Source: a virus
Direction: 5' to 3' (one strand)
IMG/VR virus record: IMGVR_UViG_3300050821_010761
Coordinates: 1-64,000 of that record
DNA: 64,000 nt
Shown: piece by piece, positions 1 through 64,000 of the stretch
Layout of the letters: each line of letters starts with the position of its first letter
How positions within the stretch are numbered: the stretch's first letter is position 1
Translations under genes and position numbers: made by a program
The notes under the pieces: generated by a model
The model's database searches: none
What the model was told of the DNA's origin: nothing
What the model saw: only the letters and a program-made list of their open reading frames with translations

Positions 1-1
1 C

Positions 2-2245
2 GTAGCCCAACAGAGAGCCACTGCTACTCGATTAGAGGGAATGGGTCTTGGTGGAAATCTTTCAAAGCCAGCCCAAGAAGCTTACACAAAGTCTATCAAT
101 CAGACCAAAGTGGCGATGGACAAGTTCATTTCAGATCAAGCAAAAGGTCTAGAATATTCCGCTAAATTGATCAAGAAACAAGAAGATGGCTTAAGAAGTC
201 TAAGAGCCACACAGCAAAATATGACCAAAGATTCGAAAGAATATTTGGATGTACAAGAAAAAATCCAGAGAGCTGAAGCAAACATTTCTAGACAAAGAGA
301 ACAAGTAGCGGGCCGCTATAATGCTCTTAATCAGGGAATAGATGCCAGACAAGAAATGGATGCCACATTTCCAAAAAACAGATTCCAAAGGGTCATGGCT
401 AGTCCCTTCATGGGCGGCGGCATACGTGCTGGTGGATTTGCAGCAGGCTTGGCTGGAGTTGCGGAAACTGGAAGTAGATTTGCTGGATATAATCAAAGGC
501 TTGAGGAAGCTAGAGGATCAGCCATCCAAGGGACTGTTGGTCAAGATCTAGCTAGAGTTTATGGCGGTAAATCTGCGTTTGAGCAGATGTTTATGCAGGA
601 AAGAGGTGCAGCAGAAGGCTTATCTAAGCAGAAAGAAGACAGAAATAGAATCACCGACTACATAAAAGGTCTTGCTGGAGTTGCGCTTATAGGTGCAGGT
701 GCGGGATTGTCAACCACTGGAATCGGAGCTACCATAGGTGTTCCAATGATGGCGGGCGGCGTGGGAATGCTTGCTAATGATCGATCTCGTTTAGCTGTAA
801 CTGGAGGTGGTCAAGCATATGAACAAATGCTTGGTTCAGAAAGAGCGAAAGATTTTCGGACTAATTTGGAAAATTTAAAAAATCAAGATCCAAGAAAAAG
901 ACTTGCCTTAGAAGCATATGAGCAGAACTATAGAGGAGAACTCGATACACAGAGAACGCTAGGCTTGAGTGATCAAGAACTTCGTGGTGGCGGAGGATTC
1001 CAAGCGCGAGGTCATCAAGCGGGATTCATGAATGATCAGATGACTGGGATGGCACAAAGCATCGTCGGTGCTGGCGGATCGGCAAGGATGGGCGGTCAAG
1101 CACAATTTGGTCTTCAGATGCAACGTGCTGGGTTGACAAATGCCAGTGGAATACTTGGTTCTCTAAGTAATTCTATTCAATCTCCAGAATCCACAAAACA
1201 AGCCACGATTAGTATCATGGCAGAAGCGTTTCAGCGAGGATTAGATAGTACGACATTCGCTGAAGAAAATAGACGATTCACTCAGACTGTTGCTCAAGCT
1301 ATCGGAAGAAGCGGTGCTACCAATGTAGAAGATCAAGATAGAATTTCTAGGCTTATGGGCCAATTCCTTGGTGAAAGGACAAATCGTGGAGTTGAAGCCG
1401 CAGGAACTGCTTATGAAGCATTCCAGCAAAGAGGATCGCAGACTTCTGGTCGCCGTGGTGCTGTTAGAATGGCTGAAGCAATGAGCGATCCTAATTTGAG
1501 TAAGCTTGATACGCAAGAAATAAATGAACTCATGGCAGCTAGACCAGATCAATTAAATTCTACTAACCCAATGGTTATGGCATACGCTAAGAAAGCTGGA
1601 TTAAATCCAGATCAATTATTGGATAGTTTGCAGAGTGGAAGAAATCAATCGCGCTTCTTAGTTCCTGGTAGAAAAGCGAAGGCCGATGAATATTCGAAAA
1701 CTATAAATGATTATTTGCAAGTTAACGGCATGAGTTACGCTGAATTCGCCGAAAAGGCTAATCGTGGCGGCAATGAATTAACTGGTCAAGGCGCCCAAGG
1801 CGCTCAACAAGCTTTTGGTATGTTGCAAGGTTTGATCAGTATGGAAAATCCACAGGGTTATAACGAGAAAGACATTACTGCTCAGGCTGGCGAAGAAATC
1901 AATGCACGTAATCCTAATGCTCCTGCAGATCAAAAAGCTAGGGCGCAAGCTGAACTTGAAAGACGAGATAGGATGGGAGACCAAGTAGAAGCCGCAGGTG
2001 CTGCAGGTGAAGATCAAGCAAGAAAAGCTTTAAATGAATTGACACCCGATATAAGAAAAATGGCCGACGCTGCTAACTTATTCACTGATGCTATTACACA
2101 TGCTGCTACTACATTGCAAAGGCAATCACCAGGTCAATTGAATCAATTGCCTCAAGGTGGAGGGATGAATCTGGACGTTATGAGTCGTTTCAATACATCT
2201 ACTATTGATCCACAACAACCTCAAGGTGGAGTTCCTAAACAGTAA
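2..2245 (+). CDS. Tail tape-measure-like protein, 5' end outside window
   Basis: The reading frame is already open at base 2, so the first ATG (41) is probably internal and the gene starts upstream. What is visible is about 748 residues: a Gln/Lys/Glu-rich helical N-terminal part that looks coiled-coil, a Gly/Ala-rich hydrophobic stretch about 210-250 residues in that could cross a membrane, then a long helical Gln/Ala/Gly-rich tail. Large size, helical character with a hydrophobic patch, and position directly before hub and spike genes fit a tape measure or another long tail-lumen protein. It ends in TAATG, sharing one base with the next start, so the two are translationally coupled. No enzymatic domain was recognised. 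The assignment rests on position and composition, not on a conserved motif. Confidence 0.5.
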   Translation, partial: VAQQRATATRLEGMGLGGNLSKPAQEAYTKSINQTKVAMDKFISDQAKGLEYSAKLIKKQEDGLRSLRATQQNMTKDSKEYLDVQEKIQRAEANISRQREQVAGRYNALNQGIDARQEMDATFPKNRFQRVMASPFMGGGIRAGGFAAGLAGVAETGSRFAGYNQRLEEARGSAIQGTVGQDLARVYGGKSAFEQMFMQERGAAEGLSKQKEDRNRITDYIKGLAGVALIGAGAGLSTTGIGATIGVPMMAGGVGMLANDRSRLAVTGGGQAYEQMLGSERAKDFRTNLENLKNQDPRKRLALEAYEQNYRGELDTQRTLGLSDQELRGGGGFQARGHQAGFMNDQMTGMAQSIVGAGGSARMGGQAQFGLQMQRAGLTNASGILGSLSNSIQSPESTKQATISIMAEAFQRGLDSTTFAEENRRFTQTVAQAIGRSGATNVEDQDRISRLMGQFLGERTNRGVEAAGTAYEAFQQRGSQTSGRRGAVRMAEAMSDPNLSKLDTQEINELMAARPDQLNSTNPMVMAYAKKAGLNPDQLLDSLQSGRNQSRFLVPGRKAKADEYSKTINDYLQVNGMSYAEFAEKANRGGNELTGQGAQGAQQAFGMLQGLISMENPQGYNEKDITAQAGEEINARNPNAPADQKARAQAELERRDRMGDQVEAAGAAGEDQARKALNELTPDIRKMADAANLFTDAITHAATTLQRQSPGQLNQLPQGGGMNLDVMSRFNTSTIDPQQPQGGVPKQ

Positions 2246-4152
2246 TGGCTCAGACTAAAGCTTTCACCAAATTCATAGGTCCATTTGGATCAGATACTTC
2301 GGAGGGCAATCTAGTAAATGAATCTAGTCCTGCTTGGGTACTTACGTTTGTTAGATGGAACGTAAGAGATACTCTTAGGGCTATTCCTGAATCTGGAGTT
2401 TCCGCAGACTTGTTAGCAGTCAGACGACCGTTGGTTGTAGAAAATGACTGTATACAGGTTACTACCACTTCTAATAAATCTACACTTACTCCTTCTATGA
2501 CTGCAATTCTTAAAGAAACCGACGAAAATTATGCTACTGCCATTGCTCCAGGAGATTTTGTCTTTGTTAATATGCTCAATTGGGAATCTCATGCCAGGGC
2601 AGTTGTAGACATTGCAAGATCCAAAAATATTGGACCTATCAATAAGCAAAATCAAGGCTTCAAGGGCATATACAAAGTTCAAAGTGTTAGAAAGACAATC
2701 TCCGTAGACCAGGAAACGGGGATAAAACAGGTAGTGATAAGAGTTGACGGTTATGCATTTACTGAGTTTAACAATTCTATTTACTATAATCCTTATCTGC
2801 GAACCGATGTTCAGGGTACTCCAAAAGACGATCTTTTGTTTGCTTCAAATATTCATTTAGATTATAAACAATTGATGACTGGCGACAAGAAATTCTACAC
2901 TCAAGATCTCATAAAATTTTTGATACAATCTTTCATTGGTGTAGGCATTACTGATCAAGGCGGAACTTTTGCAGCTGGCTCACCAATAACCGCAAATACT
3001 CATTTTTACATTCCACAACAAGTTGGAATTTTTCTTGGATCTCCACAAGCTAAATCTGCAAAAGACGTATACAATTATTTATTTGGTATTCAGCATTATT
3101 CTACTTCACAGAATCAATCTTTGGCAATTGGTATGAATCCTTCCAATATTAATCCTACTGTGGATAATAGATTTTACAATACTAACATACCGTGTGAAGG
3201 CCAGTCTATAATTAAGGCTGAGTATTGGAATTGTCAGAATGCGTGGTCAATTTTAAATCAGTATACCAATGCTCCGCTTAATGAGATGTATACGTGTTTT
3301 AGGATAGCGCCCAATGGTTCTGTTATGCCAACCGTGGTATTGAGACAAATCCCTTTTACTACGGATTTTTTCAGTACTAGCACAGATCCCACTCAGCAAT
3401 CAACTAATGTGACCGTATTCTCTTCTCTGCCCAGATGGCAAATTAGTTCTGCTTTGATTACCGCATCTGATATAGGTAGGGACGAGGCCGCCAGAATTAA
3501 TTTCGTGCAGTTCTATGTTCAGCCAGGTGGCGATCCAACTAAAGCCGATGGATTTATTGCTCAACAAACCGCAGATAGAAATTATTCGTATGATATCAAT
3601 GACGTAATGAGAAGTGGCTTGAGACCACACGTCATTACTACCAATTTCGACGATCTAACCATTCTTAAAGATGAGAAAGTCGGTAGAAAATGGGCGCTTA
3701 TCATGGGCGACGCTCTGATCGGTGGGCATCTGAAAATGAACGGCACCATAGAGTGTATTGGTATAGCTCAACCCATTGCCGTGGGCGATAATTTACAATA
3801 CGATCAGATGGTATTTCATATTGAAGAAGTGACTCATAACTGTTCGATCAATCCTACAAACGGCGTGAAGAGTTTTAGAACGATATTGAAACTTAGCAAT
3901 GGCGTCTCTCTATCGACTACGAATACTGGTATAGCGTACCCAGAAATGGTCTACACGAATGCCTACAATGATCGTAAAAATGATTATAATAATATTGATC
4001 AAAACATGCCTGGAGTTTCTGAAGATCAAGACGTTTCCTATCGTCTAAATAATCCTTCTCCTACGGCAAATCAGGTTAAACGTCCAGATGCCCCTTTTGC
4101 TCAACCAGGTCAAATAATTAAGGTAAATACACCAGACGAATCAAATGAATAA
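2245..4152 (+). CDS. Baseplate hub-like protein
   Basis: A 635-residue protein of mostly beta character without signal peptide. The middle contains passages such as FVFVNMLNWESHARAVVDIA and GIYKVQSVRKTISV, and residues about 490-560 (MNGTIECIGIAQPIAVGDNL, FHIEEVTHNC) resemble the part of gpD/gp27-type hubs that defines the point of measurement for the spike. It follows the tape-measure-like gene with a one-base overlap and overlaps the spike gene by 8 bases, the usual tail order of tape measure, hub, spike. Known hubs form a trimeric ring that joins the tail tube to the spike. The C-terminal 70 residues are rich in Asn, Pro and Asp and probably disordered. Family assignment is by context and weak resemblance. 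Confidence 0.55.
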   Translation: MAQTKAFTKFIGPFGSDTSEGNLVNESSPAWVLTFVRWNVRDTLRAIPESGVSADLLAVRRPLVVENDCIQVTTTSNKSTLTPSMTAILKETDENYATAIAPGDFVFVNMLNWESHARAVVDIARSKNIGPINKQNQGFKGIYKVQSVRKTISVDQETGIKQVVIRVDGYAFTEFNNSIYYNPYLRTDVQGTPKDDLLFASNIHLDYKQLMTGDKKFYTQDLIKFLIQSFIGVGITDQGGTFAAGSPITANTHFYIPQQVGIFLGSPQAKSAKDVYNYLFGIQHYSTSQNQSLAIGMNPSNINPTVDNRFYNTNIPCEGQSIIKAEYWNCQNAWSILNQYTNAPLNEMYTCFRIAPNGSVMPTVVLRQIPFTTDFFSTSTDPTQQSTNVTVFSSLPRWQISSALITASDIGRDEAARINFVQFYVQPGGDPTKADGFIAQQTADRNYSYDINDVMRSGLRPHVITTNFDDLTILKDEKVGRKWALIMGDALIGGHLKMNGTIECIGIAQPIAVGDNLQYDQMVFHIEEVTHNCSINPTNGVKSFRTILKLSNGVSLSTTNTGIAYPEMVYTNAYNDRKNDYNNIDQNMPGVSEDQDVSYRLNNPSPTANQVKRPDAPFAQPGQIIKVNTPDESNE

Positions 4153-5212
4153 TTTTCTTGGCAATGGAACAGTATTACCTTCTGGGCTTCTTACGCATAA
4201 TCCTGCGGCAAGAATGGACGCTTTTAAGAAGACATTTCAAAACACCACGATGAAAGTGGGCGTAGTAGTTGCTACTTATCCAATTGATGATTCCAACAAT
4301 ATCAGTAAACTTTTTCAAGAATATGACATATTGGCATTCGAACAAAATGATAATAGCGGTGCTTCAGTAGGAATATACAAAAACTGCTATATGGCCTCTT
4401 CTCTTGGCGGCCTAGCAGATTGGTTCGAAATGAGCATCAGGAAGGTTGAAAAAATCACCACAAAAGGTCCTGTACCCCAATTGTCTGGCCAGAACGGATC
4501 TATAGTATTGTTGCTATGTTTGAATGGAGCGTCGGATACTGGAGTAATTGTCGGTGCTCTTGGTCATCCAGATAGACCAACTACTATCACTTCTGACGTT
4601 CCGCATTTAGAAGGCGAATACAACGGCGTTCATATAGTAGTAAATGCTGATGGTAGTACTAGTCTTACGTTCCAAGGTGCCACAGATAATAATGGCAATG
4701 TTGTAGATTCTACTCAGGGCAATACCGTAATGAGTATAGCCGCCGATGGATCCTACCAGGTTTCCCACAGCACCATAACACAAAACTTTAATCGAAACGG
4801 TAACGCCAGTTTGACGGCCACTAATGATATCTCCAACACCACACAGACTAACTTCAATGTAACTACACAGAAAGATGTCAATGTAAATGCTACAGGAAAT
4901 ATAAATACGCAGTCAAACAATTTAGTAATAAATGCATCTGGATCCGCAAACATCCAGGTACAAAAATGGATTTTGCAGTCTCAGTCTGATGTCAATTTGA
5001 CTGGTCAAACCGTTCAAGTATCAGCCGCCTCGATGGCTGGTATTAAAGCGCCTTCTATTGCAATGGATGGAGCAATATCAGTTGGTGGACCAAGTGGTAG
5101 TGGACAGCCGCTTTTACTAATGTCAGCAGTATTCATGGGGATAGGTAATTTAGGTCTTCCCGTCATTTCGCACGCTATCTCAGGATTTTCGGTCAACTCG
5201 CTCGCAACATAG
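4145..5212 (+). CDS. Baseplate central spike protein (gpV/gp5-type)
   Basis: A 355-residue protein with two clear parts. Residues about 30-160 look like an OB-fold (VGVVVATYPIDDS, GSIVLLLCLNG, GVIVGALGHPD), with the typical end of the domain leading into a beta-stranded neck. From about residue 165 to 310 there are repeating short strands rich in Asn, Thr, Ser and Val (for example NVTTQKDVNVNATGNINTQ), as expected for a trimeric beta-helix needle. The C terminus is Gly-rich and hydrophobic. In contractile tails this protein sits on the hub and pierces the outer membrane. The start overlaps the hub gene by 8 bases. No lysozyme domain is inserted, unlike T4 gp5. No obvious metal-binding PAAR or HxH tip motif is seen. 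Confidence 0.75.
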   Translation: MNNFLGNGTVLPSGLLTHNPAARMDAFKKTFQNTTMKVGVVVATYPIDDSNNISKLFQEYDILAFEQNDNSGASVGIYKNCYMASSLGGLADWFEMSIRKVEKITTKGPVPQLSGQNGSIVLLLCLNGASDTGVIVGALGHPDRPTTITSDVPHLEGEYNGVHIVVNADGSTSLTFQGATDNNGNVVDSTQGNTVMSIAADGSYQVSHSTITQNFNRNGNASLTATNDISNTTQTNFNVTTQKDVNVNATGNINTQSNNLVINASGSANIQVQKWILQSQSDVNLTGQTVQVSAASMAGIKAPSIAMDGAISVGGPSGSGQPLLLMSAVFMGIGNLGLPVISHAISGFSVNSLAT

Positions 5213-5220
5213 GAGGCGAC

Positions 5221-5757
5221 GTGGATTTTACACAAATGGCATTACAATTATGGCCCTGTTGGCTTATGGGTATAATCATGATTTATTTGACATGCGCATC
5301 AAAATATGGGTACATGATGCGTGTAAGTTTGAAAGGACTATTTACATTTGGTAAGTTTCTTGCTTGCATTACGTTATTTAGATTCTTGATGTTTAAATTT
5401 TTGATACCTCATGATATGATTGGACAGATTCAGCAATCGGCAAATTTTATCCCACTGGGTGCGGTTTTTGGGGTATTTTGGGAAGATGCATGCCACTCCC
5501 TACCGCTAGTTTTGGCGTCCCGCATGTTCAGAGATAAGAAGTGGTATAAATATTTGGCCACTCCTTTGCTAGCCATAGTAATGGCATCTTTTGCCTGTGG
5601 ACACATTTATCAAGGCTGGGGACCCGCAATGGCGATTTCTTTGTATATCCCCATGGGAATGAATTTAGGAAAGAAACATGGATTTGGAACAGTAATGCTG
5701 GGACACATTATGTATGACATGTCAACTTTAATAATGATTAAATATCTAATCGGATAG
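5221..5757 (+). CDS. CPBP-like intramembrane protease (CAAX protease/Abi family), GTG start
   Basis: A 178-residue polytopic membrane protein with about five or six hydrophobic segments. It carries an arrangement like the CPBP (CAAX protease and bacteriocin-processing) family: acidic pair E88-D89 in FWEDACH, then F124-x3-H128 (FACGH), then H162-x3-D166 (HIMYD), matching motifs EExxxR, FxxxH and HxxxN/D. The arginine of motif 1 is not present, so activity is uncertain. The GTG start at 5221 is chosen because a full AGGAGG lies at 5211-5216 and no ATG upstream fits. It sits between the spike gene and further tail genes, so it is expressed with the virion module. In bacteria the family processes prenylated proteins or bacteriocins and gives immunity. 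Its phage role is unknown; superinfection exclusion or host-membrane processing are guesses. Confidence 0.55.
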   Translation: MDFTQMALQLWPCWLMGIIMIYLTCASKYGYMMRVSLKGLFTFGKFLACITLFRFLMFKFLIPHDMIGQIQQSANFIPLGAVFGVFWEDACHSLPLVLASRMFRDKKWYKYLATPLLAIVMASFACGHIYQGWGPAMAISLYIPMGMNLGKKHGFGTVMLGHIMYDMSTLIMIKYLIG

Positions 5758-5759
5758 CA

Positions 5760-6035
5760 ATGGCAGACGAGAAAGAAGATCCCAAAAGTCCATATGGACA
5801 ATATACAACTGCCGATGTGGTCGAAGTTGAAGCTGGCCATTATTTTATACAGGTCGGCGGGGATATTTTTTCTTTTGATGGAAAGATGGCTTTTACCCGT
5901 GATAGAGTGGAAAAGCTATACGACAGTATCCATGGAGATTTGATGGCCATGAAAGAAAATGGGACCAATAAACAAAAAGAAGACGCGGAAAGTTGTTTAT
6001 TGCTTTTGCGTATTCATCCAATGCGAGTACACTAA
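5760..6035 (+). CDS. Small unassigned protein in tail operon
   Basis: A 91-residue acidic protein starting two bases after the stop of the CPBP-like gene and ending in TAATG, coupled to the next gene. Residues 20-50 (VEVEAGHYFIQVGGDIFSFD) read as a beta-hairpin-rich domain, followed by a charged helix. There are no transmembrane segments or signal peptide and no family was recognised. Tight spacing on both sides suggests a true gene translated with the tail cluster, perhaps a chaperone or minor virion part, but nothing in the sequence proves this. Confidence 0.6.
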   Translation: MADEKEDPKSPYGQYTTADVVEVEAGHYFIQVGGDIFSFDGKMAFTRDRVEKLYDSIHGDLMAMKENGTNKQKEDAESCLLLLRIHPMRVH

Positions 6036-7174
6036 TGATAGTTCAGGCCGACAGAATTTCTTTTTCATCTTATCAAGTACTTGCGCCTTCTCAAATCAAG
6101 AGCATTCAGCAAGCACAAGCTACTCTTACTGCGCAAATCGCTCAGTCTCAAGCATTGGATACGGCTAATGATAATTTATTCGCTCCAGTAAATACCCTAG
6201 TTACGCAATACCAGAATGAATTTAACTACATAGACGGCAATACCAGAACTACTATAACAGAGCAAAATATCACCGATGCTGCCAATAGAGTATTAAATAA
6301 CTTCTTTTTTCCAAATAATACTCAAAATTCTGTCGGTCCATTGGCACCCAATAATATATGGACGCAAACTATGCCGTTTGCTATGTGCGCTGGCATCGGT
6401 TTACCTTACTCTGGTACTTTTCCAACTCCTTCTTCCACTGGTGAAAATGAACTCATCACTGTTATTTTGGCTTACGTCTCCGATCCAGGATCTGGAGTTT
6501 TGGATCCAATTGTAAACAATTACATTGCAACTTTAAATAATGAATCTACCGCACTGGCTGCCAATACGGATACTAATAGTGGTAATCAAGCACAAAATAC
6601 TGCAGCTGCCAATAACATCAGTAATGTAATTTTACCTGCTCTCAATTCTTACATTTCTTCTCCAAACTTTACCGCTTTGCAGATTGCCGTGAATACTAGG
6701 AAAACTTTTATCACCACAAGAATATCGCAACTGGGCACAATTCTTGGCTCGATTACGCAGAATATATCCAATGGATCCATAACCGCCAGCAGTGGTCTGT
6801 ATGGTCAGAGATACGGATACATGAATTTGAGACTTAATGCTTTGAATGGTTCCTTGACAATTTTGGCAAATCTGCAAGCGGCGAATAATGCACAGAATTC
6901 TACTATTAGCAATATACAGGCCAATTCTACGACTTACTATGGCATACTACCAACAAGCGGTTTTCAATCAAGCGCTAACGGTACTGCGTCTGTCTCTTTG
7001 ATTAATGCTAGCTTCGTAAGTCCTGGCGATTCTGTATATGTCACAGCAGATAATCAGATAGAAATGCAACTTGCCGTGAAAGCTGTGGCGGGAAATTCCG
7101 TTACTTTGAGCAGTGCGGTACCATCAAAGTATACTACCGCTAGCAATGTCAGACTTTACAAAGATCTAACTTAA
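6035..7174 (+). CDS. Unassigned tail/baseplate structural protein
   Basis: The start is placed at ATG 6035, which overlaps the previous stop as TAATG; the longer in-frame ATG at 5993 would overlap the previous gene by 43 bases. The 379-residue product is rich in Asn, Thr, Ala, Ser and Gln. Residues 1-70 and 190-310 look helical (QAQATLTAQIAQSQALD; RISQLGTILGSI), and the last 60 residues form a beta-type domain (VSPGDSVYVTADNQI). It is the last plus-strand gene before an inverted repeat, lying between hub/spike and the gp25-like protein, which points to a baseplate or tail component. No family was recognised. Confidence 0.6.
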   Translation: MIVQADRISFSSYQVLAPSQIKSIQQAQATLTAQIAQSQALDTANDNLFAPVNTLVTQYQNEFNYIDGNTRTTITEQNITDAANRVLNNFFFPNNTQNSVGPLAPNNIWTQTMPFAMCAGIGLPYSGTFPTPSSTGENELITVILAYVSDPGSGVLDPIVNNYIATLNNESTALAANTDTNSGNQAQNTAAANNISNVILPALNSYISSPNFTALQIAVNTRKTFITTRISQLGTILGSITQNISNGSITASSGLYGQRYGYMNLRLNALNGSLTILANLQAANNAQNSTISNIQANSTTYYGILPTSGFQSSANGTASVSLINASFVSPGDSVYVTADNQIEMQLAVKAVAGNSVTLSSAVPSKYTTASNVRLYKDLT

Positions 7175-7180
7175 GCGATT

Positions 7181-7216
7181 TGTACCACTTTTCACGTCGC
7201 ATTCAAAAGTGGTACA
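7181..7216. terminator. Inverted repeat between convergent genes, likely bidirectional terminator
   Basis: TGTACCACTTTT (7181-7192) and its exact complement AAAAGTGGTACA (7205-7216) form a 12-bp perfect stem with a 12-base loop. It lies exactly between the stop of the plus-strand structural gene (7174) and the stop of the minus-strand lipoprotein gene (7217). The outer arms carry A/T runs so that either direction of transcription ends the stem in T-rich sequence only weakly. The placement is the main argument for a shared terminator. Confidence 0.6.
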
Positions 7217-7798
7217 TTAAGGATCGCAGCGATTAAACATTTCATCGAGATATTCTCTCTGATGATGTTCTATGCAGAATGTAGAAGGGATTCTTGGATA
7301 CATTATGCTTAAGGGACATCCATCTGCATATCTTCCAGGTAGAGCAGCGTAAAATGGCAGTTTACGAGTCCATCTGCTAATCCATGCTACCGTATCCTCT
7401 ATAGGGATCGACTCATACGGTGTTCCATCGGCATAATCATGTGGCCTATTGCACAAACAATGTGTAAGTTCGTGAAATAAGAGCATTTTTCTAGATGCCT
7501 TTGAATTTTCATTCCACCATCCAGTATCCAGATCGATTTCTCTGATGGATCTGCCCCAATTTCTGTAACACACACCTATGACTTGACCCGCTTTGATATT
7601 AGTAAAACCCACTGTGACTGGTTTTGTAAGTTTTATATCGTGCGATTGTGCAAGTTTTACATAATCGTAAACAATAGGTTTTGCTCTGCTGTCAATTCCA
7701 ATGTAATGTGGAGTGAACCTATCTTTCAGTTTTGGTACCTTGGATTCATTGCAACTGCATGAAAACAATACAAAAAGTAGCAAAAAAAGTCGTCCCAT
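7217..7798 (-). CDS. Putative zinc metalloprotease lipoprotein (HELTH motif)
   Basis: A 193-residue protein with a short positive start, a hydrophobic core and a lipobox-like LFSC ending at Cys14, so probably a lipid-anchored envelope protein. Residues 109-113 are HELTH, a HExxH zinc-peptidase motif inside a hydrophobic helix (MLLFHELTHCLC), and His120 follows as a possible third ligand, one residue off the metzincin spacing HExxHxxGxxH. The C-terminal third has several Cys and His residues. It stands alone on the minus strand between two tail operons, facing away from the baseplate gene and sharing its upstream region. Phages rarely carry secreted proteases; capture from a host is possible. 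The substrate is unknown. Confidence 0.6.
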   Translation of the reverse strand: MGRLFLLLFVLFSCSCNESKVPKLKDRFTPHYIGIDSRAKPIVYDYVKLAQSHDIKLTKPVTVGFTNIKAGQVIGVCYRNWGRSIREIDLDTGWWNENSKASRKMLLFHELTHCLCNRPHDYADGTPYESIPIEDTVAWISRWTRKLPFYAALPGRYADGCPLSIMYPRIPSTFCIEHHQREYLDEMFNRCDP

Positions 7799-7803
7799 AT
7801 AAG

Positions 7804-7849
7804 TGATATATCATATCTGCAAGGGCATGCCCTAACCCCACAATCTTAT
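7804..7849 (+). promoter_or_regulatory. Candidate phage regulatory element: TGATATATCA ... CAATCTTAT
   Basis: The 75-base divergent gap between the lipoprotein gene and the gp25-like gene holds palindrome TGATATATCA at 7804-7813, a second palindrome GGGCATGCCC at 7823-7832, and CAATCTTAT at 7841-7849, 34 bases before the ATG at 7875. The first and third elements recur upstream of 21703 and 25192. The repeated occurrence just ahead of virion genes suggests a promoter or operator read by a phage factor. No good sigma-70 promoter is seen here. Confidence 0.45.
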
Positions 7850-7874
7850 TATGATGAAAAGGGAGCGCGTTTAA

Positions 7875-10514
7875 ATGGGTTTTGATACTCTAAGTGACCA
7901 GAACAACAACCTTATTGACCCAAGCGTCAATAATGTAATCCCAGCTTCTAGCCTTTCTTCTTTACTAGGAACTCCTGGCGTTAATGCCGCCAGAAATACC
8001 CCTCTGGCGTGGCAATCAAGTTCTATTACTAGTCCTTTTTTTCAATTCATTAATATTGATCCGACTAGATGGAATCAGCTATATCCATATCGTTTGTTGG
8101 TTATTGATGTCACGAATAATAATCTGGTCGTCAATGGCGGCAAACCATCTGATTTAGCGATCAATGTTACTAAGGGTAACGGCACAACTACTGTGATTGA
8201 TTATCAAGGTTTTGGTGCTCAATGGGCATTTGAATTGCCGATCACGCCCCAACAATTGACTATTCAGGATATGTTTTCTATTAGCACTTCTGCTACACTC
8301 AGAGGAGTCATAGAAGAACACAACGGCGTAAAATTCAAGATGATAAATGCTGCAGGAACGATGGGCATCTGGCCTGGTCGGGGAAGCGTAGTTGCTCCTC
8401 CAACTAGTCCATCAATTCTGCAGTCAGTATTCGGCGGCACTCTAGAAGCGTTTGGTAATTTGGCAAATCAGGTGCAGGCTACCATCAATGTCGCCACTGG
8501 TAAATCAGCCGCTCCCAAACCAATCACTCCGCTTCCAGAAACGTCCACGAATGGATTAGTTAGCACTGGTTATTATTCCGCAATGAAACTTCAGCAATTT
8601 CTTGAGCAGTATGCTGAAGCAAAAAAGAATCCTGCTAATGCTGGATGGCGATTAGTATTTGATATACCAAAACAGAATCAGTCTTATATCGTTACGCCGA
8701 TGCAGTTTAATTGGCAACAATCTCAAGCTAAAAGTATGGAGATCTTGTATTCTTTCCAGCTTAAAGCGTGGAGACGAATCGATCTACAAAACGTACCATT
8801 TGTTGCCGAGCCTGGAGTTTCTCCATTAACTCCTGGAATCCTACAGAGAGTGTTAAATACACTCTACCAAGCTCAAGTTACGGTTGCTGCAGCAACCAAT
8901 TTGATTGGGGCAGTAAAAAGTGACGTTGAGGCTCCTATCACCGCATTGCAGCAGACTACTTTGTTGGTGAAAGGTATCGCTGGTGCGGTAATTACAGCTG
9001 CAGATCTTCCACAACAATTAATAAGTGATTATAAAAGTGCTATCGGTAATGCCTTAAATGCATTAAGTCTAAACAGTTTGACTGGTCAAGCTAATAATAA
9101 TCCAACGGTTACTACTTCTTTGAAGAATTTACAGAAAAGCTATCAACAAACCGAAGGTTTGAGTATTACGGCTGTAGGCAATGGACAATTAGGAACTACG
9201 TCTTCTCAGAGTCAGCCATCTAATCCTGCTTTGAATATTTTTAGTCAACCAGCTGTTAATTTTCTATTGTTCGATCAAGTACCAGTTAACAGTCTGGTAT
9301 TAACTACCGCGCAACAAGCGGCTGTACAAACTGCTATTAACAACGCAAATGCCCTGACTGTGGCAGATTTGAAAGGTTTCAGAGCCACCATACAAACTTT
9401 GGCCTTACAGCTTTCCAACAACTTTGGAACGGGAGACGCATTCGTTAGCACTGTCTATAATCTTCCAGCGCCCATTACTCGCGTTACTCCAATTTCAATC
9501 ACCAACTATGAAATCTTAGACGCCCTATACGATACTATGTTGGCCTATGATTTATTGACTGCATCAACTCAGATTGACGATAATACCACGCAAACAAATA
9601 TGGAATACGTTGCTGGATTGGCTGCCACGTCTGGTATTGAATTTACTGTACCCAACAGCAAAATTATTGTACCAGTTCCTTTTGGTTTAACGGTTGAAGG
9701 AATTGCCTCCAGATATCTTGGTGATCCACAAAGATGGATTGAAATTGTTACATTAAATAATTTAAAAGAACCGTATATCGACGAAAACGGATTTCAGCTT
9801 CCTTTATTATCAAATGCGAACGGAAATTATGTGACTGTTTCGAGTGCAACGAATTTATTCTTAGGTCAAGCTGTAACCCTTTTAGGTATTGGACAAACGC
9901 CTTCTGCTCGGCTGATCTTAGATATTGATCAACTTTCTGCCACTAGCGTTTTATTAACATTAGATGGCCTGCCAAATTTAGACAATTTTACGACTGCAAA
10001 TGCCGCTTATGTACAGGCTTATTTGCCTGGGACAGTGAATAGTCAGCAAAAAATTTACATTCCCAGTGCCCTTCCAGTGCCAGATGTGCCAAATGTAGTA
10101 GTGCCTCCCATAGCTTCTGCCGATCCTCTAAGCGGCCTTAGTGAAGTAGATCTTTTGCTGACGGATTCTGGCGATATAGCTATCAATGTTTTTGGTGACT
10201 TCCGTTATTCCTATGGAATGACAAACGTGATTCAGGCTTTGAGAATCAAATTTGGTAGTGTTCAGGGAACCATACTAACGCACCCAGAGTTTGGTCTTGG
10301 CGTCCGACCTGGAACTATCAACTCAGATTTACAGGTTCAGGATTTGTATAATTCTATCAGCCAATTGATCGCTGCGGATAGTAGATTCGCTGGTATATCG
10401 AGTTTACAGATAGTTTTGGATGGTCCCACACTTACTATTAACCTTGGAGTAGTCCTAGCTGGTACTAATGGGGTATTCCCCCTTTCTTTCACTCTTAATC
10501 CTGCTGTAAGCTAA
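7875..10514 (+). CDS. Baseplate wedge protein with LysM-like and gp25-like domains
   Basis: An 879-residue protein. The N-terminal 280 residues are beta-rich; a passage around 255-300 (NWQQSQAKSMEILYSFQLKAWRR) resembles tail proteins that bind the tube end. Residues about 330-590 are Ala/Gln/Asn-rich and probably helical. Residues about 596-640 look like a LysM-type baseplate module (FGLTVEGIASRYLGDPQRWIEI). Residues about 758-879 match the gp25/gpW-type wedge domain (DIAINVFGDFRYSYGMTNVI, HPEFGLGVRPG). In other phages LysM protein and gp25 are separate, so this is a fusion. In contractile tails gp25 joins the wedge to the sheath. The baseplate-J-like gene follows 53 bases later, which fits the usual gp25-gpJ pairing. 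Confidence 0.7.
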   Translation: MGFDTLSDQNNNLIDPSVNNVIPASSLSSLLGTPGVNAARNTPLAWQSSSITSPFFQFINIDPTRWNQLYPYRLLVIDVTNNNLVVNGGKPSDLAINVTKGNGTTTVIDYQGFGAQWAFELPITPQQLTIQDMFSISTSATLRGVIEEHNGVKFKMINAAGTMGIWPGRGSVVAPPTSPSILQSVFGGTLEAFGNLANQVQATINVATGKSAAPKPITPLPETSTNGLVSTGYYSAMKLQQFLEQYAEAKKNPANAGWRLVFDIPKQNQSYIVTPMQFNWQQSQAKSMEILYSFQLKAWRRIDLQNVPFVAEPGVSPLTPGILQRVLNTLYQAQVTVAAATNLIGAVKSDVEAPITALQQTTLLVKGIAGAVITAADLPQQLISDYKSAIGNALNALSLNSLTGQANNNPTVTTSLKNLQKSYQQTEGLSITAVGNGQLGTTSSQSQPSNPALNIFSQPAVNFLLFDQVPVNSLVLTTAQQAAVQTAINNANALTVADLKGFRATIQTLALQLSNNFGTGDAFVSTVYNLPAPITRVTPISITNYEILDALYDTMLAYDLLTASTQIDDNTTQTNMEYVAGLAATSGIEFTVPNSKIIVPVPFGLTVEGIASRYLGDPQRWIEIVTLNNLKEPYIDENGFQLPLLSNANGNYVTVSSATNLFLGQAVTLLGIGQTPSARLILDIDQLSATSVLLTLDGLPNLDNFTTANAAYVQAYLPGTVNSQQKIYIPSALPVPDVPNVVVPPIASADPLSGLSEVDLLLTDSGDIAINVFGDFRYSYGMTNVIQALRIKFGSVQGTILTHPEFGLGVRPGTINSDLQVQDLYNSISQLIAADSRFAGISSLQIVLDGPTLTINLGVVLAGTNGVFPLSFTLNPAVS

Positions 10515-10515
10515 C

Positions 10516-10547
10516 GTGATAGACACATGAAAACAATAGGAATCTTT
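10516..10547 (+). promoter_or_regulatory. Weak copy of the candidate phage element
   Basis: In the 53-base gap before the J-like gene, GTGATA (10516-10521) is followed by AATCTTTA (10541-10548). This echoes the GTGATATATCA plus CAATCTTAT pairs upstream of 7875 and 21703, with nearly the same spacing as the latter (25 versus 27 bases), but the palindrome is incomplete. It may be a degenerate copy or chance. Confidence 0.25.
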
Positions 10548-10567
10548 AAGGTTACACGGAGTCAATA

Positions 10568-13500
10568 ATGCCATCGAGCAACGTTCCACAGCCAGAATCA
10601 TATGAGCAGTTGCTAGGCGATGCCCTATCGAGCTACGCTGCAGCAGTAGGAATCTCAGACTTCAATGTAGGAAGTGCGGTTACGTCATTTTTCGAGGTTT
10701 GTGCGTTAATGACCGCTCGATCTAGCGGCGATATATTCCAGATCTTGACCGATTATAGCGTTATTAGAGCGACTGGTTCAGCTCTACAACTGTTGGCTAC
10801 AGAAAATGGCATCACGCCGATCACCGCCACGCCAGCAACTGGTTATGTAACTATTACCGATTTAAGTTTTAATGTAATTTCTACACAAGTTTACGCTGGA
10901 ACCCCTTCTCCAAATATTGGCTCAACTACCATCAATGTCGGTAATGCATCGTTGTTTCCTTCAACTGGATCAGTTTATATCGGTCGTGGAACTCCCAATG
11001 TCGAAGGGCCGATTTCTTATGGCGGAGTATCAATTGCTTTGATTGGAAGTACGATGACTTCATCTAACGTCATTACTGGCATTCCTTCCACTGCGAATTT
11101 GTTAGTTGGTTATCCCATTTTCTCTCCGAACAACGCAGGTCTAATTCCAGCTGGTGCAGTTATTACGTCCATCGATTCTGCGACACAAATACATATCAGT
11201 TTACCAGCTACTGGAATGGTGGTTGGCGCCTCATTGACTTACCAAACTCCTCCTGTGCAAACTGGTAATTTCTGGACAATCACTCTTAATGCCGCAACAG
11301 TAAAATATCATAACGTAGGTGAGACTGTAGTACTAGCTCAAGGTGGAAACAGATCCATCCCCGTAAATACCATTGTTGTAGCTCCAGCAATAGGCGGAAA
11401 TCCAAATATTCAATATGCAGTAACAACTTCCGCTATTATTTTGGATGGTCAAACAACGGTCTCCAATGTTCCAGTCACAGCCCAATTAGCTGGCTCTTCT
11501 GGTAACGTTCCAGCTGGTACTATCAATAGTTTTGCTGCCAATCCTCCAGGTTTACCAAATGCATCGGTAACTAATCCTTTATCATTTTCCACTGGTCAAG
11601 ATAACGAGACTGATAATTCTCTAAGAACCAGAATCATGGCGAAACTGTCATCTATCGGTCTTGGTACGGCTTACGCAGTAGAAAGTGGAGTCATTGGAGC
11701 ACAAGCTTCAGATGAACCAGGCGCAACATTGGTCAGCGACGATCTATTGATCACTTCATATGGTTCTATTTTGTATATTGATGATGGAACTGGTTATGAA
11801 GCTAAATTTGCTGGTGTTGGCTTAGAATCTATCGTTAGTAGCGCAATCGGCGGCGAACAGTATTTCCAACTCGTCACTGGTGGACGCCAAGCCCCTGTAG
11901 CAAAAGCTTTCTTGATCAGCACCTTAGGCGCGCCATTCGCTCTGACTGGCGGTGATAGCCTTGCTGTGGTAGTTGGTGGAACTACTTATCAACATAATTT
12001 TGCTACTTCTGATTTTCGAACACCAAACAGCGCAACGGCATATGAAGTTGCAGCCAGCATAAATGCTGATACGGCACTTGGGTTTTCTGCCACAACCTCT
12101 GGTGGAGGCACCTATGTTGTAATTTCTGGAAAAGCAGAAGGCCACGATAATATCCAGACAACTACTCCTATTACCGAGGGAAGGAATGCCGCAGTACAGC
12201 TAGGATTTCCTTCTAGTCAATATCAGACTCTGCGTCTATATTTGAATAATATTCCATTGACAGAAGATGGTAACACCGCCACTGTTTCCACTACCGATCA
12301 AGCTCTTTGGTCCGCGTCCATAACGAATGGCGATACGCTTGTTTTGTCGGTTGACGATACTGCCGCGATCACTTACACTTTCTTGGATTCAGATTTCATT
12401 GCAACTGGCCTTTATACTAGCGTCTCCTCCATCAATTCTTTGGCTTCATGGGTCGAAGTATTTAATAACAAATTAACGGGCATTACTGCACAGATCGTTG
12501 GATCACAAATCGCTATCACCAGTAACTTATTAGCTAGTAATCGCGCATCCGTAGTAATAGAGCCGTCTTCCACTCTAGTTACGAAGGGAATGTTTGCTAC
12601 TTCGGTTGGATTGAGTTCTCAAGGTGCGGCTTCCGATTATACCTTAGATCGTAATACTGCTCAATTCCAATTAGTTACTCCTCTCAAAGCTGGTGATCAA
12701 TTATCGGCTGGCAGTACTGAAACTCAAGCTAGATTAGAAAGTACGGAAATTTCTGGTGGATCGATCACTTTTACTGGTCCTGGATACATGTGGTTATTGA
12801 TCGATAACCCTGGTACGATAATTCAAACGGGCATTTTCCCAAATACTCTTTTGGGAGTATCTAAACCTTCTACCGACGTAATCAGATACAGTACCGATGT
12901 GGCCAATGCTTTTAATAATGTACAACCTGGAGACTATTTGATTGTATGGTCTACAGATCTCGTGTCAGCTAATAGATTAGAAGGTCACGTTCATGCTGTT
13001 ACCAATACTACTTTGGATGTAGTCGTAACTCCAGCCGAATATGCGGCTGCTGTACCAACCAGCGGAGTTACATTTACGCAAGGTTTTGTAGTTTTAAGAA
13101 GTTCTAGGGTTCCGCAGAAATTTGAGGTTACTGGACTTCCACAGCCATCTTTTCCAGCCACTCTTACTTTAGATCAAATTGCCGCAGCAATGCAAGCTCA
13201 GACTAATAGTTTGAATTTCAGTGTTCAATTGGAAGAGTTTCTAATCATGGCTACGAATAGCAATGATCCTACTAAGGGAGAGCTGTTAGTCGTGACCGCA
13301 GATTCCCAAGGACAATTACTAGGTTTCCCAGCTGGATCGACAGATACTACCACAGATTCTTTGATTGCTTTTTATGATAGCCAAGAATATGATGCACAAT
13401 TACCGTTGTTCGTTCATTCTACAATCTCCACTGGAACTGTGGCATATCCGCCAGATACCTATATCCAATCATTTGCTTCTAGTACAGATTTGACTGGAAG

Positions 13501-16500
13501 AAATCCGAACGAATTGATCTCGTTCCTGGAACCGTATGGCATACCAGATGCGCTCACCACTACTGGTAACATCGTCGCTTTGAGCAATCAGTTGACCAGT
13601 TTAGCATCAGTATCTGGCATATCATTTGGACAATTTATTGTTGGTAATGGTATACCAGTGGACACTACGGTATTATCCATTTCTGGTACTACGGTTACGA
13701 TGTCAAATAATGCAACGACTAATACGACTGGTGTCACAGTTACCTTTAATACTCTTGCTCCAGACGATCAAGCGTATGGCGAATATATTCAAGAATCGTA
13801 TCCGCCTCCGACTACGACCGTTAATATTTCTTATCCAGATTTATCTTCGAATTCTGATTTATTCGTTTCGAGGGATATTCGACGCTTACGAGGCACTGAC
13901 GGTCCAGTTCCCGATCGTTATTTTATCGCTAATCCACTTGATTTTGGCCCGACCGATACGATGGTCATAGTTTTAGATAACAATCCAAGTCTCGAAACGT
14001 TTGATGTGCCTTTATACAGACCAGCAACCACCAATACGACATTGGCAAATAACGCAACTACATTTAATGCATACGATACTGCTGCTGGACCTACAGCTAG
14101 TTTCGCAACAGATTTTGGCTCGACGTTTGACTTTTCCAATTTCAAGGTACTAATGAAAGCTAAGAGAGTGCTACTGGGTGGAACTCTTGGTAACCAGACC
14201 TCCTTATTATATCGATCGGCTGAATGGGGCACAAGTGGTACATACGTAAATGTTGGATACGTTTATCCTTCTGCTCCTAATTTACCAATAGGCAGCGTAG
14301 TAACTGTTAATGATATAACGACGATTTTAATTAGTTTGCAGAGTGGTGCTGCTATTTCGAGTGCAATCAATGCAAGTACGGAATGGAATATAACGGTCAC
14401 AGAAAATACGCCATCAGCTGGTATTGAACAAGTGACATACACTTGGAATGGAACGGGAACTGCTCCAGCTTTGACACTGAGTGGTGGCGAATACGTGAAC
14501 ATTACTACTGGTACAGAATTCGACGTCGCTAACACTGGTATATTTAGAGTTTCTACTGCAACTGGATTTACTCCAACTGCAACCTCCTTTAGTGTTCAGA
14601 TGGCTAATGGCACTGGCGTTGCGCAGACTAATGCCGCCACGAATATAAATGGCGCGATTACTTTCTATGCTTCTAATGCAACTACTGCTGCAGCTATCGC
14701 CGCTTATGTAAATTCCAGTCTTTCTCAGTATTTGACAGCTACTATCGTTAATGACGGTGGTACGACTGGTTCTGGTGTCGTAGTGTATAGCACTGCTGAA
14801 AATAGCAGTTTCGCTTATTCAACTGTTCAACTGATGGACGGCATCAACTGGATCGCTTATAACAATTTGACTGGATCTCCCCAGTTCGTTCTAAAGAAAT
14901 CGTTAGCTTATCCGTCTGACACTGGTTATGCATTTAACAATGGTGAACCTTTGATATTAAGTCCTACGACTATGGATCAGGTAAATAGATTCATCTCTAC
15001 TTTAGCTGTTAGTGGATTTACCACAGAAGGATCGGTATCTGTTGTTGATAGGGGAACCACCCTTGAACTAGCCACCCAAACCCTTGGCAGTGCTGGCGCC
15101 GTTCAGATTTTGGGCGGCCTTGGTAATGAATACGAAACACCAGTTTTGGGTTCCGCCACCAGAGTAAATAATTCATTGATGAATATAACTGTCAATAGTG
15201 TTGCTGGTCAAGGCATCAACAGCGATCAGTGGTTTAGATTACAAGCTACTAGCGCTCAAGCGAAAGAAACGCTGGTATCATCTAATACCAGCGTTACGAT
15301 AATTCCAAATTCCCCAATTGTCGGTCAATCTACTATTCAATTACTTAATCAAGAACTCAACCAACGATATTTTGGTAAACCAAGAAATAACGTCAGAGTT
15401 CAAGGGGACACTTTCAGGATAGAAAAACAGGGATCATTAGCATGTTTAAGTTGGAATCCGAACAGTGGAAGTAGTCCAATGTTCGAAACCAACGTCAATT
15501 TCAATGCTTCAGGAGGCGGTACACTCAATGTTGCTCCTGTTACTGGCTTACCAGATGAATTGCAGTATATCATATTGACTGGTGCGGCTAATTTTACGGA
15601 ACTTTCCATAAATGATCTTGTGACGATATCTGGAATGCCAAATCCCGTAAATAACGGTACGTTCCTGGTTACTGGAGTTTCCAGCAATGGAACAATTCTT
15701 CAAGTATTGAACCCTAATGGCGAAGCTGAATATTCTTCTGGCACTTTTACATTTACTGGACCGACGACTTCTGGAGATCAATTCGTAATTGGTGCCACTA
15801 CTTTGGTGGCTGGAACTAATTTTGCTATCGGCGGTACTGCTGGTCAAACAGCCGCAAACTTCTCTGCTGCTGCTGGAACCGTACCTGGAGTGACTTCTTC
15901 AGTTAGTGGCGATGTAGTTACTATTACCGCCACTTCACCGAGTGCCTCAATTGCTATTTCTACTAATTCTTCTGAAGCTACTGCAAGCGGCGCATCTTTG
16001 ACTGGTGCTCCGTATACTGGAAGTACTTTTTCAGCGACAATTGGAGTCACAGAAGGCGACACCGTTATTATTGGTGCCCCATTTAATGTACTTAATCAGG
16101 GTCAATTTAGAGTTATTCGAGAATACAATAACAGTATTTGGTTTGAAAACTCTAATATGGTTCAAGAAGAAGTAACGCTACCGTATAATCCAGTGGCGAT
16201 CACTTTTGATAATACTACCTCTTTTAACGTTAATGCGAGCGGAAATTCTTTCTACTTAAGTTGGAATTATGGAGTTGGCACACAGCCACAACTAGGATTT
16301 GCGCAAGTTGGTGATATCATCACGCTTTCTGGATCAGAATGGTCTGCTGGAAATCGAGGCAGTTTCATGATCACCAATTCTGGTACGGCTCTCCAGCAAA
16401 TCACTTCCTTCAATATGCCATCTGGACTTCAATTCGCTTCTAGCGGTCCAGGACAATACTTCCGATTATATAATGCTGGAAATATCAGTCCTTCGCCATA

Positions 16501-17674
16501 CTACGTATGGTTTAATGTGACTGGAGGTTCCAATACGGATCCAGCTCCTGGTGGCACTGGATTGGAAGTTACTATTACTTCTTCTTTTACTGCTCAACAG
16601 GTTGCCGCAGCTGCAGCCGCAGTCATTTTGGCAGCAAACAGTGGAGCAGATTTCACCACTTCCTCGGCAAATGGAGTATTGACAGTAACTACTACTGGGT
16701 TTGATACAACTATGTCAGCAGTAAATGGTACGATGCCTTCACCTTTTGCTATCACTATTGTACAAACTGGTCAAACCACTTTCTTGGAAGCAATTAATCC
16801 TTCTGCAGTCAGTCAATCGACAGTATTAGTAACGACTCCTTCTACGGATCTATTGCTAAATAGACCTCAAATGGTATTTTATGAGTATGAAGCTACTGTA
16901 CCTGGAGATATTTTAAATCTTACTAGCAGCAATTTCTTAACCGCAAACGTTGGAACGTGGACAATCTTCAAAGTTTTAAACGAATCGGAAGCGATCGTAA
17001 CTGGTACCATGACTGCTGTTTCTAATGTTAGCTTAAATAACATAATATCTTCTTTTTTCATAGCAGAAGGTGTACCTTACTACGGATACAAACATGTGTT
17101 ATTTACTGCTACACAACCTGGTGCACCTACAGATACCCTAGTAACTTTTACTACGAATGCTCAAGTCGATAAGATCGATCAGGCTGGCGGCGTACAGCTT
17201 ACAGCATTGAACAAGTTGAACTATAATACAGTCATAAAATTGGGTATCGATAGCTATAGGTACAATACTGGCTTGATAGCAGAAGCCAATCGTATTATTT
17301 ATGGAGATCCACGGGATAATTTAACTTATCCTGGTATTGGAGCCGCTGGTACGGACATCTTTGTGACTCCGCCCCTTATTTTAAGGATTCAGATTGATCT
17401 GGACATCAGATTAAACACTGGCGTTCCATTTGCACAAACTGCTCAACAGGTTCAGGATTCCGTTTCTTCATTGATTAATGCTAATCCACTTGGTCAATCT
17501 ATATCGATTAGTTCTATCATCAGTGCTGTTCAGGCAATACCAGGTATCATTTCTGTGGCCGTAAGTTTCCCCGCTTTCAGTCCAACGAATGATCTAATTA
17601 CTTTGGTAACTGGGCAAAAGGCATATATCGTCGATCCTACAACTGACATTACAGTCGGCTTAATAGGAAGCTAA
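10568..17674 (+). CDS. Giant baseplate J-like protein with inserted repeat modules
   Basis: A 2368-residue protein. The N terminus (PESYEQLLGDALSSYAAAVG ... SGDIFQILTDYSVIRATGSA) is typical of gpJ/gp6-like wedge proteins, residues about 337-380 match the J core (DNETDNSLRTRIMAKLSS), and residues about 2240-2368 match the J C-terminal domain (IQIDLDIRLNTGVPFAQTAQ). Normal J proteins are some 300-650 residues long; here about 1850 residues lie between core and C-terminal domain. This part consists of Thr/Ser/Gly/Asn-rich beta modules, several repeated within the protein and in the fibre gene at 21703. One repeat type is at residues about 168-222 and 996-1062. The protein should form the baseplate wedge ring; the extra modules could be decorations, fibre docking sites or adhesins. 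The frame is intact throughout. Confidence 0.75.
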   Translation: MPSSNVPQPESYEQLLGDALSSYAAAVGISDFNVGSAVTSFFEVCALMTARSSGDIFQILTDYSVIRATGSALQLLATENGITPITATPATGYVTITDLSFNVISTQVYAGTPSPNIGSTTINVGNASLFPSTGSVYIGRGTPNVEGPISYGGVSIALIGSTMTSSNVITGIPSTANLLVGYPIFSPNNAGLIPAGAVITSIDSATQIHISLPATGMVVGASLTYQTPPVQTGNFWTITLNAATVKYHNVGETVVLAQGGNRSIPVNTIVVAPAIGGNPNIQYAVTTSAIILDGQTTVSNVPVTAQLAGSSGNVPAGTINSFAANPPGLPNASVTNPLSFSTGQDNETDNSLRTRIMAKLSSIGLGTAYAVESGVIGAQASDEPGATLVSDDLLITSYGSILYIDDGTGYEAKFAGVGLESIVSSAIGGEQYFQLVTGGRQAPVAKAFLISTLGAPFALTGGDSLAVVVGGTTYQHNFATSDFRTPNSATAYEVAASINADTALGFSATTSGGGTYVVISGKAEGHDNIQTTTPITEGRNAAVQLGFPSSQYQTLRLYLNNIPLTEDGNTATVSTTDQALWSASITNGDTLVLSVDDTAAITYTFLDSDFIATGLYTSVSSINSLASWVEVFNNKLTGITAQIVGSQIAITSNLLASNRASVVIEPSSTLVTKGMFATSVGLSSQGAASDYTLDRNTAQFQLVTPLKAGDQLSAGSTETQARLESTEISGGSITFTGPGYMWLLIDNPGTIIQTGIFPNTLLGVSKPSTDVIRYSTDVANAFNNVQPGDYLIVWSTDLVSANRLEGHVHAVTNTTLDVVVTPAEYAAAVPTSGVTFTQGFVVLRSSRVPQKFEVTGLPQPSFPATLTLDQIAAAMQAQTNSLNFSVQLEEFLIMATNSNDPTKGELLVVTADSQGQLLGFPAGSTDTTTDSLIAFYDSQEYDAQLPLFVHSTISTGTVAYPPDTYIQSFASSTDLTGRNPNELISFLEPYGIPDALTTTGNIVALSNQLTSLASVSGISFGQFIVGNGIPVDTTVLSISGTTVTMSNNATTNTTGVTVTFNTLAPDDQAYGEYIQESYPPPTTTVNISYPDLSSNSDLFVSRDIRRLRGTDGPVPDRYFIANPLDFGPTDTMVIVLDNNPSLETFDVPLYRPATTNTTLANNATTFNAYDTAAGPTASFATDFGSTFDFSNFKVLMKAKRVLLGGTLGNQTSLLYRSAEWGTSGTYVNVGYVYPSAPNLPIGSVVTVNDITTILISLQSGAAISSAINASTEWNITVTENTPSAGIEQVTYTWNGTGTAPALTLSGGEYVNITTGTEFDVANTGIFRVSTATGFTPTATSFSVQMANGTGVAQTNAATNINGAITFYASNATTAAAIAAYVNSSLSQYLTATIVNDGGTTGSGVVVYSTAENSSFAYSTVQLMDGINWIAYNNLTGSPQFVLKKSLAYPSDTGYAFNNGEPLILSPTTMDQVNRFISTLAVSGFTTEGSVSVVDRGTTLELATQTLGSAGAVQILGGLGNEYETPVLGSATRVNNSLMNITVNSVAGQGINSDQWFRLQATSAQAKETLVSSNTSVTIIPNSPIVGQSTIQLLNQELNQRYFGKPRNNVRVQGDTFRIEKQGSLACLSWNPNSGSSPMFETNVNFNASGGGTLNVAPVTGLPDELQYIILTGAANFTELSINDLVTISGMPNPVNNGTFLVTGVSSNGTILQVLNPNGEAEYSSGTFTFTGPTTSGDQFVIGATTLVAGTNFAIGGTAGQTAANFSAAAGTVPGVTSSVSGDVVTITATSPSASIAISTNSSEATASGASLTGAPYTGSTFSATIGVTEGDTVIIGAPFNVLNQGQFRVIREYNNSIWFENSNMVQEEVTLPYNPVAITFDNTTSFNVNASGNSFYLSWNYGVGTQPQLGFAQVGDIITLSGSEWSAGNRGSFMITNSGTALQQITSFNMPSGLQFASSGPGQYFRLYNAGNISPSPYYVWFNVTGGSNTDPAPGGTGLEVTITSSFTAQQVAAAAAAVILAANSGADFTTSSANGVLTVTTTGFDTTMSAVNGTMPSPFAITIVQTGQTTFLEAINPSAVSQSTVLVTTPSTDLLLNRPQMVFYEYEATVPGDILNLTSSNFLTANVGTWTIFKVLNESEAIVTGTMTAVSNVSLNNIISSFFIAEGVPYYGYKHVLFTATQPGAPTDTLVTFTTNAQVDKIDQAGGVQLTALNKLNYNTVIKLGIDSYRYNTGLIAEANRIIYGDPRDNLTYPGIGAAGTDIFVTPPLILRIQIDLDIRLNTGVPFAQTAQQVQDSVSSLINANPLGQSISISSIISAVQAIPGIISVAVSFPAFSPTNDLITLVTGQKAYIVDPTTDITVGLIGS

Positions 17675-17675
17675 C

Positions 17676-19610
17676 ATGGCAGTAACCACTCCTGCTCAGG
17701 AATACAAACGACTTCGTTCGTATTTGAATCCTTATATTAAAGGACCAAATACTGATGCTGTGTTGAATGCCCTAGCTTCGTCCATGTCATCATATCTGAT
17801 CAATAATATTGCTGGTGTTAATGATCAGCTTTATATAGCTACTGCTTCTGGAACGTACCTCGATGAACGCTTAGCGCAGTACGGCATTTCTCGGCCTCCT
17901 AATGTTGGTTTATCTGATGAAATATTTAGTGAAATCGGTATTGCGGTTAAGAATCGTAAACAAGTAAGAGACTTAGTGAATATATTGCTAGACGCAATGT
18001 TTGGGGACGGATTCACCAAAGCTACTGATAGTTCTGGAGCAGTTGAACCATATAATTTGGCTAATGGCGATACTCTTATTATTAATTTTGATGGTGCCAA
18101 TACGGCAACTATCATTTTTAATACAGCAGAATTTCAAGATATCGCTGCTGCAACGGCACAAGAAGTTGCCGACGCTATCACCTCTTCTTTGAGAAGCCAA
18201 GGAATTTCTGGTAGTGCAATTTCAAATAACAATGGCAACGGCAATTACGTAGAGATTATAAGCAACACGATCGGCGCTTCCTCTAGCGTAACAGTCATGG
18301 GTGGCAGTGCTGAGAATGAACTACAATTTGCAGCAGTCGTTCCAGCTGGTGGAAATATGTCCACCCAATGGACCATATCCTTACAACCTGGCGGATTCGT
18401 TAGATTTACTTGGTCTGGCGGCGCTAATCCTAATACTGGTCTCTTAACTGATGGCAATTATGTCAATATTTTCGGTGGCGGATTCACTTCTTCTGATAAT
18501 GAGGGAACATATACTATTACTAGTTTCAAGGGTGGTGCAGTAAATGTGGCATACTTTGAAGTGGAAAATCCTTTGGGAACGAGTGGTATAGTGACGCAAG
18601 GTACTGATGATGCCGTATTATTTTATAATCCAGTTCGCAAAACGCTCATCAGCAATAGATCATATGCTGCCGTATATCAAGTACAAGCAAATATGCTTCA
18701 GATTTTTCTTCCAGTAACAACCACAGTCGTTAGACGTGGTCGCGAAGGTTCCGCTCACGTTCATTATCCTCCACAAGGCACTTTTGTTTTAAATGTAAAT
18801 CCAGCCAGCGGCGATATATTTTCTATCACTAGCACAGTATCTTTGGTTGCTGATGTTGATTTTATTATCGGTGCTACTCCTGCTGAGACTGTGCAAAATA
18901 TCATAGCAGCTATAAACACGGATATTCCAGGCTTAATAGCTACTGCAAATTCTACAGTTTCTGTTCAAGGTACTACTCTTTATGGCGATGCTGAGAATAC
19001 TCTTTTGATTCAATCCGATGATGATTCTTTAGTTCTGACCATTTCTTATACTGGTGCCGAAGACATCGTAGCGAGCGGTCCACTTGGAGCAAATGTCTCT
19101 TTAGAACCAAATCAATATGGTCCCTATTCTTATGATCTCACGCAAACTTTCACTGTGAGTAGTGTCAACACTACGTTAGAGCAAGAATTGGATGGAACAA
19201 AGCCGCGTGTAATTCAGGTAGCCAACTCTTCGGAGTTTCCGAATAGTATAGGATTTTTTATGCTTGGCTACGGCACGGAATTACAAGAGGGACCGATTCC
19301 TTATCTTGGGACACCTTCTGGCGATACACTTTTGATCAGTCCCGCTTATACGATTAAAAATACATTTCAGCCTGGTACCACTGTGTCATTGATTGCTCAA
19401 AATAACCCTCCTGTTTTGGCTACCGATGGATCTGACTGGGAATTTTTCCTAACTGATATCACAAGCGGAAGAATATATGCGCAAGATCTCATTCAATCAA
19501 TAACAGCTACTGGAATAAATGTAGTTTTTACAATTTTGTATCCATCGGACATTGGGCTCGGAAAATTTGGTACAATATATTCAGAAAATCCTATAGTGTG
19601 GGGGCCTTAA
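17676..19610 (+). CDS. Baseplate/wedge-associated protein with J-type modules
   Basis: A 644-residue protein beginning one base after the J-like stop, so coupled to it. The first 110 residues are helical (YKRLRSYLNPYIKGPNTDAV, YLDERLAQYGISRPPNVGLS) and resemble the N-terminal attachment part of wedge proteins. Residues about 120-420 hold beta modules related to those inside the J-like protein, for example NGDTLIINFDGANTATIIFN and GDIFSITSTVSLVADVDFII. The C terminus (TDITSGRIYAQDLIQSITAT) is again mixed. Position between J and the tube-like protein suggests the partner wedge subunit, comparable with gpI or T4 gp7 in place but not recognisable by sequence. Confidence 0.55.
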   Translation: MAVTTPAQEYKRLRSYLNPYIKGPNTDAVLNALASSMSSYLINNIAGVNDQLYIATASGTYLDERLAQYGISRPPNVGLSDEIFSEIGIAVKNRKQVRDLVNILLDAMFGDGFTKATDSSGAVEPYNLANGDTLIINFDGANTATIIFNTAEFQDIAAATAQEVADAITSSLRSQGISGSAISNNNGNGNYVEIISNTIGASSSVTVMGGSAENELQFAAVVPAGGNMSTQWTISLQPGGFVRFTWSGGANPNTGLLTDGNYVNIFGGGFTSSDNEGTYTITSFKGGAVNVAYFEVENPLGTSGIVTQGTDDAVLFYNPVRKTLISNRSYAAVYQVQANMLQIFLPVTTTVVRRGREGSAHVHYPPQGTFVLNVNPASGDIFSITSTVSLVADVDFIIGATPAETVQNIIAAINTDIPGLIATANSTVSVQGTTLYGDAENTLLIQSDDDSLVLTISYTGAEDIVASGPLGANVSLEPNQYGPYSYDLTQTFTVSSVNTTLEQELDGTKPRVIQVANSSEFPNSIGFFMLGYGTELQEGPIPYLGTPSGDTLLISPAYTIKNTFQPGTTVSLIAQNNPPVLATDGSDWEFFLTDITSGRIYAQDLIQSITATGINVVFTILYPSDIGLGKFGTIYSENPIVWGP

Positions 19611-19611
19611 T

Positions 19612-20040
19612 ATGGCAGGTCCAGTAATTCTCACAGGAGCTAATTGTAGGCTGTATGTGAATAATAAATTGTATAAACAAATTCAGGGCATATCGTTTAC
19701 TATTGATTATGGAGAAACGGAAATTTACGGAATCGACGTTCCTTATCCACAAGAAATTGGTAGCAATAAAGTTGTCATACGTGGTCAAGTTAGGGGAATG
19801 AGAGTGAAGTTGAGCGGTGGTTTACAAGCTGTAAGTTTAAGAACTTTATTTTACGATACCGCAGCGTCTCCATACATTTCTATTAGAATTCAGGATCGTG
19901 CAACTAGCGAAGATATTATTTTCATACCAAATGCCAAGGTTACTTTGGAATCTCATGAGATTCAGACCAAATCTACATACAAACTGAACTTTAATTTTGT
20001 TGGTCAGATACCCCTAATGGCTTTAGATAGATCAAACTAG
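19612..20040 (+). CDS. Tail-tube-fold protein
   Basis: A 142-residue all-beta protein without signal peptide. The start LTGANCRLYVNNKLYKQIQG, the long loop around IYGIDVPYPQEIGSNK, the following strand VVIRGQVRGMRVKLSGG and a C-terminal strand (KSTYKLNFNFVGQIPLM) match the layout of contractile tail-tube proteins and of the tube-like initiator proteins at the baseplate. Since it directly follows the baseplate genes and not a sheath gene, a tube initiator or baseplate-cap role is as likely as the main tube. It starts one base after the previous stop. Confidence 0.5.
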   Translation: MAGPVILTGANCRLYVNNKLYKQIQGISFTIDYGETEIYGIDVPYPQEIGSNKVVIRGQVRGMRVKLSGGLQAVSLRTLFYDTAASPYISIRIQDRATSEDIIFIPNAKVTLESHEIQTKSTYKLNFNFVGQIPLMALDRSN

Positions 20041-20138
20041 ATCTGCTTATTCGCAAAACCGACAGCGAGTATAATTGCTACTAGAAATACACCAAGCATC
20101 AGAGCGTATTTCCACTCATTTTTTCGTTTTAAGCCCAT
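20037..20138 (-). CDS. 33-aa single-span membrane peptide
   Basis: A short frame from ATG (20138-20136) to TAG (20039-20037), overlapping the end of the DEDDh exonuclease gene by 23 bases and the end of the tube-like gene by 4. It encodes a Lys/Arg-rich start (MGLKRKNEWKY), one hydrophobic segment (ALMLGVFLVAIILAVGF) and a short polar tail. Size and topology fit a small inner-membrane peptide such as a holin-like or regulatory microprotein, and it is the last gene of a minus-strand unit that also holds a lytic transglycosylase. The ribosome site is weak. It could be chance, but the positive-inside transmembrane pattern is convincing. Confidence 0.45.
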   Translation of the reverse strand: MGLKRKNEWKYALMLGVFLVAIILAVGFANKQI

Positions 20139-20703
20139 CGTGCATCTTTCTGGTCAAATAGTACCAAATCGTGAAAGTATTTTTAGCATCTGTCAAAGCC
20201 CTATGCTTATCGCCTTCGAATGTTAAACCTAGCCTTTTCATCGAATCTGCAAGTCCACCAGCGTATTGACCGTCTTCAAATAGTTGAATGCTCTGAAAAA
20301 GCGTCTTAGCATCCAAAACTCGCCAGCCCATGAAATTCTCTTCAGGAGGCATGTCATCGTGGAGATCAATCCATTCGTTACAGAATTCTTCATACAAAGC
20401 TAAGCTATCGTTTCTTATCCCAGATCCCCATACCAAAGGATTCTTGAATGCTTTATGTTTTTTATGAAATTCTTTCAATTCGTTGAAAGCCTCTAGAATA
20501 CCTGGTGCATTCTTTACGTCTTGATCGCGAATGCCAGTTAGATTGGTTATATACTCGCTAATAGGTTCGCCTGGATTGACATATGTTTCAAAAGTCCCCA
20601 TACACGCTGCTGACCTGGCATCATAGACCGCAGCACCAATTTGAATGCATTTTCGGCTAGGTTGCATGTACTCACAGTCAAGGACCATTATTTTGCGCGA
20701 CAT
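20116..20703 (-). CDS. DEDDh 3'-5' exonuclease (DnaQ/DexA-like)
   Basis: The start is set at ATG 20703 (MSRKIMVLDCEY), which has GGAG six bases upstream; in-frame alternatives at 20709 and 20730 are less well placed. The 195-residue protein has the exonuclease motifs Asp9 and Glu11 (LDCEY), the middle helix with Asp (GSGIRNDSLALY), and His167 and Asp172 (HRALTDAKNTF), which make the DEDDh set complete. In spacing it resembles T4 DexA-type single-strand exonucleases. It lies in a minus-strand island within the virion region, overlapping the transglycosylase gene. A second DEDDh enzyme sits at 49607, so this one is likely not the polymerase proofreader but works in DNA or RNA turnover. Confidence 0.75.
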   Translation of the reverse strand: MSRKIMVLDCEYMQPSRKCIQIGAAVYDARSAACMGTFETYVNPGEPISEYITNLTGIRDQDVKNAPGILEAFNELKEFHKKHKAFKNPLVWGSGIRNDSLALYEEFCNEWIDLHDDMPPEENFMGWRVLDAKTLFQSIQLFEDGQYAGGLADSMKRLGLTFEGDKHRALTDAKNTFTIWYYLTRKMHDGLKTKK

Positions 20704-21136
20704 TTTCATCTCCAGGATCCAGATTATCACAAGTTATCATATTTTGGAAATGTTTACTTAGTTTCTTGCGGACGTTGAGAACGTACTTTAGATTTCTTGG
20801 ATGGCCAGGTTCTCGTCTACTTTCGTTAAACCGCCCAGCATTGAAAGCTGCAATAGTTTTGCACCAATTGTTGTAGCGGTCGTATTGATATTTCAAATAT
20901 AGGGCAGCATATCTTGCGTTGATCTTTGGATTCAGGAGTCCTTTTGGATTCCCTTCGTATCCAAGCATATGCGCAGTTTCGTATTTGACTTGGCAAATGC
21001 CTATGGAAGCGCTTCCACCGTCGTGTGGTACGACCACATTATTTAATCCAGTCTCATGAGTGCATACGGCCACAAGAATTACGCTCGAAATTTTCACCGA
21101 CTTAGCTGCGGTTATTAATATTTGAGTAAAATCCAT
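20678..21136 (-). CDS. Lytic transglycosylase (SLT-type endolysin candidate)
   Basis: The start at ATG 21136 is supported by GGAGG five bases upstream; a longer frame begins at 21157. The 152-residue protein carries the SLT signature: catalytic Glu28 in THETGLNN, then SIGICQVKYETA, then AALYLKYQYDRYNNW and IAAFNAG. These enzymes cleave the glycan strand of peptidoglycan and form anhydromuropeptides. There is no signal peptide, so it would need a holin or delivery with the virion. The C-terminal 40 residues are basic and then acidic. It is preceded by a candidate promoter and followed by the exonuclease and the 33-aa membrane peptide, which could be its lysis partner. Confidence 0.75.
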   Translation of the reverse strand: MDFTQILITAAKSVKISSVILVAVCTHETGLNNVVVPHDGGSASIGICQVKYETAHMLGYEGNPKGLLNPKINARYAALYLKYQYDRYNNWCKTIAAFNAGRFNESRREPGHPRNLKYVLNVRKKLSKHFQNMITCDNLDPGDENVAQNNGP

Positions 21137-21152
21137 TGAACCTCCAGGTATT

Positions 21153-21180
21153 AGCATAGCACAACTATGCCAAAAAGCAA
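21153..21180 (-). promoter_or_regulatory. Candidate sigma-70-like promoter for the transglycosylase gene
   Basis: On the minus strand TTGCTT (21180-21175) and TATGCT (21158-21153) are spaced by 16 bases, and TGC directly before the second hexamer gives an extended -10. The ATG lies about 17 bases further. A short hairpin GCATAG/CTATGC (21154-21170) overlaps it, which could also be the signal that counts. Confidence 0.3.
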
Positions 21181-21209
21181 AGATTCGATGTATTCTTTAA
21201 TAACTTCAG

Positions 21210-21593
21210 CTATTTAGATGGAACTTTGATGGGGCCTTGTACCTTATCGGGACTATATTTTTGGCCTTTTGTACGATTTTCACAACAATTGCATTTGCGG
21301 AAGTAATAAGTCTCGCCAGCCCTCATATAAAGGTTGATTTCGAGATAACCATCCAGGCATTTTTTACAACGCCATTCCTCTTTGAGCCGTTTAAGCATCT
21401 TTTCGGCACTTTCTTCCTGGTCTTCCCTGGCATAATGCTCTTCGATTATATTTTTTACATAACCGTGACGATCCAGGTCCAGTCTGGCTAACTGCTTTCT
21501 TATATTGGCGATTTCGCGTTTTAATCTTTTATTCTCGTATAGAGCTTCTTGAAGTCGAGTGTATTCTTTGTCGCCACGAATCGATTTGCCCAA
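21210..21593 (-). CDS. Coiled-coil zinc-ribbon protein
   Basis: The start is placed at TTG 21593 because AAGGAG lies six bases upstream; the longer frame from TTG 21659 would run through the conserved regulatory element and has no usable spacing. The 127-residue product has a charged helical N-terminal half (RLQEALYENKRLKREIANIR) that should form a coiled coil and a C-terminal half with Cys pairs CKKC and CNCC about 25 residues apart, a zinc-ribbon arrangement. A DNA- or RNA-binding regulator or a small scaffold is possible. It is the first gene of the minus-strand cassette and divergent from the fibre gene. No family was recognised. Confidence 0.6.
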   Translation of the reverse strand: MGKSIRGDKEYTRLQEALYENKRLKREIANIRKQLARLDLDRHGYVKNIIEEHYAREDQEESAEKMLKRLKEEWRCKKCLDGYLEINLYMRAGETYYFRKCNCCENRTKGQKYSPDKVQGPIKVPSK

Positions 21594-21639
21594 AGGTGTC
21601 TCCTTTTGAGTAAAGATTCGGTTTACATCGATTGTACGT

Positions 21640-21672
21640 GATATATCAGCTATAGGCAACTCCCAATCTTAT
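21640..21672 (+). promoter_or_regulatory. Candidate phage regulatory element: TGATATATCA ... CAATCTTAT
   Basis: Palindrome TGATATATCA (21640-21649) and CAATCTTAT (21664-21672) lie in the divergent gap before the fibre gene at 21703, 39 bases from its ATG. The same pair is found before 7875, also in a divergent gap with a minus-strand accessory gene, and a fused version before 25192. The palindrome could serve both directions. Confidence 0.45.
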
Positions 21673-21702
21673 TGAGAGTAGCATGATATTGAGGAATAAA
21701 TA

Positions 21703-24687
21703 ATGGCAGTTCAGAGACGCGCTAACATTCTATCCCAAGAACGAATAGACGTTCCTCTATTTAGATCAATAGAATCAGCTGTTTCAAATGACTTTGATCA
21801 ATTAATTCAAGCCTTTGTAACCAATACCACTCAAGGATACATCCTTCGCGGATTTGAGATTCTAATGTCTGGCGCCATCGGTGGCGCCTCCAATGGTCTT
21901 TTGCTTGAAGTCGATCCTGGTGCTCTATTTCACATCGACGCTAGTCAATCTGGCACCGTCTACATGGTTCCCCCTGGAACGCCAAATCAACAACTTAACA
22001 GTGCAACAAATACCAATGTAACGGGTGCCTTTACCCCTAATGCCATCAATTACGTTGGTGTAGATTACGTTAGATTCTTAGATCCAACGACCGACGCCCA
22101 ATCATATTTCTGGGATCCTACTTCAAATAGTGAAACAACTATGATCGTTCCTCAGGCTGAAATCCTGACTTACACGATCAATATCTCGACTACTTCATGG
22201 CCATCAAATCTGCTTCCAATCGCTACAGTTACAACCGATGCTGGAAACAACGTTACGTCCATTACGGATGCTCGTTGGCTACTTTTTAGACTCGGAACTG
22301 GTGGCGCTAGCCCAAATCCTTTCTACGTTTATCCTTGGACTGCTCAGCCAGAAGGAAGGACGGAAAATCCCTCTACTTCTACTTCTAACAGCGTAAATCC
22401 TTTCGAGGGCGGCGACAAAATGCTGTTCTCCTTGAAGGATTGGATGAATGCCATCATGTCGGCGTTGGAAGAAATCAAAGGTACAACTTATTGGTATTCC
22501 GCCATATCTTCAACTGGTTCTCTGCTCTCTCTTAGAGAGGATATTGCTAATACAGTTGTTACTGGGAATACGACCATTTCTCATGGTATATTACCAAACG
22601 CTACTCCTATCCTTACTACGACTGGCAATATTACAGCAAGTTCAAACCAACTTACTTCTTTAGCTTCTACAGCTGGTATAGCAGCTGGACAAATGATTCT
22701 TGCAACTGGATTGCCATCTGGCACTACCGTTGTAAGTATTGCTGGCTCTACGGTTACGATGTCGGCAAATGCTGCCGTAAGTACTACTGGCGTTAGCGTT
22801 TCTTTTTACGATCCAGCCGTAGTCACTGCACCTGGTCAAATCAACTGGGCAAGCATTCCTGCTGGCGATGGGCAAATATATTTTAAACTTATCGGTTCTC
22901 AGCTAGCTTATCAGATTGCAGAAAATCCAAGTGGTTCTACCGTTACTCTTGCCGATGAAGAAGTAGCGTACATAACACTGACTAGAAATGTAGGCGTCAC
23001 GCCAAATTTATTCTTCACTGCCAATCCCATTCCCGATACAACTACCGTAGTTTCCATTGGTAACGTTGTGTGGACGACTGGGCTGATGGCTGGTGACTGG
23101 ATCAGGGCAACTGCCGACACTGATGCAAATTATTACGAAATTCATTCTGTAGATTCTCCCACTCAAGTCACTTTAACTGGCCAATATACTCCAGCTGGAC
23201 AGACTTCTTCTGGCGTTTTGGCTGTTTATGCTTATGGCGTTTATACTCTTCCAGGCGAGACAGATACGTCGCGTGATATGGTCATCGCCGCTAGACCAGA
23301 TGTTCCGATCAATGCCAATGTCGTTTGGTTATTATTTAGATCAGATGATGGCGGCTCCGTAGCTAGAGTTTACGTAAAATTCTTAGGCGCTGAGTTACAA
23401 GATGGCGATTCTATCGAATTGTCTGGTCCTCAACTTGATAACGTACTGCAATATATCGGTTCTCCGATTGAAAGCGCTACTGCTCCGAATTACACTTCCG
23501 CTCTATATCCTGGTTCAGTTCCCGAAATCACACAAATTACTACAGGCGCCGCATCAACCATGGCGTCCGATCAGTACTTCTACATTTACTCTTCTGGAAA
23601 TTTTAGAAATTATTACGTTTGGGCGAATATCAATGGTGGTGGCACGGATCCAAAACCCTTAGCCAATTACATCGGTATTGAATGGATCATCTCTTCTGGA
23701 ATGACCGCTGCTCAGGTAGCTTCTGCTCTTTCTACTGCCCTAAATGATAATCTCCCAAAAGATTTTTCAGCAAGCGTATCGTCAAATGTAGTTACAGTAA
23801 CGAATACTTCTGCTGGCACGACGAATGCTGCAACAAATGTAAACGTCGGTGCGCCCTTCGCTATTGCTGTCACACAAGCTGGTACTGGTCAGGGCAACTA
23901 TATTATTAAAGATGGCGATAATTTAACACTTGCCATAAAAGAACTCGATCAAGCTCTGGGCAATTTCGTAGAAGGTTTGGATAGTCCAAATTACGATGAA
24001 AATATTTTGATCGTTGCTTCTGGTGGATCTACTCCTCCATATGCTGGCAGCGGTGCTCCTGATTATAATCCAGTACTTTTGAATGGTCCAATTTCCGCAT
24101 CGACAAATATTACTTTGCCAGAAAACACAAGGCTTGGAAATATTCAAGCTTATTATACGGTTGGCAGTGGCAACTTAGAAGTTTATCTTAATGGTCAATA
24201 TCTGGAACTTGGTATTGATTGGCTTGAAGTTGGTGTTTCAGATGCTGCAAGCGCTCAAATAGAAATTTTACAATCTCTAGCAGTCGGCGACACATTAGAA
24301 TTCCGCATCGGAACAGGTGGCGGCGGTGGAGGCGGAGGCGGAGGACAAGGTCCTCCAGGACCAGCGGGACCTCCAGGACCAGCGGGATCAAATGCCGTTG
24401 GTGGCCCAATTTCCATATCGACCAAAACTGGAAATTATACGGTCATGTCGAGCGATAACGTATTGCTTGGAAATGCTACTAGCGGAAATATTACACTTTC
24501 TTTACCTACCGCAGCCTCTTCTACTGGCCGTGTATATTGGTTTAAGAAAGTAGATTCGTCGACTAATTCTGTAATTATTGCAGCAAACGGATCAGATCTT
24601 ATAGATGGTGCAAGTACTATCAGCTTGACAGTTCAATATCAATCGTTTCTTTTAGTCACCGACGGGACCGCCTGGAGTATATTCTAA
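21703..24687 (+). CDS. Tail fibre/adhesin with collagen-like stalk
   Basis: A 994-residue protein. The first 200 residues (RRANILSQERIDVPLFRSIE) look like a baseplate attachment domain. Residues about 303-368 (TTTGNITASSNQLTSLASTA, SIAGSTVTMS) and about 625-735 (YYVWANINGGGTDPKP, GMTAAQVASAL) repeat modules found in the J-like protein. Residues about 780-870 are beta-type. At about 871 there is a run of ten or more glycines followed by GPPGPAGPPGPAG, a short collagen-like triplet repeat that can make a trimeric stalk. The last 90 residues form a beta head domain (TKTGNYTVMSSDNVLLGNAT) ending in Phe, typical of virion surface proteins. It ends in TAATGG, overlapping the next start by one base. 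Role: host-receptor contact or fibre connector. Confidence 0.7.
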   Translation: MAVQRRANILSQERIDVPLFRSIESAVSNDFDQLIQAFVTNTTQGYILRGFEILMSGAIGGASNGLLLEVDPGALFHIDASQSGTVYMVPPGTPNQQLNSATNTNVTGAFTPNAINYVGVDYVRFLDPTTDAQSYFWDPTSNSETTMIVPQAEILTYTINISTTSWPSNLLPIATVTTDAGNNVTSITDARWLLFRLGTGGASPNPFYVYPWTAQPEGRTENPSTSTSNSVNPFEGGDKMLFSLKDWMNAIMSALEEIKGTTYWYSAISSTGSLLSLREDIANTVVTGNTTISHGILPNATPILTTTGNITASSNQLTSLASTAGIAAGQMILATGLPSGTTVVSIAGSTVTMSANAAVSTTGVSVSFYDPAVVTAPGQINWASIPAGDGQIYFKLIGSQLAYQIAENPSGSTVTLADEEVAYITLTRNVGVTPNLFFTANPIPDTTTVVSIGNVVWTTGLMAGDWIRATADTDANYYEIHSVDSPTQVTLTGQYTPAGQTSSGVLAVYAYGVYTLPGETDTSRDMVIAARPDVPINANVVWLLFRSDDGGSVARVYVKFLGAELQDGDSIELSGPQLDNVLQYIGSPIESATAPNYTSALYPGSVPEITQITTGAASTMASDQYFYIYSSGNFRNYYVWANINGGGTDPKPLANYIGIEWIISSGMTAAQVASALSTALNDNLPKDFSASVSSNVVTVTNTSAGTTNAATNVNVGAPFAIAVTQAGTGQGNYIIKDGDNLTLAIKELDQALGNFVEGLDSPNYDENILIVASGGSTPPYAGSGAPDYNPVLLNGPISASTNITLPENTRLGNIQAYYTVGSGNLEVYLNGQYLELGIDWLEVGVSDAASAQIEILQSLAVGDTLEFRIGTGGGGGGGGGGQGPPGPAGPPGPAGSNAVGGPISISTKTGNYTVMSSDNVLLGNATSGNITLSLPTAASSTGRVYWFKKVDSSTNSVIIAANGSDLIDGASTISLTVQYQSFLLVTDGTAWSIF

Positions 24688-25130
24688 TGGCATATAATCC
24701 AAATCTTTTCGGTGCTGGCGCCACCGTAGCAAATGCCAGCACATTATATCAGAATGGACAAGGTTCCACACTTGTCCAGGGTGCTCCAGTTAGTCTCAAT
24801 GGCGCTGGACAGGTAATTCTTACAGACGTGACCGATATCGCATCAGTCCAGGCTTTTATTGGCTTCGTTGGAACAACCATTGCGGCATCGGCTTATGGCT
24901 CAGTAGTTTCGACTGGAAGACTTACAAATTTATCTGGCTATTCTTTTGTTACTGGATTGCCAGTTTATATTGGTATTGGCGGTATCTTACAACAAACTAA
25001 GCCCGATTATGGCGTCACTAGCTTCCAGGCTGGAGATAGCATCATTTTTTGCGGAGTAATTGTAAATAATACAGCCAATCCTTCTAATCAGGATTTGCAG
25101 ATTTCCATTCAGAATTTCGGAGTCTTGTAA
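24687..25130 (+). CDS. Small fibre-associated beta protein
   Basis: A 147-residue protein of Gly/Val/Ala/Ser-rich beta strands, overlapping the fibre gene by one base. The pattern GAPVSLNGAGQVILTDVTD and GLPVYIGIGGILQQTKPDYG resembles small domains that other phages fuse to fibres or use as capsid and tail decorations, with a loading motif followed by GVTSFQAGDSIIFCGVIVNN. No signal peptide or membrane segment is seen. Coupling to the fibre gene suggests joint assembly. The exact family is not certain. Confidence 0.6.
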   Translation: MAYNPNLFGAGATVANASTLYQNGQGSTLVQGAPVSLNGAGQVILTDVTDIASVQAFIGFVGTTIAASAYGSVVSTGRLTNLSGYSFVTGLPVYIGIGGILQQTKPDYGVTSFQAGDSIIFCGVIVNNTANPSNQDLQISIQNFGVL

Positions 25131-25143
25131 TGGGCCAAAGAAT

Positions 25144-25161
25144 CAATCTTATGATATATCA
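25144..25161 (+). promoter_or_regulatory. Fused copy of the candidate phage element
   Basis: CAATCTTAT (25144-25152) runs directly into palindrome TGATATATCA (25152-25161) in the 61-base gap before the fibre gene at 25192. The order is opposite to that at 7804 and 21640. A weak hairpin GTAGT/ACTAC (25163-25179) follows. This is the only gap of its size in the fibre cassette, which supports a regulatory role. Confidence 0.45.
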
Positions 25162-25191
25162 AGTAGTCTACGTTACTACGGGAGTTAGCTA

Positions 25192-27828
25192 ATGTCAGTT
25201 TTCAGTAAGTTTTTATCATTGCAGTCGGCTGTTCCTAGGACCGTAGATTTATCTAGTGCGTCAAGCATTCTTGGCTTGTCCAACATGCAGCTTTTGGGTT
25301 CCACTTCTGGATACATCCAGATGGCCGCCAACTCTACCACAACTCCATACACGATTACGTGGCCCGCCGCAATTGCTGGTGGATCTGGATATGTGTTAAC
25401 AAGCGATGCTTCTGGCAACTTAACTTGGGCGCCCGCAGCTACTTCTGGGATCACACAATTAACTGGTGATGTAACTGCAGGTCCAGGAACTGGATCACAG
25501 GTTGCCACTTTAGCCACGGTTAACTCAAACACTGGCTCTTTTGGATCATCGACTGCTATACCTTCCTTCACAGTAAATGGTAAGGGGTTAATTACTGCAG
25601 CTAGCACAAATGCTGTTGTAGCCCCTGCTGGAACATTGACTGGCACAACTTTAGCCAGTAACGTTGTAAGTTCTTCATTAACTTCAGTTGGCACGATTAC
25701 CTCTGGAACTTGGAATGGAAGCGCAATCGGTCCTATCTACGGCGGTACAGGCTTAACATCTTATAACACTGGCGACACTCTCTACGCCAGCGCTTCCAAC
25801 GTTTTATCTGCATTGCCAATCGGCACTAGTGGTCAAGTTTTGACAGTAGTCGCTGGCATTCCCGCTTGGGAAACTCCTGCCACTAGCGGAACAGTAACAT
25901 CGGTTTCCGTAGTGTCTACAAATGGTTTTGCTGGTACGGTAGCCAATCCTAGCACCACGCCCGCAATCACAATTGAAACAACCATCAATTCTCCAGTTTT
26001 GGCTGGTAACGGTACAGCAATAAGTGCTGCAACTACCACTGGTTCTGGATCCACTGTCGTTTTGGCTGACGCTCCAACATTTGCTGGTAACGTTAATTTG
26101 GGCGGTTTTGAAATCAATGATTTGGCCATGGCTGGATCACCCGCTGGAACCGATGCAACGAACGTAACTTACGTCAATGCGCAAATCGCTGCTGCTATCA
26201 ACGGTTTGACTTGGAAAGGTCCAGTAAGTGCTTACGCAACTAGTAACGTTCCTCTGACTGGCGGTGCAACTCTTACAATCGATAGTTATGCTGTTCAAAA
26301 CGGTAACTATGTCATATTGTCCAATCAGACAACGGCTTCGCAAAACAACGTATACGTTGCAAGCGGAATCGGCACTGCATACACCTTGTCTTTGGCTCCT
26401 GCTGCAGAACTCACGACTGCAATTGGCGATGCATACCTGATTGAAGACGGTACAGTGTGGGCAAATTCTGCTGTTCAAGCAAATGCGATTTCACCGAATA
26501 ACACATATATTCAATTTGCTGGCCCTAACTTTTATACCTTTACTTCTCCATTGTCATTGACTGGAACCACTGTTAGTGTTGGTTACGACAACTCCACTAT
26601 CGCTGTCAACGGTAGTAATCAACTTTATGTTCCAACGAGCGGCATCACCAGTACGCAATTGGCCAATGGTGCCGTAACTTATGCCAAAATTCAAAACGAA
26701 AGCGCTGATACTTTGTTAGGCAATCCAACTGGCAGCGCTGCTTCTCCAAGCGAAATCACTCTTGGTGCTACGCTGAGCTTCTCTGGTACGGTTCTGGAAA
26801 CTGGCGCTGGTACTGGCGATGTCACTTGGTCCGCTAATAGTTTTGTTACAACTCTAGCAACCGTAAATTCAAGCCCAGGCACTTTTGCAATTGCTACTTT
26901 AACTGTCAATGCAAAAGGTCTCGTAACGGCAGCTTCGGCAGCTTCTACGACTGGTACTGGCGCTGTTGTTCTCGCTAGTAGCCCTTCTCTGACTACGCCA
27001 AATATCGGTGCCGCAACAGCTTCAAATTTAAATGTGACTAGCTTAACGGCTAGCGAAGCAGTATTTACCGATAGCTCTAAAAACTTAGTTTCCAATCCCA
27101 TCACTGGTACTGGCAACGTGGTTATGTCTGCATCGCCAACCTTAACTGGCACGATCAGTGCTGCCAACCAGACGTTATCTGGTAACTTGGTTGCTCCCAT
27201 TGTACAAGTGAGTGGAACCTATCAAGGTCCTCAGACTTTGGCTGCCAATACTACCTATGCGTTGCGATGGGGAATTCCTTCGAATTCTTACTACACGTTC
27301 ACGATTCCTTCTTCCAGCATCACGGCAGGCACTGTTTACACAAATAACGGGCAGACTTTTACTGTTGTAACTACTACATCTTCAAGTACTTCCTTGTTGA
27401 CATACGCTACGGGTGCTCCAACATCGTCTGGAACATTGACGTTTGTTTCTGGTAGCCCTTCGGGCAACTTATCGTTTAGCGCAGAAAGTGCGACTGCAGA
27501 AGTTGCTGGGGATCTATATCTAGCTGACTGGAATACTTCATTGGTTGGTCTAGATATATTTTGGGTTGCAGGACTTTATAACTCTACTTCTAGCACACCG
27601 ACTGGAACTTCAGTAACCATTACAACTAAGGGATCGTTTACATTAGGAAGTTCTGATACTGCATTTGGATCTGTCAATCAAGGCAAACCTTACTGGTTGG
27701 GATCTGCTGGAGCGTTCACCCCTAATAGCACGTTTAGTCCCGCCAGCGGAGATGCCAACGAAAAATTGGGCATTGTAACTGGCGCCACTACTGTATGGGT
27801 GGATCTACAAATGATGGGCGTATCTTAA
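25192..27828 (+). CDS. Long tail fibre protein
   Basis: An 878-residue protein, almost wholly Thr/Ser/Gly/Ala/Asn-rich beta repeats without Cys. The N-terminal part has fibre signature segments: TGDVTAGPGTGSQVATLATV (about residue 91 and again near 540), and YGGTGLTSYNTGDTLYASAS near residue 183, a motif typical of fibres of marine and freshwater phages. The C-terminal 150 residues hold a module (residues about 715-765, VYTNNGQTFTVV ... GTLTFVSGSPSGN) that also occurs in the fibre at 29212, with 44 bases identical. The last 100 residues probably form the receptor-binding or trimerising head. It is the first gene after the regulatory element at 25144. The antisense frames over it are shadows of the biased codon use. 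Confidence 0.7.
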   Translation: MSVFSKFLSLQSAVPRTVDLSSASSILGLSNMQLLGSTSGYIQMAANSTTTPYTITWPAAIAGGSGYVLTSDASGNLTWAPAATSGITQLTGDVTAGPGTGSQVATLATVNSNTGSFGSSTAIPSFTVNGKGLITAASTNAVVAPAGTLTGTTLASNVVSSSLTSVGTITSGTWNGSAIGPIYGGTGLTSYNTGDTLYASASNVLSALPIGTSGQVLTVVAGIPAWETPATSGTVTSVSVVSTNGFAGTVANPSTTPAITIETTINSPVLAGNGTAISAATTTGSGSTVVLADAPTFAGNVNLGGFEINDLAMAGSPAGTDATNVTYVNAQIAAAINGLTWKGPVSAYATSNVPLTGGATLTIDSYAVQNGNYVILSNQTTASQNNVYVASGIGTAYTLSLAPAAELTTAIGDAYLIEDGTVWANSAVQANAISPNNTYIQFAGPNFYTFTSPLSLTGTTVSVGYDNSTIAVNGSNQLYVPTSGITSTQLANGAVTYAKIQNESADTLLGNPTGSAASPSEITLGATLSFSGTVLETGAGTGDVTWSANSFVTTLATVNSSPGTFAIATLTVNAKGLVTAASAASTTGTGAVVLASSPSLTTPNIGAATASNLNVTSLTASEAVFTDSSKNLVSNPITGTGNVVMSASPTLTGTISAANQTLSGNLVAPIVQVSGTYQGPQTLAANTTYALRWGIPSNSYYTFTIPSSSITAGTVYTNNGQTFTVVTTTSSSTSLLTYATGAPTSSGTLTFVSGSPSGNLSFSAESATAEVAGDLYLADWNTSLVGLDIFWVAGLYNSTSSTPTGTSVTITTKGSFTLGSSDTAFGSVNQGKPYWLGSAGAFTPNSTFSPASGDANEKLGIVTGATTVWVDLQMMGVS
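27427..27470 (+). repeat. 44-bp exact repeat, copy 1 (fibre gene 25192)
   Basis: The bases from 27427 to 27470 (starting TCTGGAACATTGACG, ending CGGGCAACTT) are identical to 29860-29903 in the next-but-two fibre gene, in the same frame and coding for GTLTFVSGSPSGNL. Identity at wobble positions points to a recent copy or gene conversion, not just shared ancestry. Confidence 0.9.
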
Positions 27829-27838
27829 GGGATAATTA

Positions 27839-28141
27839 ATGGCAGGTACATTCACTAGATTGATCAATGGAGTTCCACGAACCATACAGATAGATAATGA
27901 AGTCTCTCTGTCTAGTGGAGCTACGTCAAAAGTAGTGACGTTTCCCCTCTCTTTGCAAACTGGTAATGCTTCCCCGCGCGTCGTAGCTTGGATCTTTAAT
28001 AGTACCGATACTAATCCGCAATATTTTCCAGTGACGATAACTGCTAGGTCTAGCACTGGATTCACCGCTTCCTGGGATAATCCCACGGATACTGTAAATT
28101 ATTTATTGAGTTATATTGTAGCAGATGGATTTGTGGCATAA
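27839..28141 (+). CDS. Single-domain fibre accessory protein (beta repeat unit)
   Basis: A 100-residue protein that consists of one copy of a beta domain (VTFPLSLQTGNASPRVVAWI ... ITARSSTGFTASWDNPTDTV) found twice more in the protein encoded immediately downstream. The hallmark of the domain is T-x-N-Y at the end of a strand after GFTASW. It ends with a one-base overlap (TAATGG) with the next gene. The fold may be a small lectin-like or Ig-like sandwich. It is likely a fibre tip or decoration subunit; the binding partner is not visible. Confidence 0.65.
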   Translation: MAGTFTRLINGVPRTIQIDNEVSLSSGATSKVVTFPLSLQTGNASPRVVAWIFNSTDTNPQYFPVTITARSSTGFTASWDNPTDTVNYLLSYIVADGFVA

Positions 28142-29196
28142 TGGCTGGTAGAAAGTTCGACATTAGACAATCCAGATTCTACGGAATCTTACAACAGATT
28201 CTTCCATTCTTGACTTTTCAAGAAATGGATACTGTAGTTTTGTCTATTGATTCGGATTTGACCGTTCCTTTAAGGGTTGATGCCAACAATCCATCCAGTC
28301 TTATCGTCAATGTTAAGGGTACAGTAATAACAAATACTTACTCTAATAGAAGTAGGTCGATATCATTCATTAACAATTCTCTACCTACTTTGGTTAGTGG
28401 AACAGTAACGTTTCCTTCTGCAAGTGGTGGAAATATCACGACTTCTACTGGCGGCACGACAGTTTTAACATGTCCTCCTAGTAATTATGCTCAAGTTTTA
28501 CTCTCTTTGGATTCTACTGGAGACTTGATTGCTACGGCTGGTGGAGCAAGTCCAACTTTATCTAGTGCTACTGTACCATCCCCGCCGACTAATACGCTGC
28601 CATTTGCTTACGTAACAGTATTTAATGCAGGCGGAACAATTCAAAATATTACTCAAAGTAATATTTACCAACTTCTGGGTGGCGGCGGTAGTTCTTCAGG
28701 TGGTACCGCAACGGGTTTTGCTCAAGAAGTACCATTGACAATTGGCACTACCAATGTAACCGTTACATTTCCCTCTTCCTTAGCTGGCACTGGTTACATT
28801 GTAAATGCCCAGATGGTTAATACGATAGATGTCAATCCAGAATTTCAGGCAGTTACTATCACCAATAAAACCGTAAATGGATTTACGGCTTCTTGGAATG
28901 CCGCATTGGACACGACGAATTATAATCTTGACTATGTAGTTCCAGGTGTACAGTCACAAATTGGAGAAGTGTCTATAGGAATTGGTGTTACAAGCATTTC
29001 TGTTACTTTACCAATAGCTATGACTTCGACTGCTTACGTAGTTACGGCACAAATGATAGATACTGTTGATGGAACCCCACAGTTTCAGCCGATAAATATA
29101 ACGGCAAAAAGTACAACTGGTTTTACCGCAAGCTGGAATACTTTAACTGATACGGCGAATTATCGCCTAGACTATAACGCGGCTGTATATCAGTAA
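28141..29196 (+). CDS. Fibre protein with two C-terminal beta repeats
   Basis: A 351-residue protein. The first 190 residues (RKFDIRQSRFYGILQQILPF ... TQSNIYQLLGGGGSSSGG) resemble the base domain of tail-fibre or head-fibre proteins and end in a Gly/Ser linker. Two copies of a 75-residue domain follow at about 195-270 and 273-351, each with SxxGTGYIVNAQMV or TSTAYVVTAQMI, then GFTASWN and TxNYxLDY. The same domain makes up the whole product of the gene before it. Such repeated sandwiches at the tip usually bind glycans or the receptor; that is inference here. Confidence 0.65.
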   Translation: MAGRKFDIRQSRFYGILQQILPFLTFQEMDTVVLSIDSDLTVPLRVDANNPSSLIVNVKGTVITNTYSNRSRSISFINNSLPTLVSGTVTFPSASGGNITTSTGGTTVLTCPPSNYAQVLLSLDSTGDLIATAGGASPTLSSATVPSPPTNTLPFAYVTVFNAGGTIQNITQSNIYQLLGGGGSSSGGTATGFAQEVPLTIGTTNVTVTFPSSLAGTGYIVNAQMVNTIDVNPEFQAVTITNKTVNGFTASWNAALDTTNYNLDYVVPGVQSQIGEVSIGIGVTSISVTLPIAMTSTAYVVTAQMIDTVDGTPQFQPINITAKSTTGFTASWNTLTDTANYRLDYNAAVYQ

Positions 29197-29211
29197 CTTT
29201 AGGAGAATCAA

Positions 29212-31695
29212 ATGTCTGTAATGCAGTATGGTGGAATTATCGAGCAAGTTGCTTCAACAGCAACAGCTGGAGGCACCACCAATTTAACGAATACATCGGC
29301 TCAAATTCAGGTTTGGACGGGTACACTTAATCAAACTATCGTTTTACCAAATGCAACGACATTTACTACCGCTGGTGCGAAGTTTGAATTTTATAATACT
29401 TCTACTGGCACTCTGACGATCGAAACTAACGGATCAGCTTTTTTGGCAACTGTTTCTCCTAACAGTTCATTGGTTCTTAAGTTAGCTAACAACAGTTCAT
29501 CTGCTGGTACTTGGGTAGAGCAAACTGGCGGTACTGGAACAGGAACTGGTAGCAAAAATTACCTTTCTGCTTATACCGCTTCCACTTCTGGAGGCACCGC
29601 AAACACTGGCAATGGTAACTTTGAGAACGGATCTACTTCTGGTTGGGGCTTAGGCGCAGTTGGATCTCCTATTACAAATGGTTTGCCTGTTGGAACTCCT
29701 ACATTTACTACAGCAACCACTCTTTATACTTTTCAAATCTCTGTAGCGTCTCCTGGTGCGGGCTCAGTTTATACTAACAACGGACAAACATTCACGGTTT
29801 TATACACCGAGGTAGCCAACACTGCTGTTGTAATGACTGGAACTGGAGCACCTTCGGCTTCTGGAACATTGACGTTTGTTTCTGGTAGCCCTTCGGGCAA
29901 CTTGACTTTTAGTTCGTTCGCAACTGAAACTCTTTCAACAGTCTCTGGCGGAACTCAAATAGCTGGTTCATATTCTGGATCATTGGCAATGAGCAGCAAC
30001 AGCACGCTTGGTAACTGTCTCGCATCGAATGCATTTTTCATTGATGCAGAAGACCAAGGAAAGGTTCTTACTGTAAAATTTTATTATCAAATTGCTAGTG
30101 GTGCATCTAACGCCAACTTCTCTGGAACATCGTCAAACAGTTTTGCTTGGGCAATCTACGACGTAACCAATTCAGCATGGCTTGGAACTGCTGGTCAGTT
30201 CGGAATTACCCAGAGTTCTGGTAGCGGTTATGTTACTGGAACTTTTCAGACAGCAATCACGACGACAGAACTACGTTTCGTATTATACAATTCCGCTTTC
30301 ACTAGTGGCGCTGTTACGATGTATCTCGACGACATTTTTGTAGGTCCTCAGACTGCACCTATCGGTCCAGCAGTGACTGATTGGGTATCTTACACTCCTA
30401 CTGGAACATGGACATCCAATGCCACATACACGGGTAAATACAGACGTGTAGGAGATACTGGATTTTATGATGTCACAGTAACTCTTTCAGGTGCCCCCAA
30501 TGCTGCTAACCTGGGCATCAACATGCCAGCAGGTCAGGTATTCGATACAACAAAAATGACTAATTCCGTTGGCGGAGCAATTCCAGAATTGGGCATCTGG
30601 GGATCTACTCATGCTTCTTTGTTCCAGGCTGGTGTGGTCTATTGGGCTGGCACCACACAAGTAGCCGTCGCATACATAGAAAACGTTCTGGGACAAATTG
30701 CTACCGTAAGTAACACCCTACCTTTCACGTGGGCATCAGGGGACATCATCAACGTAAGATGGTCAGGACCCGTAGCTGGCTGGTCATCAAACGTCAACAT
30801 GTCCTCGGACACTGATACTCGTGTTGTGGCTATGCAATATTCAGACACATCAGGAGCATCAATAGGAACGAGTCCTGCCGTATATAAGTTTTCTACTCAA
30901 CTCTACGACAGCCACGCTGCTTATAGCACATCTACTGGTACATACACGGTTCCCGTGACAGGGCAATATAGAGTAAGTGCCTCGTTATTGTCTGCTGCGG
31001 TATTACTAACAACAGCTGAAAGCTTTCAGATTTATATTTATCATAATGGTGCTCAGTACACAAGCTTTGCAAATCTTGGTAATGGCGTTTCAAACAACTA
31101 CGATACAACTATATCAGGAACAATTTCTTGTCTGGCTGGCGATACTATTCAGGTATTTGCTAGATCTGCAGTCGCGACAACCGCTGCAACTAATGCTGGA
31201 TTCAACCTCTTATCTATAGAGCGCCTCTCAGGTCCCGCAGTCGTTGCCGCTACTGAGTCTGTGAATGCCAGATATACCTTCATTGGAGCTACTGGATTGC
31301 CAACTGCAACTGGAGAAACTCTTACTAGCACTTACGCTACGTACACAAAAGTCAAAGATACTCACAATGCATTCAACACTTCTACTGGAGTGTACACAAT
31401 TCCTGTTAGTGGATCGTACCAGGTATCTTTGAGAGCATCCATGTCGCCATCTTCGGCAAATACAGGCGGATTAGCTATCGCCGCTACTCAAGCTGGTTCT
31501 GCGACAACTTCATCTGAAGCAGTCATGCCGTTTTCTGGGACTGGTACTCAGTCTTCTCCCGCAGTGACGGACATATTTAACTGTTTGGCAGGAGACACTC
31601 TGACTCTAACGGCAATACAAAATAGTGGCGGAACTGAAGCTTTCTTAAGTACAGCTGCATTTAATTCATTCTCGATCTCACGAGTCGGAAATTAA
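29212..31695 (+). CDS. Tail fibre with tandem C1q-like heads
   Basis: An 827-residue protein with AGGAG seven bases before the ATG. Domain order: N-terminal beta domain (1-105), a jelly-roll, carbohydrate-module-like region starting near residue 130 (GNGNFENGSTSGWGLGAVGS), into which the module shared with the fibre at 25192 is inserted (about 180-235), then a central region (about 385-530, TGTWTSNATYTGKYRRVGDT), and two C-terminal domains (about 540-685 and 690-827) that both show the C1q/TNF-like pattern: F/Y-D-S/T-H-N/A-A-F/Y followed by STGTYTVPVTGQYRVSASL or STGVYTIPVSGSYQVSLRA and ending in FNLLSIERL or FNSFSISRV. C1q-like heads trimerise and bind ligands; this is probably the receptor-binding protein or a side fibre. 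Confidence 0.7.
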   Translation: MSVMQYGGIIEQVASTATAGGTTNLTNTSAQIQVWTGTLNQTIVLPNATTFTTAGAKFEFYNTSTGTLTIETNGSAFLATVSPNSSLVLKLANNSSSAGTWVEQTGGTGTGTGSKNYLSAYTASTSGGTANTGNGNFENGSTSGWGLGAVGSPITNGLPVGTPTFTTATTLYTFQISVASPGAGSVYTNNGQTFTVLYTEVANTAVVMTGTGAPSASGTLTFVSGSPSGNLTFSSFATETLSTVSGGTQIAGSYSGSLAMSSNSTLGNCLASNAFFIDAEDQGKVLTVKFYYQIASGASNANFSGTSSNSFAWAIYDVTNSAWLGTAGQFGITQSSGSGYVTGTFQTAITTTELRFVLYNSAFTSGAVTMYLDDIFVGPQTAPIGPAVTDWVSYTPTGTWTSNATYTGKYRRVGDTGFYDVTVTLSGAPNAANLGINMPAGQVFDTTKMTNSVGGAIPELGIWGSTHASLFQAGVVYWAGTTQVAVAYIENVLGQIATVSNTLPFTWASGDIINVRWSGPVAGWSSNVNMSSDTDTRVVAMQYSDTSGASIGTSPAVYKFSTQLYDSHAAYSTSTGTYTVPVTGQYRVSASLLSAAVLLTTAESFQIYIYHNGAQYTSFANLGNGVSNNYDTTISGTISCLAGDTIQVFARSAVATTAATNAGFNLLSIERLSGPAVVAATESVNARYTFIGATGLPTATGETLTSTYATYTKVKDTHNAFNTSTGVYTIPVSGSYQVSLRASMSPSSANTGGLAIAATQAGSATTSSEAVMPFSGTGTQSSPAVTDIFNCLAGDTLTLTAIQNSGGTEAFLSTAAFNSFSISRVGN
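29860..29903 (+). repeat. 44-bp exact repeat, copy 2 (fibre gene 29212)
   Basis: This segment is identical to 27427-27470. The amino-acid similarity extends about 40 residues upstream (VYTNNGQTFTV), but the nucleotide identity drops outside the 44 bases, so the exact stretch marks the seam of a conversion or exchange event. Confidence 0.9.
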
Positions 31696-32537
31696 TGTCT
31701 AACCCATATTTCGCGATGATTCAGCCGAACATAGATTCTTTTGGCGTAATCACGCAGAATGCCAAGCAGAATTGGGACGGTGGAGATACGACCCAGAGAT
31801 GCGCCATGTTCATGTGTGCCATGCAATACCATCTGGAAGCTGGAAGAATTACACAAACTCAATTTAACGAGATGGCCACGCGCTACATGGGTATCATAAA
31901 CAATCTACTTTACCGCAAAATTTGGTCGTTGCGTAGGCATCCAGATCCAACTAAATGGTATCACGATCCAAACCGCATGTCTAGGGATCAACTTACCTCA
32001 AATATCTGCGCACTAGGTTTCGCTAGTAAGTGGACCTTATTCAAGTTGCTTCTTGGAAATATTCTTAGGGGCATGCTTTTTACCACGAATACACGTGAAA
32101 ACGGGGCTACCAAATCCAACGGTCAACCGATTAGTTTTCTGCAAAGAATTCAGTACTTTTTTGGATGGAGACCCGCTTATCCAGTGTGGGCTTGGAGTTT
32201 GCCAGACGTTACTGATCCATCCATCTGGGGAGCCTATATTCGCGGTCTAAGTGCGTGGCCGCTGTATCCTTTACTATTTTTGACTGACTTAGTCTTGGTC
32301 ATCCAATCCCTCATTACTCTTTATGAGACTGACAACGGTACGGCAAGTGACGATCAATTGACTCAGCAAATGCTTTTGCTTCAATCTAACTATAGACTTA
32401 AAACTCCAGTTTCTATGCTTGCCATGTGGCTTTATAAGAAAGCCAATCCTATGGCTGCTTTGAATGCATATTTTGCACCAGCTAATGATGGTCCTGCAAT
32501 GAATAAAGTATATACTGAGATTTGGGCTGATCAATAA
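31695..32537 (+). CDS. Unassigned protein with hydrophobic segments at end of fibre cassette
   Basis: A 280-residue protein starting with a one-base overlap with the fibre stop. It is rich in Trp, Tyr and Met. Residues about 88-110 (RHPDPTKWYHDPNRMSRDQL) are a distinct polar motif, residues about 120-140 and 190-215 are hydrophobic (WPLYPLLFLTDLVLVIQSLI) and may insert in a membrane or pack in a helical bundle. No signal peptide. Its place after the fibres is that of chaperones, lysis or host-surface-modifying genes, but no family was recognised. Its stop codon abuts the stop of the convergent aminotransferase gene without any spacer. Confidence 0.55.
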   Translation: MSNPYFAMIQPNIDSFGVITQNAKQNWDGGDTTQRCAMFMCAMQYHLEAGRITQTQFNEMATRYMGIINNLLYRKIWSLRRHPDPTKWYHDPNRMSRDQLTSNICALGFASKWTLFKLLLGNILRGMLFTTNTRENGATKSNGQPISFLQRIQYFFGWRPAYPVWAWSLPDVTDPSIWGAYIRGLSAWPLYPLLFLTDLVLVIQSLITLYETDNGTASDDQLTQQMLLLQSNYRLKTPVSMLAMWLYKKANPMAALNAYFAPANDGPAMNKVYTEIWADQ

Positions 32538-33518
32538 TTATTTGATTTTGTCTGCTTTAAGAATGGCATTGACGGCTTTTCTTATCACGTCTACATCTTG
32601 TCCTAGGTTGAATCTACCATAGCTATCATCCGTCCCCAAAGAAGATCCAGTAGTCCAATTTATTCCAGCTTTTTGTAGCAACTTATTGCATTTTGCATCA
32701 ATTTTGCTATAGTGGAACATTCCCTCATCTCTAACTGGCCATGAATGGAAAAATTTCTCAAGCTTTGACCATTGCCCTCTATTATCGTCCAAAAATCCTT
32801 TCGCCAATTTTTCGAAACTTTCCCAGTCGAAATCATAAAGTGCATTTTTAATAATTTCTTGGCTTGCAATACCAAGACCACAGTATTCGCCCATCAAAAG
32901 TTCCCTGATTCTTTCTGACAACAAATCATCGTTAGTGGCTATCCATCCGACTCGAATACCATTTATGCCTAGTAGTTTGCTATAACTGCCAGCCAAAATG
33001 TCGTGAGCGGGAATGGGGATGAAACATCCAGAAGTATAAATCTTATTCAAATAGACACCATCAAGCAACATTGGCGACAACATAGATTTGCTAATGCCGT
33101 GGATAATGCCTAGTGGATTAGAAGGGATATCCAACAGAATTACGCTCTCTTTTGGATCTATGTGACGATTTTCGTCGACATGCATAAGATCTGCCGCTTT
33201 AATCATGGAAGGATATCTCAAATACCAAGGCGCATTTCTGGTGTGGCAATAGATAGCCCCACGTTGTTTTAACGCCCTCAAGCCTATTGTGACAGCCCCA
33301 GTTGCGCCATTGGTAAGAAATACATATTTCTTTTCTATTCCAGTCTGTCGCTTGATTACCTGCTTGGTAATTTCTATTAGTTCTTGATCGCCGCCATATG
33401 CTGGATAGTCGAATGTGGATAGGCGGTCTCTGGTGAAAATGATCATGTTGCCATGGTAAGTCTCAAGGAATGCTTTTCTTACGCAAACGGAATTGCCAAA
33501 ACCTAAGTCCAACTTCAT
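32538..33518 (-). CDS. PLP-dependent aminotransferase (fold type I)
   Basis: A 326-residue protein with the full set of class I/II aminotransferase marks: cofactor-phosphate loop near residue 70-75 (TNGATGAV), Asn134 in PSNPLG, Asp153-x-x-Tyr156 (LLDGVY), PLP lysine Lys181 in GSYSKLLG, and Arg189 in GIRVGW. Near the C terminus GRFNLG supplies the substrate-carboxylate arginine. It is shorter than the usual 360-400 residues, with a reduced N-terminal arm. Closest in look are histidinol-phosphate/aspartate aminotransferase types. Substrate unknown: amino-acid supply, base modification or a cell-surface amino sugar are possible. It is the last gene of the minus-strand transcript and shares ATGA with the preceding gene. 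Rare in phages. Confidence 0.8.
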   Translation of the reverse strand: MKLDLGFGNSVCVRKAFLETYHGNMIIFTRDRLSTFDYPAYGGDQELIEITKQVIKRQTGIEKKYVFLTNGATGAVTIGLRALKQRGAIYCHTRNAPWYLRYPSMIKAADLMHVDENRHIDPKESVILLDIPSNPLGIIHGISKSMLSPMLLDGVYLNKIYTSGCFIPIPAHDILAGSYSKLLGINGIRVGWIATNDDLLSERIRELLMGEYCGLGIASQEIIKNALYDFDWESFEKLAKGFLDDNRGQWSKLEKFFHSWPVRDEGMFHYSKIDAKCNKLLQKAGINWTTGSSLGTDDSYGRFNLGQDVDVIRKAVNAILKADKIK

Positions 33519-34306
33519 TTTGTTGTTACGCCTGCGCCAGCGGCAGCAATCAAATTGCCAGGCATACCTTCGTTAGCTTTGATAAGTTTTATTAGACTGA
33601 TTTTTATTGTTTTATCTTCTATAGTATCGGCAAAGTCATAAAAACTCTTGATTACGTGTACGTATGTATTAACTAATTGCTCGCCTTGTTTAGTCAGGGA
33701 AGCATTATTTCCACGGGCTAAATTGGCAATCCTAGCTTTGATTTTGTATATATCATTGCTATTATCTTGATTTCTTTCCCATTCAGAAATCTCTTCCAGG
33801 CTCATTTGATGAAGCTTTTTGAGCTCTTCTTTCTTTTTCTTTTCTCTTTTTTGATTGAAATGTCTAGCTAGATCTTCTTCCGACATTTCGCCGCCAAACT
33901 CTTCCTCTGCTTTATTTGCCTTTTGGTCCATGGCTATATCAAATTGTATATTTTGCAATCCAGCAATTACTGGATCAACGGGAATAGGTTGCTCCGCTAG
34001 ATGCGTTACTACACGTGGACGAGCCTGTGGGATAACTGGCGGCTTTTTCACTGCACCAGCTGAAACTTGACTCTGGTAATTGGCCTCATTCCAACGACGA
34101 CTTTCGTGTTCCATTTCAAGTTTTTGCAAATCTTCTATAAGTGTCTCGGCTTCCTGGTACCAATCATCGTCGTCATGTTCCGAAGCGTCCATGGCGCCAT
34201 TGACTAATTCCAATAGTTTGCCAATTAATATTGTCTGCATGTTTGCGTGGGAAACGAGATGTGTAACCGTCTCATTGAATGTTGTTTGATCTAATGGATA
34301 TTTCAT
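33515..34306 (-). CDS. Unassigned charged protein with long helix
   Basis: A 263-residue protein. Residues 1-90 are acidic and helical, 90-130 Pro/Val-rich and likely flexible, 140-185 a highly charged helix (EEDLARHFNQKREKKKKEEL) that could form a coiled coil, and the C-terminal 80 residues are helical. There is no signal peptide or enzymatic motif. It overlaps the aminotransferase gene by 4 bases (ATGA) and the CYTH gene end by 4 bases, so it belongs to the same operon. Scaffold-like composition is noted, but capsid genes are not nearby; function unknown. Confidence 0.6.
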   Translation of the reverse strand: MKYPLDQTTFNETVTHLVSHANMQTILIGKLLELVNGAMDASEHDDDDWYQEAETLIEDLQKLEMEHESRRWNEANYQSQVSAGAVKKPPVIPQARPRVVTHLAEQPIPVDPVIAGLQNIQFDIAMDQKANKAEEEFGGEMSEEDLARHFNQKREKKKKEELKKLHQMSLEEISEWERNQDNSNDIYKIKARIANLARGNNASLTKQGEQLVNTYVHVIKSFYDFADTIEDKTIKISLIKLIKANEGMPGNLIAAAGAGVTTK

Positions 34307-34917
34307 TTTTGATCTTCTCTGTACATATCAAAAAGGCTCAATCGCATTCTCTTTTTTGCGCTTATTCCTGTGTCAGCTAAAATGTTCTCATATTTTTCAA
34401 TAACTTTCCAAGCTTCATCCTCCGTTAATCGGTCTATTGTGTGCTCATCAACTTCAATTTCTATGAAATGTGCCTCTTTTGCAGAATTGTCAGAAACTAC
34501 TGTATAAAAAACAATAGTCGCATCTATAAATTTGTAAATATAGCAATGTTTATGTATCTTACCAACTTTTTTATATCCCATTTTTTCCAATGCCGCATAA
34601 ACTTCTTCAGTTGGAGTACCAGTCACTATCCAATTAGATTCGAATCTATTGATTGAATTTTTTGCTCCCTCTTGTTTTTCTTTTATGGTCCATTGAGCAA
34701 AAAAATTACCATTTGAATCTGGTATATCGGATTTTCTATATCTACCAAAGTGATTAATACCAGGATTCACAAAGAAAGTGTCGGGTCCCTTAACTTCCAA
34801 ATAATCTTCTTGATTTGGAATACTATTTGCAATTCGGATGAATTCTTTAAGAATGTCTTTTTCGGTTCTATATTTGCATTCAAATTCGGTAAATTTTGGT
34901 AATCTATCAATGGTCAT
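34303..34917 (-). CDS. CYTH-superfamily (triphosphate tunnel) enzyme
   Basis: The start is set at ATG 34917, which places the signature near the N terminus and overlaps the upstream gene by 11 bases; a longer frame begins at 34980. In the 204-residue product the CYTH pattern is clear: Glu11-x-Glu13-x-Lys15 (EFECK), Arg59-x-Arg61 (RYR), Lys79 and Lys81 (TIKEK), Arg91-x-Glu93, and near the end Glu153-x-Glu155 (FIEIE). These charged residues line the beta-tunnel that binds a triphosphate and divalent metal. Family members are thiamine triphosphatases, RNA triphosphatases, polyphosphatases and class IV adenylate cyclases. Which reaction this one performs cannot be read from the sequence. It lies between hypothetical genes in the nucleotide-metabolism half. 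Confidence 0.75.
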   Translation of the reverse strand: MTIDRLPKFTEFECKYRTEKDILKEFIRIANSIPNQEDYLEVKGPDTFFVNPGINHFGRYRKSDIPDSNGNFFAQWTIKEKQEGAKNSINRFESNWIVTGTPTEEVYAALEKMGYKKVGKIHKHCYIYKFIDATIVFYTVVSDNSAKEAHFIEIEVDEHTIDRLTEDEAWKVIEKYENILADTGISAKKRMRLSLFDMYREDQK

Positions 34918-35203
34918 AAGACGTTTCTTTGCCAGACAGCCATGCGCCCAGGAGAATCCTTTTCCCAGTATTTTTGTCAAAAAAAAGAAAATTTAATTTA
35001 TCATCCGTGGTCCAGATCCTGATTCTCGGTACGGGGGAAGAAATGTTCAATTGTTTCTGATACTTGGACAATAAAGCATTGAGTTCATGCTGAATTTGAT
35101 CCGCCTTGTCCATACTATAACCGCCTTGAATAGTCTTTTGTAATGGACCAAAGCGTTTCTCCATCCAGAGAAGTTTTTCTATTGCGTCCACATCATCATA
35201 CAT
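34907..35203 (-). CDS. Unassigned small protein
   Basis: A 98-residue protein with a helical first half (DVDAIEKLLWMEKRFGPLQK, ELNALLSKYQKQL) and a beta-like second half (RIRIWTTDDKLNFLFFDKNT). It overlaps the ClpP-like gene by 8 bases and the CYTH gene by 11, so it is firmly within the operon. No motif was recognised. Confidence 0.6.
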   Translation of the reverse strand: MYDDVDAIEKLLWMEKRFGPLQKTIQGGYSMDKADQIQHELNALLSKYQKQLNISSPVPRIRIWTTDDKLNFLFFDKNTGKRILLGAWLSGKETSYDH

Positions 35204-35786
35204 CTGTTTCTTCTCCTAGAATCTTATCAGCAAGCCCCAGATTAACGGATTCCCTTGCATCTAATATAGTATCGAAGTTTAGAAGCTCTTGCAACTTTTT
35301 AAGTTTGAACATAGGATGTTTCTCGTGAATTTTCTCTAAATACAAGGTTTCCATCCATGCAGAGAACTTTTTACATTCTTCGGTCCAACTCCATTGTGCT
35401 TTGGCATGAAGATCCGAATCGGCCAACAATGGGGTGCCGTAATGGATCAATTGCTTGGCATTTGGTGCCATTATACGCTCATCACCAGCCTGAAAAATGA
35501 TGCTGCCCATCGAATGGACATTACCAATGCCAATAATTATTACTTTGCTCGTGCAAGCTCTAATGGTATCATAGATCGCCATGCCATGATATTCGTCGCC
35601 GCCGCAATTGTTCAACTTAATAGTAAGAGGAACATCTGGTTGTATGGCATCCAATATGTGTAACCCTTTTAAAACATTCTCAGCTACGACTTCATCAGAG
35701 TCGCCCACGGTAATGAGGGTTTTACTTGGCAAGTGGATGCCATAGTCATATAGCTTGTCGATATCGTCTCGGTTTATTTTCGCCAT
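35196..35786 (-). CDS. ClpP-like serine protease
   Basis: A 196-residue protein matching the ClpP fold: LTIKLNNCGGDEYHGMAIYD (oxyanion region), catalytic Ser92 in VHSMGSI, His115 in LIHYG, and Asp172 in NFDTILDARESVNLGLADKI, in the place of the ClpP aspartate. The triad is complete. Phages use ClpP-type enzymes mostly as prohead proteases that trim the scaffold, but here the gene is in the replication half, next to a primase, with no portal or capsid gene in view. Intracellular protein turnover is therefore as likely. The usual hydrophobic ClpX-docking features cannot be judged. Confidence 0.8.
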   Translation of the reverse strand: MAKINRDDIDKLYDYGIHLPSKTLITVGDSDEVVAENVLKGLHILDAIQPDVPLTIKLNNCGGDEYHGMAIYDTIRACTSKVIIIGIGNVHSMGSIIFQAGDERIMAPNAKQLIHYGTPLLADSDLHAKAQWSWTEECKKFSAWMETLYLEKIHEKHPMFKLKKLQELLNFDTILDARESVNLGLADKILGEETDV

Positions 35787-35788
35787 AT

Positions 35789-36664
35789 TTACTTCTTGTC
35801 TACGGTTTTAAATGCACTACGAATGGTAGTTTTCCATTCCTTTTCTTTGAAATCTTTTTCTGGAGTGAAAAATCCACCTAATATCTCGATTGTATCACTT
35901 TCGGCATAGCCTGACAATGCAAATTCGTAAGCTAGGGCGTACCATTGATTCGACCTACCTTTTCTTTTATCCAGTCCAAATTCCTTGATTCTAGCCAATC
36001 TTTTCTTTGCCCATGGACGAATTTTGTCATAATTAAACTCGTCACTAGTCCTTTCTCTGACTGGCTTGTTGTTTGGTCTCGCTTCTGGGTGCTTTTTTAG
36101 CCAATCTGCTAAGTCTGCTATTTTAACTGGGCCTTTAAACTCAATCAGGCGTTGCTTTTTCCCTGGTTCTCTATAGGCGCCAGGAATTCTTATGGAACGA
36201 CTTGGGTTGAACGTCTTCTGATCCGCTAAGGGGATAGCTCTTAAGGTCCACTGGGCAAATAGGCGGTATGTTTCCTCATTAGGAAAATCCTGGTCTAATG
36301 AGATTAAAACGTGCGCAGATTTATTTCCAGAGAATATGATAGCGCTATACGGCAAATTTATTGTCTTAATGTATTCAATCTGGGATTTTATGGATCCAGT
36401 ATCAATTTCAACCAGGATATTTCTAAACGCGGTGCAGCTTTTATCTTCTCTCCATTTATTATTGGGATTTAATGAAACCAGGGTCAAGTCATTACTGTGT
36501 ATGTATCTAATTGGGACATTACTATGGGGTGAAATCAATGGAACTTCATCGGACGAGACAGCATACAAAGGAATGCTATGATAGCCATATTTATTATGAC
36601 TCACGCAGACGCTTTCGCCCTCTCTAAACATTAGGGAAAGGATTTTTTTACCTGTTTCGTCCAT
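35789..36664 (-). CDS. Archaeo-eukaryotic-type primase (PrimPol-like)
   Basis: A 291-residue protein with the catalytic layout of the AEP superfamily: acidic motif Glu86-x-Asp88 (VEIDTG), then SGNKSAH with His118 (motif II), and later a basic and acidic stretch (DQKTFNPSRSIRIPGAYREP) that fits motif III and the template loop. The C-terminal 100 residues are helical and charged like primase C-terminal domains. It would make the primers for the phage fork and no DnaG-type primase was seen in the window. It lies two bases from the ClpP-like gene and close to the DnaB-like helicase, as expected for a primosome. Confidence 0.65.
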   Translation of the reverse strand: MDETGKKILSLMFREGESVCVSHNKYGYHSIPLYAVSSDEVPLISPHSNVPIRYIHSNDLTLVSLNPNNKWREDKSCTAFRNILVEIDTGSIKSQIEYIKTINLPYSAIIFSGNKSAHVLISLDQDFPNEETYRLFAQWTLRAIPLADQKTFNPSRSIRIPGAYREPGKKQRLIEFKGPVKIADLADWLKKHPEARPNNKPVRERTSDEFNYDKIRPWAKKRLARIKEFGLDKRKGRSNQWYALAYEFALSGYAESDTIEILGGFFTPEKDFKEKEWKTTIRSAFKTVDKK

Positions 36665-36671
36665 TTACGCC

Positions 36672-37064
36672 TTAAGTAGTAATAGCAGTTCCTTGAGCAG
36701 CTTCTTTAACGTCTTTAATAGCCTTTTCTTCTGCTTCTTTAGCTGCCTTTTCTTCTTGTTGTTGCTTCATTTGTTCCCTAATTATTTCTAACTGTGCTTT
36801 GTAAGTTAGCATGGTCTCGTGGAGTTCTTCAAGTGTGGGATATTTTTGGACGAATTGTTTAGCTCCGTATGGCGTCAAAACAGGCTGATCTACCTCTTTC
36901 GTAGTTGGTTCTTCGCCTTCTTTGCCAGGAACGATTTCCGTAACCTTTCTGGTCACCAATTGAGAAGTACCTTTTCTCAGGATGGTTTGCCACTTGCTGG
37001 AAACTCCAAAGACTTCTTTAGACAATTCGTTCAGTTCCATTCGAAATTTACGAGAGATATCCAT
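36672..37064 (-). CDS. Unassigned coiled-coil protein
   Basis: A 130-residue protein with a globular first half (KWQTILRKGTSQLVTRKVTE) and a strongly charged helix at residues 85-125 (IIREQMKQQQEEKAAKEAEE) predicted to form a coiled coil. The start shares one base with the stop of the next upstream gene. Found between helicase and primase genes; a replisome adaptor is possible but unproven. Confidence 0.6.
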   Translation of the reverse strand: MDISRKFRMELNELSKEVFGVSSKWQTILRKGTSQLVTRKVTEIVPGKEGEEPTTKEVDQPVLTPYGAKQFVQKYPTLEELHETMLTYKAQLEIIREQMKQQQEEKAAKEAEEKAIKDVKEAAQGTAITT

Positions 37065-37390
37065 TATTTTTTCCTACTTTCTATTAATTCCTTCTTACCG
37101 CAACTGCAACTATTGCAATAGGCGGTTGGCTCCGAGCATGGACTAACAGCCTGCGTTGGTATGTCCAGTGGACTTCTTGCATCTAGCACGTCCATTTCAA
37201 TCTTACCACCGACTGGTAGACCAAACAACATAATTTTATTGTTGGGAAAAAGCGTGGATAATTGACGCTTTAGCCCACTTAGGTCAGTTTCAGACGTATC
37301 ATCCACGTACACCTTTACAACCAAGACTTGACCTGGCAAAAGGTTCAATTTTGTTACTTCCACTTCTGTAATTTTTAACTCATTCTCCAT
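37064..37390 (-). CDS. Small protein with Cys-rich tail
   Basis: A 108-residue protein. Residues 1-80 are beta-rich (LPGQVLVVKVYVDDTSETDL); the end has five Cys, four of them in SPCSEPTAYCNSCSCGKK, able to bind a metal. It overlaps the helicase gene by 11 bases. The pattern around LPGQVLVVKV and LFPNNKIMLFGLPVGGKIEM occurs in phage proteins of unknown role. No family assigned. Confidence 0.6.
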   Translation of the reverse strand: MENELKITEVEVTKLNLLPGQVLVVKVYVDDTSETDLSGLKRQLSTLFPNNKIMLFGLPVGGKIEMDVLDARSPLDIPTQAVSPCSEPTAYCNSCSCGKKELIESRKK

Positions 37391-38546
37391 TTTCTTCTCC
37401 TGAATCAGCTTGCACGTTAGGCAGCCCGATTCTCCTATCTGCGTCCCTCATGTCTCTTTCTAGTTTCATTGCGGCAATTTTTGCTATGAATTCATCATCG
37501 TGATTGACGTATTTTCCTTTATCCCAACCAGTTTTGTATTCTTTACCAATGGATTCCGTAAAACGGCTCTTCCAAACCTTCCACTCAGTGGCGTGATTTT
37601 CGAAATCCGCAGACATCTCGACTACAAAGGTAGCTGAATCTGCTATGATCTTTCTTCCTTTGATCCTTTGCTGCCAAGGCGTTCTGTCTTGATCGTCTGG
37701 AGGATTCATTTGACCCATCAAAACTATAGGAGCAGGATAGATGTTTTTATAACGATCCAACATACGAGCAAGTCTTGCTTGTACTTCGTTTTCACTCATG
37801 AATTGGTCTTTTTGGGAATAAATAATGTTCTGATAATAATCGATCAGGATGACATCGTAGTAGATCTTCTTTTCAATGAGATTATCAAAGATAGAGGCAA
37901 TACCCTCTAAGCTTGTGCTGACGCCATGACCGCCAGAATAAGTATTGTCGGCAACTGTTATTAACCCGTCTTTTGCCCAAATAGGGATTGCTCTGGTGAA
38001 TGTTTTAGCCTGTTCGTCGGTGAACTTGCTATGATTAGTGTAAGTCCAACCCTTTTGAAGTGCTGTAACCCTATTATAAACGTCTTCTGCTTTTTCTTCA
38101 TTGGTAATTACGAAGGATCTACGATATTTGCCAGTGGCTGGATTTATTGAATTTTTTACATTAAATACTATATTAGCAACAGCGGTAGATTTTCCTTCTC
38201 CTGTCTTGGCACCAACGAAAATGAGGTTTTTCCTAAAGAACGGTACCACACCATTAAAAACATCAGAAATGAAATACATTGGCGACTTGGCAGATTCTAT
38301 GTATTCATCATTATTTCTTTGAAGTTCTTTGATTTGATCCTCTGTGAGAGCGTCGTAATTAGCATTTTTAGCTAATTGCATGTCTTTCTCATCTTGTTGT
38401 AACTTTTCTAGCTGAGAATCAACTCGTTTGCTATCGATGAGAGCGCGCTTCTTAGAAGTCTCATGTTTGAGAATCTCGTACTTTTCTTCTTCTGCATTCT
38501 TTGAAAGAAAGTCCTGTATTGCAGCAGTATCTTTTGGATCACTCAT
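37380..38546 (-). CDS. Replicative helicase (DnaB-like RecA-fold ATPase)
   Basis: The start at ATG 38546 is preceded by GGAG at good spacing and overlaps the upstream stop; a longer frame begins at 38561. The 388-residue protein has Walker A GAKTGEGKST, Walker B VILIDYYQNI, a motif-3-like IVLMGQMNPP, and a later KIIADSATFVVEM, the usual order of DnaB-family hexameric helicases. The N-terminal 75 residues are a charged helix in place of the full DnaB N-domain. It would unwind the fork for the DnaE-type polymerase at 45581. The flanking genes include the primase and a small acidic protein at 38539 that might be its loader. Confidence 0.75.
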   Translation of the reverse strand: MSDPKDTAAIQDFLSKNAEEEKYEILKHETSKKRALIDSKRVDSQLEKLQQDEKDMQLAKNANYDALTEDQIKELQRNNDEYIESAKSPMYFISDVFNGVVPFFRKNLIFVGAKTGEGKSTAVANIVFNVKNSINPATGKYRRSFVITNEEKAEDVYNRVTALQKGWTYTNHSKFTDEQAKTFTRAIPIWAKDGLITVADNTYSGGHGVSTSLEGIASIFDNLIEKKIYYDVILIDYYQNIIYSQKDQFMSENEVQARLARMLDRYKNIYPAPIVLMGQMNPPDDQDRTPWQQRIKGRKIIADSATFVVEMSADFENHATEWKVWKSRFTESIGKEYKTGWDKGKYVNHDDEFIAKIAAMKLERDMRDADRRIGLPNVQADSGEENGE

Positions 38547-39072
38547 CGTCATCTCCATCAAGATCTGCTAAAGGATCATTATTTACCATCTTGTCTGTAA
38601 CCTTGCCAAAACCTTTGCCAGGTATATAGCTTGGTTTAGTAATGACGTTTTCTTTTATCTTAATTGGAGGTGGTCCTGCTGTCTTTTCGAGATGTATTTT
38701 GGCCTTCTCTTGCTCTATTGGCTGGGCTTCTGCTATGGAAAATTTAGAGGGAAATCTTTCTCTTACTGCATGCATCCAATGTCTTTCGATCTGGATACGC
38801 CATTCTTTAAGCTTTCCTTCGTACTTATAAGGAGTGCAGAAACGCTGAATGTCTAGTGAAAGTTTTTCACTTCTTATTTGTTTTTCGCTGTAGCCAATTC
38901 CAATGAAAGTCAGGACCAATGAGTTCATGGCCGTTACATAATCCCTAATTTCAAAATAGGGCATACCTTGGCGATTGATTCTCTCGTTTCCGTGGAGTCT
39001 TTGCCACTTATCGAGAAGATCATTCAACTCTTCATTGGTTAAAGTAGGAACCTCTTGGCTATTTTCTGGCAT
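38539..39072 (-). CDS. Unassigned helicase-adjacent protein with acidic tail
   Basis: A 177-residue protein, mostly helical, with an aromatic/basic middle (KLKEWRIQIERHWMHAVRER) and a very acidic end (DPLADLDGDDDE) like tails of SSB-interacting proteins. Overlaps the helicase start by 8 bases and the sigma-like gene by 14. By place it could be a helicase loader or replisome adaptor, which is inference only. Confidence 0.6.
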   Translation of the reverse strand: MPENSQEVPTLTNEELNDLLDKWQRLHGNERINRQGMPYFEIRDYVTAMNSLVLTFIGIGYSEKQIRSEKLSLDIQRFCTPYKYEGKLKEWRIQIERHWMHAVRERFPSKFSIAEAQPIEQEKAKIHLEKTAGPPPIKIKENVITKPSYIPGKGFGKVTDKMVNNDPLADLDGDDDE

Positions 39073-39994
39073 ATTCTATGCCCATATTCCTCAGGTATTT
39101 CTTTGCGATACCGATTTCTTCTTCAAAAACTGGATTATTTTCGTTTTTTTCGATGAAATCAAACAGGGTTTTTGCTTTTTCTTCCTTTGGACTATTTTTG
39201 AACACTTTCACTTTTTTGTCAAATCTTATTTCCTGCTGCTCGTTCATGAGAATTCTTTCTGGATTCATGTTATGATAATGTTCGTGTGGATCCAAACCAG
39301 CACCAGCAAAATCTAAAACGGTCAGATTCCTTTGCTCTAGGGGAACCGCAATGTACCAGCTACCAGCAAATTGGAACGACTCCCCGACTTTTGCTTTGGC
39401 TTTTTTCTTTATAGCTTTAAACGCCACGCCATCAAGCCGTTTGAATCCATAGGCTTCGTTGTCCTCAATAAGTTTGTAAAATTCACTGGGCGGCTTGCTG
39501 GGACCATAAAAAGCGACGTATTCGTCTACCTGTAGACCCTTGATGTTCTTTGCTTTCTGACGGCAGATCCTTACTAAGTCTTCCATCCTCTGTTTCATGA
39601 ACATTGTAAAATTTGCTTTATTCTTCTCTTGAATCTCTTTTTTGCCAGGGGTTTTGTTTTCTTTCTTTGTATAGTTTACATAGAATTCTTCATATTTCTG
39701 GATGTTCCTTTTTTCATCGAATTCGAATAAACCTAGAAATTCCGTCAAATAAATTCGACCAATATTCATTAGGCAATCTGCATCCATGCCAACGGTATGA
39801 AAAAGATACACGTAAGTATAGAAGGTCTTACGTGTCAAACGCCTAACTATGCGCATGTAAGGCTGCATTTCCAGCAATGTGGGGTTATAGTCAACCCTAC
39901 GCAAGTACTGATGCCTAAAATAGCACAGCTCGAATTCTTCTTTTGAATGAATCTTTCTCTTTTCTGCTTGCGGTCGTTCTACTAATTCTTTCAT
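39059..39994 (-). CDS. Sigma-like protein (region-2 resemblance)
   Basis: A 311-residue protein with AAGGAAG before its ATG. Residues about 45-95 (PYMRIVRRLTRKTFYTYVYL, then GMDADCLMNIGRIYLTEFLG) look like sigma-70 regions 2.1-2.2, where the core-binding helix normally reads DLIQIGxxGL. The rest is charged; residues 120-190 are Lys-rich and helical, and the C terminus holds an acidic segment. Regions 3 and 4 were not recognised. A second, clearer sigma factor is at the right edge of the window. Possible role: a divergent sigma or RNA-polymerase-binding protein for phage transcription. The match is by eye and could be wrong. Confidence 0.4.
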   Translation of the reverse strand: MKELVERPQAEKRKIHSKEEFELCYFRHQYLRRVDYNPTLLEMQPYMRIVRRLTRKTFYTYVYLFHTVGMDADCLMNIGRIYLTEFLGLFEFDEKRNIQKYEEFYVNYTKKENKTPGKKEIQEKNKANFTMFMKQRMEDLVRICRQKAKNIKGLQVDEYVAFYGPSKPPSEFYKLIEDNEAYGFKRLDGVAFKAIKKKAKAKVGESFQFAGSWYIAVPLEQRNLTVLDFAGAGLDPHEHYHNMNPERILMNEQQEIRFDKKVKVFKNSPKEEKAKTLFDFIEKNENNPVFEEEIGIAKKYLRNMGIEYARK

Positions 39995-40032
39995 TTCTTC
40001 CTTGAAAATAGATAAGCCAGACGCGACGCTCT

Positions 40033-40143
40033 TTAATTCATGCTCATAACAAAATCACTTGGTCTACCGTCAGCGTGTTCCCAGCGGTGTCCATTACCAT
40101 TTCGGGCTAGGGTGCCAGGCGCACCCTTCCACGCATTTATCTA
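40033..40143 (-). other. Stop-free 35-codon extension behind the recombinase amber stop
   Basis: After the TAG of the RecA-like gene (40143-40141) the same frame stays open for 35 codons to TAA (40035-40033). The encoded stretch (starting INAWKGAPGTLARNGN, then HRWEHADGRPSDFV) has a balanced, protein-like composition and is visibly more G+C-rich than the neighbouring genes. There is no ATG, GTG or TTG in the frame before its last few codons, so it could be made only by read-through or an unusual start. The 146-base gap it fills is the longest in the minus-strand half. A noncoding RNA is an alternative. Confidence 0.35.
40110..40126 (-). terminator. Hairpin behind the recombinase gene
   Basis: GGGTGC (40110-40115) and GCACCC (40121-40126) form a strong 6-bp stem with a 5-base loop, 15 bases after the recombinase stop on the minus strand. 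No T run follows, so it is at most an inefficient terminator or an mRNA-end stabiliser; it could also be part of a structured RNA. Confidence 0.35.
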
Positions 40144-41193
40144 TGTTTTATTTGCATCTAGCGCTTTTAGTTGATCTAGAATTGCTTTTGCCATCTCTGG
40201 ATCATCCTTGATAGCTAGAGCGGTTTCTTTTTTTCCATTGTAATTAGTGCCATTAAAAGTATAAGTTCTGTTGTTCGTGGTTGTGATTATGCCATTGTTT
40301 TTAGCCAAGAAAAAGATCTCCTCGTGTTGATTAATGATACCTTTTTGATAATCCATGGTGAACACTCCAGATCTACCTTGCGGCCCAATAGAATTTGCTT
40401 CACATTTCACGTATATACGATGCCCAGTGAGTAATTTATTATCGCGCGCGTCTTTAATGTCTTCTTCAAAAGCTTTTCCTTCAATGTCTGCCTTGTCTTC
40501 AGCAGCCCCCGCACGTTTGAGAGAAACAAAATATTCGAAAGCGTGCTTCACAGCCCACGACGCTTCCATCTTTTCTTTTGGTCCGTATTTACCAGCTTCT
40601 AAATTACCGCGCATTTGCGATGTTGCTATCAAAAGTATTTTATTACGTTTACAAAAAGGTACCAATTTTGAAAGACCGATCTGTACCGTTAAGGCGTGAT
40701 CGCCCACCAAATGATCTGTGGCCGATTCCGCACCCTCCCGTTTCACGCCTTGAATATTGGACAAGGAATCCACAGCAAGCATTCTTAGCGGCATCCCATC
40801 CTGAACCATAGGCTTAATGTCATTTTCTACACGATCAAATATCTCCGCTGGACTATTGGTGTCGTAAATAATCATGCGATCCTGATCGATTTCAGGGAAG
40901 ATTTTACCTTGGAGGGCGCCTCGCAATTCAGTGTTAAAAATGATTGCAATACCATCTGGATCACGACGCTGCATTTCTAGGACCATGGAGTAAATGGACA
41001 AAGATTTTCCTGCCTTTTGTTCGGAGAAGAATAGTACAGAAGCGTTTTTTGGAATACCGTGGCTTTTGTTAGCAAAAATCCAATTAAAATAGGGACTTGG
41101 AGTATAAAGACAATTTTCTTCAGCAAAAGAATCATAATTAGGATCAACGGAATCGTCATACCCACGCAGTTGTTTGGTCCATTTATTTGGCAT
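40141..41193 (-). CDS. RecA/UvsX-like recombinase
   Basis: A 350-residue RecA-fold ATPase. Walker A is SEQKAGKS (residues 57-64), with Ser in place of the first Gly, Walker B is MLAVDSLSNI, and LLIATSQMRGN gives the sensor/Q motif. The N-terminal 40 residues are a short oligomerisation arm and the C terminus (EMAKAILDQLKALDANK) is a short helix. It should form filaments on ssDNA for strand exchange and recombination-dependent replication, together with the gp32-like SSB upstream and the SbcCD pair. The gene ends in amber TAG with an open frame behind it. Three small genes separate it from the SSB gene. Confidence 0.75.
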   Translation of the reverse strand: MPNKWTKQLRGYDDSVDPNYDSFAEENCLYTPSPYFNWIFANKSHGIPKNASVLFFSEQKAGKSLSIYSMVLEMQRRDPDGIAIIFNTELRGALQGKIFPEIDQDRMIIYDTNSPAEIFDRVENDIKPMVQDGMPLRMLAVDSLSNIQGVKREGAESATDHLVGDHALTVQIGLSKLVPFCKRNKILLIATSQMRGNLEAGKYGPKEKMEASWAVKHAFEYFVSLKRAGAAEDKADIEGKAFEEDIKDARDNKLLTGHRIYVKCEANSIGPQGRSGVFTMDYQKGIINQHEEIFFLAKNNGIITTTNNRTYTFNGTNYNGKKETALAIKDDPEMAKAILDQLKALDANKT

Positions 41194-41196
41194 TTT

Positions 41197-41463
41197 TTAT
41201 CCTGTAATCGCTTTAAGACGCTTCATTGCGGCTTGGGTTTGTATTTCTAAAATACGAATTTCTAGCATGGTCGCCAATTCTGGAATTTGATGGAGGGTAC
41301 GGGTAGCGTCAAAAATATCATTGTTGAATTGGTCATCCAGTAATGTTCTAGCGAGGGAGATTGTAACCGTACCATCTGGATGCATTTTACGAGGACAATC
41401 AGAAAGAATTTTAAACGCTTGCATTAGAGTCACTATCGTTTGGTTTAATTGCGTAGATTCCAT
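41197..41463 (-). CDS. Unassigned small helical protein
   Basis: An 88-residue helical protein (TLMQAFKILSDCPRKMHPDG, LARTLLDDQFNN) ending four bases before the recombinase start, preceded by a Shine-Dalgarno-like GGAG. No motif recognised. Its position suggests it is cotranslated with the recombinase. Confidence 0.6.
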   Translation of the reverse strand: MESTQLNQTIVTLMQAFKILSDCPRKMHPDGTVTISLARTLLDDQFNNDIFDATRTLHQIPELATMLEIRILEIQTQAAMKRLKAITG

Positions 41464-41470
41464 TTTTCTC

Positions 41471-41722
41471 CTAAATTTTTAATACAAATGAGGAATTTGT
41501 GGCAGGGTGAAGAGGCTCTGCTACCTGTTGGGCTACTTGGTTATTTGTCAACGCAATTATGGCGTCGGTAAGTTGCGCTACTCTTTTTTCTAAATTATCT
41601 AATCTCATGTGTAAAATATTCAATTCTTTCTGAAGCGCAAAGGCTGTGCCGTTAGGATTAAAGTGTTGGTTATCAAGAGATTGGATTAATCCGTCCATGT
41701 AACTTTGTGGATATGGTCCCAT
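41471..41722 (-). CDS. Small coiled-coil protein
   Basis: An 83-residue protein whose middle (LQKELNILHMRLDNLEKRVA) has a clear heptad pattern, followed by a short Val/Ala-rich tail. It shares one base with the stop of the gene upstream. Probably a small oligomeric adaptor; no family recognised. Confidence 0.6.
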   Translation of the reverse strand: MGPYPQSYMDGLIQSLDNQHFNPNGTAFALQKELNILHMRLDNLEKRVAQLTDAIIALTNNQVAQQVAEPLHPATNSSFVLKI

Positions 41723-42054
41723 TACTTCAACTCCAAATCTAATTTTATGTGGATTGCTTCGTTGCCATAATAACCTCGATATTCGTCGCCTTCAAGCGGA
41801 CTAACATCGTACGTTATCGGTATATCGTTTCGATGACAAAATCGCGCAAAGTCATCTCCACACACATCGAAACTATTTTTAATCAGCCCTTCCAGTTGGC
41901 GATAGGGAATATCAGTTTGGCCACCTAGTTCCACAATCTTATGCGCAGTATCAATCATTTCTAGAACTCTTAACTTGGCAGTAGACACTTTCAGTTTATT
42001 AAGTTCTTGTAGTATGTATTGCTTGTTTATTTCGTATTCTTTCTGCAAGCTCAT
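41722..42054 (-). CDS. Unassigned small protein
   Basis: A 110-residue protein: helical first half with a heptad-like start (YEINKQYILQELNKLKVSTA) and a globular second half containing CGDDFARFCHRNDIPITYDV. It overlaps the upstream gene by ATGA. No family recognised; operon context is DNA recombination. Confidence 0.6.
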   Translation of the reverse strand: MSLQKEYEINKQYILQELNKLKVSTAKLRVLEMIDTAHKIVELGGQTDIPYRQLEGLIKNSFDVCGDDFARFCHRNDIPITYDVSPLEGDEYRGYYGNEAIHIKLDLELK

Positions 42055-42590
42055 TTCTTCCCCGATGTAACGTAATAGTCAGCGCTGGAATTTCCGCTGC
42101 GCATTAAAAGATCCATTTTTTTCCTCATGTACCGACATACATTTTCTAATACTTTGATTTTACCGTCAAAGTTGTTTTCTAGGGCTTTCAACTGATTGAC
42201 CCTATCTAGACATGCCTGATATTGTTCGTCTCTAGCAATAAAAGCTTTGCGAAGATCGGCATTGTCTTGAGTTTTCTTGATCCCCTTTTCTTCTAAATAT
42301 TGAGGATATTTATCTAATAGAATGTCAGCCTTAGCTTCTTCTAACGCCTTTTCTGCAAAGACTATTTGATAACCGATTGCAGATAGATAGCGCTTAAGAT
42401 CGCGATATGCTTCATTAAATGTGTGTTCCAAGTCAGAGTAGGTAGAAGGATTGACCACCTTTGCTTCGATGAATCTTTGTTCTGCTTCTCTGTTGCTGCT
42501 CATGTCCATGCGCAACTCAGGTGATGTCCCAAAAGATGGGACCACCATGACATTATCGGACGGAGCATGAACAGGTGAATTTTCGCTCAC
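42051..42590 (-). CDS. Helical protein between SSB and recombinase
   Basis: A 179-residue protein with a disordered first 30 residues and then long helices (YRDLKRYLSAIGYQIVFAEK, LDRVNQLKALENNF). Its position directly after the SSB gene and near the RecA-like gene is that of recombination mediators such as T4 UvsY, but it has no recognisable UvsY sequence. It ends in ATGA with the next gene. Confidence 0.55.
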   Translation of the reverse strand: MSENSPVHAPSDNVMVVPSFGTSPELRMDMSSNREAEQRFIEAKVVNPSTYSDLEHTFNEAYRDLKRYLSAIGYQIVFAEKALEEAKADILLDKYPQYLEEKGIKKTQDNADLRKAFIARDEQYQACLDRVNQLKALENNFDGKIKVLENVCRYMRKKMDLLMRSGNSSADYYVTSGKK

Positions 42591-42600
42591 CCGTTTCTCC

Positions 42601-43659
42601 TTATGAAATACCCAATGATTTCAAGAAATCGGCGTCACTCATCTCAGTCAATTTATCTGCCGTGGTCTGGGGCGCTGGAGCAGCTTTAGGTGCAGATACT
42701 GGCGTCGAAGCAGTAAGATTAACATCCTGGGATTGAGTGGGTGCTGGAGTCGAAGTTACTGTTGTGTCTGCAACAAGTGGAAGCGCTGTTTCTGATGCCG
42801 TATTATCTGTGACATCATCATCTCCTGGTTCATCTACGACTTCTTCTTGTGTAGCGCCATCTGTAGCAAAGCCAAGAATATCATCGATGTTTGGCGAAAT
42901 GCCCGTGGTCAACGCAGCTTCCTTAACGATTTGGGCTACTTGCTCAGAAGTTGGACTCTTGAACAATTGATCCAAGCGTGCTGCTTCATCTCCCAAACGA
43001 TCTAGTACATCGTCTGAAAGGCTAGAAACGTATTCTTGTTTTACTTCTACTTCTCGTCCATTAACGGTTGCCGTGATGAGTTCTTCGTACACGTCAACTT
43101 TGTAATTTGTTTCGTTGCCAGTGCCAGTGCGTGTAAACTTGAAAAAACGACGATCTTCAATGCCAAGAGGCTCAATGCCCTTCTTGCGGAGTTTATTAAT
43201 TTCTTCCTGAAGTGCCATTTTGGCCTTGTGTCGAAGTTTTAATACTACGATATTACCCTGAAGATCTATAGCGTTTACATAGTGGTTCTTGTCGAGATTA
43301 TATAAGGACTTTTGTCCACCAATTAATTTGAACAGAGCTTCTTTGGTTTTCTCATCGCCAGCTTTTTTAGCTTTATCTAATTGTGCTCGCAACACGTCTA
43401 AACGCTCAACTGCCGCGTCTGGTACTTCAATCATATATGGCGGCTTACGGTTCTTAACCAAGCAGCTATTGAAGGGGCGGCTCTTGCCAGCGGCATTCTT
43501 ATAGCCATAATGAATAGCGTAATAGACGCTCCAACGACCTTCTTTTGCTAAACTTCCAATCGGAGGAAGGATGCCCCAAACGGCTTCGCCGTCTTTAATT
43601 TTTTCGAATTTTCTTTGTGTGTTGCCGTATTTCGGTCGTCCAATTTCTACTCGTCCCAT
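42601..43659 (-). CDS. Single-stranded DNA-binding protein, gp32-like
   Basis: A 352-residue protein. The N-terminal two thirds hold an OB-type core with gp32-like passages (WSVYYAIHYGYKNAAGKSRP, FFKFTRTGTGNETNYKVDVY). From about residue 265 on there is an acidic, Pro/Thr/Ala-rich linker ending in MSDADFLKSLGI, the conserved acidic tip that SSBs use to bind partner proteins. The zinc ligands of T4 gp32 are not evident. The protein should coat ssDNA at the fork and regulate the recombinase. It is the third gene after a good promoter at 44693. Confidence 0.75.
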   Translation of the reverse strand: MGRVEIGRPKYGNTQRKFEKIKDGEAVWGILPPIGSLAKEGRWSVYYAIHYGYKNAAGKSRPFNSCLVKNRKPPYMIEVPDAAVERLDVLRAQLDKAKKAGDEKTKEALFKLIGGQKSLYNLDKNHYVNAIDLQGNIVVLKLRHKAKMALQEEINKLRKKGIEPLGIEDRRFFKFTRTGTGNETNYKVDVYEELITATVNGREVEVKQEYVSSLSDDVLDRLGDEAARLDQLFKSPTSEQVAQIVKEAALTTGISPNIDDILGFATDGATQEEVVDEPGDDDVTDNTASETALPLVADTTVTSTPAPTQSQDVNLTASTPVSAPKAAPAPQTTADKLTEMSDADFLKSLGIS

Positions 43660-43668
43660 TTTTTCTCC

Positions 43669-44457
43669 CTATTTTTTAAGTAAAGTTTTCATCGAATCAA
43701 TTGTAGCTTTTACATTCTCTTCTGTCACTTCTTTTACTTTGAAAGTATTGATGCTTTCCGAAGAGAAATTATTCAAAGACTTTGATACCTTGCCTGCCAA
43801 AACAAGCATAACACGATTGCCACGAATTCCCAAGTCTTTAAGTAAATCTTGAGTGAGTTTTTCATCGCTAGTGGACAAAAGGATAGAAGTCGTCTTACCA
43901 GAATGATTGCGATTGATAGCTTCATCAAGAATCGAAGTCGTAGCTTGAATACCAACGATTTCGGCACCAATTTGTTCATTGATGGCCTCTTTAACGATTG
44001 ATGTAAATTCTTCCTGCGTCTTTACTGGCTTTAGATATTTTTCCTTAAAGATCAATTGATTATATTGATTGGCGTCCAATTCCATCATCTTGTCTTCGAG
44101 ATGACGTCCTAAAACGTCGAACAAATTCTGTTGGCCCTCTTTACCTAAATAAAGCGTGGGATGAATGCGTCCAGATAGATCAGAATAAAACTGATCAGGA
44201 TCGGCAGAAAACAGTTTGAATCCTTCGCCAGTTGCAATTGTTTCAAAATCTTTTCTTTGTGAGCCAGCCACGATAATGAAAACCGCACTCTTTAGAAGAT
44301 CAAGTCGATACATACTTTTTAACACAGCAAGCTGTTCGATTGCTTGATTTTTTCTTCCACGGCGACCATTCAGTGTCTCTGCTGGTCCATCTTCTACATT
44401 TTCATTAGCGAATTGCTTATAGCTATTGATTTGATTTAAAACACTTTCAAGTGACAT
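43669..44457 (-). CDS. Unassigned protein upstream of SSB
   Basis: A 262-residue protein of alternating helices and strands (SAVFIIVAGSQRKDFETIAT, TTSILLSTSDEKLTQDLLKD, GNRVMLVLAGKVSKSLNNFS), which suggests an alpha/beta Rossmann-like fold. No nucleotide-binding motif or catalytic set is clear. Conserved position between a membrane protein and SSB may point to a DNA-related role or virion protein; not assigned. Confidence 0.55.
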   Translation of the reverse strand: MSLESVLNQINSYKQFANENVEDGPAETLNGRRGRKNQAIEQLAVLKSMYRLDLLKSAVFIIVAGSQRKDFETIATGEGFKLFSADPDQFYSDLSGRIHPTLYLGKEGQQNLFDVLGRHLEDKMMELDANQYNQLIFKEKYLKPVKTQEEFTSIVKEAINEQIGAEIVGIQATTSILDEAINRNHSGKTTSILLSTSDEKLTQDLLKDLGIRGNRVMLVLAGKVSKSLNNFSSESINTFKVKEVTEENVKATIDSMKTLLKK

Positions 44458-44466
44458 GTGTGCTCC

Positions 44467-44673
44467 CTAAGATAAAATCTTAACTGCTAAAGTTACTAGT
44501 GCTGTAAGTGCGGTGATGCCCAACAGAAAATTTACAAGGTGTCCGAGACCGATTCCTACGGTTATGAGAAAAGCAGTTCTAAATGGGGTCTTGCTTGTTG
44601 CTGCCAATGCTGATGTCGTAAGCGTTGCAAAAGTGTTCGTCACACCAGTGGGGTTTGTAGTATTATCGTTCAT
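44467..44673 (-). CDS. Small membrane protein
   Basis: A 68-residue protein with a polar Thr/Asn-rich N terminus and two closely spaced hydrophobic segments (FRTAFLITVGIGLGHLVNFL and LGITALTALVTLAVKIL), forming a likely helical hairpin in the inner membrane. GGAG lies before the ATG. It is the first gene after the promoter at 44693. A class II-like holin or membrane anchor is possible but not shown. Confidence 0.6.
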   Translation of the reverse strand: MNDNTTNPTGVTNTFATLTTSALAATSKTPFRTAFLITVGIGLGHLVNFLLGITALTALVTLAVKILS

Positions 44674-44692
44674 TTTTTCTCCTTATGAGATG

Positions 44693-44722
44693 AATGTATC
44701 ATGGCGATACGATTTGGGTCAA
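44693..44722 (-). promoter_or_regulatory. Sigma-70-type promoter for the membrane protein-SSB-recombinase operon
   Basis: On the minus strand TTGACC (44722-44717), 18 bases, then TACATT (44698-44693) with TGA directly before it (extended -10). The 57-base gap between the subtilisin gene and the next start holds only this and a GGAG site, and it has no other visible function. It fits recognition by host RNA polymerase. Confidence 0.6.
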
Positions 44723-44730
44723 GAATTATT

Positions 44731-45549
44731 TTAATTGCAAACGTTTTTTTCTTTAGAAGCCAACTTACCAGTTGCCACAGCCGTAGCTTGTGAGGTGCCC
44801 GTCATATACATACATTGTCCAGGAACGCACACCTTGACATTTGTACCTTTTTCCCACATATTAACTCTATCTCCGAAATTACTAGTGGGATTATGGGTTT
44901 CTCCATTTGAATAAAGGTTTCCTACTACTATCACACGATCATCATCCATGGCAGGATAATATGGTTTTTTTGCCAAATCAGATCTTTCGTTTCCTGCAGC
45001 TGCTACAAATTTTCCGCCAGCATCTATGAATGCTTTTACGGCCTGTTTTTCCTCATCCCTGGTAGAAAGTCCTCCACCAGAATAATTGAAATATTTTGCA
45101 TGAATGCTTGTTGCGTAGTTAATTGCTTTGATGGTATTTTCTAAATTATCATTATTTTCTGAATCTGAAGATGGATTGTAGTATTTCAATATGACTATGC
45201 AATAATTTACATTCGTCTGTTTTAAGATTCCGTCTATGATACCAGCGACATGTGTTCCATGTCCGTGATCATCCGATGGAACTGGATCAACAGTAGCGTA
45301 GTCTGCAAGCGGATGAAATTTTTGAACAGAAGTGAAGTCTCTGTGACCAAACTTGCAAAGTTTTATTTTGAGATCAAATAATGTTGCTCCAAATCCAGTA
45401 TCTGCTATTGCTACCACAATTGGTTTTCGCGTGCAAGGTATGCCCACCCTTTTCTTTGGCTTTTTAACTGGGAATGGTTGACTCGGTGCTGTTCCACAGC
45501 TAATCAAAGCTAACATTACTGATAAAATCAACGAAAAAGATACTTTCAT
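44731..45549 (-). CDS. Subtilisin-like serine protease lipoprotein
   Basis: A 272-residue S8-family protease with the full triad: Asp50 in VAIADTGF, His97 in HGHGTHVAG, Ser253 in TGTSQATA, plus the Asn region AAAGNE. The first 18 residues are a lipoprotein signal (LALISC, lipidated Cys18; +2 is Gly, so outer-membrane sorting in an E. coli-like system). No long propeptide is present and several Cys pairs could form disulfides. This is a secreted or periplasmic enzyme, very unusual for a phage. It has its own promoter starting in the polymerase stop codon. Origin by transfer from a bacterial host is likely. Substrate unknown. Confidence 0.8.
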   Translation of the reverse strand: MKVSFSLILSVMLALISCGTAPSQPFPVKKPKKRVGIPCTRKPIVVAIADTGFGATLFDLKIKLCKFGHRDFTSVQKFHPLADYATVDPVPSDDHGHGTHVAGIIDGILKQTNVNYCIVILKYYNPSSDSENNDNLENTIKAINYATSIHAKYFNYSGGGLSTRDEEKQAVKAFIDAGGKFVAAAGNERSDLAKKPYYPAMDDDRVIVVGNLYSNGETHNPTSNFGDRVNMWEKGTNVKVCVPGQCMYMTGTSQATAVATGKLASKEKNVCN

Positions 45550-45555
45550 TCTTTA

Positions 45556-45584
45556 ACTATATTACAAAATGGGACGGTAGTCAA
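45556..45584 (-). promoter_or_regulatory. Strong sigma-70-type promoter for the subtilisin gene
   Basis: TTGACT (45584-45579), 17 bases, TATAGT (45561-45556) on the minus strand, a near-consensus match. The TTGACT contains the TGA stop of the polymerase gene. The -10 ends only six bases before the ATG at 45549, so the transcript would start at or next to the start codon (leaderless) unless translation begins further in. Confidence 0.6.
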
Positions 45585-48500
45585 GTCTCAACAACCACGC
45601 TAATAATAGCCATATCCTTCCTGCCTATCTTTTTTCTGAAAAACGCCGTTATGATGCTACCTTTTTTAAGTTCTGGTGGATATACTAGTTTTCCACTCTC
45701 ATATTCGGGCCACATGACCTTTTCTGAAACATAGCCGTCCGCGTCAAGAACCAATTTGAGAGCCCGCTTTGTGCCGTTAGAAAATGAGAATTCTTTAGCT
45801 TGGATAACAAAACAAGTAGCGGCTATGTATACGTCTTTTTCCAACGTCTCGCCAGTCATTTCGTCTAGGCGTTGCAACTTCTCTCCATTTATGAGCAGAG
45901 TTTTATAACCTTTGGCATTGATAACCATTGGAACACCAGCGCCTTGATTAGAAAGGACTTTTGAATGATTCTTGCCTAGATCAAACATGTTGATTGGCAA
46001 AGATGGTAAAACTGCCTTTTTCATTGCCGCTTCTTTTATTGGAAACTTTTCAATTTCTATGTATTCTTCTGGAATCTCACTTTCTTTTGGTCCTGTGGAG
46101 CGAACTTTTTTGCCTTCTTTTGCCGCTTTTTCAAGTTTATCAGAGTAAGCTTTAGCTTCGACTGCGTCTTGATACATCTTAAGTTTTTCTAAAAGGCCAG
46201 TTTTAGGAGGAAATAGGCTATCAAGTACCCCAACATGAATGAGCTTATGACTAAGACTGTCCCCAGCAACATCTTTATCAACAAATTCTTTAATGTTTGC
46301 ATATGGTCTTCCGTTGACGATTGGATCTATTGTAGCATCGCCCATTCCTCTAATGACGCCTAGTTTGGAGCGAATTTTCTCATTGGCGTAGTCAACTACC
46401 ATATGATCACCAGATAGATTAATGTCTGGCGGCAATACCATGTCTTTAACATAAGGCCAGAAAGTGCCTGTGATTTCTTGCTCAGAAGCATTTGTAAGAA
46501 TTGCAGCCCACCATTCAAGTGAATAATAATGCCTTAAGAACATGCAAGCATAAGCAATGTGCATATAACCAACTGCATGAGAAGAATTGAATCCGTATCT
46601 TCCGAAAGTGACCATCTGCTCCCAAATTTTTTCCGCTGTTTCCAGGGAGACCTTTTTTGTAGCACCTTCCAAGAAATCAGGCTTCATTTTGGTCAACTTA
46701 TCCATTTTCTTCTTAGCCATGTTTTCTCTAAGAAGTTCCGCTGTTTCCGCATCCATATCGGCTAAGCCACTAGCGATCTTATTTAAATTTTCTTGGAAAA
46801 CCAACACGCCGTAAGTATCAGGCAAAAGGTCTGCCATTTCTTGGATATCTGGCGAAGATTCGCCTTTTCTTCTGAGCATATATTCTTCGATCATGTTTCT
46901 GCCAGTGTTAGGATCTATGTAATCCGCTGGACCAGGACGAACGAGTGCAGTCAAAGTAGCTAAGTCCATCATGCTTTTTGGCAGCATTTCCATTAGATGG
47001 GGCCTAACCGCATTAGTACTGAGTTGAAAAATGGTTTCTGTGGAACCGTTCCAAGTAGATTGGTAAACTTCTAATATTTCTGGTAGATCCCAAATGTAAA
47101 GTTTCTCGCCCTTGTGAGTGAAATAACCTACTGTATTTTTTTCATTATTTTTTTTATTAATCAAGTCAAGACAAATTCTAATATCTTTGAGTTGCGCCAC
47201 TGTAAGAAAGTCGTACTTGATCAAACCTGCCGACTCAGTCTCCTTAGCTTCGTACTGGGTTATGCAACCTTCCTTGGTGGGAATTACGTTTTTAATGGGC
47301 ACGTCAGCCAAAACGAAAGCGCAAGGATGCTGACCAAAGGCTCTCGTGATGCCCATGGCTTTAGAAACAATTTCCCATTCTTGTGGATATTTGTTTGCAT
47401 ATTGTTGCAATTCAGTAGATTGATCAATCAATCCAGGAACGTGGGTACCATCTGATTCATTTTCATAGCCTAGGACATACTTGGTATCAGAAATTCCAGT
47501 TGGCGGTGTCCCGAAACCCTTAGTCAATACCTCAATTTCTGGCAATACCTTACCATGGAAGTATCTATTAGTATCTTTTATGGCACTCTTAAGACGAATT
47601 GTGGTTCTAGTACTAATTCTAGCTGCTTTATCGCCCCATCGACTATACAAATAGCCGCTTTTGCCATCTTCGCCAGTTAATAACTCCTGACTTTCTAGAT
47701 CTGTATCTATATCTGGCAATTTTTTACTTTGAATTCTGACCATGGAAAAGAAGCGTTGAAAAGGAAGATCGTATTTGAATGGATTGATCTGTGTGATTCC
47801 AGTAATGTAGCATAGCAGTGAGCCTCCAGAACTACCTCTCAAGGGACCAACCAGTTGACCATTTTCTTGATAATGATTTAGAACGTTGCGAATTGGCAAA
47901 AAATAGGGTGCAAGATCGTAAACTCCATTTCCATGAATAACTTCTATTTCTTCTTTGAGTCTAGCAACATATTTAGGATCGTCCCATTTCATACGACCAG
48001 TCTCTTTGGCTATCTTCATCAGTTCTTGTATAGCTGAGCCTTCGCTTTTCGCCAAGCGCCAATCGTACTTGAGTGAAAAATTGTCATATTTCTCTGCCCA
48101 GGAGGCATTATTGTGCAAGTAGATGGATGTAGACAAAGGATCTATCCCTAGAACATCAACTAAGTATTGACCCATTTCTGTGAAATCTTTCATGTAATAA
48201 TTGGGCTGCAATTTGTTATTGCCCTCTAATCGCATAGTCTGGACGATCTTATCTTCCTTGTTGGCATAATAAGCATAATCAGAAACCATTACGGTTACGT
48301 CGTGTTTATTTGCTAAAGCTACTAGGAATTTATTGACTTTGGTTTGTGCGTCTCCACCAGGCAATGGCAGAAAGCCTTTGTGCAACTTAACGGAATCTAT
48401 GTCTTTATTGATTTCGTAGAATGCCATGCCCTTAGTTAAGGACTTGATCGTAGAATGTCCAGATCTTTCTGCTAAATCGAGAGCTTTGATCCTACGAGCC

Positions 48501-49183
48501 CTATCGGTCGTCACAGTATCGTTGGCTAAAATTGCGTCCTTAGTACCATCCGTATATTTGATCTCTACTACCTGACTCCACTTTTTCATGTATGGTTCAG
48601 CGATCAAAGCGATCCAGAGTCTTTCCCAACCGAAAATTTCTTTGAGTTTTTCTAGAATCTTTTGTCCAGCTTCAGCTGCGCCCGCGAGCATGGTTTTTCC
48701 AACCATGCAATGTACGCCGCCGATGACAAAATCGACGTTGAACTGCGATATGAATTTAAGATCTTTCCATGACCAAAGTTGCTGTTTTTCTTCATAGATC
48801 TCGATAGTCGGTAAGTCCGTTCGACTAACAAACTTGACTAATTCTTGATAGGCTGCTTGGTCTCTGCAATAGATAGTGGCATTGAAATATTTACAGCGAT
48901 CAGCAGGAGTACCAGCTACAAAAGGGCACTGAGGATCTTTAAAGAATATTTCTATTCCAGGAATGAATTTCATCCCCTCTTTAGTGCATTGCTCATAGGC
49001 TTTCATGGCAGAAGAAAGATGGCCCATATCAGTATAGGCGAAATATTTTCTTCCAAGTTCCTTAGCTTTGGCAACCATAGCTGGTAGGGTAGCTCCAGTC
49101 AATGGGGATTCAGGATGGCAATGTGGGCTCACCGTAAGTATTGGAGTTTCAACTGGGGTTTCTGGTGTAACGATTCTGATCAT
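45581..49183 (-). CDS. dnaE: DNA polymerase III alpha-like replicative polymerase
   Basis: A 1200-residue C-family polymerase. Order: N-terminal PHP domain (residues 1-270), palm with catalytic pair in KLPDIDTDLE (near residue 489), fingers with AFGQHPCAFVLAD and LTALVRPGPADYIDP, QENLNKIASGLADMDAETAE, and YGFNSSHAVGYMHIAY, then the C-terminal HhH/OB region. Where bacterial DnaE has TDHG the PHP domain reads YTDMGHLSS and the first His cluster is altered, so PHP proofreading activity is probably lost; a separate DEDDh exonuclease is encoded at 49607. Catalytic aspartates are intact. This should be the phage's main replicative polymerase. No beta clamp or clamp loader was seen in the window. 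Confidence 0.85.
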   Translation of the reverse strand: MIRIVTPETPVETPILTVSPHCHPESPLTGATLPAMVAKAKELGRKYFAYTDMGHLSSAMKAYEQCTKEGMKFIPGIEIFFKDPQCPFVAGTPADRCKYFNATIYCRDQAAYQELVKFVSRTDLPTIEIYEEKQQLWSWKDLKFISQFNVDFVIGGVHCMVGKTMLAGAAEAGQKILEKLKEIFGWERLWIALIAEPYMKKWSQVVEIKYTDGTKDAILANDTVTTDRARRIKALDLAERSGHSTIKSLTKGMAFYEINKDIDSVKLHKGFLPLPGGDAQTKVNKFLVALANKHDVTVMVSDYAYYANKEDKIVQTMRLEGNNKLQPNYYMKDFTEMGQYLVDVLGIDPLSTSIYLHNNASWAEKYDNFSLKYDWRLAKSEGSAIQELMKIAKETGRMKWDDPKYVARLKEEIEVIHGNGVYDLAPYFLPIRNVLNHYQENGQLVGPLRGSSGGSLLCYITGITQINPFKYDLPFQRFFSMVRIQSKKLPDIDTDLESQELLTGEDGKSGYLYSRWGDKAARISTRTTIRLKSAIKDTNRYFHGKVLPEIEVLTKGFGTPPTGISDTKYVLGYENESDGTHVPGLIDQSTELQQYANKYPQEWEIVSKAMGITRAFGQHPCAFVLADVPIKNVIPTKEGCITQYEAKETESAGLIKYDFLTVAQLKDIRICLDLINKKNNEKNTVGYFTHKGEKLYIWDLPEILEVYQSTWNGSTETIFQLSTNAVRPHLMEMLPKSMMDLATLTALVRPGPADYIDPNTGRNMIEEYMLRRKGESSPDIQEMADLLPDTYGVLVFQENLNKIASGLADMDAETAELLRENMAKKKMDKLTKMKPDFLEGATKKVSLETAEKIWEQMVTFGRYGFNSSHAVGYMHIAYACMFLRHYYSLEWWAAILTNASEQEITGTFWPYVKDMVLPPDINLSGDHMVVDYANEKIRSKLGVIRGMGDATIDPIVNGRPYANIKEFVDKDVAGDSLSHKLIHVGVLDSLFPPKTGLLEKLKMYQDAVEAKAYSDKLEKAAKEGKKVRSTGPKESEIPEEYIEIEKFPIKEAAMKKAVLPSLPINMFDLGKNHSKVLSNQGAGVPMVINAKGYKTLLINGEKLQRLDEMTGETLEKDVYIAATCFVIQAKEFSFSNGTKRALKLVLDADGYVSEKVMWPEYESGKLVYPPELKKGSIITAFFRKKIGRKDMAIISVVVET

Positions 49184-49434
49184 TATTCTCTAGTGAAAGG
49201 ATTGAATTGTTTAAATAAATAAGGCTCTTCATTTTGGAATATATCTTCCAATGCTTTCATAAAAAGCCAAGCATCTCCCTTTGATAAGCCTACTATCTCT
49301 TTCCCCTCTCGGACGAAAGTAATTACATCCGATGTTCCATGGTATTGAGCATAATACGATTCTTCCGTGGAATCCATTTTGCCACAATCATAGGGGTCGT
49401 TATATTTTACTGTTCTGGTCTGGTAGCCGCTCAT
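49183..49434 (-). CDS. Small unassigned protein before polymerase
   Basis: An 83-residue protein (VKYNDPYDCGKMDSTEESYY, GDAWLFMKALEDIFQNEEPY), starting with ATGA overlap on the stop of the 59-aa gene upstream and sharing one base with the polymerase start. GGAGG lies just before the ATG. No motif recognised. Confidence 0.6.
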   Translation of the reverse strand: MSGYQTRTVKYNDPYDCGKMDSTEESYYAQYHGTSDVITFVREGKEIVGLSKGDAWLFMKALEDIFQNEEPYLFKQFNPFTRE

Positions 49435-49443
49435 TCTGCCTCC
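49430..49443 (-). repeat. 14-bp gene-junction repeat, copy 1
   Basis: GGAGGCAGAATGAG read on the minus strand joins the end of the 59-aa gene to the start of the 83-aa gene, supplying ribosome site, stop and start at once. An identical copy is at 49606-49619. Confidence 0.8.
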
Positions 49444-49610
49444 GACAAAGCGGCGCGGAAGTTATAGGATAGAGCTAAATTAACGCCGAAAGCATTTAAT
49501 TCGACCGTAGTATATTCTACTGCCTCATTCCTAATGAAGTCTCTGCGCACATTTGGCCAGAGTCGTTCGTCGGTTACAATCACGCTGAATGTAAAGTAAT
49601 ATTTACTCAT
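49431..49610 (-). CDS. 59-aa unassigned protein
   Basis: A complete frame from ATG 49610 to TGA 49431 fills the gap between exonuclease and the next small gene, with ATGA overlaps on both sides and GGAGG before its start. The product begins MSKYYFTFSVIVTDERLWP and ends SYNFRAALSEAE; it looks like one beta hairpin plus helix. Perfect fit of start, stop and ribosome site makes it real despite its size. Function unknown. Confidence 0.7.
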   Translation of the reverse strand: MSKYYFTFSVIVTDERLWPNVRRDFIRNEAVEYTTVELNAFGVNLALSYNFRAALSEAE

Positions 49611-49619
49611 TCTGCCTCC
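49606..49619 (-). repeat. 14-bp gene-junction repeat, copy 2
   Basis: The same GGAGGCAGAATGAG joins the exonuclease end (LLEAE) to the start of the 59-aa gene. Matching ends (SEAE, LEAE) and starts (MSKYY, MSGYQ) suggest that the junction was duplicated or was the exchange point when the small gene entered. Confidence 0.8.
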
Positions 49620-50242
49620 AACAGGGAGATCAGGTCTTGCGTAGAGCCAGAACTTTCTTTCTTCGATTTCATGATTTCAAGAAGTTTTTTGTAAACATCC
49701 ACAGTCATTAAGGTATCGTCTTTGGCAGAGTGAGCATTCCTTTTGGGTAAATTCAGAAAATCTACCACGGAACCAAGGTTGCCGAGATCGCGAGGGAACC
49801 AGCCAGAATCCTTAAGAAGCCAAATGATTGGATTCGTGTCTATATTTCTATAATGACAGAACTTTTCCCACTCGTCTTTTCTCATGATGTGGTGAGAGAT
49901 GAAATTCAAGTCGAAAGGAATATTGTGCCCAAGGGGAATTAGATTGCTGTAACGACCTGGCAAGCGATGCTTCTTTAGCATTGTTGAGATTTTTTCTTTA
50001 GCTTCTGAATAGGTCAACGTAGAAGGATCTGCCAGGTGTTTTTGAAGATCGATACCGTTAACTTTCATCGCCCCAGCTTCTGTAACGGGTAGACGATCAT
50101 TGTCTGGTTTTAATTTCAGGTCCAATTCTTCCAGGATTTGAAAGTTATCATCAATCACAGAAATATAAAGCGTAAGAAGATCGCTGGTCTTTGGATCCAA
50201 GCCACCAGTTTCGCAGTCTAGGGGCACATATAATTGACTCAT
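49607..50242 (-). CDS. DEDDh proofreading exonuclease (epsilon-like)
   Basis: A 211-residue protein with Asp9-x-Glu11 (PLDCETGGLDP), GHNIPFDLNF with the middle Asp, and HSAKDDTLMT with the His and last Asp, giving the complete DEDDh site. Length and motif spacing match the DnaQ epsilon subunit. Two small genes separate it from the DnaE-type polymerase, whose own PHP domain looks inactive, so it is the likely proofreader. The C-terminal 20 residues (SSGSTQDLISLLEAE) might hold a short polymerase- or clamp-binding peptide. Confidence 0.8.
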   Translation of the reverse strand: MSQLYVPLDCETGGLDPKTSDLLTLYISVIDDNFQILEELDLKLKPDNDRLPVTEAGAMKVNGIDLQKHLADPSTLTYSEAKEKISTMLKKHRLPGRYSNLIPLGHNIPFDLNFISHHIMRKDEWEKFCHYRNIDTNPIIWLLKDSGWFPRDLGNLGSVVDFLNLPKRNAHSAKDDTLMTVDVYKKLLEIMKSKKESSGSTQDLISLLEAE

Positions 50243-50478
50243 GGCTGATTTTCCACGTAAGCAATTGATCCGTTCGCCATGACTTTAAGCATAGGAACTT
50301 GGATTTCATATTGATCAACATATATATGGGGAATGGATTCGTAATACCGATATGCTGCTTCTTGTGCGGTTCTCCGTAATTGGTCTAGCGTGTTTTGCGT
50401 CATTTTTTCTCCGTAGAAAGGCTCAACAGCTTCTTGTATAGCTTTTTTAAATCCTTCTTCAATTTCCTGCTGTGTCAT
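50239..50478 (-). CDS. Small unassigned protein
   Basis: A 79-residue helical protein with a beta end (EGFKKAIQEAVEPFYGEKMT, YEIQVPMLKVMANGSIAYVE). ATGA overlaps on both sides with RNase H and exonuclease genes show it is translated within the operon. No family recognised. Confidence 0.6.
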   Translation of the reverse strand: MTQQEIEEGFKKAIQEAVEPFYGEKMTQNTLDQLRRTAQEAAYRYYESIPHIYVDQYEIQVPMLKVMANGSIAYVENQP

Positions 50479-51137
50479 GTTCTAGCCTTTACGGAAAAAT
50501 ATTCTGTATTTTCCATTTGTTCTTTTAATTTCTGTGTAAAAATTTCCATCCAATTGTTCACTAGAGAATCGTTGTGGCAGTCGGCATGCTTTTTGGCTTC
50601 CTTGCACATATCATACAATAATGAGTCATTTACTGCAATGCCAAATTTTACATTGACGATATTCTTTTTCTTCTTTACTTGTGGCTTTGGCTCTTCGATG
50701 CCTTTCCTTGCCCAGTTAGCCAAGCGATCACAGCGATTGTTATGCTCGTCTCCTGAATGTCCTCGTACCCATCTGGTTTGAGCGTTTAAGCGATGCATAA
50801 GGAATTGAAGTTGCTTGTATTTTTGTACTTTTTTCTGCTGTTTAAACCGCTGCGTGCCATTAGCCCAGCGAAGAATTATTTGGCTATCTGAGACCAAGGT
50901 GATTTCTGGCAGAGTTTGATCAGAGTATGAAATTCTAGGTGGATCAGTACCAATTTCTTTCAAGACCGCCGCCAGTCCCATTATCGCGCTTTCCAGTTCA
51001 GCATCGTTGTTGGTAGCATTTTCCATTCGCCCAGAGCCTTCTGAGTGCTTTACGCCATCGATTACCAGCACCCAGGCCCAACCTCCAGGCTTTGTTGCTA
51101 TGGTCGCTGAGCCATCTGTGTAGACCTCGATTTTCAT
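50475..51137 (-). CDS. rnhA: Ribonuclease HI with C-terminal extension
   Basis: A 220-residue protein. The first 150 residues are RNase HI: Asp8 in YTDGSA, Glu47 in NNDAELESA, Asp84 in LVSDSQ, and the handle and last motif WVRGHSGDEHNNRCDRLA. A basic linker (PQVKKKKN) leads to an extra domain of about 65 helical residues (GIAVNDSLLYDMCKEAKKHA), not part of the standard enzyme. It should remove RNA primers at the fork. ATGA overlaps link it to its neighbours. Confidence 0.85.
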   Translation of the reverse strand: MKIEVYTDGSATIATKPGGWAWVLVIDGVKHSEGSGRMENATNNDAELESAIMGLAAVLKEIGTDPPRISYSDQTLPEITLVSDSQIILRWANGTQRFKQQKKVQKYKQLQFLMHRLNAQTRWVRGHSGDEHNNRCDRLANWARKGIEEPKPQVKKKKNIVNVKFGIAVNDSLLYDMCKEAKKHADCHNDSLVNNWMEIFTQKLKEQMENTEYFSVKART

Positions 51138-51355
51138 TCAGGATCACACATGTCGTCTCTAAGCATTTGGACGGCTTCTTGGTAAATTTTTTCAACTTCT
51201 TCCTCAGTTACCATTAACAACCGAGCTATGATTGAATTTTCTACACCTTCGGAATTTTTTAACGTGAATTTGCTCAAGGAATTGCCGCACTTAGGGCAAC
51301 GTATATAGTCTTCTTCTGTAGCAATCCTATGCTGGATCTCCGTCTTGTCGATCAT
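51134..51355 (-). CDS. Small CPxCG-type protein
   Basis: Start chosen at ATG 51355 with GGGAGAAAGG in front; a longer frame begins at 51367. The 73-residue product has one CPKCG knuckle (residues about 19-23) followed by helices (ENSIIARLLMVTEEEVEKIY). Only one further Cys is near the C terminus, so a zinc site would need dimerisation. Possible DNA- or protein-binding adaptor; not assigned. Confidence 0.55.
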   Translation of the reverse strand: MIDKTEIQHRIATEEDYIRCPKCGNSLSKFTLKNSEGVENSIIARLLMVTEEEVEKIYQEAVQMLRDDMCDPE

Positions 51356-51731
51356 CCTTTCTCCCAAAATCTACTTCTATCACTTTTGGAGTTTGTTCCT
51401 CCATAGCTAGCAAATATTGTTCCCTACGTTCTGCCAAAAATTTCCTTGCCTGTTCTACGGAATGGCCAAGGTTGTTCTTGTTGATTCTTAGCATGGTTAG
51501 TTTGTTGTAAATTTTATCCAAGTCTTCCTTGGCTTTTCTGTATTCTAGCGCAACAGTGATTATCTGTCTACTTTTTAATATGGAAATGTTCTCTTGGAGA
51601 CTTTTTTTGAGGTGAAGTAGCAACGCTACCTCATTGTCGATATTATACAAATGTGCCTGTAGGGCGTCCAATCGATCATTGGCGTCTTTAAATTCTCTCT
51701 CAGCTGCGTAAATATCTATAGGCTTGTTCAT
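51327..51731 (-). CDS. Coiled-coil protein
   Basis: A 134-residue protein, nearly all helix, with long heptad-type stretches (DANDRLDALQAHLYNIDNEV, ALEYRKAKEDLDKIYNKLTM) and an acidic/Asp-rich end. Overlaps the next gene by 29 bases. No catalytic motif; likely an oligomeric adaptor. Confidence 0.6.
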   Translation of the reverse strand: MNKPIDIYAAEREFKDANDRLDALQAHLYNIDNEVALLLHLKKSLQENISILKSRQIITVALEYRKAKEDLDKIYNKLTMLRINKNNLGHSVEQARKFLAERREQYLLAMEEQTPKVIEVDFGRKDDRQDGDPA

Positions 51732-51734
51732 TCA

Positions 51735-53378
51735 TTATCGTTTGATCCGCCACTTTCCATTAATAGAATTAATGAGTTGGCGCTGCCCGTTTGCGTAAAC
51801 TAAACAACTGCAATGAACCCACGAGGACGGGCCGTGATTGTATCCCAAATCGAATAAACTAGAGGTGCCTACTTGAAATACGCCCCGAAGAATTCCAGGA
51901 GTATGGCTATGACCAATTACGCACTTACCGTAAGCATTTTCTAGATTGGATTTACTTCCCCTAGCCCCATTGCTTCCTTTGTCGCCATGAGCCCCTAATT
52001 CGATGCCAGCGACCTTGTAGTCTTCATCACGATCTAAAAATTGAATTTTATTCCAATGTTTAATCTTACCGCACTCTTTTAGCCCCTCTTTTAATGCATC
52101 TAGCCCATCTACTGACTTGTCAGCCAGTTTGCAACCTATCTGGAAATTTAAGGGATCGTACTTGAATTTGCCATTATCGAGCCAGCGGGACAAGAAGTCA
52201 TCATGATTGGATTTTACTACGATACCCTTTTTGACGCTTTTATGCGACAAAATGCGATCAAGCTGCTCGCCAGTAACTCTTAACTCATCGGAAAGACTGA
52301 GCAAACCATTTTTTGAGTGTCTAGCCCTAAGGACGATGTTATGCTCTTCATGATGATTGATTGACTTACCATTGAAGAGATCGTGAAAAAAGACCTCATC
52401 TACGCCCATAGCCTCGATGATTTCTTCCCATGCACCAATGGCACTCTCGTCATGTTCGCCAGCATGGTAATCGCCCATTACAAGTCGGGGAGTAACCTTC
52501 CGTGGTTTGTTGTCTCCTATGTAATAATTTCCGTGGTGACAAACTCCGCCTTCTAAATCTGCTTGAACTTGTGTAAAATGGTAAATTTTATCATCTTCAA
52601 TTTCAACGACCAAAGCGCCCATGACATGGTCATGTTCTGCTATATAAGCAGTGCGTAAGGAATTACCTTGTGTTGAGTTATAGTTAGCTACCGTACATGC
52701 GCCAGTAGACATCCTTGCATGAGGATACTTAACGTTGGATACAGGATCATATTCTAAACTTTGCTTAGGAGAAGCAAAGATAAAGCTACCTTTACCTTGG
52801 CAAATTCTACCAAGACCAGTCGTTGGGTTGATCTGTTTTGCGTTGATCCTTAAAGAACTCAAACGAATATTCGAGTTTAGAATTAAGGAATCAAACACAA
52901 ACGTGTAGTTCTTAAGAAGTTCATCAAAATGCCATTCAATATCATTATCCAAGTTATGTGCTGGATCATGAGACGGTAGCAGAAGGATCTTAGCTTTCAA
53001 TTGTTTGGAAAGGAAATCCAAGGTTTCCATGAACTTAGGGTGAGCCCACTGTCCGTTGACGGCAGTAGTGATAATGAATGTTTTGTGATTCTTTATTTCT
53101 TTTGCTAGTTTAGTTTTGGCTTTTTGTGAAGTGAAATCATTCTCTTCAATAACGCCCTGGAAAGCTTCAGGAAACATCATTTTGGCTGCCAAACGTAAGC
53201 CAGTAATATTCACGAAATGATGCCTGATCTTATCTCGTGTAATACCTACCAAAGCCAAATCGGATCTAGTCGGAAACATATTCTTTTGTTGAACAATTTG
53301 CACATATGCTTCGGCTATCTCACGTTTTAGGGTAGACTCGTCCTTTTCTACCCTTTTAGGCTTCCGTTTGTTACTCAT
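51735..53378 (-). CDS. Calcineurin-like phosphoesterase, possibly T5 A1-like nuclease
   Basis: A 547-residue protein. Residues 1-90 have a helix-turn-helix-like start (TRSDLALVGITRDKIRHHFV). The C-terminal 260 residues hold metallophosphoesterase motifs in order: MGDYHAGEHD, FHDLFNG, KSNHDDFLSRW, ELGAHGDKG and IGHSHTPGI, which bind two metal ions. The layout (DNA-binding-like N terminus plus phosphoesterase of about 550 residues) resembles the T5 pre-early A1 protein linked to host DNA breakdown, a match from memory that needs a search. Either host-DNA degradation or a role in DNA repair is possible. Confidence 0.6.
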   Translation of the reverse strand: MSNKRKPKRVEKDESTLKREIAEAYVQIVQQKNMFPTRSDLALVGITRDKIRHHFVNITGLRLAAKMMFPEAFQGVIEENDFTSQKAKTKLAKEIKNHKTFIITTAVNGQWAHPKFMETLDFLSKQLKAKILLLPSHDPAHNLDNDIEWHFDELLKNYTFVFDSLILNSNIRLSSLRINAKQINPTTGLGRICQGKGSFIFASPKQSLEYDPVSNVKYPHARMSTGACTVANYNSTQGNSLRTAYIAEHDHVMGALVVEIEDDKIYHFTQVQADLEGGVCHHGNYYIGDNKPRKVTPRLVMGDYHAGEHDESAIGAWEEIIEAMGVDEVFFHDLFNGKSINHHEEHNIVLRARHSKNGLLSLSDELRVTGEQLDRILSHKSVKKGIVVKSNHDDFLSRWLDNGKFKYDPLNFQIGCKLADKSVDGLDALKEGLKECGKIKHWNKIQFLDRDEDYKVAGIELGAHGDKGSNGARGSKSNLENAYGKCVIGHSHTPGILRGVFQVGTSSLFDLGYNHGPSSWVHCSCLVYANGQRQLINSINGKWRIKR

Positions 53379-53395
53379 ATTGTTTCCCGTAGTTA

Positions 53396-54046
53396 TTACG
53401 ATCCAGAACTTTCGCTTGATTGCGGAGCGGAGTCGTTACTTGCATCACTAGAAGATTGCTCGGCTGCTTCTGCGGAAGCTTCCGTATCTTCAGGAGCCGA
53501 AGCCTCTGCTTGCGGTGCGGGAGCGGCTTCTTCGGCAGCGGGAACTTGCGGGGCAACTACTGAATATACTTCTTGAATTTCAAATTTGAGTTTGCCTTCT
53601 TGAAAGGAAACCGCATCACCAGTTTTCGCTCCGAGAATCTTTGCGCGAAGATTTTCCTGCAAAGAACGCACGATGAATTGCAGTCGTGGATTCAATACTT
53701 TACCTTCATCATCCACTTCTCGACCGACCACGAAATTAGTTTCATTAATTGGCTCTTCAGAAAGTGCTAACATACCAGAAGAGATAAGCTGAGAAACCTT
53801 ATTGCGCAATTCTACGACGTTATTATCGACCATGATCCGAGAGAGTACTTCGTCATTAAGGTCTTCTCCTGCCATTGTAGCCTTTACAATAGCGTCTACT
53901 TTTCCACCCAAGAGCTTAATAGCTTCTTTGATGGTCATGATATCGCGAGCCAAGTTGTCTCCAGCTTGGTACATGCCCATGAGCCCACGCTCAAGGTCAT
54001 CGATTCTTTGTACTGCGGTCCGTTTCGGGGGTTGCTGTTGTTCCAT
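53396..54046 (-). CDS. Protein with disordered Ala/Glu/Ser tail
   Basis: A 216-residue protein. Residues 10-70 are a coiled-coil-like helix, 100-165 a compact domain (RLQFIVRSLQENLRAKILGA, GKLKFEIQEVYSVV), and the last 50 residues are almost only Ala, Glu, Pro and Ser, surely disordered. The matching DNA (53400-53545) is G+C-richer than the surroundings. Perhaps a replication accessory protein with a flexible tail, as in SSBs. Not assigned. Confidence 0.55.
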   Translation of the reverse strand: MEQQQPPKRTAVQRIDDLERGLMGMYQAGDNLARDIMTIKEAIKLLGGKVDAIVKATMAGEDLNDEVLSRIMVDNNVVELRNKVSQLISSGMLALSEEPINETNFVVGREVDDEGKVLNPRLQFIVRSLQENLRAKILGAKTGDAVSFQEGKLKFEIQEVYSVVAPQVPAAEEAAPAPQAEASAPEDTEASAEAAEQSSSDASNDSAPQSSESSGS

Positions 54047-54058
54047 TTTTTCTCCTAT

Positions 54059-54316
54059 TTAGTAACGTTTTCCGTTAACGATTATAAATGAATACGGTAT
54101 CTTGACTTTTACTTTCACTACTTTGCGCGGAAATAAATATCCCTTCTTAGCAGGCTTTGTGATTACCCTTCGTCCGCCGTCCCCTGTAAAGCCAAATAGA
54201 AGGATTTCTATCTCTCGGGTGCGAGTGTTGTATTTTGTGACGTCTTTGATTTCAACTCCTGGATGAGCGTACACTTTTACTTTCTTTCCAATGGTATTTT
54301 TTACATTGAAAATCAT
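54059..54316 (-). CDS. Small basic beta protein
   Basis: An 85-residue Lys/Arg-rich protein of beta strands (KKVKVYAHPGVEIKDVTKYN, VVKVKVKIPYSFIIVNGKRY). Basic charge would allow nucleic-acid binding. It lies five bases after the stop of the gene upstream. No family recognised. Confidence 0.55.
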   Translation of the reverse strand: MIFNVKNTIGKKVKVYAHPGVEIKDVTKYNTRTREIEILLFGFTGDGGRRVITKPAKKGYLFPRKVVKVKVKIPYSFIIVNGKRY

Positions 54317-54321
54317 ACTTC

Positions 54322-55287
54322 CTACTTATTTTTCTTATCAAGAAGATTCATAATCATTTGCATTTGGGGATTTGCCGCCGCTTGGTTAGCCCTAGAAGCG
54401 TACATTGCGTCAATATGTTCTTGTGATGGCATCGGTGCTGCCTGACGCGAAGGCACCGTTTTATTAAGTCTAGCTGCTGATTGGCGATTTCTTTCAGCCA
54501 TCTGTTCAGGTGTCAATCGAGCCATTTCATCTGGTGTCAAATATTTCTGATTGGGATCAAAAACTTGATTGATCTCTTCCAGGGTGACACCTTCTTCATC
54601 TAAAATTCTTTGTATTGCTTCGCTTGTTTTGGCTCTTTTTACTGGTGTTGCCGCTTTAGTTGGCAGCGGCTTTGCTTCCTGTTTCTTAGGTGCGGGACGA
54701 GTTTGATTACTACGAACGGAAATAGGATTCAGAGTATTCTTTTTTGGTGGAGCAGAAGGACCGACGAATGGTTCAGCGTCGGCGCTAGCACCTTTAGTTG
54801 CAGCCAAAGCTAAAGACTTGAGGACTTCCACTTCCAAAGCATTAAAAGGGAATGATTCCATGGGGAAAGAAGATTCTTTCGGAATCTCCTGTCTCATACC
54901 AAGCATGATTTCCATTCGTTCCTTGGCAAATTGGCGGATCTCTTTCTCCACATTTTTGATGGCCCTTGGATCACAATCTGAATCGCCAAATAAATCGTTG
55001 TTCATGACTAATGAGTAGAGATTGCCTTGTTCTAGCCTAAGCCTTGCATCGCTAAGAACATCCGTATAATCTTCGACTTCTTCCGTTTCCTCTTCATACT
55101 CCTGTTCTGGAGCAGAAGGAAGATCTACGGTTTTCTCGGAAGGGAAAACCCTTCGTGTAGGAATTGCATTGGCTGCCTGCATCTCAGTGAGAGCGGCATT
55201 TTGACCTGGCGCTACATTGGTTTCATTGACTTCATCGGGGATATCTCTGAAATCCGTTGAATCGTCATCATCCATGTAATTACTCAT
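54322..55287 (-). CDS. Acidic, largely disordered protein
   Basis: A 321-residue protein starting with an Asp-rich tract (MDDDDSTDFRDIPDEVNETN), an acidic region (EYEEETEEVEDYTDVL), one helical domain (about 90-170), a Pro/Lys-rich linker, and helical ends (TPDEMARLTPEQMAERNRQS). The composition suits a scaffold or adaptor that binds several partners. Overlaps the RuvC-like gene by ATGA. Not assigned. Confidence 0.55.
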   Translation of the reverse strand: MSNYMDDDDSTDFRDIPDEVNETNVAPGQNAALTEMQAANAIPTRRVFPSEKTVDLPSAPEQEYEEETEEVEDYTDVLSDARLRLEQGNLYSLVMNNDLFGDSDCDPRAIKNVEKEIRQFAKERMEIMLGMRQEIPKESSFPMESFPFNALEVEVLKSLALAATKGASADAEPFVGPSAPPKKNTLNPISVRSNQTRPAPKKQEAKPLPTKAATPVKRAKTSEAIQRILDEEGVTLEEINQVFDPNQKYLTPDEMARLTPEQMAERNRQSAARLNKTVPSRQAAPMPSQEHIDAMYASRANQAAANPQMQMIMNLLDKKNK

Positions 55288-55907
55288 ATTAATCCTGTAT
55301 TTATCCTACGAAGGCAGTAACAGTAACCCAATAATAGGGATTCCGCTGCATCTTCATCTTTTTTCCTCAGTGGAGTTTTTAGAAATTTTCCAAAAAGCTC
55401 ATTTGCTCTGCGGATTGAAACGTGTTTCCTCGTCACTAGACCAATTCTCTTACCATCGTCGCCGTATGCTACAGATGTATCATGTTTCTTCTTGTATTCT
55501 CTGACCTTCTTGTTGCGTTTACTTTCGTCTTTGCTCATCAAGCAACCAGTCTCGCTTTTCCATTGACCAGACATGATGTACACAGCCTTTATCTTACTCT
55601 CTTTTATAAAAGAAGCAAGAAGAAAGTGAATCCATTCCAAGATTTTTTGACTATAAATCGATTTACTATTCGATGCAGTTTCTTCGATCACCAAGGTGTC
55701 TGGATTAAATTTCTTTATGAGTGAAAGAATTGCATCAAAGCATTGCTGTGCCCAGTCCAGAAAGGCTTCAGGATAAGTGCCCAAAACTTGCGGAATCTGC
55801 GAGTTTTGTCCAAATTCATGAAGAATGACTTCTTGGCCGTCCAAGGTCATGTAGGCCCATCCCGTTTTTGTTGACATATCCAATGCAAGAATGCGTTCAG
55901 CGGCCAA
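55284..55907 (-). CDS. RuvC-like Holliday-junction resolvase
   Basis: A 207-residue RNase H-fold nuclease: Asp10 in LALDMSTKTGWA, Glu in DTLVIEETAS (near residue 78), and the C-terminal acidic pair in KKDEDAAESLLLGY. These four acids are the RuvC-type site. A Lys-rich loop (KRNKKVREYKKKHD) probably touches DNA. It should cut branched replication or recombination intermediates before packaging. Overlaps the next upstream gene by 11 bases. Confidence 0.7.
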   Translation of the reverse strand: MAAERILALDMSTKTGWAYMTLDGQEVILHEFGQNSQIPQVLGTYPEAFLDWAQQCFDAILSLIKKFNPDTLVIEETASNSKSIYSQKILEWIHFLLASFIKESKIKAVYIMSGQWKSETGCLMSKDESKRNKKVREYKKKHDTSVAYGDDGKRIGLVTRKHVSIRRANELFGKFLKTPLRKKDEDAAESLLLGYCYCLRRINTGLI

Positions 55908-56214
55908 GTTTTAGTTCTCCAGATGGACCAGGCAATATGAACGAAGAACTTTGTAATTTTTGCTGCTCCTTGTATTTTTCTACTTCGATTTGTCCCCGTA
56001 GGCCAGCATAAAGCTCAATCATAGCTATTTCATCTAACTCGTATGCGATCCAGCTGGCGTTTCCTATCGAAAACGTAAAATGGCTAACATCATTTGTAAT
56101 TTTCAGTGGCGTTTCTGCTGTAGCAAGCTCAAAAATCCTACGGAGGGTTATAGAAAATACGCTGTCGCGTGAAACGCTAGTTACGTGTAGTGGTAAGGTC
56201 ACATCGTGGCCCAC
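55897..56214 (-). CDS. Unassigned small protein
   Basis: A 105-residue beta-rich protein (VTLPLHVTSVSRDSVFSITL, VSHFTFSIGNASWIAYELDE). It ends overlapping the RuvC-like gene by 11 bases. No motif recognised. Confidence 0.6.
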   Translation of the reverse strand: MGHDVTLPLHVTSVSRDSVFSITLRRIFELATAETPLKITNDVSHFTFSIGNASWIAYELDEIAMIELYAGLRGQIEVEKYKEQQKLQSSSFILPGPSGELKLGR

Positions 56215-56216
56215 GG

Positions 56217-56507
56217 TTATTGCCCACCTTTTTCTTCAATCAAATTCAACAGATAGCGAGTCTTCGTTGCTACTGCTTTTTTCACTTCACGATACGGAGC
56301 GCCCAACTCTTTTACTTCTGCCCTAGCAGCTGCTAAAGCTTCGTCGTTTTCTTGGCATTCTTCCGACTTTGAAAGCTCACGTGCATAATTGGCGATGCGA
56401 TTTTTTAGCGCCTGTACGTCCAGACCAGCCACTTCATTGGCGAATTCTGGCATTTCTTTTTGTACTTTACCTGCGAATGTCAACGGTTCTTTTTTAGGTC
56501 TTCCCAT
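56217..56507 (-). CDS. Small helical protein with AT-hook-like start
   Basis: A 96-residue protein that begins MGRPKKEP, like an AT-hook (GRP core), followed by helices (DVQALKNRIANYARELSKSE, KKAVATKTRYLLNLIEEKGG). The T4 UvsY mediator has similar size, but no specific match is seen. DNA binding is plausible. GGAG precedes the ATG. Confidence 0.55.
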   Translation of the reverse strand: MGRPKKEPLTFAGKVQKEMPEFANEVAGLDVQALKNRIANYARELSKSEECQENDEALAAARAEVKELGAPYREVKKAVATKTRYLLNLIEEKGGQ

Positions 56508-56518
56508 TTTATTCTCCT

Positions 56519-56809
56519 TTAAACTTCATACGATAGATGAAAATCTGATGCCGCAACGTCTCTATTTCTGAAAAAAACTGCAATGTTGTCGCCATCGTCC
56601 AGGGGGATCTGGAAAGGATAAATTACGTTTTCGGCTGATTTTCCATATAGTGTCGTAAGTACTTTGCCATTTTTCATAACGATATAGGTACCATGAGCGA
56701 CGGAAGAAAAAACCATTTTTGTAATCATTCCACCCTCTTTAAATTTCAAGACGGTATTCTTAGTGTAGCCTGCTTTTACATTTCTATGTGTAACATTTTT
56801 AATTGCCAT
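56519..56809 (-). CDS. Small beta protein
   Basis: Start at ATG 56809 with AGGAG at good distance; a longer frame begins at 56827. The 96-residue product is beta-rich and basic at first (AIKNVTHRNVKAGYTKNTVL) and ends in DDGDNIAVFFRNRDVAASDF. It resembles small virion or DNA-binding sandwiches in character, without a family match. Confidence 0.55.
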   Translation of the reverse strand: MAIKNVTHRNVKAGYTKNTVLKFKEGGMITKMVFSSVAHGTYIVMKNGKVLTTLYGKSAENVIYPFQIPLDDGDNIAVFFRNRDVAASDFHLSYEV

Positions 56810-56810
56810 T

Positions 56811-57146
56811 TTATCTCCTGTAGTCAAATTTGACTAATTTTTTAAGCAATCTATTTTTATTCAAATAACCAATCAAGGCATCCATCATCAATATGTAGTT
56901 AAATTCTACGCCACTGACTTCTTTGTTCGATATATTAAGCGGCATCTTTGTGGTTGCAAATACAGTCTTTGCCACACTTAACATTCCCGTAAACTCATGA
57001 TAAGTAATCATGTGATCAATTCTATCAGTGCCGAAATGCTTATTGATAATAGCCATCAAGTAGGGCAAACGGTCTGATTTTCTTATGTTGTCTTCTATTT
57101 CCAGGAACGCTCTCAACTCTTGTTCGATCTGTGCTGGATCAGACAT
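56811..57146 (-). CDS. Unassigned helical protein following SbcC
   Basis: Start at ATG 57146, overlapping the SbcC stop (ATGTCTGA); a longer frame begins at 57161. The 111-residue product is helical (QIEQELRAFLEIEDNIRKSD, FNYILMMDALIGYLNKNRLL). No family recognised. Coupling to sbcC may imply a recombination role. Confidence 0.55.
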   Translation of the reverse strand: MSDPAQIEQELRAFLEIEDNIRKSDRLPYLMAIINKHFGTDRIDHMITYHEFTGMLSVAKTVFATTKMPLNISNKEVSGVEFNYILMMDALIGYLNKNRLLKKLVKFDYRR

Positions 57147-59202
57147 TTGCATCCTTTTCAATTCTGCTTGTTAGTCCTTCTCTGACTACTACTAGTCTGT
57201 TCTGGACCATTTGTTTAACTTCTGAATTATGATCTACAATGACGATCTTCTTGTTCGTATTGGAATTCTTTAAGACTTCCAACGAAGGTTCAATTTCTAC
57301 TGGACCGAGGCCCGTGAAGGGTTCATCCAAAATAAAGATGTTTATGCCCTTATTAGACTTTGTCTCGATAAAGTCTATCACAGCAAGATCTACCGCTATA
57401 TCGACTGCAGATCTTTCCCCGCCAGAAAGACTTCTGATGGGAATCTTTTCTTCTCCATCCATTCCAATGACAGCATTTACTTCTTCCTTTACGTTACCAT
57501 CTTTGGTTTCTCTCGTACCATCGAATTGTATAGTAGCATTACTCATGTTAGGAATGCAACGAATAATTTCAGTGGAACGTTGACTGATCGCCTCTAAAGC
57601 ATCTTCAAAAGAATAGGAAAGAAAAGTTTTCACAGCTTTGCAGGCTTCCTCTGCTAAAGCAATGTCCGCATCTATTGCGGAAATTGAAGATTTTATCTCC
57701 GCAATCTTGTTTGTAAATTTTTCTTCCTTGCTCTTTAAATCGGCAAGATTTTTTTCATATGAAGCCAATAAATCAGCGGCTGATCTCATGGCAGAGACAG
57801 CGTTGTCGAAAAGTCTACGGGATAAGTCCAGTTGTCCCCTAGCTTGATTAGCCTCGGCAGTCTGGAATTCTAATAAGGCTTTCTGCTTATGTGCAAATTT
57901 TTCACTTTCGATTTTATTGGCAGCATTTTGTTTGGCAATCCACGCATCTTCTTTTTGTTTCTCTTCTAGATGCTTTGTATGAGTTTCCCTAAGAGCTTCA
58001 TTGATATCAGGCAATCTAGGATCTATCTTTGGTTTCAGGTTTTCTTTGTTGATCTCTACGTTCTTGTCGAGCACAAGGCGATCCTGTAAAGCTTGAGTGC
58101 CCCTATCCATAATTTTCTTTAATTCTAACAACTTAGCGACTCTATTCGATATCTGATTGGTAGCAACTTCAGTTGCCCACGTTTGTTCGCATGTGGGACA
58201 AATCGATGCCTTGAGTTTCTTTATTTCTTCTGCCAGTTTGATCGATTCTTCATGGGCCTTCTTCTGTGCGGCTTGTAGGACGTTGTTTTCTTTGATTGCC
58301 ATGTCATTAATGGACGTGCATTCTCTGACCTTAGCTTGACGATCTTTTTCTTCTTGAAGGATGACGCTAATTTTGCTATTAAGCTCATCGATAGTTTTTT
58401 TGTGAAATTCTAATAAAGAACGATCAAATGGAACAACTGATAATTCTGGGCGTTCTCTCTCAAGTTGACTTATATTCAAATTATGGACCGCGAGCACACT
58501 TTTTAGTTCGTTTTCAGCCTCTTCCATTTTCTTTTTGAGGCTGATCACCGTATCCTGGCTCATATTTTTATTTGGAACTGGACCAAGCGATTGGGCGGCT
58601 TCTTTGGTTGCGGTCAAGGCCGCTTCCTGACCAAATAATTCTGTTTCTTTTACGGTTCTTCGCTCTAGAAAATCTTTGATTTTTTTCTCTTCTTTTTCAT
58701 AATCCTTACGATATTTTACGAGATCCAAACAATCAATCAAAAACTCGTGCATCTTTTGCGGAGTGAACTCTAGGAAAAACCCACCCTCTTTTTGACGTTT
58801 ATGTAAAAGTTTCCTGAATATCTTTCTTGGCATACCCAGGATTAAGTCGATCTGCTCTTCCGCTAAAGCATTGCTACCTTCGAAAACCTTATCGTTAATG
58901 GTGACTTTTAATTTCTTTCCTCTGGTAATGGATACTTTTTTGCCATCCCATGAGAAATCGCCGTGTAGACTCATGGGCTCATCGGAATATCTAGATTGTA
59001 AAATCGTTATAGGTAGATCGTTAAGACCAAGTAAAACGTCCAAGGCATTGAAAACCGTAGTCTTGGCAGCCCCACTAGATCCACCAGTATTCTTATTCAA
59101 TCCATCAATTTGAATGAAGTCGTCAAGAGAAGCAAAATTTATGGATTGCTCTTTGACGAATCTTCCTATACCGCCAAAACGCAATTCTAGAAGCTCTAGC
59201 AC
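57139..59202 (-). CDS. sbcC: SbcC/Rad50-like recombination ATPase (gp46-type)
   Basis: A 687-residue SMC-like protein. N-terminal Walker A GGSSGAAKTT (residues 40-49, with Ala where most members have the last Gly), coiled-coil arms, zinc hook CPTC near residue 340, coiled coil back, then ABC signature SLSGGERSAVD, Walker B INIFILDEPFTGL and IVIVDHNSEV. The arms are shorter than in bacterial SbcC, as in T4 gp46. With the SbcD-like protein at 61657 it should process DNA ends for recombination-dependent replication. Unlike in T4, five genes separate the two partners. Confidence 0.85.
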   Translation of the reverse strand: MLELLELRFGGIGRFVKEQSINFASLDDFIQIDGLNKNTGGSSGAAKTTVFNALDVLLGLNDLPITILQSRYSDEPMSLHGDFSWDGKKVSITRGKKLKVTINDKVFEGSNALAEEQIDLILGMPRKIFRKLLHKRQKEGGFFLEFTPQKMHEFLIDCLDLVKYRKDYEKEEKKIKDFLERRTVKETELFGQEAALTATKEAAQSLGPVPNKNMSQDTVISLKKKMEEAENELKSVLAVHNLNISQLERERPELSVVPFDRSLLEFHKKTIDELNSKISVILQEEKDRQAKVRECTSINDMAIKENNVLQAAQKKAHEESIKLAEEIKKLKASICPTCEQTWATEVATNQISNRVAKLLELKKIMDRGTQALQDRLVLDKNVEINKENLKPKIDPRLPDINEALRETHTKHLEEKQKEDAWIAKQNAANKIESEKFAHKQKALLEFQTAEANQARGQLDLSRRLFDNAVSAMRSAADLLASYEKNLADLKSKEEKFTNKIAEIKSSISAIDADIALAEEACKAVKTFLSYSFEDALEAISQRSTEIIRCIPNMSNATIQFDGTRETKDGNVKEEVNAVIGMDGEEKIPIRSLSGGERSAVDIAVDLAVIDFIETKSNKGINIFILDEPFTGLGPVEIEPSLEVLKNSNTNKKIVIVDHNSEVKQMVQNRLVVVREGLTSRIEKDANV

Positions 59203-59451
59203 TTATTTTTCCCTGTAATTCTTTTTTGATCTTTCTTGATTGATCTCAACAATATCTGGGATAATTTCCACAGCGCGGGCCTGGAATCCATTATCTACAA
59301 CTATCTTACTAGAAGAAGTGGGAGAAGACAAGCACTTTTTCATTTCTTTTTGGCACTTGTCACAAACAATTACGGCAGGTATTTCATTTACCTGCCGATA
59401 ATATTTTTTCTTAGAATTTTTACACTCACATAGGTACGAGATGAGTGGCAT
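59203..59451 (-). CDS. FmdB-like zinc-ribbon protein
   Basis: An 82-residue protein with the FmdB-type start MPLISYLCEC and a second knuckle CDKCQKEMKKCLSSPTSSSK, giving two Cys pairs for one zinc. Such small regulators are common in phages and of unknown detail; DNA binding is assumed. Directly precedes sbcC with no gap. Confidence 0.65.
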   Translation of the reverse strand: MPLISYLCECKNSKKKYYRQVNEIPAVIVCDKCQKEMKKCLSSPTSSSKIVVDNGFQARAVEIIPDIVEINQERSKKNYREK

Positions 59452-59453
59452 AT

Positions 59454-60338
59454 TTACATCAACAAATTTCTTTGCATGATCTCACAAAGTTGTTTTACTT
59501 TATTCTTCTCATCAGAATCGCAAATATTTTGAAGTTTTTCCATGCTAGTAGCCTCTTTAGCTTCTTCTTTTTCTCCAAAAATGTTAACGACGTTGGACGG
59601 ACGATTATAGGGTAAATGTTTGGATTCATTCAAGATGAAGTTGCGCACGTATTCGTAAGGAACTGTCCAAGCATAACCTATGTCTCCGCTACCAGCAAAA
59701 ACAACCCCAGACAACTCCATATCTTCATTGTACACAGCGCTACCGCTTGAACCAGGACTAATAGTTGCTGTTACGAGAACAGAATCATATTGTTTCAATA
59801 CTGGCAAGCCACCAAGAAGTAGGCAATACAATCCTTTCTTTGAATCCGCCACATCGTCATCCGTGCATGGCTTGAAATCCACTAAAATGGTAATCGTCTG
59901 TCTGCCAGAGAAGTGACCGATTGTTTTTACGTTTGGATAAAGAGAAGGATGACCAGAGATAAGAGCGCCTTCATAATAGGGTACAGGAGCGCGATTTGCC
60001 AACTTTACGCCACCATGTAAATTGCCAGCTACTCTGATCAAGCAAAGATCTGCTGTTTCGGATTTTTTGTACGAAACGACCATGAAACTTCCCGCTTGTC
60101 CACTGACCAATCCGCCATACTTTTCCACTACTCCACAAACGTGTGAGTTGGTAAGGATCAATGATCCATTCTGGCTAGATTTCAGGATGATTCCTGTTCC
60201 ACCATGATTGCCAGCTATATTTGTAATTTTTACTGCGTTAGCGCTAGCGTCTTTATAGTCTGGCTGTTGTTGTCTCGTAGCGCACGCGGACAATACCAGA
60301 ACCGCTACGGCAAGTAGCGCTTTCTTAACAAGGGACAT
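59454..60338 (-). CDS. Trypsin-like serine protease lipoprotein
   Basis: Start at ATG 60338 (TGATG overlap with the stop upstream); GTG 60341 is an alternative. The 294-residue product has a lipoprotein signal (VLVLSAC, lipidated Cys19, +2 Ala) and a chymotrypsin-fold domain with His66 in LTNSHVCG, Asp97 in ADLCLIRV and Ser198 in PGSSGSAVYN, so the triad is complete. The last 50 residues are a charged helix. Located in the envelope, it could degrade host or competitor surface proteins. Secreted proteases of this type are exceptional in phages. It lies between housekeeping phage genes and is cotranscribed with them. Confidence 0.8.
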   Translation of the reverse strand: MSLVKKALLAVAVLVLSACATRQQQPDYKDASANAVKITNIAGNHGGTGIILKSSQNGSLILTNSHVCGVVEKYGGLVSGQAGSFMVVSYKKSETADLCLIRVAGNLHGGVKLANRAPVPYYEGALISGHPSLYPNVKTIGHFSGRQTITILVDFKPCTDDDVADSKKGLYCLLLGGLPVLKQYDSVLVTATISPGSSGSAVYNEDMELSGVVFAGSGDIGYAWTVPYEYVRNFILNESKHLPYNRPSNVVNIFGEKEEAKEATSMEKLQNICDSDEKNKVKQLCEIMQRNLLM

Positions 60339-60640
60339 CACATGTACTCCTGGGTTTGTGTTTTATTATTTAATAAATTTAAGACACTTTTAGGTGCTTT
60401 TTTCAATAATTTAATGTGGTATACGTAGCCCGTGGAATCCAAACAGTCCATCACAGTCTCCACTGGGGTCTTACCACTAACTAACAAGCTAGCCATGGAA
60501 ACATAGAAAACCTTCCACTCGCCATCTTTGCCGATCTGATATAAAAGCTCAATCGTGAGATCCCTGGATGGCAAAGCAAGAAATGACACTTGAATGCTAC
60601 GTCCAGTTAATCGATACCATAGTCTTTTTAGGAAATTCAT
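60338..60640 (-). CDS. Unassigned small protein
   Basis: A 100-residue protein with a basic, hydrophobic start (MNFLKRLWYRLTGRSIQVSF) that may touch the membrane, then an alpha/beta body (KVFYVSMASLLVSGKTPVET). ATGA overlap with the upstream gene. No family recognised. Confidence 0.55.
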   Translation of the reverse strand: MNFLKRLWYRLTGRSIQVSFLALPSRDLTIELLYQIGKDGEWKVFYVSMASLLVSGKTPVETVMDCLDSTGYVYHIKLLKKAPKSVLNLLNNKTQTQEYM

Positions 60641-61293
60641 TTGTTTTCTTCCTCCCGTCTTAAGTCAGCGTAGTGCTTAAGCACATCGCCGATGGCTTTT
60701 GCTTTTGGCGTAATTTCTATCTGGTTATCGCCTTTGCGAGTAACCGTTGCGCCGTCACTAATATTTAGTCCTATCATAGGTCCTTTGTCTTTTGGAGGCT
60801 CAGCCATCGATTTTTGTATAAGATCGGCTATCTTGAGATAACGATCGATCTCTTTTAGACTTATTTGATCTGTAAATTCTTCATTATTAGTTTCTAGATA
60901 GCGTATGATCTTATGACCATGTTTCTTTTGGTACATCTGGGCAAGTTGCAGGAGATGATCCTGCATGACCAATTTAGCCTCAATGATCCTTCGTTTCATA
61001 TGGTCGGCTAATTCCGACATATACTCTTTTCTTCGCTCGCACCAATTCATCCTGTGAGATAAATACATGACCGTAATACGGTCTGTGCGAGTAATATTCG
61101 AAATTTGATCATAAGTTTTGCCAGAAAGATAAAGATCCATCATCTTAGCGATCTTTTCTTCTTCAATTTTAATCATACCAGCTTCGCCATTATCGATGAA
61201 TTTCTGCACTTTTTTCATGCTTTCATCGCTAATATCCGTCATTTTTATTGGATTTACGACGATTTCTGGTAAATTATTATTTTCTTCACTCAT
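60637..61293 (-). CDS. HTH DNA-binding protein (terminase-small-subunit-like)
   Basis: A 218-residue protein. Residues about 45-85 form a helix-turn-helix (MMDLYLSGKTYDQISNITRT ... VMYLSHRMNWCERRKEYMSE), as in small terminase subunits and sigma region 4. A long helix follows (ADHMKRRIIEAKLVMQDHLL), typical for oligomerising small terminases, and a flexible C terminus. No large terminase is near, so a transcription regulator is an alternative. Overlaps neighbours by ATGA. Confidence 0.55.
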   Translation of the reverse strand: MSEENNNLPEIVVNPIKMTDISDESMKKVQKFIDNGEAGMIKIEEEKIAKMMDLYLSGKTYDQISNITRTDRITVMYLSHRMNWCERRKEYMSELADHMKRRIIEAKLVMQDHLLQLAQMYQKKHGHKIIRYLETNNEEFTDQISLKEIDRYLKIADLIQKSMAEPPKDKGPMIGLNISDGATVTRKGDNQIEITPKAKAIGDVLKHYADLRREEENK

Positions 61294-61664
61294 TCTTTGC
61301 TCTTGTAAGCCAGTTTTTCGTTGATGAATACTTCTATCACGATATCTTTCCAGAACAGCGTTCTTATACTGGCTTCCAATGCGGCAAAACGCTTTTGAAT
61401 CTGATCGTTCTTGGCGTCGTCTTCTAAGGTAAGATGATAGGTGACAACGTTATTTCTTATGGGAGCATTGATAGTCAGATTAAAATCCTTATCAACCAAA
61501 GCATCAGACTGATGTGATAAATCGTAGTCAATTTTTACTTCTTTTACGCCAAAAAAATAAATAAATGGGTAAAATTTCATGTTTTTTTCGTGCATTTCGG
61601 TGATTTTCCCTGAAATCAGCACCAGTTTCGCCATATCTTTCACTATTTTTGATTCTTCAGACAA
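61290..61664 (-). CDS. Unassigned small protein
   Basis: A 124-residue alpha/beta protein (YPFIYFFGVKEVKIDYDLSH, FAALEASIRTLFWKDIVIEV). Overlaps sbcD by 8 bases and the HTH gene by 4, so part of the recombination operon. No family recognised. Confidence 0.55.
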   Translation of the reverse strand: MSEESKIVKDMAKLVLISGKITEMHEKNMKFYPFIYFFGVKEVKIDYDLSHQSDALVDKDFNLTINAPIRNNVVTYHLTLEDDAKNDQIQKRFAALEASIRTLFWKDIVIEVFINEKLAYKSKE

Positions 61665-62655
61665 TTGAATTCTCCTTCATGTAAGCAATCAATTTGTCAC
61701 GATCAAATGTGGTTTGATAGAGATTAGTCATGAAATCCTGAAAACTTTTGCCTGGATTCCTGATGGATTTGCTTACTTTGTCTGTAATTTTGGTCTTAAT
61801 GCCGTATTGACCCTTTAAAACTTTTTTTTGCTCACTGACCCACTTAACTGAACCAATCAATTCTATGGTGATCTTGCCAGTTGATGGTACTTGTGGCATA
61901 TCATCACCTTCTTTCCATTCTAGTTCGAAAATCGGTGTGACAATCCTAGAAGTGGACCAGAATTCTGTTTTGGTGATTTTTCCAGTCAAATCATCATGAT
62001 GGTACAACCATATGCCTTTGTTTTGATTCGCATCTGAAGCTGAATCCCATTTGGGCGTTCCAGGATGAATTACTTGTTTTCCGTTGGCAGTACATTCTTG
62101 ATGGGCGTGAATATGTCCTGAGATGATGATATCAAAGGGGATCGGATCGGTGTCAAAACCCTCTGGATCGTAGGTACCAGATTCGAACTTGGATGTGCTA
62201 AATGACTGATGACAGACGAGAACCTTGGCGCCTTCACTAGCAAGTCCCCTGCAAATATCGTAGAACGTATCTCTGTCATGTGTGTAGGAGATGTATCCAT
62301 AAATTCCTTCTGTTCTTGGATTTTGAACAATTTTCAAATTTTTACGATTTCTAGCCAAATGTCTAAAAACGTGTAAAGCGGAATAGTCTGCCGAATATTC
62401 GCCAGTCATATCGTGATTACCAATAAGAACCACGATTTCAATATTTTCGTGAGAAGTCAAGACGTCTAACCATCCATCCCAAAACTCCAGTACCTCAAGC
62501 CTTATTACGGCATGCGTATGGTATAAATCTCCTAAAATTTCTACCCTATCTGGTTGTATTTCTAGGATTTTATCATTGATGAAATGCATCAACTTCTCGG
62601 ATTCCTCCAAGTTGTTTGGTTTAACGTGCATATCTCCAATGCGCAGAATTCTCAT
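61657..62655 (-). CDS. sbcD: SbcD/Mre11-like nuclease (gp47-type)
   Basis: A 332-residue metallophosphoesterase with Asp8 and His10 (IGDMHVKP), EILGDLYHTH, VLIGNHDMTG, VLVCHQSFST and SGHIHAHQ, the full Mre11 motif set for two manganese ions. The C-terminal 80 residues are the capping and SbcC-binding part. It should work with the SbcC protein at 57139 as an end-processing complex. Confidence 0.85.
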   Translation of the reverse strand: MRILRIGDMHVKPNNLEESEKLMHFINDKILEIQPDRVEILGDLYHTHAVIRLEVLEFWDGWLDVLTSHENIEIVVLIGNHDMTGEYSADYSALHVFRHLARNRKNLKIVQNPRTEGIYGYISYTHDRDTFYDICRGLASEGAKVLVCHQSFSTSKFESGTYDPEGFDTDPIPFDIIISGHIHAHQECTANGKQVIHPGTPKWDSASDANQNKGIWLYHHDDLTGKITKTEFWSTSRIVTPIFELEWKEGDDMPQVPSTGKITIELIGSVKWVSEQKKVLKGQYGIKTKITDKVSKSIRNPGKSFQDFMTNLYQTTFDRDKLIAYMKENSIV

Positions 62656-62894
62656 TTGCCTCTTGGGTACTTTTGTGCTGGTTGTCTAGCGTTTTCCAAT
62701 GGAATACATACTGATTGATCTAAAGAATCTTTCACATATGCCTCGTTTTCTGGGATTGCTAACCATTCAGAGACTTGGACCATATTTTTATGGATGCTCT
62801 TGATCATTTCAAATTGACCATCAATACAACCTTGACGGTAGTCAGATTTTGACGCGCATGCGGAAAGCAATAGAGCGATTAGTAAATATTTCAT
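62652..62894 (-). CDS. Small lipoprotein
   Basis: An 80-residue protein with signal and lipobox (LIALLLSACAS, Cys13, +2 Ala), followed by a short helical domain with two further Cys. Size and lipid anchor fit an outer-membrane spanin subunit or a superinfection-exclusion lipoprotein, but it lies in the recombination operon without an inner-membrane partner. ATGA overlaps on both sides. Confidence 0.6.
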   Translation of the reverse strand: MKYLLIALLLSACASKSDYRQGCIDGQFEMIKSIHKNMVQVSEWLAIPENEAYVKDSLDQSVCIPLENARQPAQKYPRGK

Positions 62895-63211
62895 TTTTCC
62901 ACCACGAATTCAATATGGGCAGCGTCCACGATAATAAATTTTCCTTCAATAGCATCGCTCTCATAAACTTTGGATGCCCAAGGCTGCGTGAACAATAGTT
63001 CTTCTTTGATGTAAGCCAAGGAACCTTTACTGTATGGCACTCCACATTGTGTACCCGAGAAAACAACGGCATCCATCAAAAGTCTCAAGCCGACGATTGA
63101 TGTCTTTTGTTGAACTAGGGCAAAACCCACTTCGTTTTTAGATTTCAGGGTACGGTCGCCAGAATACGGTTCAAGAATGAATCGGTTATTCAAAGAATTT
63201 GCTTGTGGCAT
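62891..63211 (-). CDS. GroES-like co-chaperonin candidate
   Basis: A 106-residue beta protein. The beginning NRFILEPYSGDRTLKSKNEV, a possible mobile loop (LVQQKTSIVGLRLLMDAVVF), GSLAYIKEELLFT and the end GKFIIVDAAHIEFV follow the order of the GroES fold (LKPLxDRVLV ... VKxGDxVLF ... ILVVxExDIL). Phages such as T4 (gp31) use their own co-chaperonin to fold the capsid. The match is by pattern only and no GroEL-like gene is present. Confidence 0.35.
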   Translation of the reverse strand: MPQANSLNNRFILEPYSGDRTLKSKNEVGFALVQQKTSIVGLRLLMDAVVFSGTQCGVPYSKGSLAYIKEELLFTQPWASKVYESDAIEGKFIIVDAAHIEFVVEK

Positions 63212-63219
63212 ATTTCTCC

Positions 63220-63420
63220 TTAAAAACTGTAACTAATGGAAAATACAATTCCATTAACGCGAATCTCATTACCAGTGATGTCGATTTCTGCTTCAAAATT
63301 GGCATCTCGCAATTCGTAGCGGATTCTTTCTAAAACGACTTCTGGAGTAACTTCGTCCGTTCTTAGTCCCACGAAAGTATGGATGGCCTCTCGTATAGTG
63401 TCTTGTTGATCTTTCGTCAT
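63220..63420 (-). CDS. Small unassigned protein
   Basis: A 66-residue protein with a helical start and two beta strands (DANFEAEIDITGNEIRVNGI). ATGA overlap with the sigma-factor gene. No family recognised. Confidence 0.55.
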   Translation of the reverse strand: MTKDQQDTIREAIHTFVGLRTDEVTPEVVLERIRYELRDANFEAEIDITGNEIRVNGIVFSISYSF

Positions 63421-63998
63421 ATTTTTATTCCTTTAAGTTTCAATACTTTTCTATGTAAAATGGGCAAATTCTTGGCATAACCAAGCATTTCCATAGTGGA
63501 TTCTCTCTCGATATACGCAGATTCCATATCTTGGGTTAAATCTTGCGTGTAGCTATAAACTCCATAGCCTTCGTCATTCACTGTAGAATCCGCACTGACT
63601 GTGCTTGCCGCACTCATTAAATCGCTCAATTCTCCTGCCTTTACCTCATATTTTGGAATGCTTTTCCCATCCTTCGCATCTTGTTGGAAGGATTTATTGA
63701 TAGCATCTGCCAGTTCATTGATATCATCAATACCTTGGCGACCACGAATCGAGTTGGCTTTGTAAAGCACCCTCTTATCAGATGGATAGAAGTGTAGCAT
63801 GGTTTCGGAATATGAATCTATGAGGTTGCCGACCATCCGACCTATACACACAGACCTGAAAACTGGCGTGTAACTACCGCACCATTTATCAATGCCAGCT
63901 GCAAGTCCCATACTACATATACCAATCATATCCATCAAAGTCAAGTGGCTTCTTGGTGTTTTGCGAAAAAAGAGCTTAGCACGGTTAACTGCCAATGG
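63417..63998 (-). CDS. Sigma-70-family factor, 5' end outside window
   Basis: The frame is open to the right edge, so the N terminus (region 2.1) is missing; TTG 63995 is only the last in-window candidate. The visible 193 residues show region 2.2-2.4 (LTLMDMIGICSMGLAAGIDK, then FRSVCIGRMVGNLIDSYSET, as in DLIQEGxxGLxxAIDK and YAxxxIRxxIxD), region 3 (SDKRVLYKANSIRGRQGIDD, ELSDLMSAASTVSAD) and a short region 4 (MLGYAKNLPILHRKVLKLKG). It probably redirects RNA polymerase to phage promoters, and the shared element upstream of the virion genes is an obvious candidate target. The operon runs leftwards from here. Confidence 0.7.
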   Translation of the reverse strand, partial: PLAVNRAKLFFRKTPRSHLTLMDMIGICSMGLAAGIDKWCGSYTPVFRSVCIGRMVGNLIDSYSETMLHFYPSDKRVLYKANSIRGRQGIDDINELADAINKSFQQDAKDGKSIPKYEVKAGELSDLMSAASTVSADSTVNDEGYGVYSYTQDLTQDMESAYIERESTMEMLGYAKNLPILHRKVLKLKGIKI

Positions 63999-64000
63999 CA

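Follow-up and report, generated by a model that had tools for sequence, protein, structure and literature searches.

The DNA analysed here (the window: bases 1-64,000 of a 168,807-base virus record, labelled G000) encodes on its minus strand three predicted lipoproteins with protease active sites of different mechanism: a subtilase of family S8, a trypsin-like protease of family S1, and a zinc metallopeptidase. The first-pass annotation had read all three open reading frames from the sequence, and their positions, the residues assigned to them (Asp50/His97/Ser253 and His66/Asp97/Ser198), and the HELTH zinc motif are correct. Its distinction of three mechanisms also holds, as the S8 and S1 proteins pass Pfam cut-offs and the HELTH family has invariant residues in 31 sequences.

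The subtilase (44731-45549, minus strand; 272 aa) matches Peptidase_S8 (PF00082) at 1.3e-21 with 77.6 bits, above the cut-off of 21.8, and has a predicted lipidation site at C18 and no propeptide. The whole S8 domain is present, with the D/H/S triad typical of the family (D50, H97, and S253) and the oxyanion Asn (N155); the triad is invariant in 41 of 41 phage homologs, and N155 is found in 39 of the 41. The phage enzymes are mostly 217-309 aa long; they have an N-terminal export signal, either a lipobox or an ordinary signal, and offer no space for a propeptide.

The S1 protein (59454-60341, minus strand; residues numbered from a second start, the ATG at 60338) matches Trypsin_2 (PF13365) at 7.8e-11 with 43.3 bits, above the curated cut-off of 27.6. 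Its H66, D97, and S198 form the triad of family S1, invariant in 14 of 14 homologs. It differs from other Trypsin_2 proteins in that the lipoprotein of this phage has its own C-terminal, Cys-containing tail; in related S1 forms from other phages, a membrane segment at the N-terminus serves as the anchor.

The predicted zinc metallopeptidase (7217-7798, minus strand) lies antisense between baseplate genes and contains an HExxHC-x5-H motif, with HELTH at residues 109-113, followed by a Met-turn. Across 31 distinct phage sequences H109, E110, H113, C114, and H120 never vary, and M166 is kept in 30. Matches in Pfam are sub-threshold, including PhageMetallopep (PF18894; 0.0052), for which the window protein scores 17.3 bits and its relatives 21.4-23.0, short of the cut-off of 23.7. 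An AlphaFold model built from 29 sequences has a pLDDT of 90, compared with 63 for a model built from five, whose fold matches carried no meaning. With the 29-sequence model, Foldseek returns weak matches in the PDB (E values 0.03-0.6), mostly zincins; the best match in BFVD (3.6e-8) is an unnamed phage protein, and SprT-like matches are weaker. The protein resembles zincins (SprT-like proteins, PhageMetallopep, and metzincins) in its HExxH helix, third His, and Met-turn-like xMxP, and its predicted fold is tentatively nearest to theirs, but it is a lipoprotein with an extra conserved Cys and falls below the PF18894 cut-off. Its HExxH-x6-H spacing also departs from the metzincin consensus, HExxHxxGxxH/D, so we call it zincin-like and place it in no named family, although it may work like a metzincin.

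In comparisons with the nearest relatives, all three genes have a saturated pS of 0.79-0.83 and a pN of 0.22-0.35. A pN well under a saturated pS, taken with active sites that do not vary, indicates that the enzymes are functional and under purifying selection. Chance occurrence of the motifs was considered and rejected, given the invariance of the catalytic residues across phage homologs.

Export signals and other protease genes

A rule-based scan finds a lipobox in all three proteases, with the lipidated residue predicted at C14 or C16 in the metallopeptidase, C18 in the S8 protein, and C19/20 in the S1 protein. None has Asp at position +2, as had been noted previously; the +2 rule, by which lacking Asp there predicts sorting to the outer membrane, is enterobacterial and may not hold in this host. 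The lipid anchoring emphasized in the first-pass annotation is predicted for the three proteins of this phage, but in some relatives a plain signal peptide or a membrane anchor takes its place. The constant feature across relatives is predicted export, not lipidation.

The same scan of the whole phage yields six lipoprotein candidates, three of which are the proteases, and an identical scan of Myxococcus phage Mx1 (OR576727) yields a single lipoprotein, which is not a protease. Two further lipoproteins were noted in this phage. One (L005:9132-9884, corresponding to G000:C1:130132-130884, minus strand) has a PA14 domain (6.6e-12) and a sub-threshold collagen-like stretch; collagen-like lipoproteins are present too in two sister phages (G021 and G028) and in an unrelated one (G032). 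The other (62652-62894, minus strand) is an 80-aa protein of no recognized family that adjoins a phosphoesterase-like gene and could be an outer-membrane accessory protein.

The earlier total of five proteases for the window is a fair count, with one member resting on motifs. A ClpP-like protease (35196-35786, minus strand; PF00574, 1.1e-25) carries no signal, is predicted to be cytoplasmic, and stands outside the exported set; Mx1 has a counterpart (WNM70285). The fifth gene (5221-5757, plus strand) encodes a CPBP-like integral membrane protein, possibly an intramembrane protease, that has no Pfam match; WED...P, F...H, and H...D are conserved in 16 homologs, compared with EExxxR/FxxxH/HxxxN in the CPBP type.

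Fixed places in a clade of large phages

The phage is related to Mx1, whose genome is 169,621 bp (PMC10720576). The DNA polymerase of the window is 32.5% identical over 98% of its length to that of Mx1, and gene order around the polymerase, an SbcC-like nuclease, and baseplate genes is common to both; Mx1 differs in having neither the S8 nor the metallopeptidase gene. Scans of viral contigs identified seven closer sisters (polymerase identity 56-72%) and approximately 20 remoter relatives. Single-sequence scans of viral contigs with each protease gave no match; the protease homologs were recovered by profile searches built from the sister phages, and these place metallopeptidase homologs in 38 viral loci.

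Of the 19 non-redundant clade contigs in which this position is readable, 18 have the S8 gene directly downstream of the DNA polymerase gene, with a homolog of 43669-44457 following it. These 18 are the window, 16 others, and G073:C11; the exception is L039/G026. In the window the upstream flank is a gene for DNA polymerase III alpha (45581-49183, minus strand), identified by Pfam and PHROG matches, and the downstream flank (43669-44457, minus strand) is conserved next to S8 across clade contigs. In this phage an open reading frame for a hydrophobic, membrane-like protein of 68 aa (44467-44673, minus strand; no PHROG match) also lies downstream of S8. In Mx1 both flanking genes are adjacent, with S8 missing between them.

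In every one of 18 clade contigs with the metallopeptidase (16 non-redundant contigs plus the window and G073:C11), its gene runs antisense to the same pair of baseplate-region genes and lies between them. One flank (5993-7174, plus strand), in the tail/baseplate region, is conserved in most clade contigs; the other (7875-10514, plus strand), a baseplate protein gene (phrog_975, 1.7e-17), is found in all contigs with the metallopeptidase at this place. A profile search of the complete record of one relative, G027, detected no metallopeptidase. A second, divergent HExxHC metallopeptidase copy occurs in six phages (G025:C1:99969-100406, G032, G036, G037, G039, and G047).

The third place was read between homologs of 60637-61293 and 59203-59451 (both minus strand). 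All 19 phages in which it was readable have a gene for an exported serine protease there; the G024 gene is cut by the contig end. In the window a 100-aa open reading frame (60338-60640) intervenes on the upstream side. The small protein on the downstream side has an Mx1 homolog (WNM70304; blastp 32%, 1e-11) and is followed by a gene for an SbcC-like recombination endonuclease subunit (57139-59202, minus strand; phrog_77, 8.9e-40). Within the clade the occupant is S1 in three phages only (the phage of the window, its closest sister G020 at 67%, and G027 at 52%); in 16 non-redundant sisters it is an unrelated serine protease of the ClpP fold with a signal peptide. The five of these exported proteins that were tested match ClpP (family S14; PF00574) at 6e-14 to 3e-17, and Ser112 and His135 are invariant among them. 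Cytoplasmic ClpP-like genes exist apart from them; given its signal peptide, the exported form would act beyond the cytoplasm and have no Clp ATPase to work with. The replacement may have been a single event within the clade. In Mx1 the small flanking protein adjoins a gene for the chaperone GroEL (OR576727, 167113-168885), at the place where sister phages have the exported protease.

In profile searches, complete sister records contain S8, the metallopeptidase, and either S1 or exported ClpP, never both. The first-pass annotation had named an outcome that would speak against its own proposal, namely genes that are random, unrelated fragments and missing from sister phages. The opposite was observed, with the genes in fixed slots in the sisters. 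Of the trio that it proposed to look for in related phages, S8 and the metallopeptidase are shared, but the full trio is found only in the closest relatives, and S1 is not a universal member: it is one of two interchangeable occupants of its slot, with the ClpP fold in 16 of the 19.

Comparable sets occur beyond the clade. Large phages without linkage to the polymerase also combine S8, S1, and metallopeptidase genes (G032, G036, G041, G042, and G050); in the unrelated G032 (146,658 bp) a lipoprotein S8 adjoins a membrane-anchored S1, and two metallopeptidases lie elsewhere. Among 29 S8-bearing phage contigs of at least 50 kb, S1 is present in 13 and exported ClpP in 12, and none has both (P = 3.5e-5, a value that assumes independence and is overstated for phages that share ancestry). 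In ten Mx1-like phages that are more distant and at least 121 kb long, neither S8 nor S1 is present, and there is one weak metallopeptidase match. A search of 50,697 named phage records returned nothing for the S1 and metallopeptidase queries and only seven distant matches for S8; with the named records nearly empty, essentially only uncultivated phages have the set.

Bacterial relatives and probable host

The best-scoring cellular S8 proteins among the matches listed are almost all from Bdellovibrionota, with 35-44% identity. These bacterial enzymes are mostly 385-500 aa long, whereas the phage forms are mostly minimal (about 220-290 aa), exported, and devoid of a propeptide region. In the S8 tree, Bdellovibrionota fall on a separate branch made up of 40 bacterial and four phage rows; the phage S8 proteins stand mostly apart from it, so that capture from bacteria, if any, would be old. 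The top 'bacterial' match, from a Saprospiraceae metagenome-assembled genome (MAG), was rejected as a host gene and left uncounted, as it lies on a syntenic phage contig.

The metallopeptidase is found in 78 of 340 Bdellovibrionota genomes (23%), mostly as a lipoprotein, compared with ten of 345 Bacteroidota genomes (3%, with the phage contig left out). An S1 profile gave one weak match and no close relative in the 340 Bdellovibrionota genomes; no clear donor emerged from bacteria, and S1 hence carries no host signal. No tRNA genes were found in the phage that might serve as a host clue.

The S8 affinity and the distribution of the metallopeptidase make a predatory-type host likely, and on these sequence relationships the host probably belongs to the Bdellovibrionota. 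Our findings thus lend indirect support, through the affinity of two protease families, to the predatory host guessed at in the first-pass annotation. Bdellovibrio exports many serine proteases (PMC7174725); in the papers searched we found no large phages of such predators described. The Saprospiraceae-binned contig itself (JALHRR010000011.1; 129 kb, loci L279-L285) is a fully syntenic sister phage with S8, metallopeptidase, and exported ClpP; binning of phage contigs into MAGs is unreliable, and this placement could be either misbinning or a true alternative host.

Possible roles of the exported set

The export signals and fixed genome places of these genes suggest dependence on proteolysis outside the host cytoplasm. 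The core exported set would combine a subtilase (S8) and a zincin-like metallopeptidase with a serine protease of S1 or ClpP fold. While the phage replicates, these enzymes would act in the envelope of the infected cell, breaking down envelope proteins as well as prey-derived peptides that the cell has imported, and this digestion would feed phage production once host expression stops; stripping of surface receptors would be a possible side effect. Tentatively, we regard such support of the host lifestyle, by salvage of peptides and proteins in the envelope of an infected predator, as the most likely use of the set.

Several features are consistent with this proposal. The S8 gene and the interchangeable serine protease gene share the strand and gene block of the replication genes, so that their products are probably made before lysis. 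The swap of different folds at one slot would indicate that selection favours broad proteolytic capacity in the envelope over a single exact cut. That the set is missing from Mx1 and that its enzymes resemble those of Bdellovibrionota suggest adaptation to a Bdellovibrio-like predatory host. Several points weigh against salvage in a predator. Mx1 lacks the set although Myxococcus, too, is predatory; no close S1 relative was found in the 340 Bdellovibrionota genomes, and no metallopeptidase was detected in G027; one sister phage is binned with Saprospiraceae; the change of fold may have happened just once in the clade; and lipoprotein or membrane anchoring would hold most of the enzymes on the infected cell, a better match for work in the envelope than for free digestion of prey. 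A virion role was rejected in view of the signal peptides and of the placement of the genes in the replication block or antisense.

A rather doubtful alternative is superinfection exclusion, in which the proteases would break down the outer-membrane receptor that the phage itself uses, or would clip tail or ejection proteins of incoming phages once these reach the periplasm; the infected cell would be protected, and progeny would be kept from sticking to debris. Where the function of a phage lipoprotein is known, it is often exclusion, as with Llp of T5, and the location of the genes in the replication region of most phages, away from lysis genes, would suit this function, as would N-terminal signals that are always directed to the envelope while the mode of anchoring varies. 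However, a set of three to four enzymes from different classes, with a swap of folds, exceeds what cleavage of one receptor would demand. Participation in lysis, by spanin-like cutting of the tethers between outer membrane and cell wall or by aiding escape from the predator and the prey remnant, is unlikely, since the S8 gene of the clade lies beside the polymerase and the S1/ClpP slot beside SbcC, in the replication block and not in a lysis cassette; the SLT transglycosylase gene is elsewhere, at 20678-21157. Judged by location, a spanin or lysis-module assignment thus fails in this clade. The points in its favour are two exceptions next to SLT genes: in G043 (L080) the gene immediately upstream of S8 is homologous to the SLT transglycosylase gene of the window, and G073:C11 has a matrixin-like lipoprotein beside an SLT transglycosylase gene. 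The latter (L282:17642-18208; PF00413, 3e-13; HEFGHALGLHH) is an extra gene and represents a fourth exported protease class.

Destruction of bacteriocins, contact-delivered toxins, or periplasmic anti-phage proteins would suit several classes of broad specificity, and there is distant similarity to protease modules in PADLOC models (S8, 2.4e-10; S1, 6.9e-6). These similarities are shared-domain matches only, however, and no linkage to known counter-defence genes was found, so we consider a defensive role quite unlikely. Least probable by far is the chance pick-up of unrelated host genes ('morons') without a common role. In its favour, every family has bacterial relatives and S1 is patchy within the clade. 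For S8, the metallopeptidase, and the S1/ClpP slot, however, it is already contradicted by slots that are fixed in some 18-19 phages apiece, by active sites that do not vary, by purifying selection, and by co-occurrence in unrelated phages; stray host genes free of selection were rejected on the same grounds.

The salvage reading can be extended, more speculatively, to several phage lineages: unrelated large phages of Bdellovibrio-like predators might independently have assembled a kit of exported proteases (S8, S1 or exported ClpP, and zincin-like) that keeps predatory digestion and peptide uptake running, a proposal to which we give a modest chance. If true, the kit would be a set of auxiliary genes tied to bacterial predation, comparable to the photosynthesis genes of cyanophages.

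Phage proteases are known in capsid maturation; our literature search found nothing on point for phage-encoded envelope proteases. The enzyme families described here are mostly known, but a conserved exported set that is fixed in its genomic slots and swaps classes is, to our knowledge, new, and its predicted action in the envelope, with non-homologous replacement in one slot, would be a strategy seldom noticed in viruses until now. Should the host prove to be a predator like Bdellovibrio, the set would link viral accessory genes to predation and provide handles on large predator phages. The unnamed lipoprotein metallopeptidase family, common to these phages and Bdellovibrionota, is ready for structural and biochemical work. 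Elsewhere in the window, a gene at 32538-33518 (minus strand) encodes, by sequence reading, a putative PLP-dependent aminotransferase with homologs in several Mx1-like phages.
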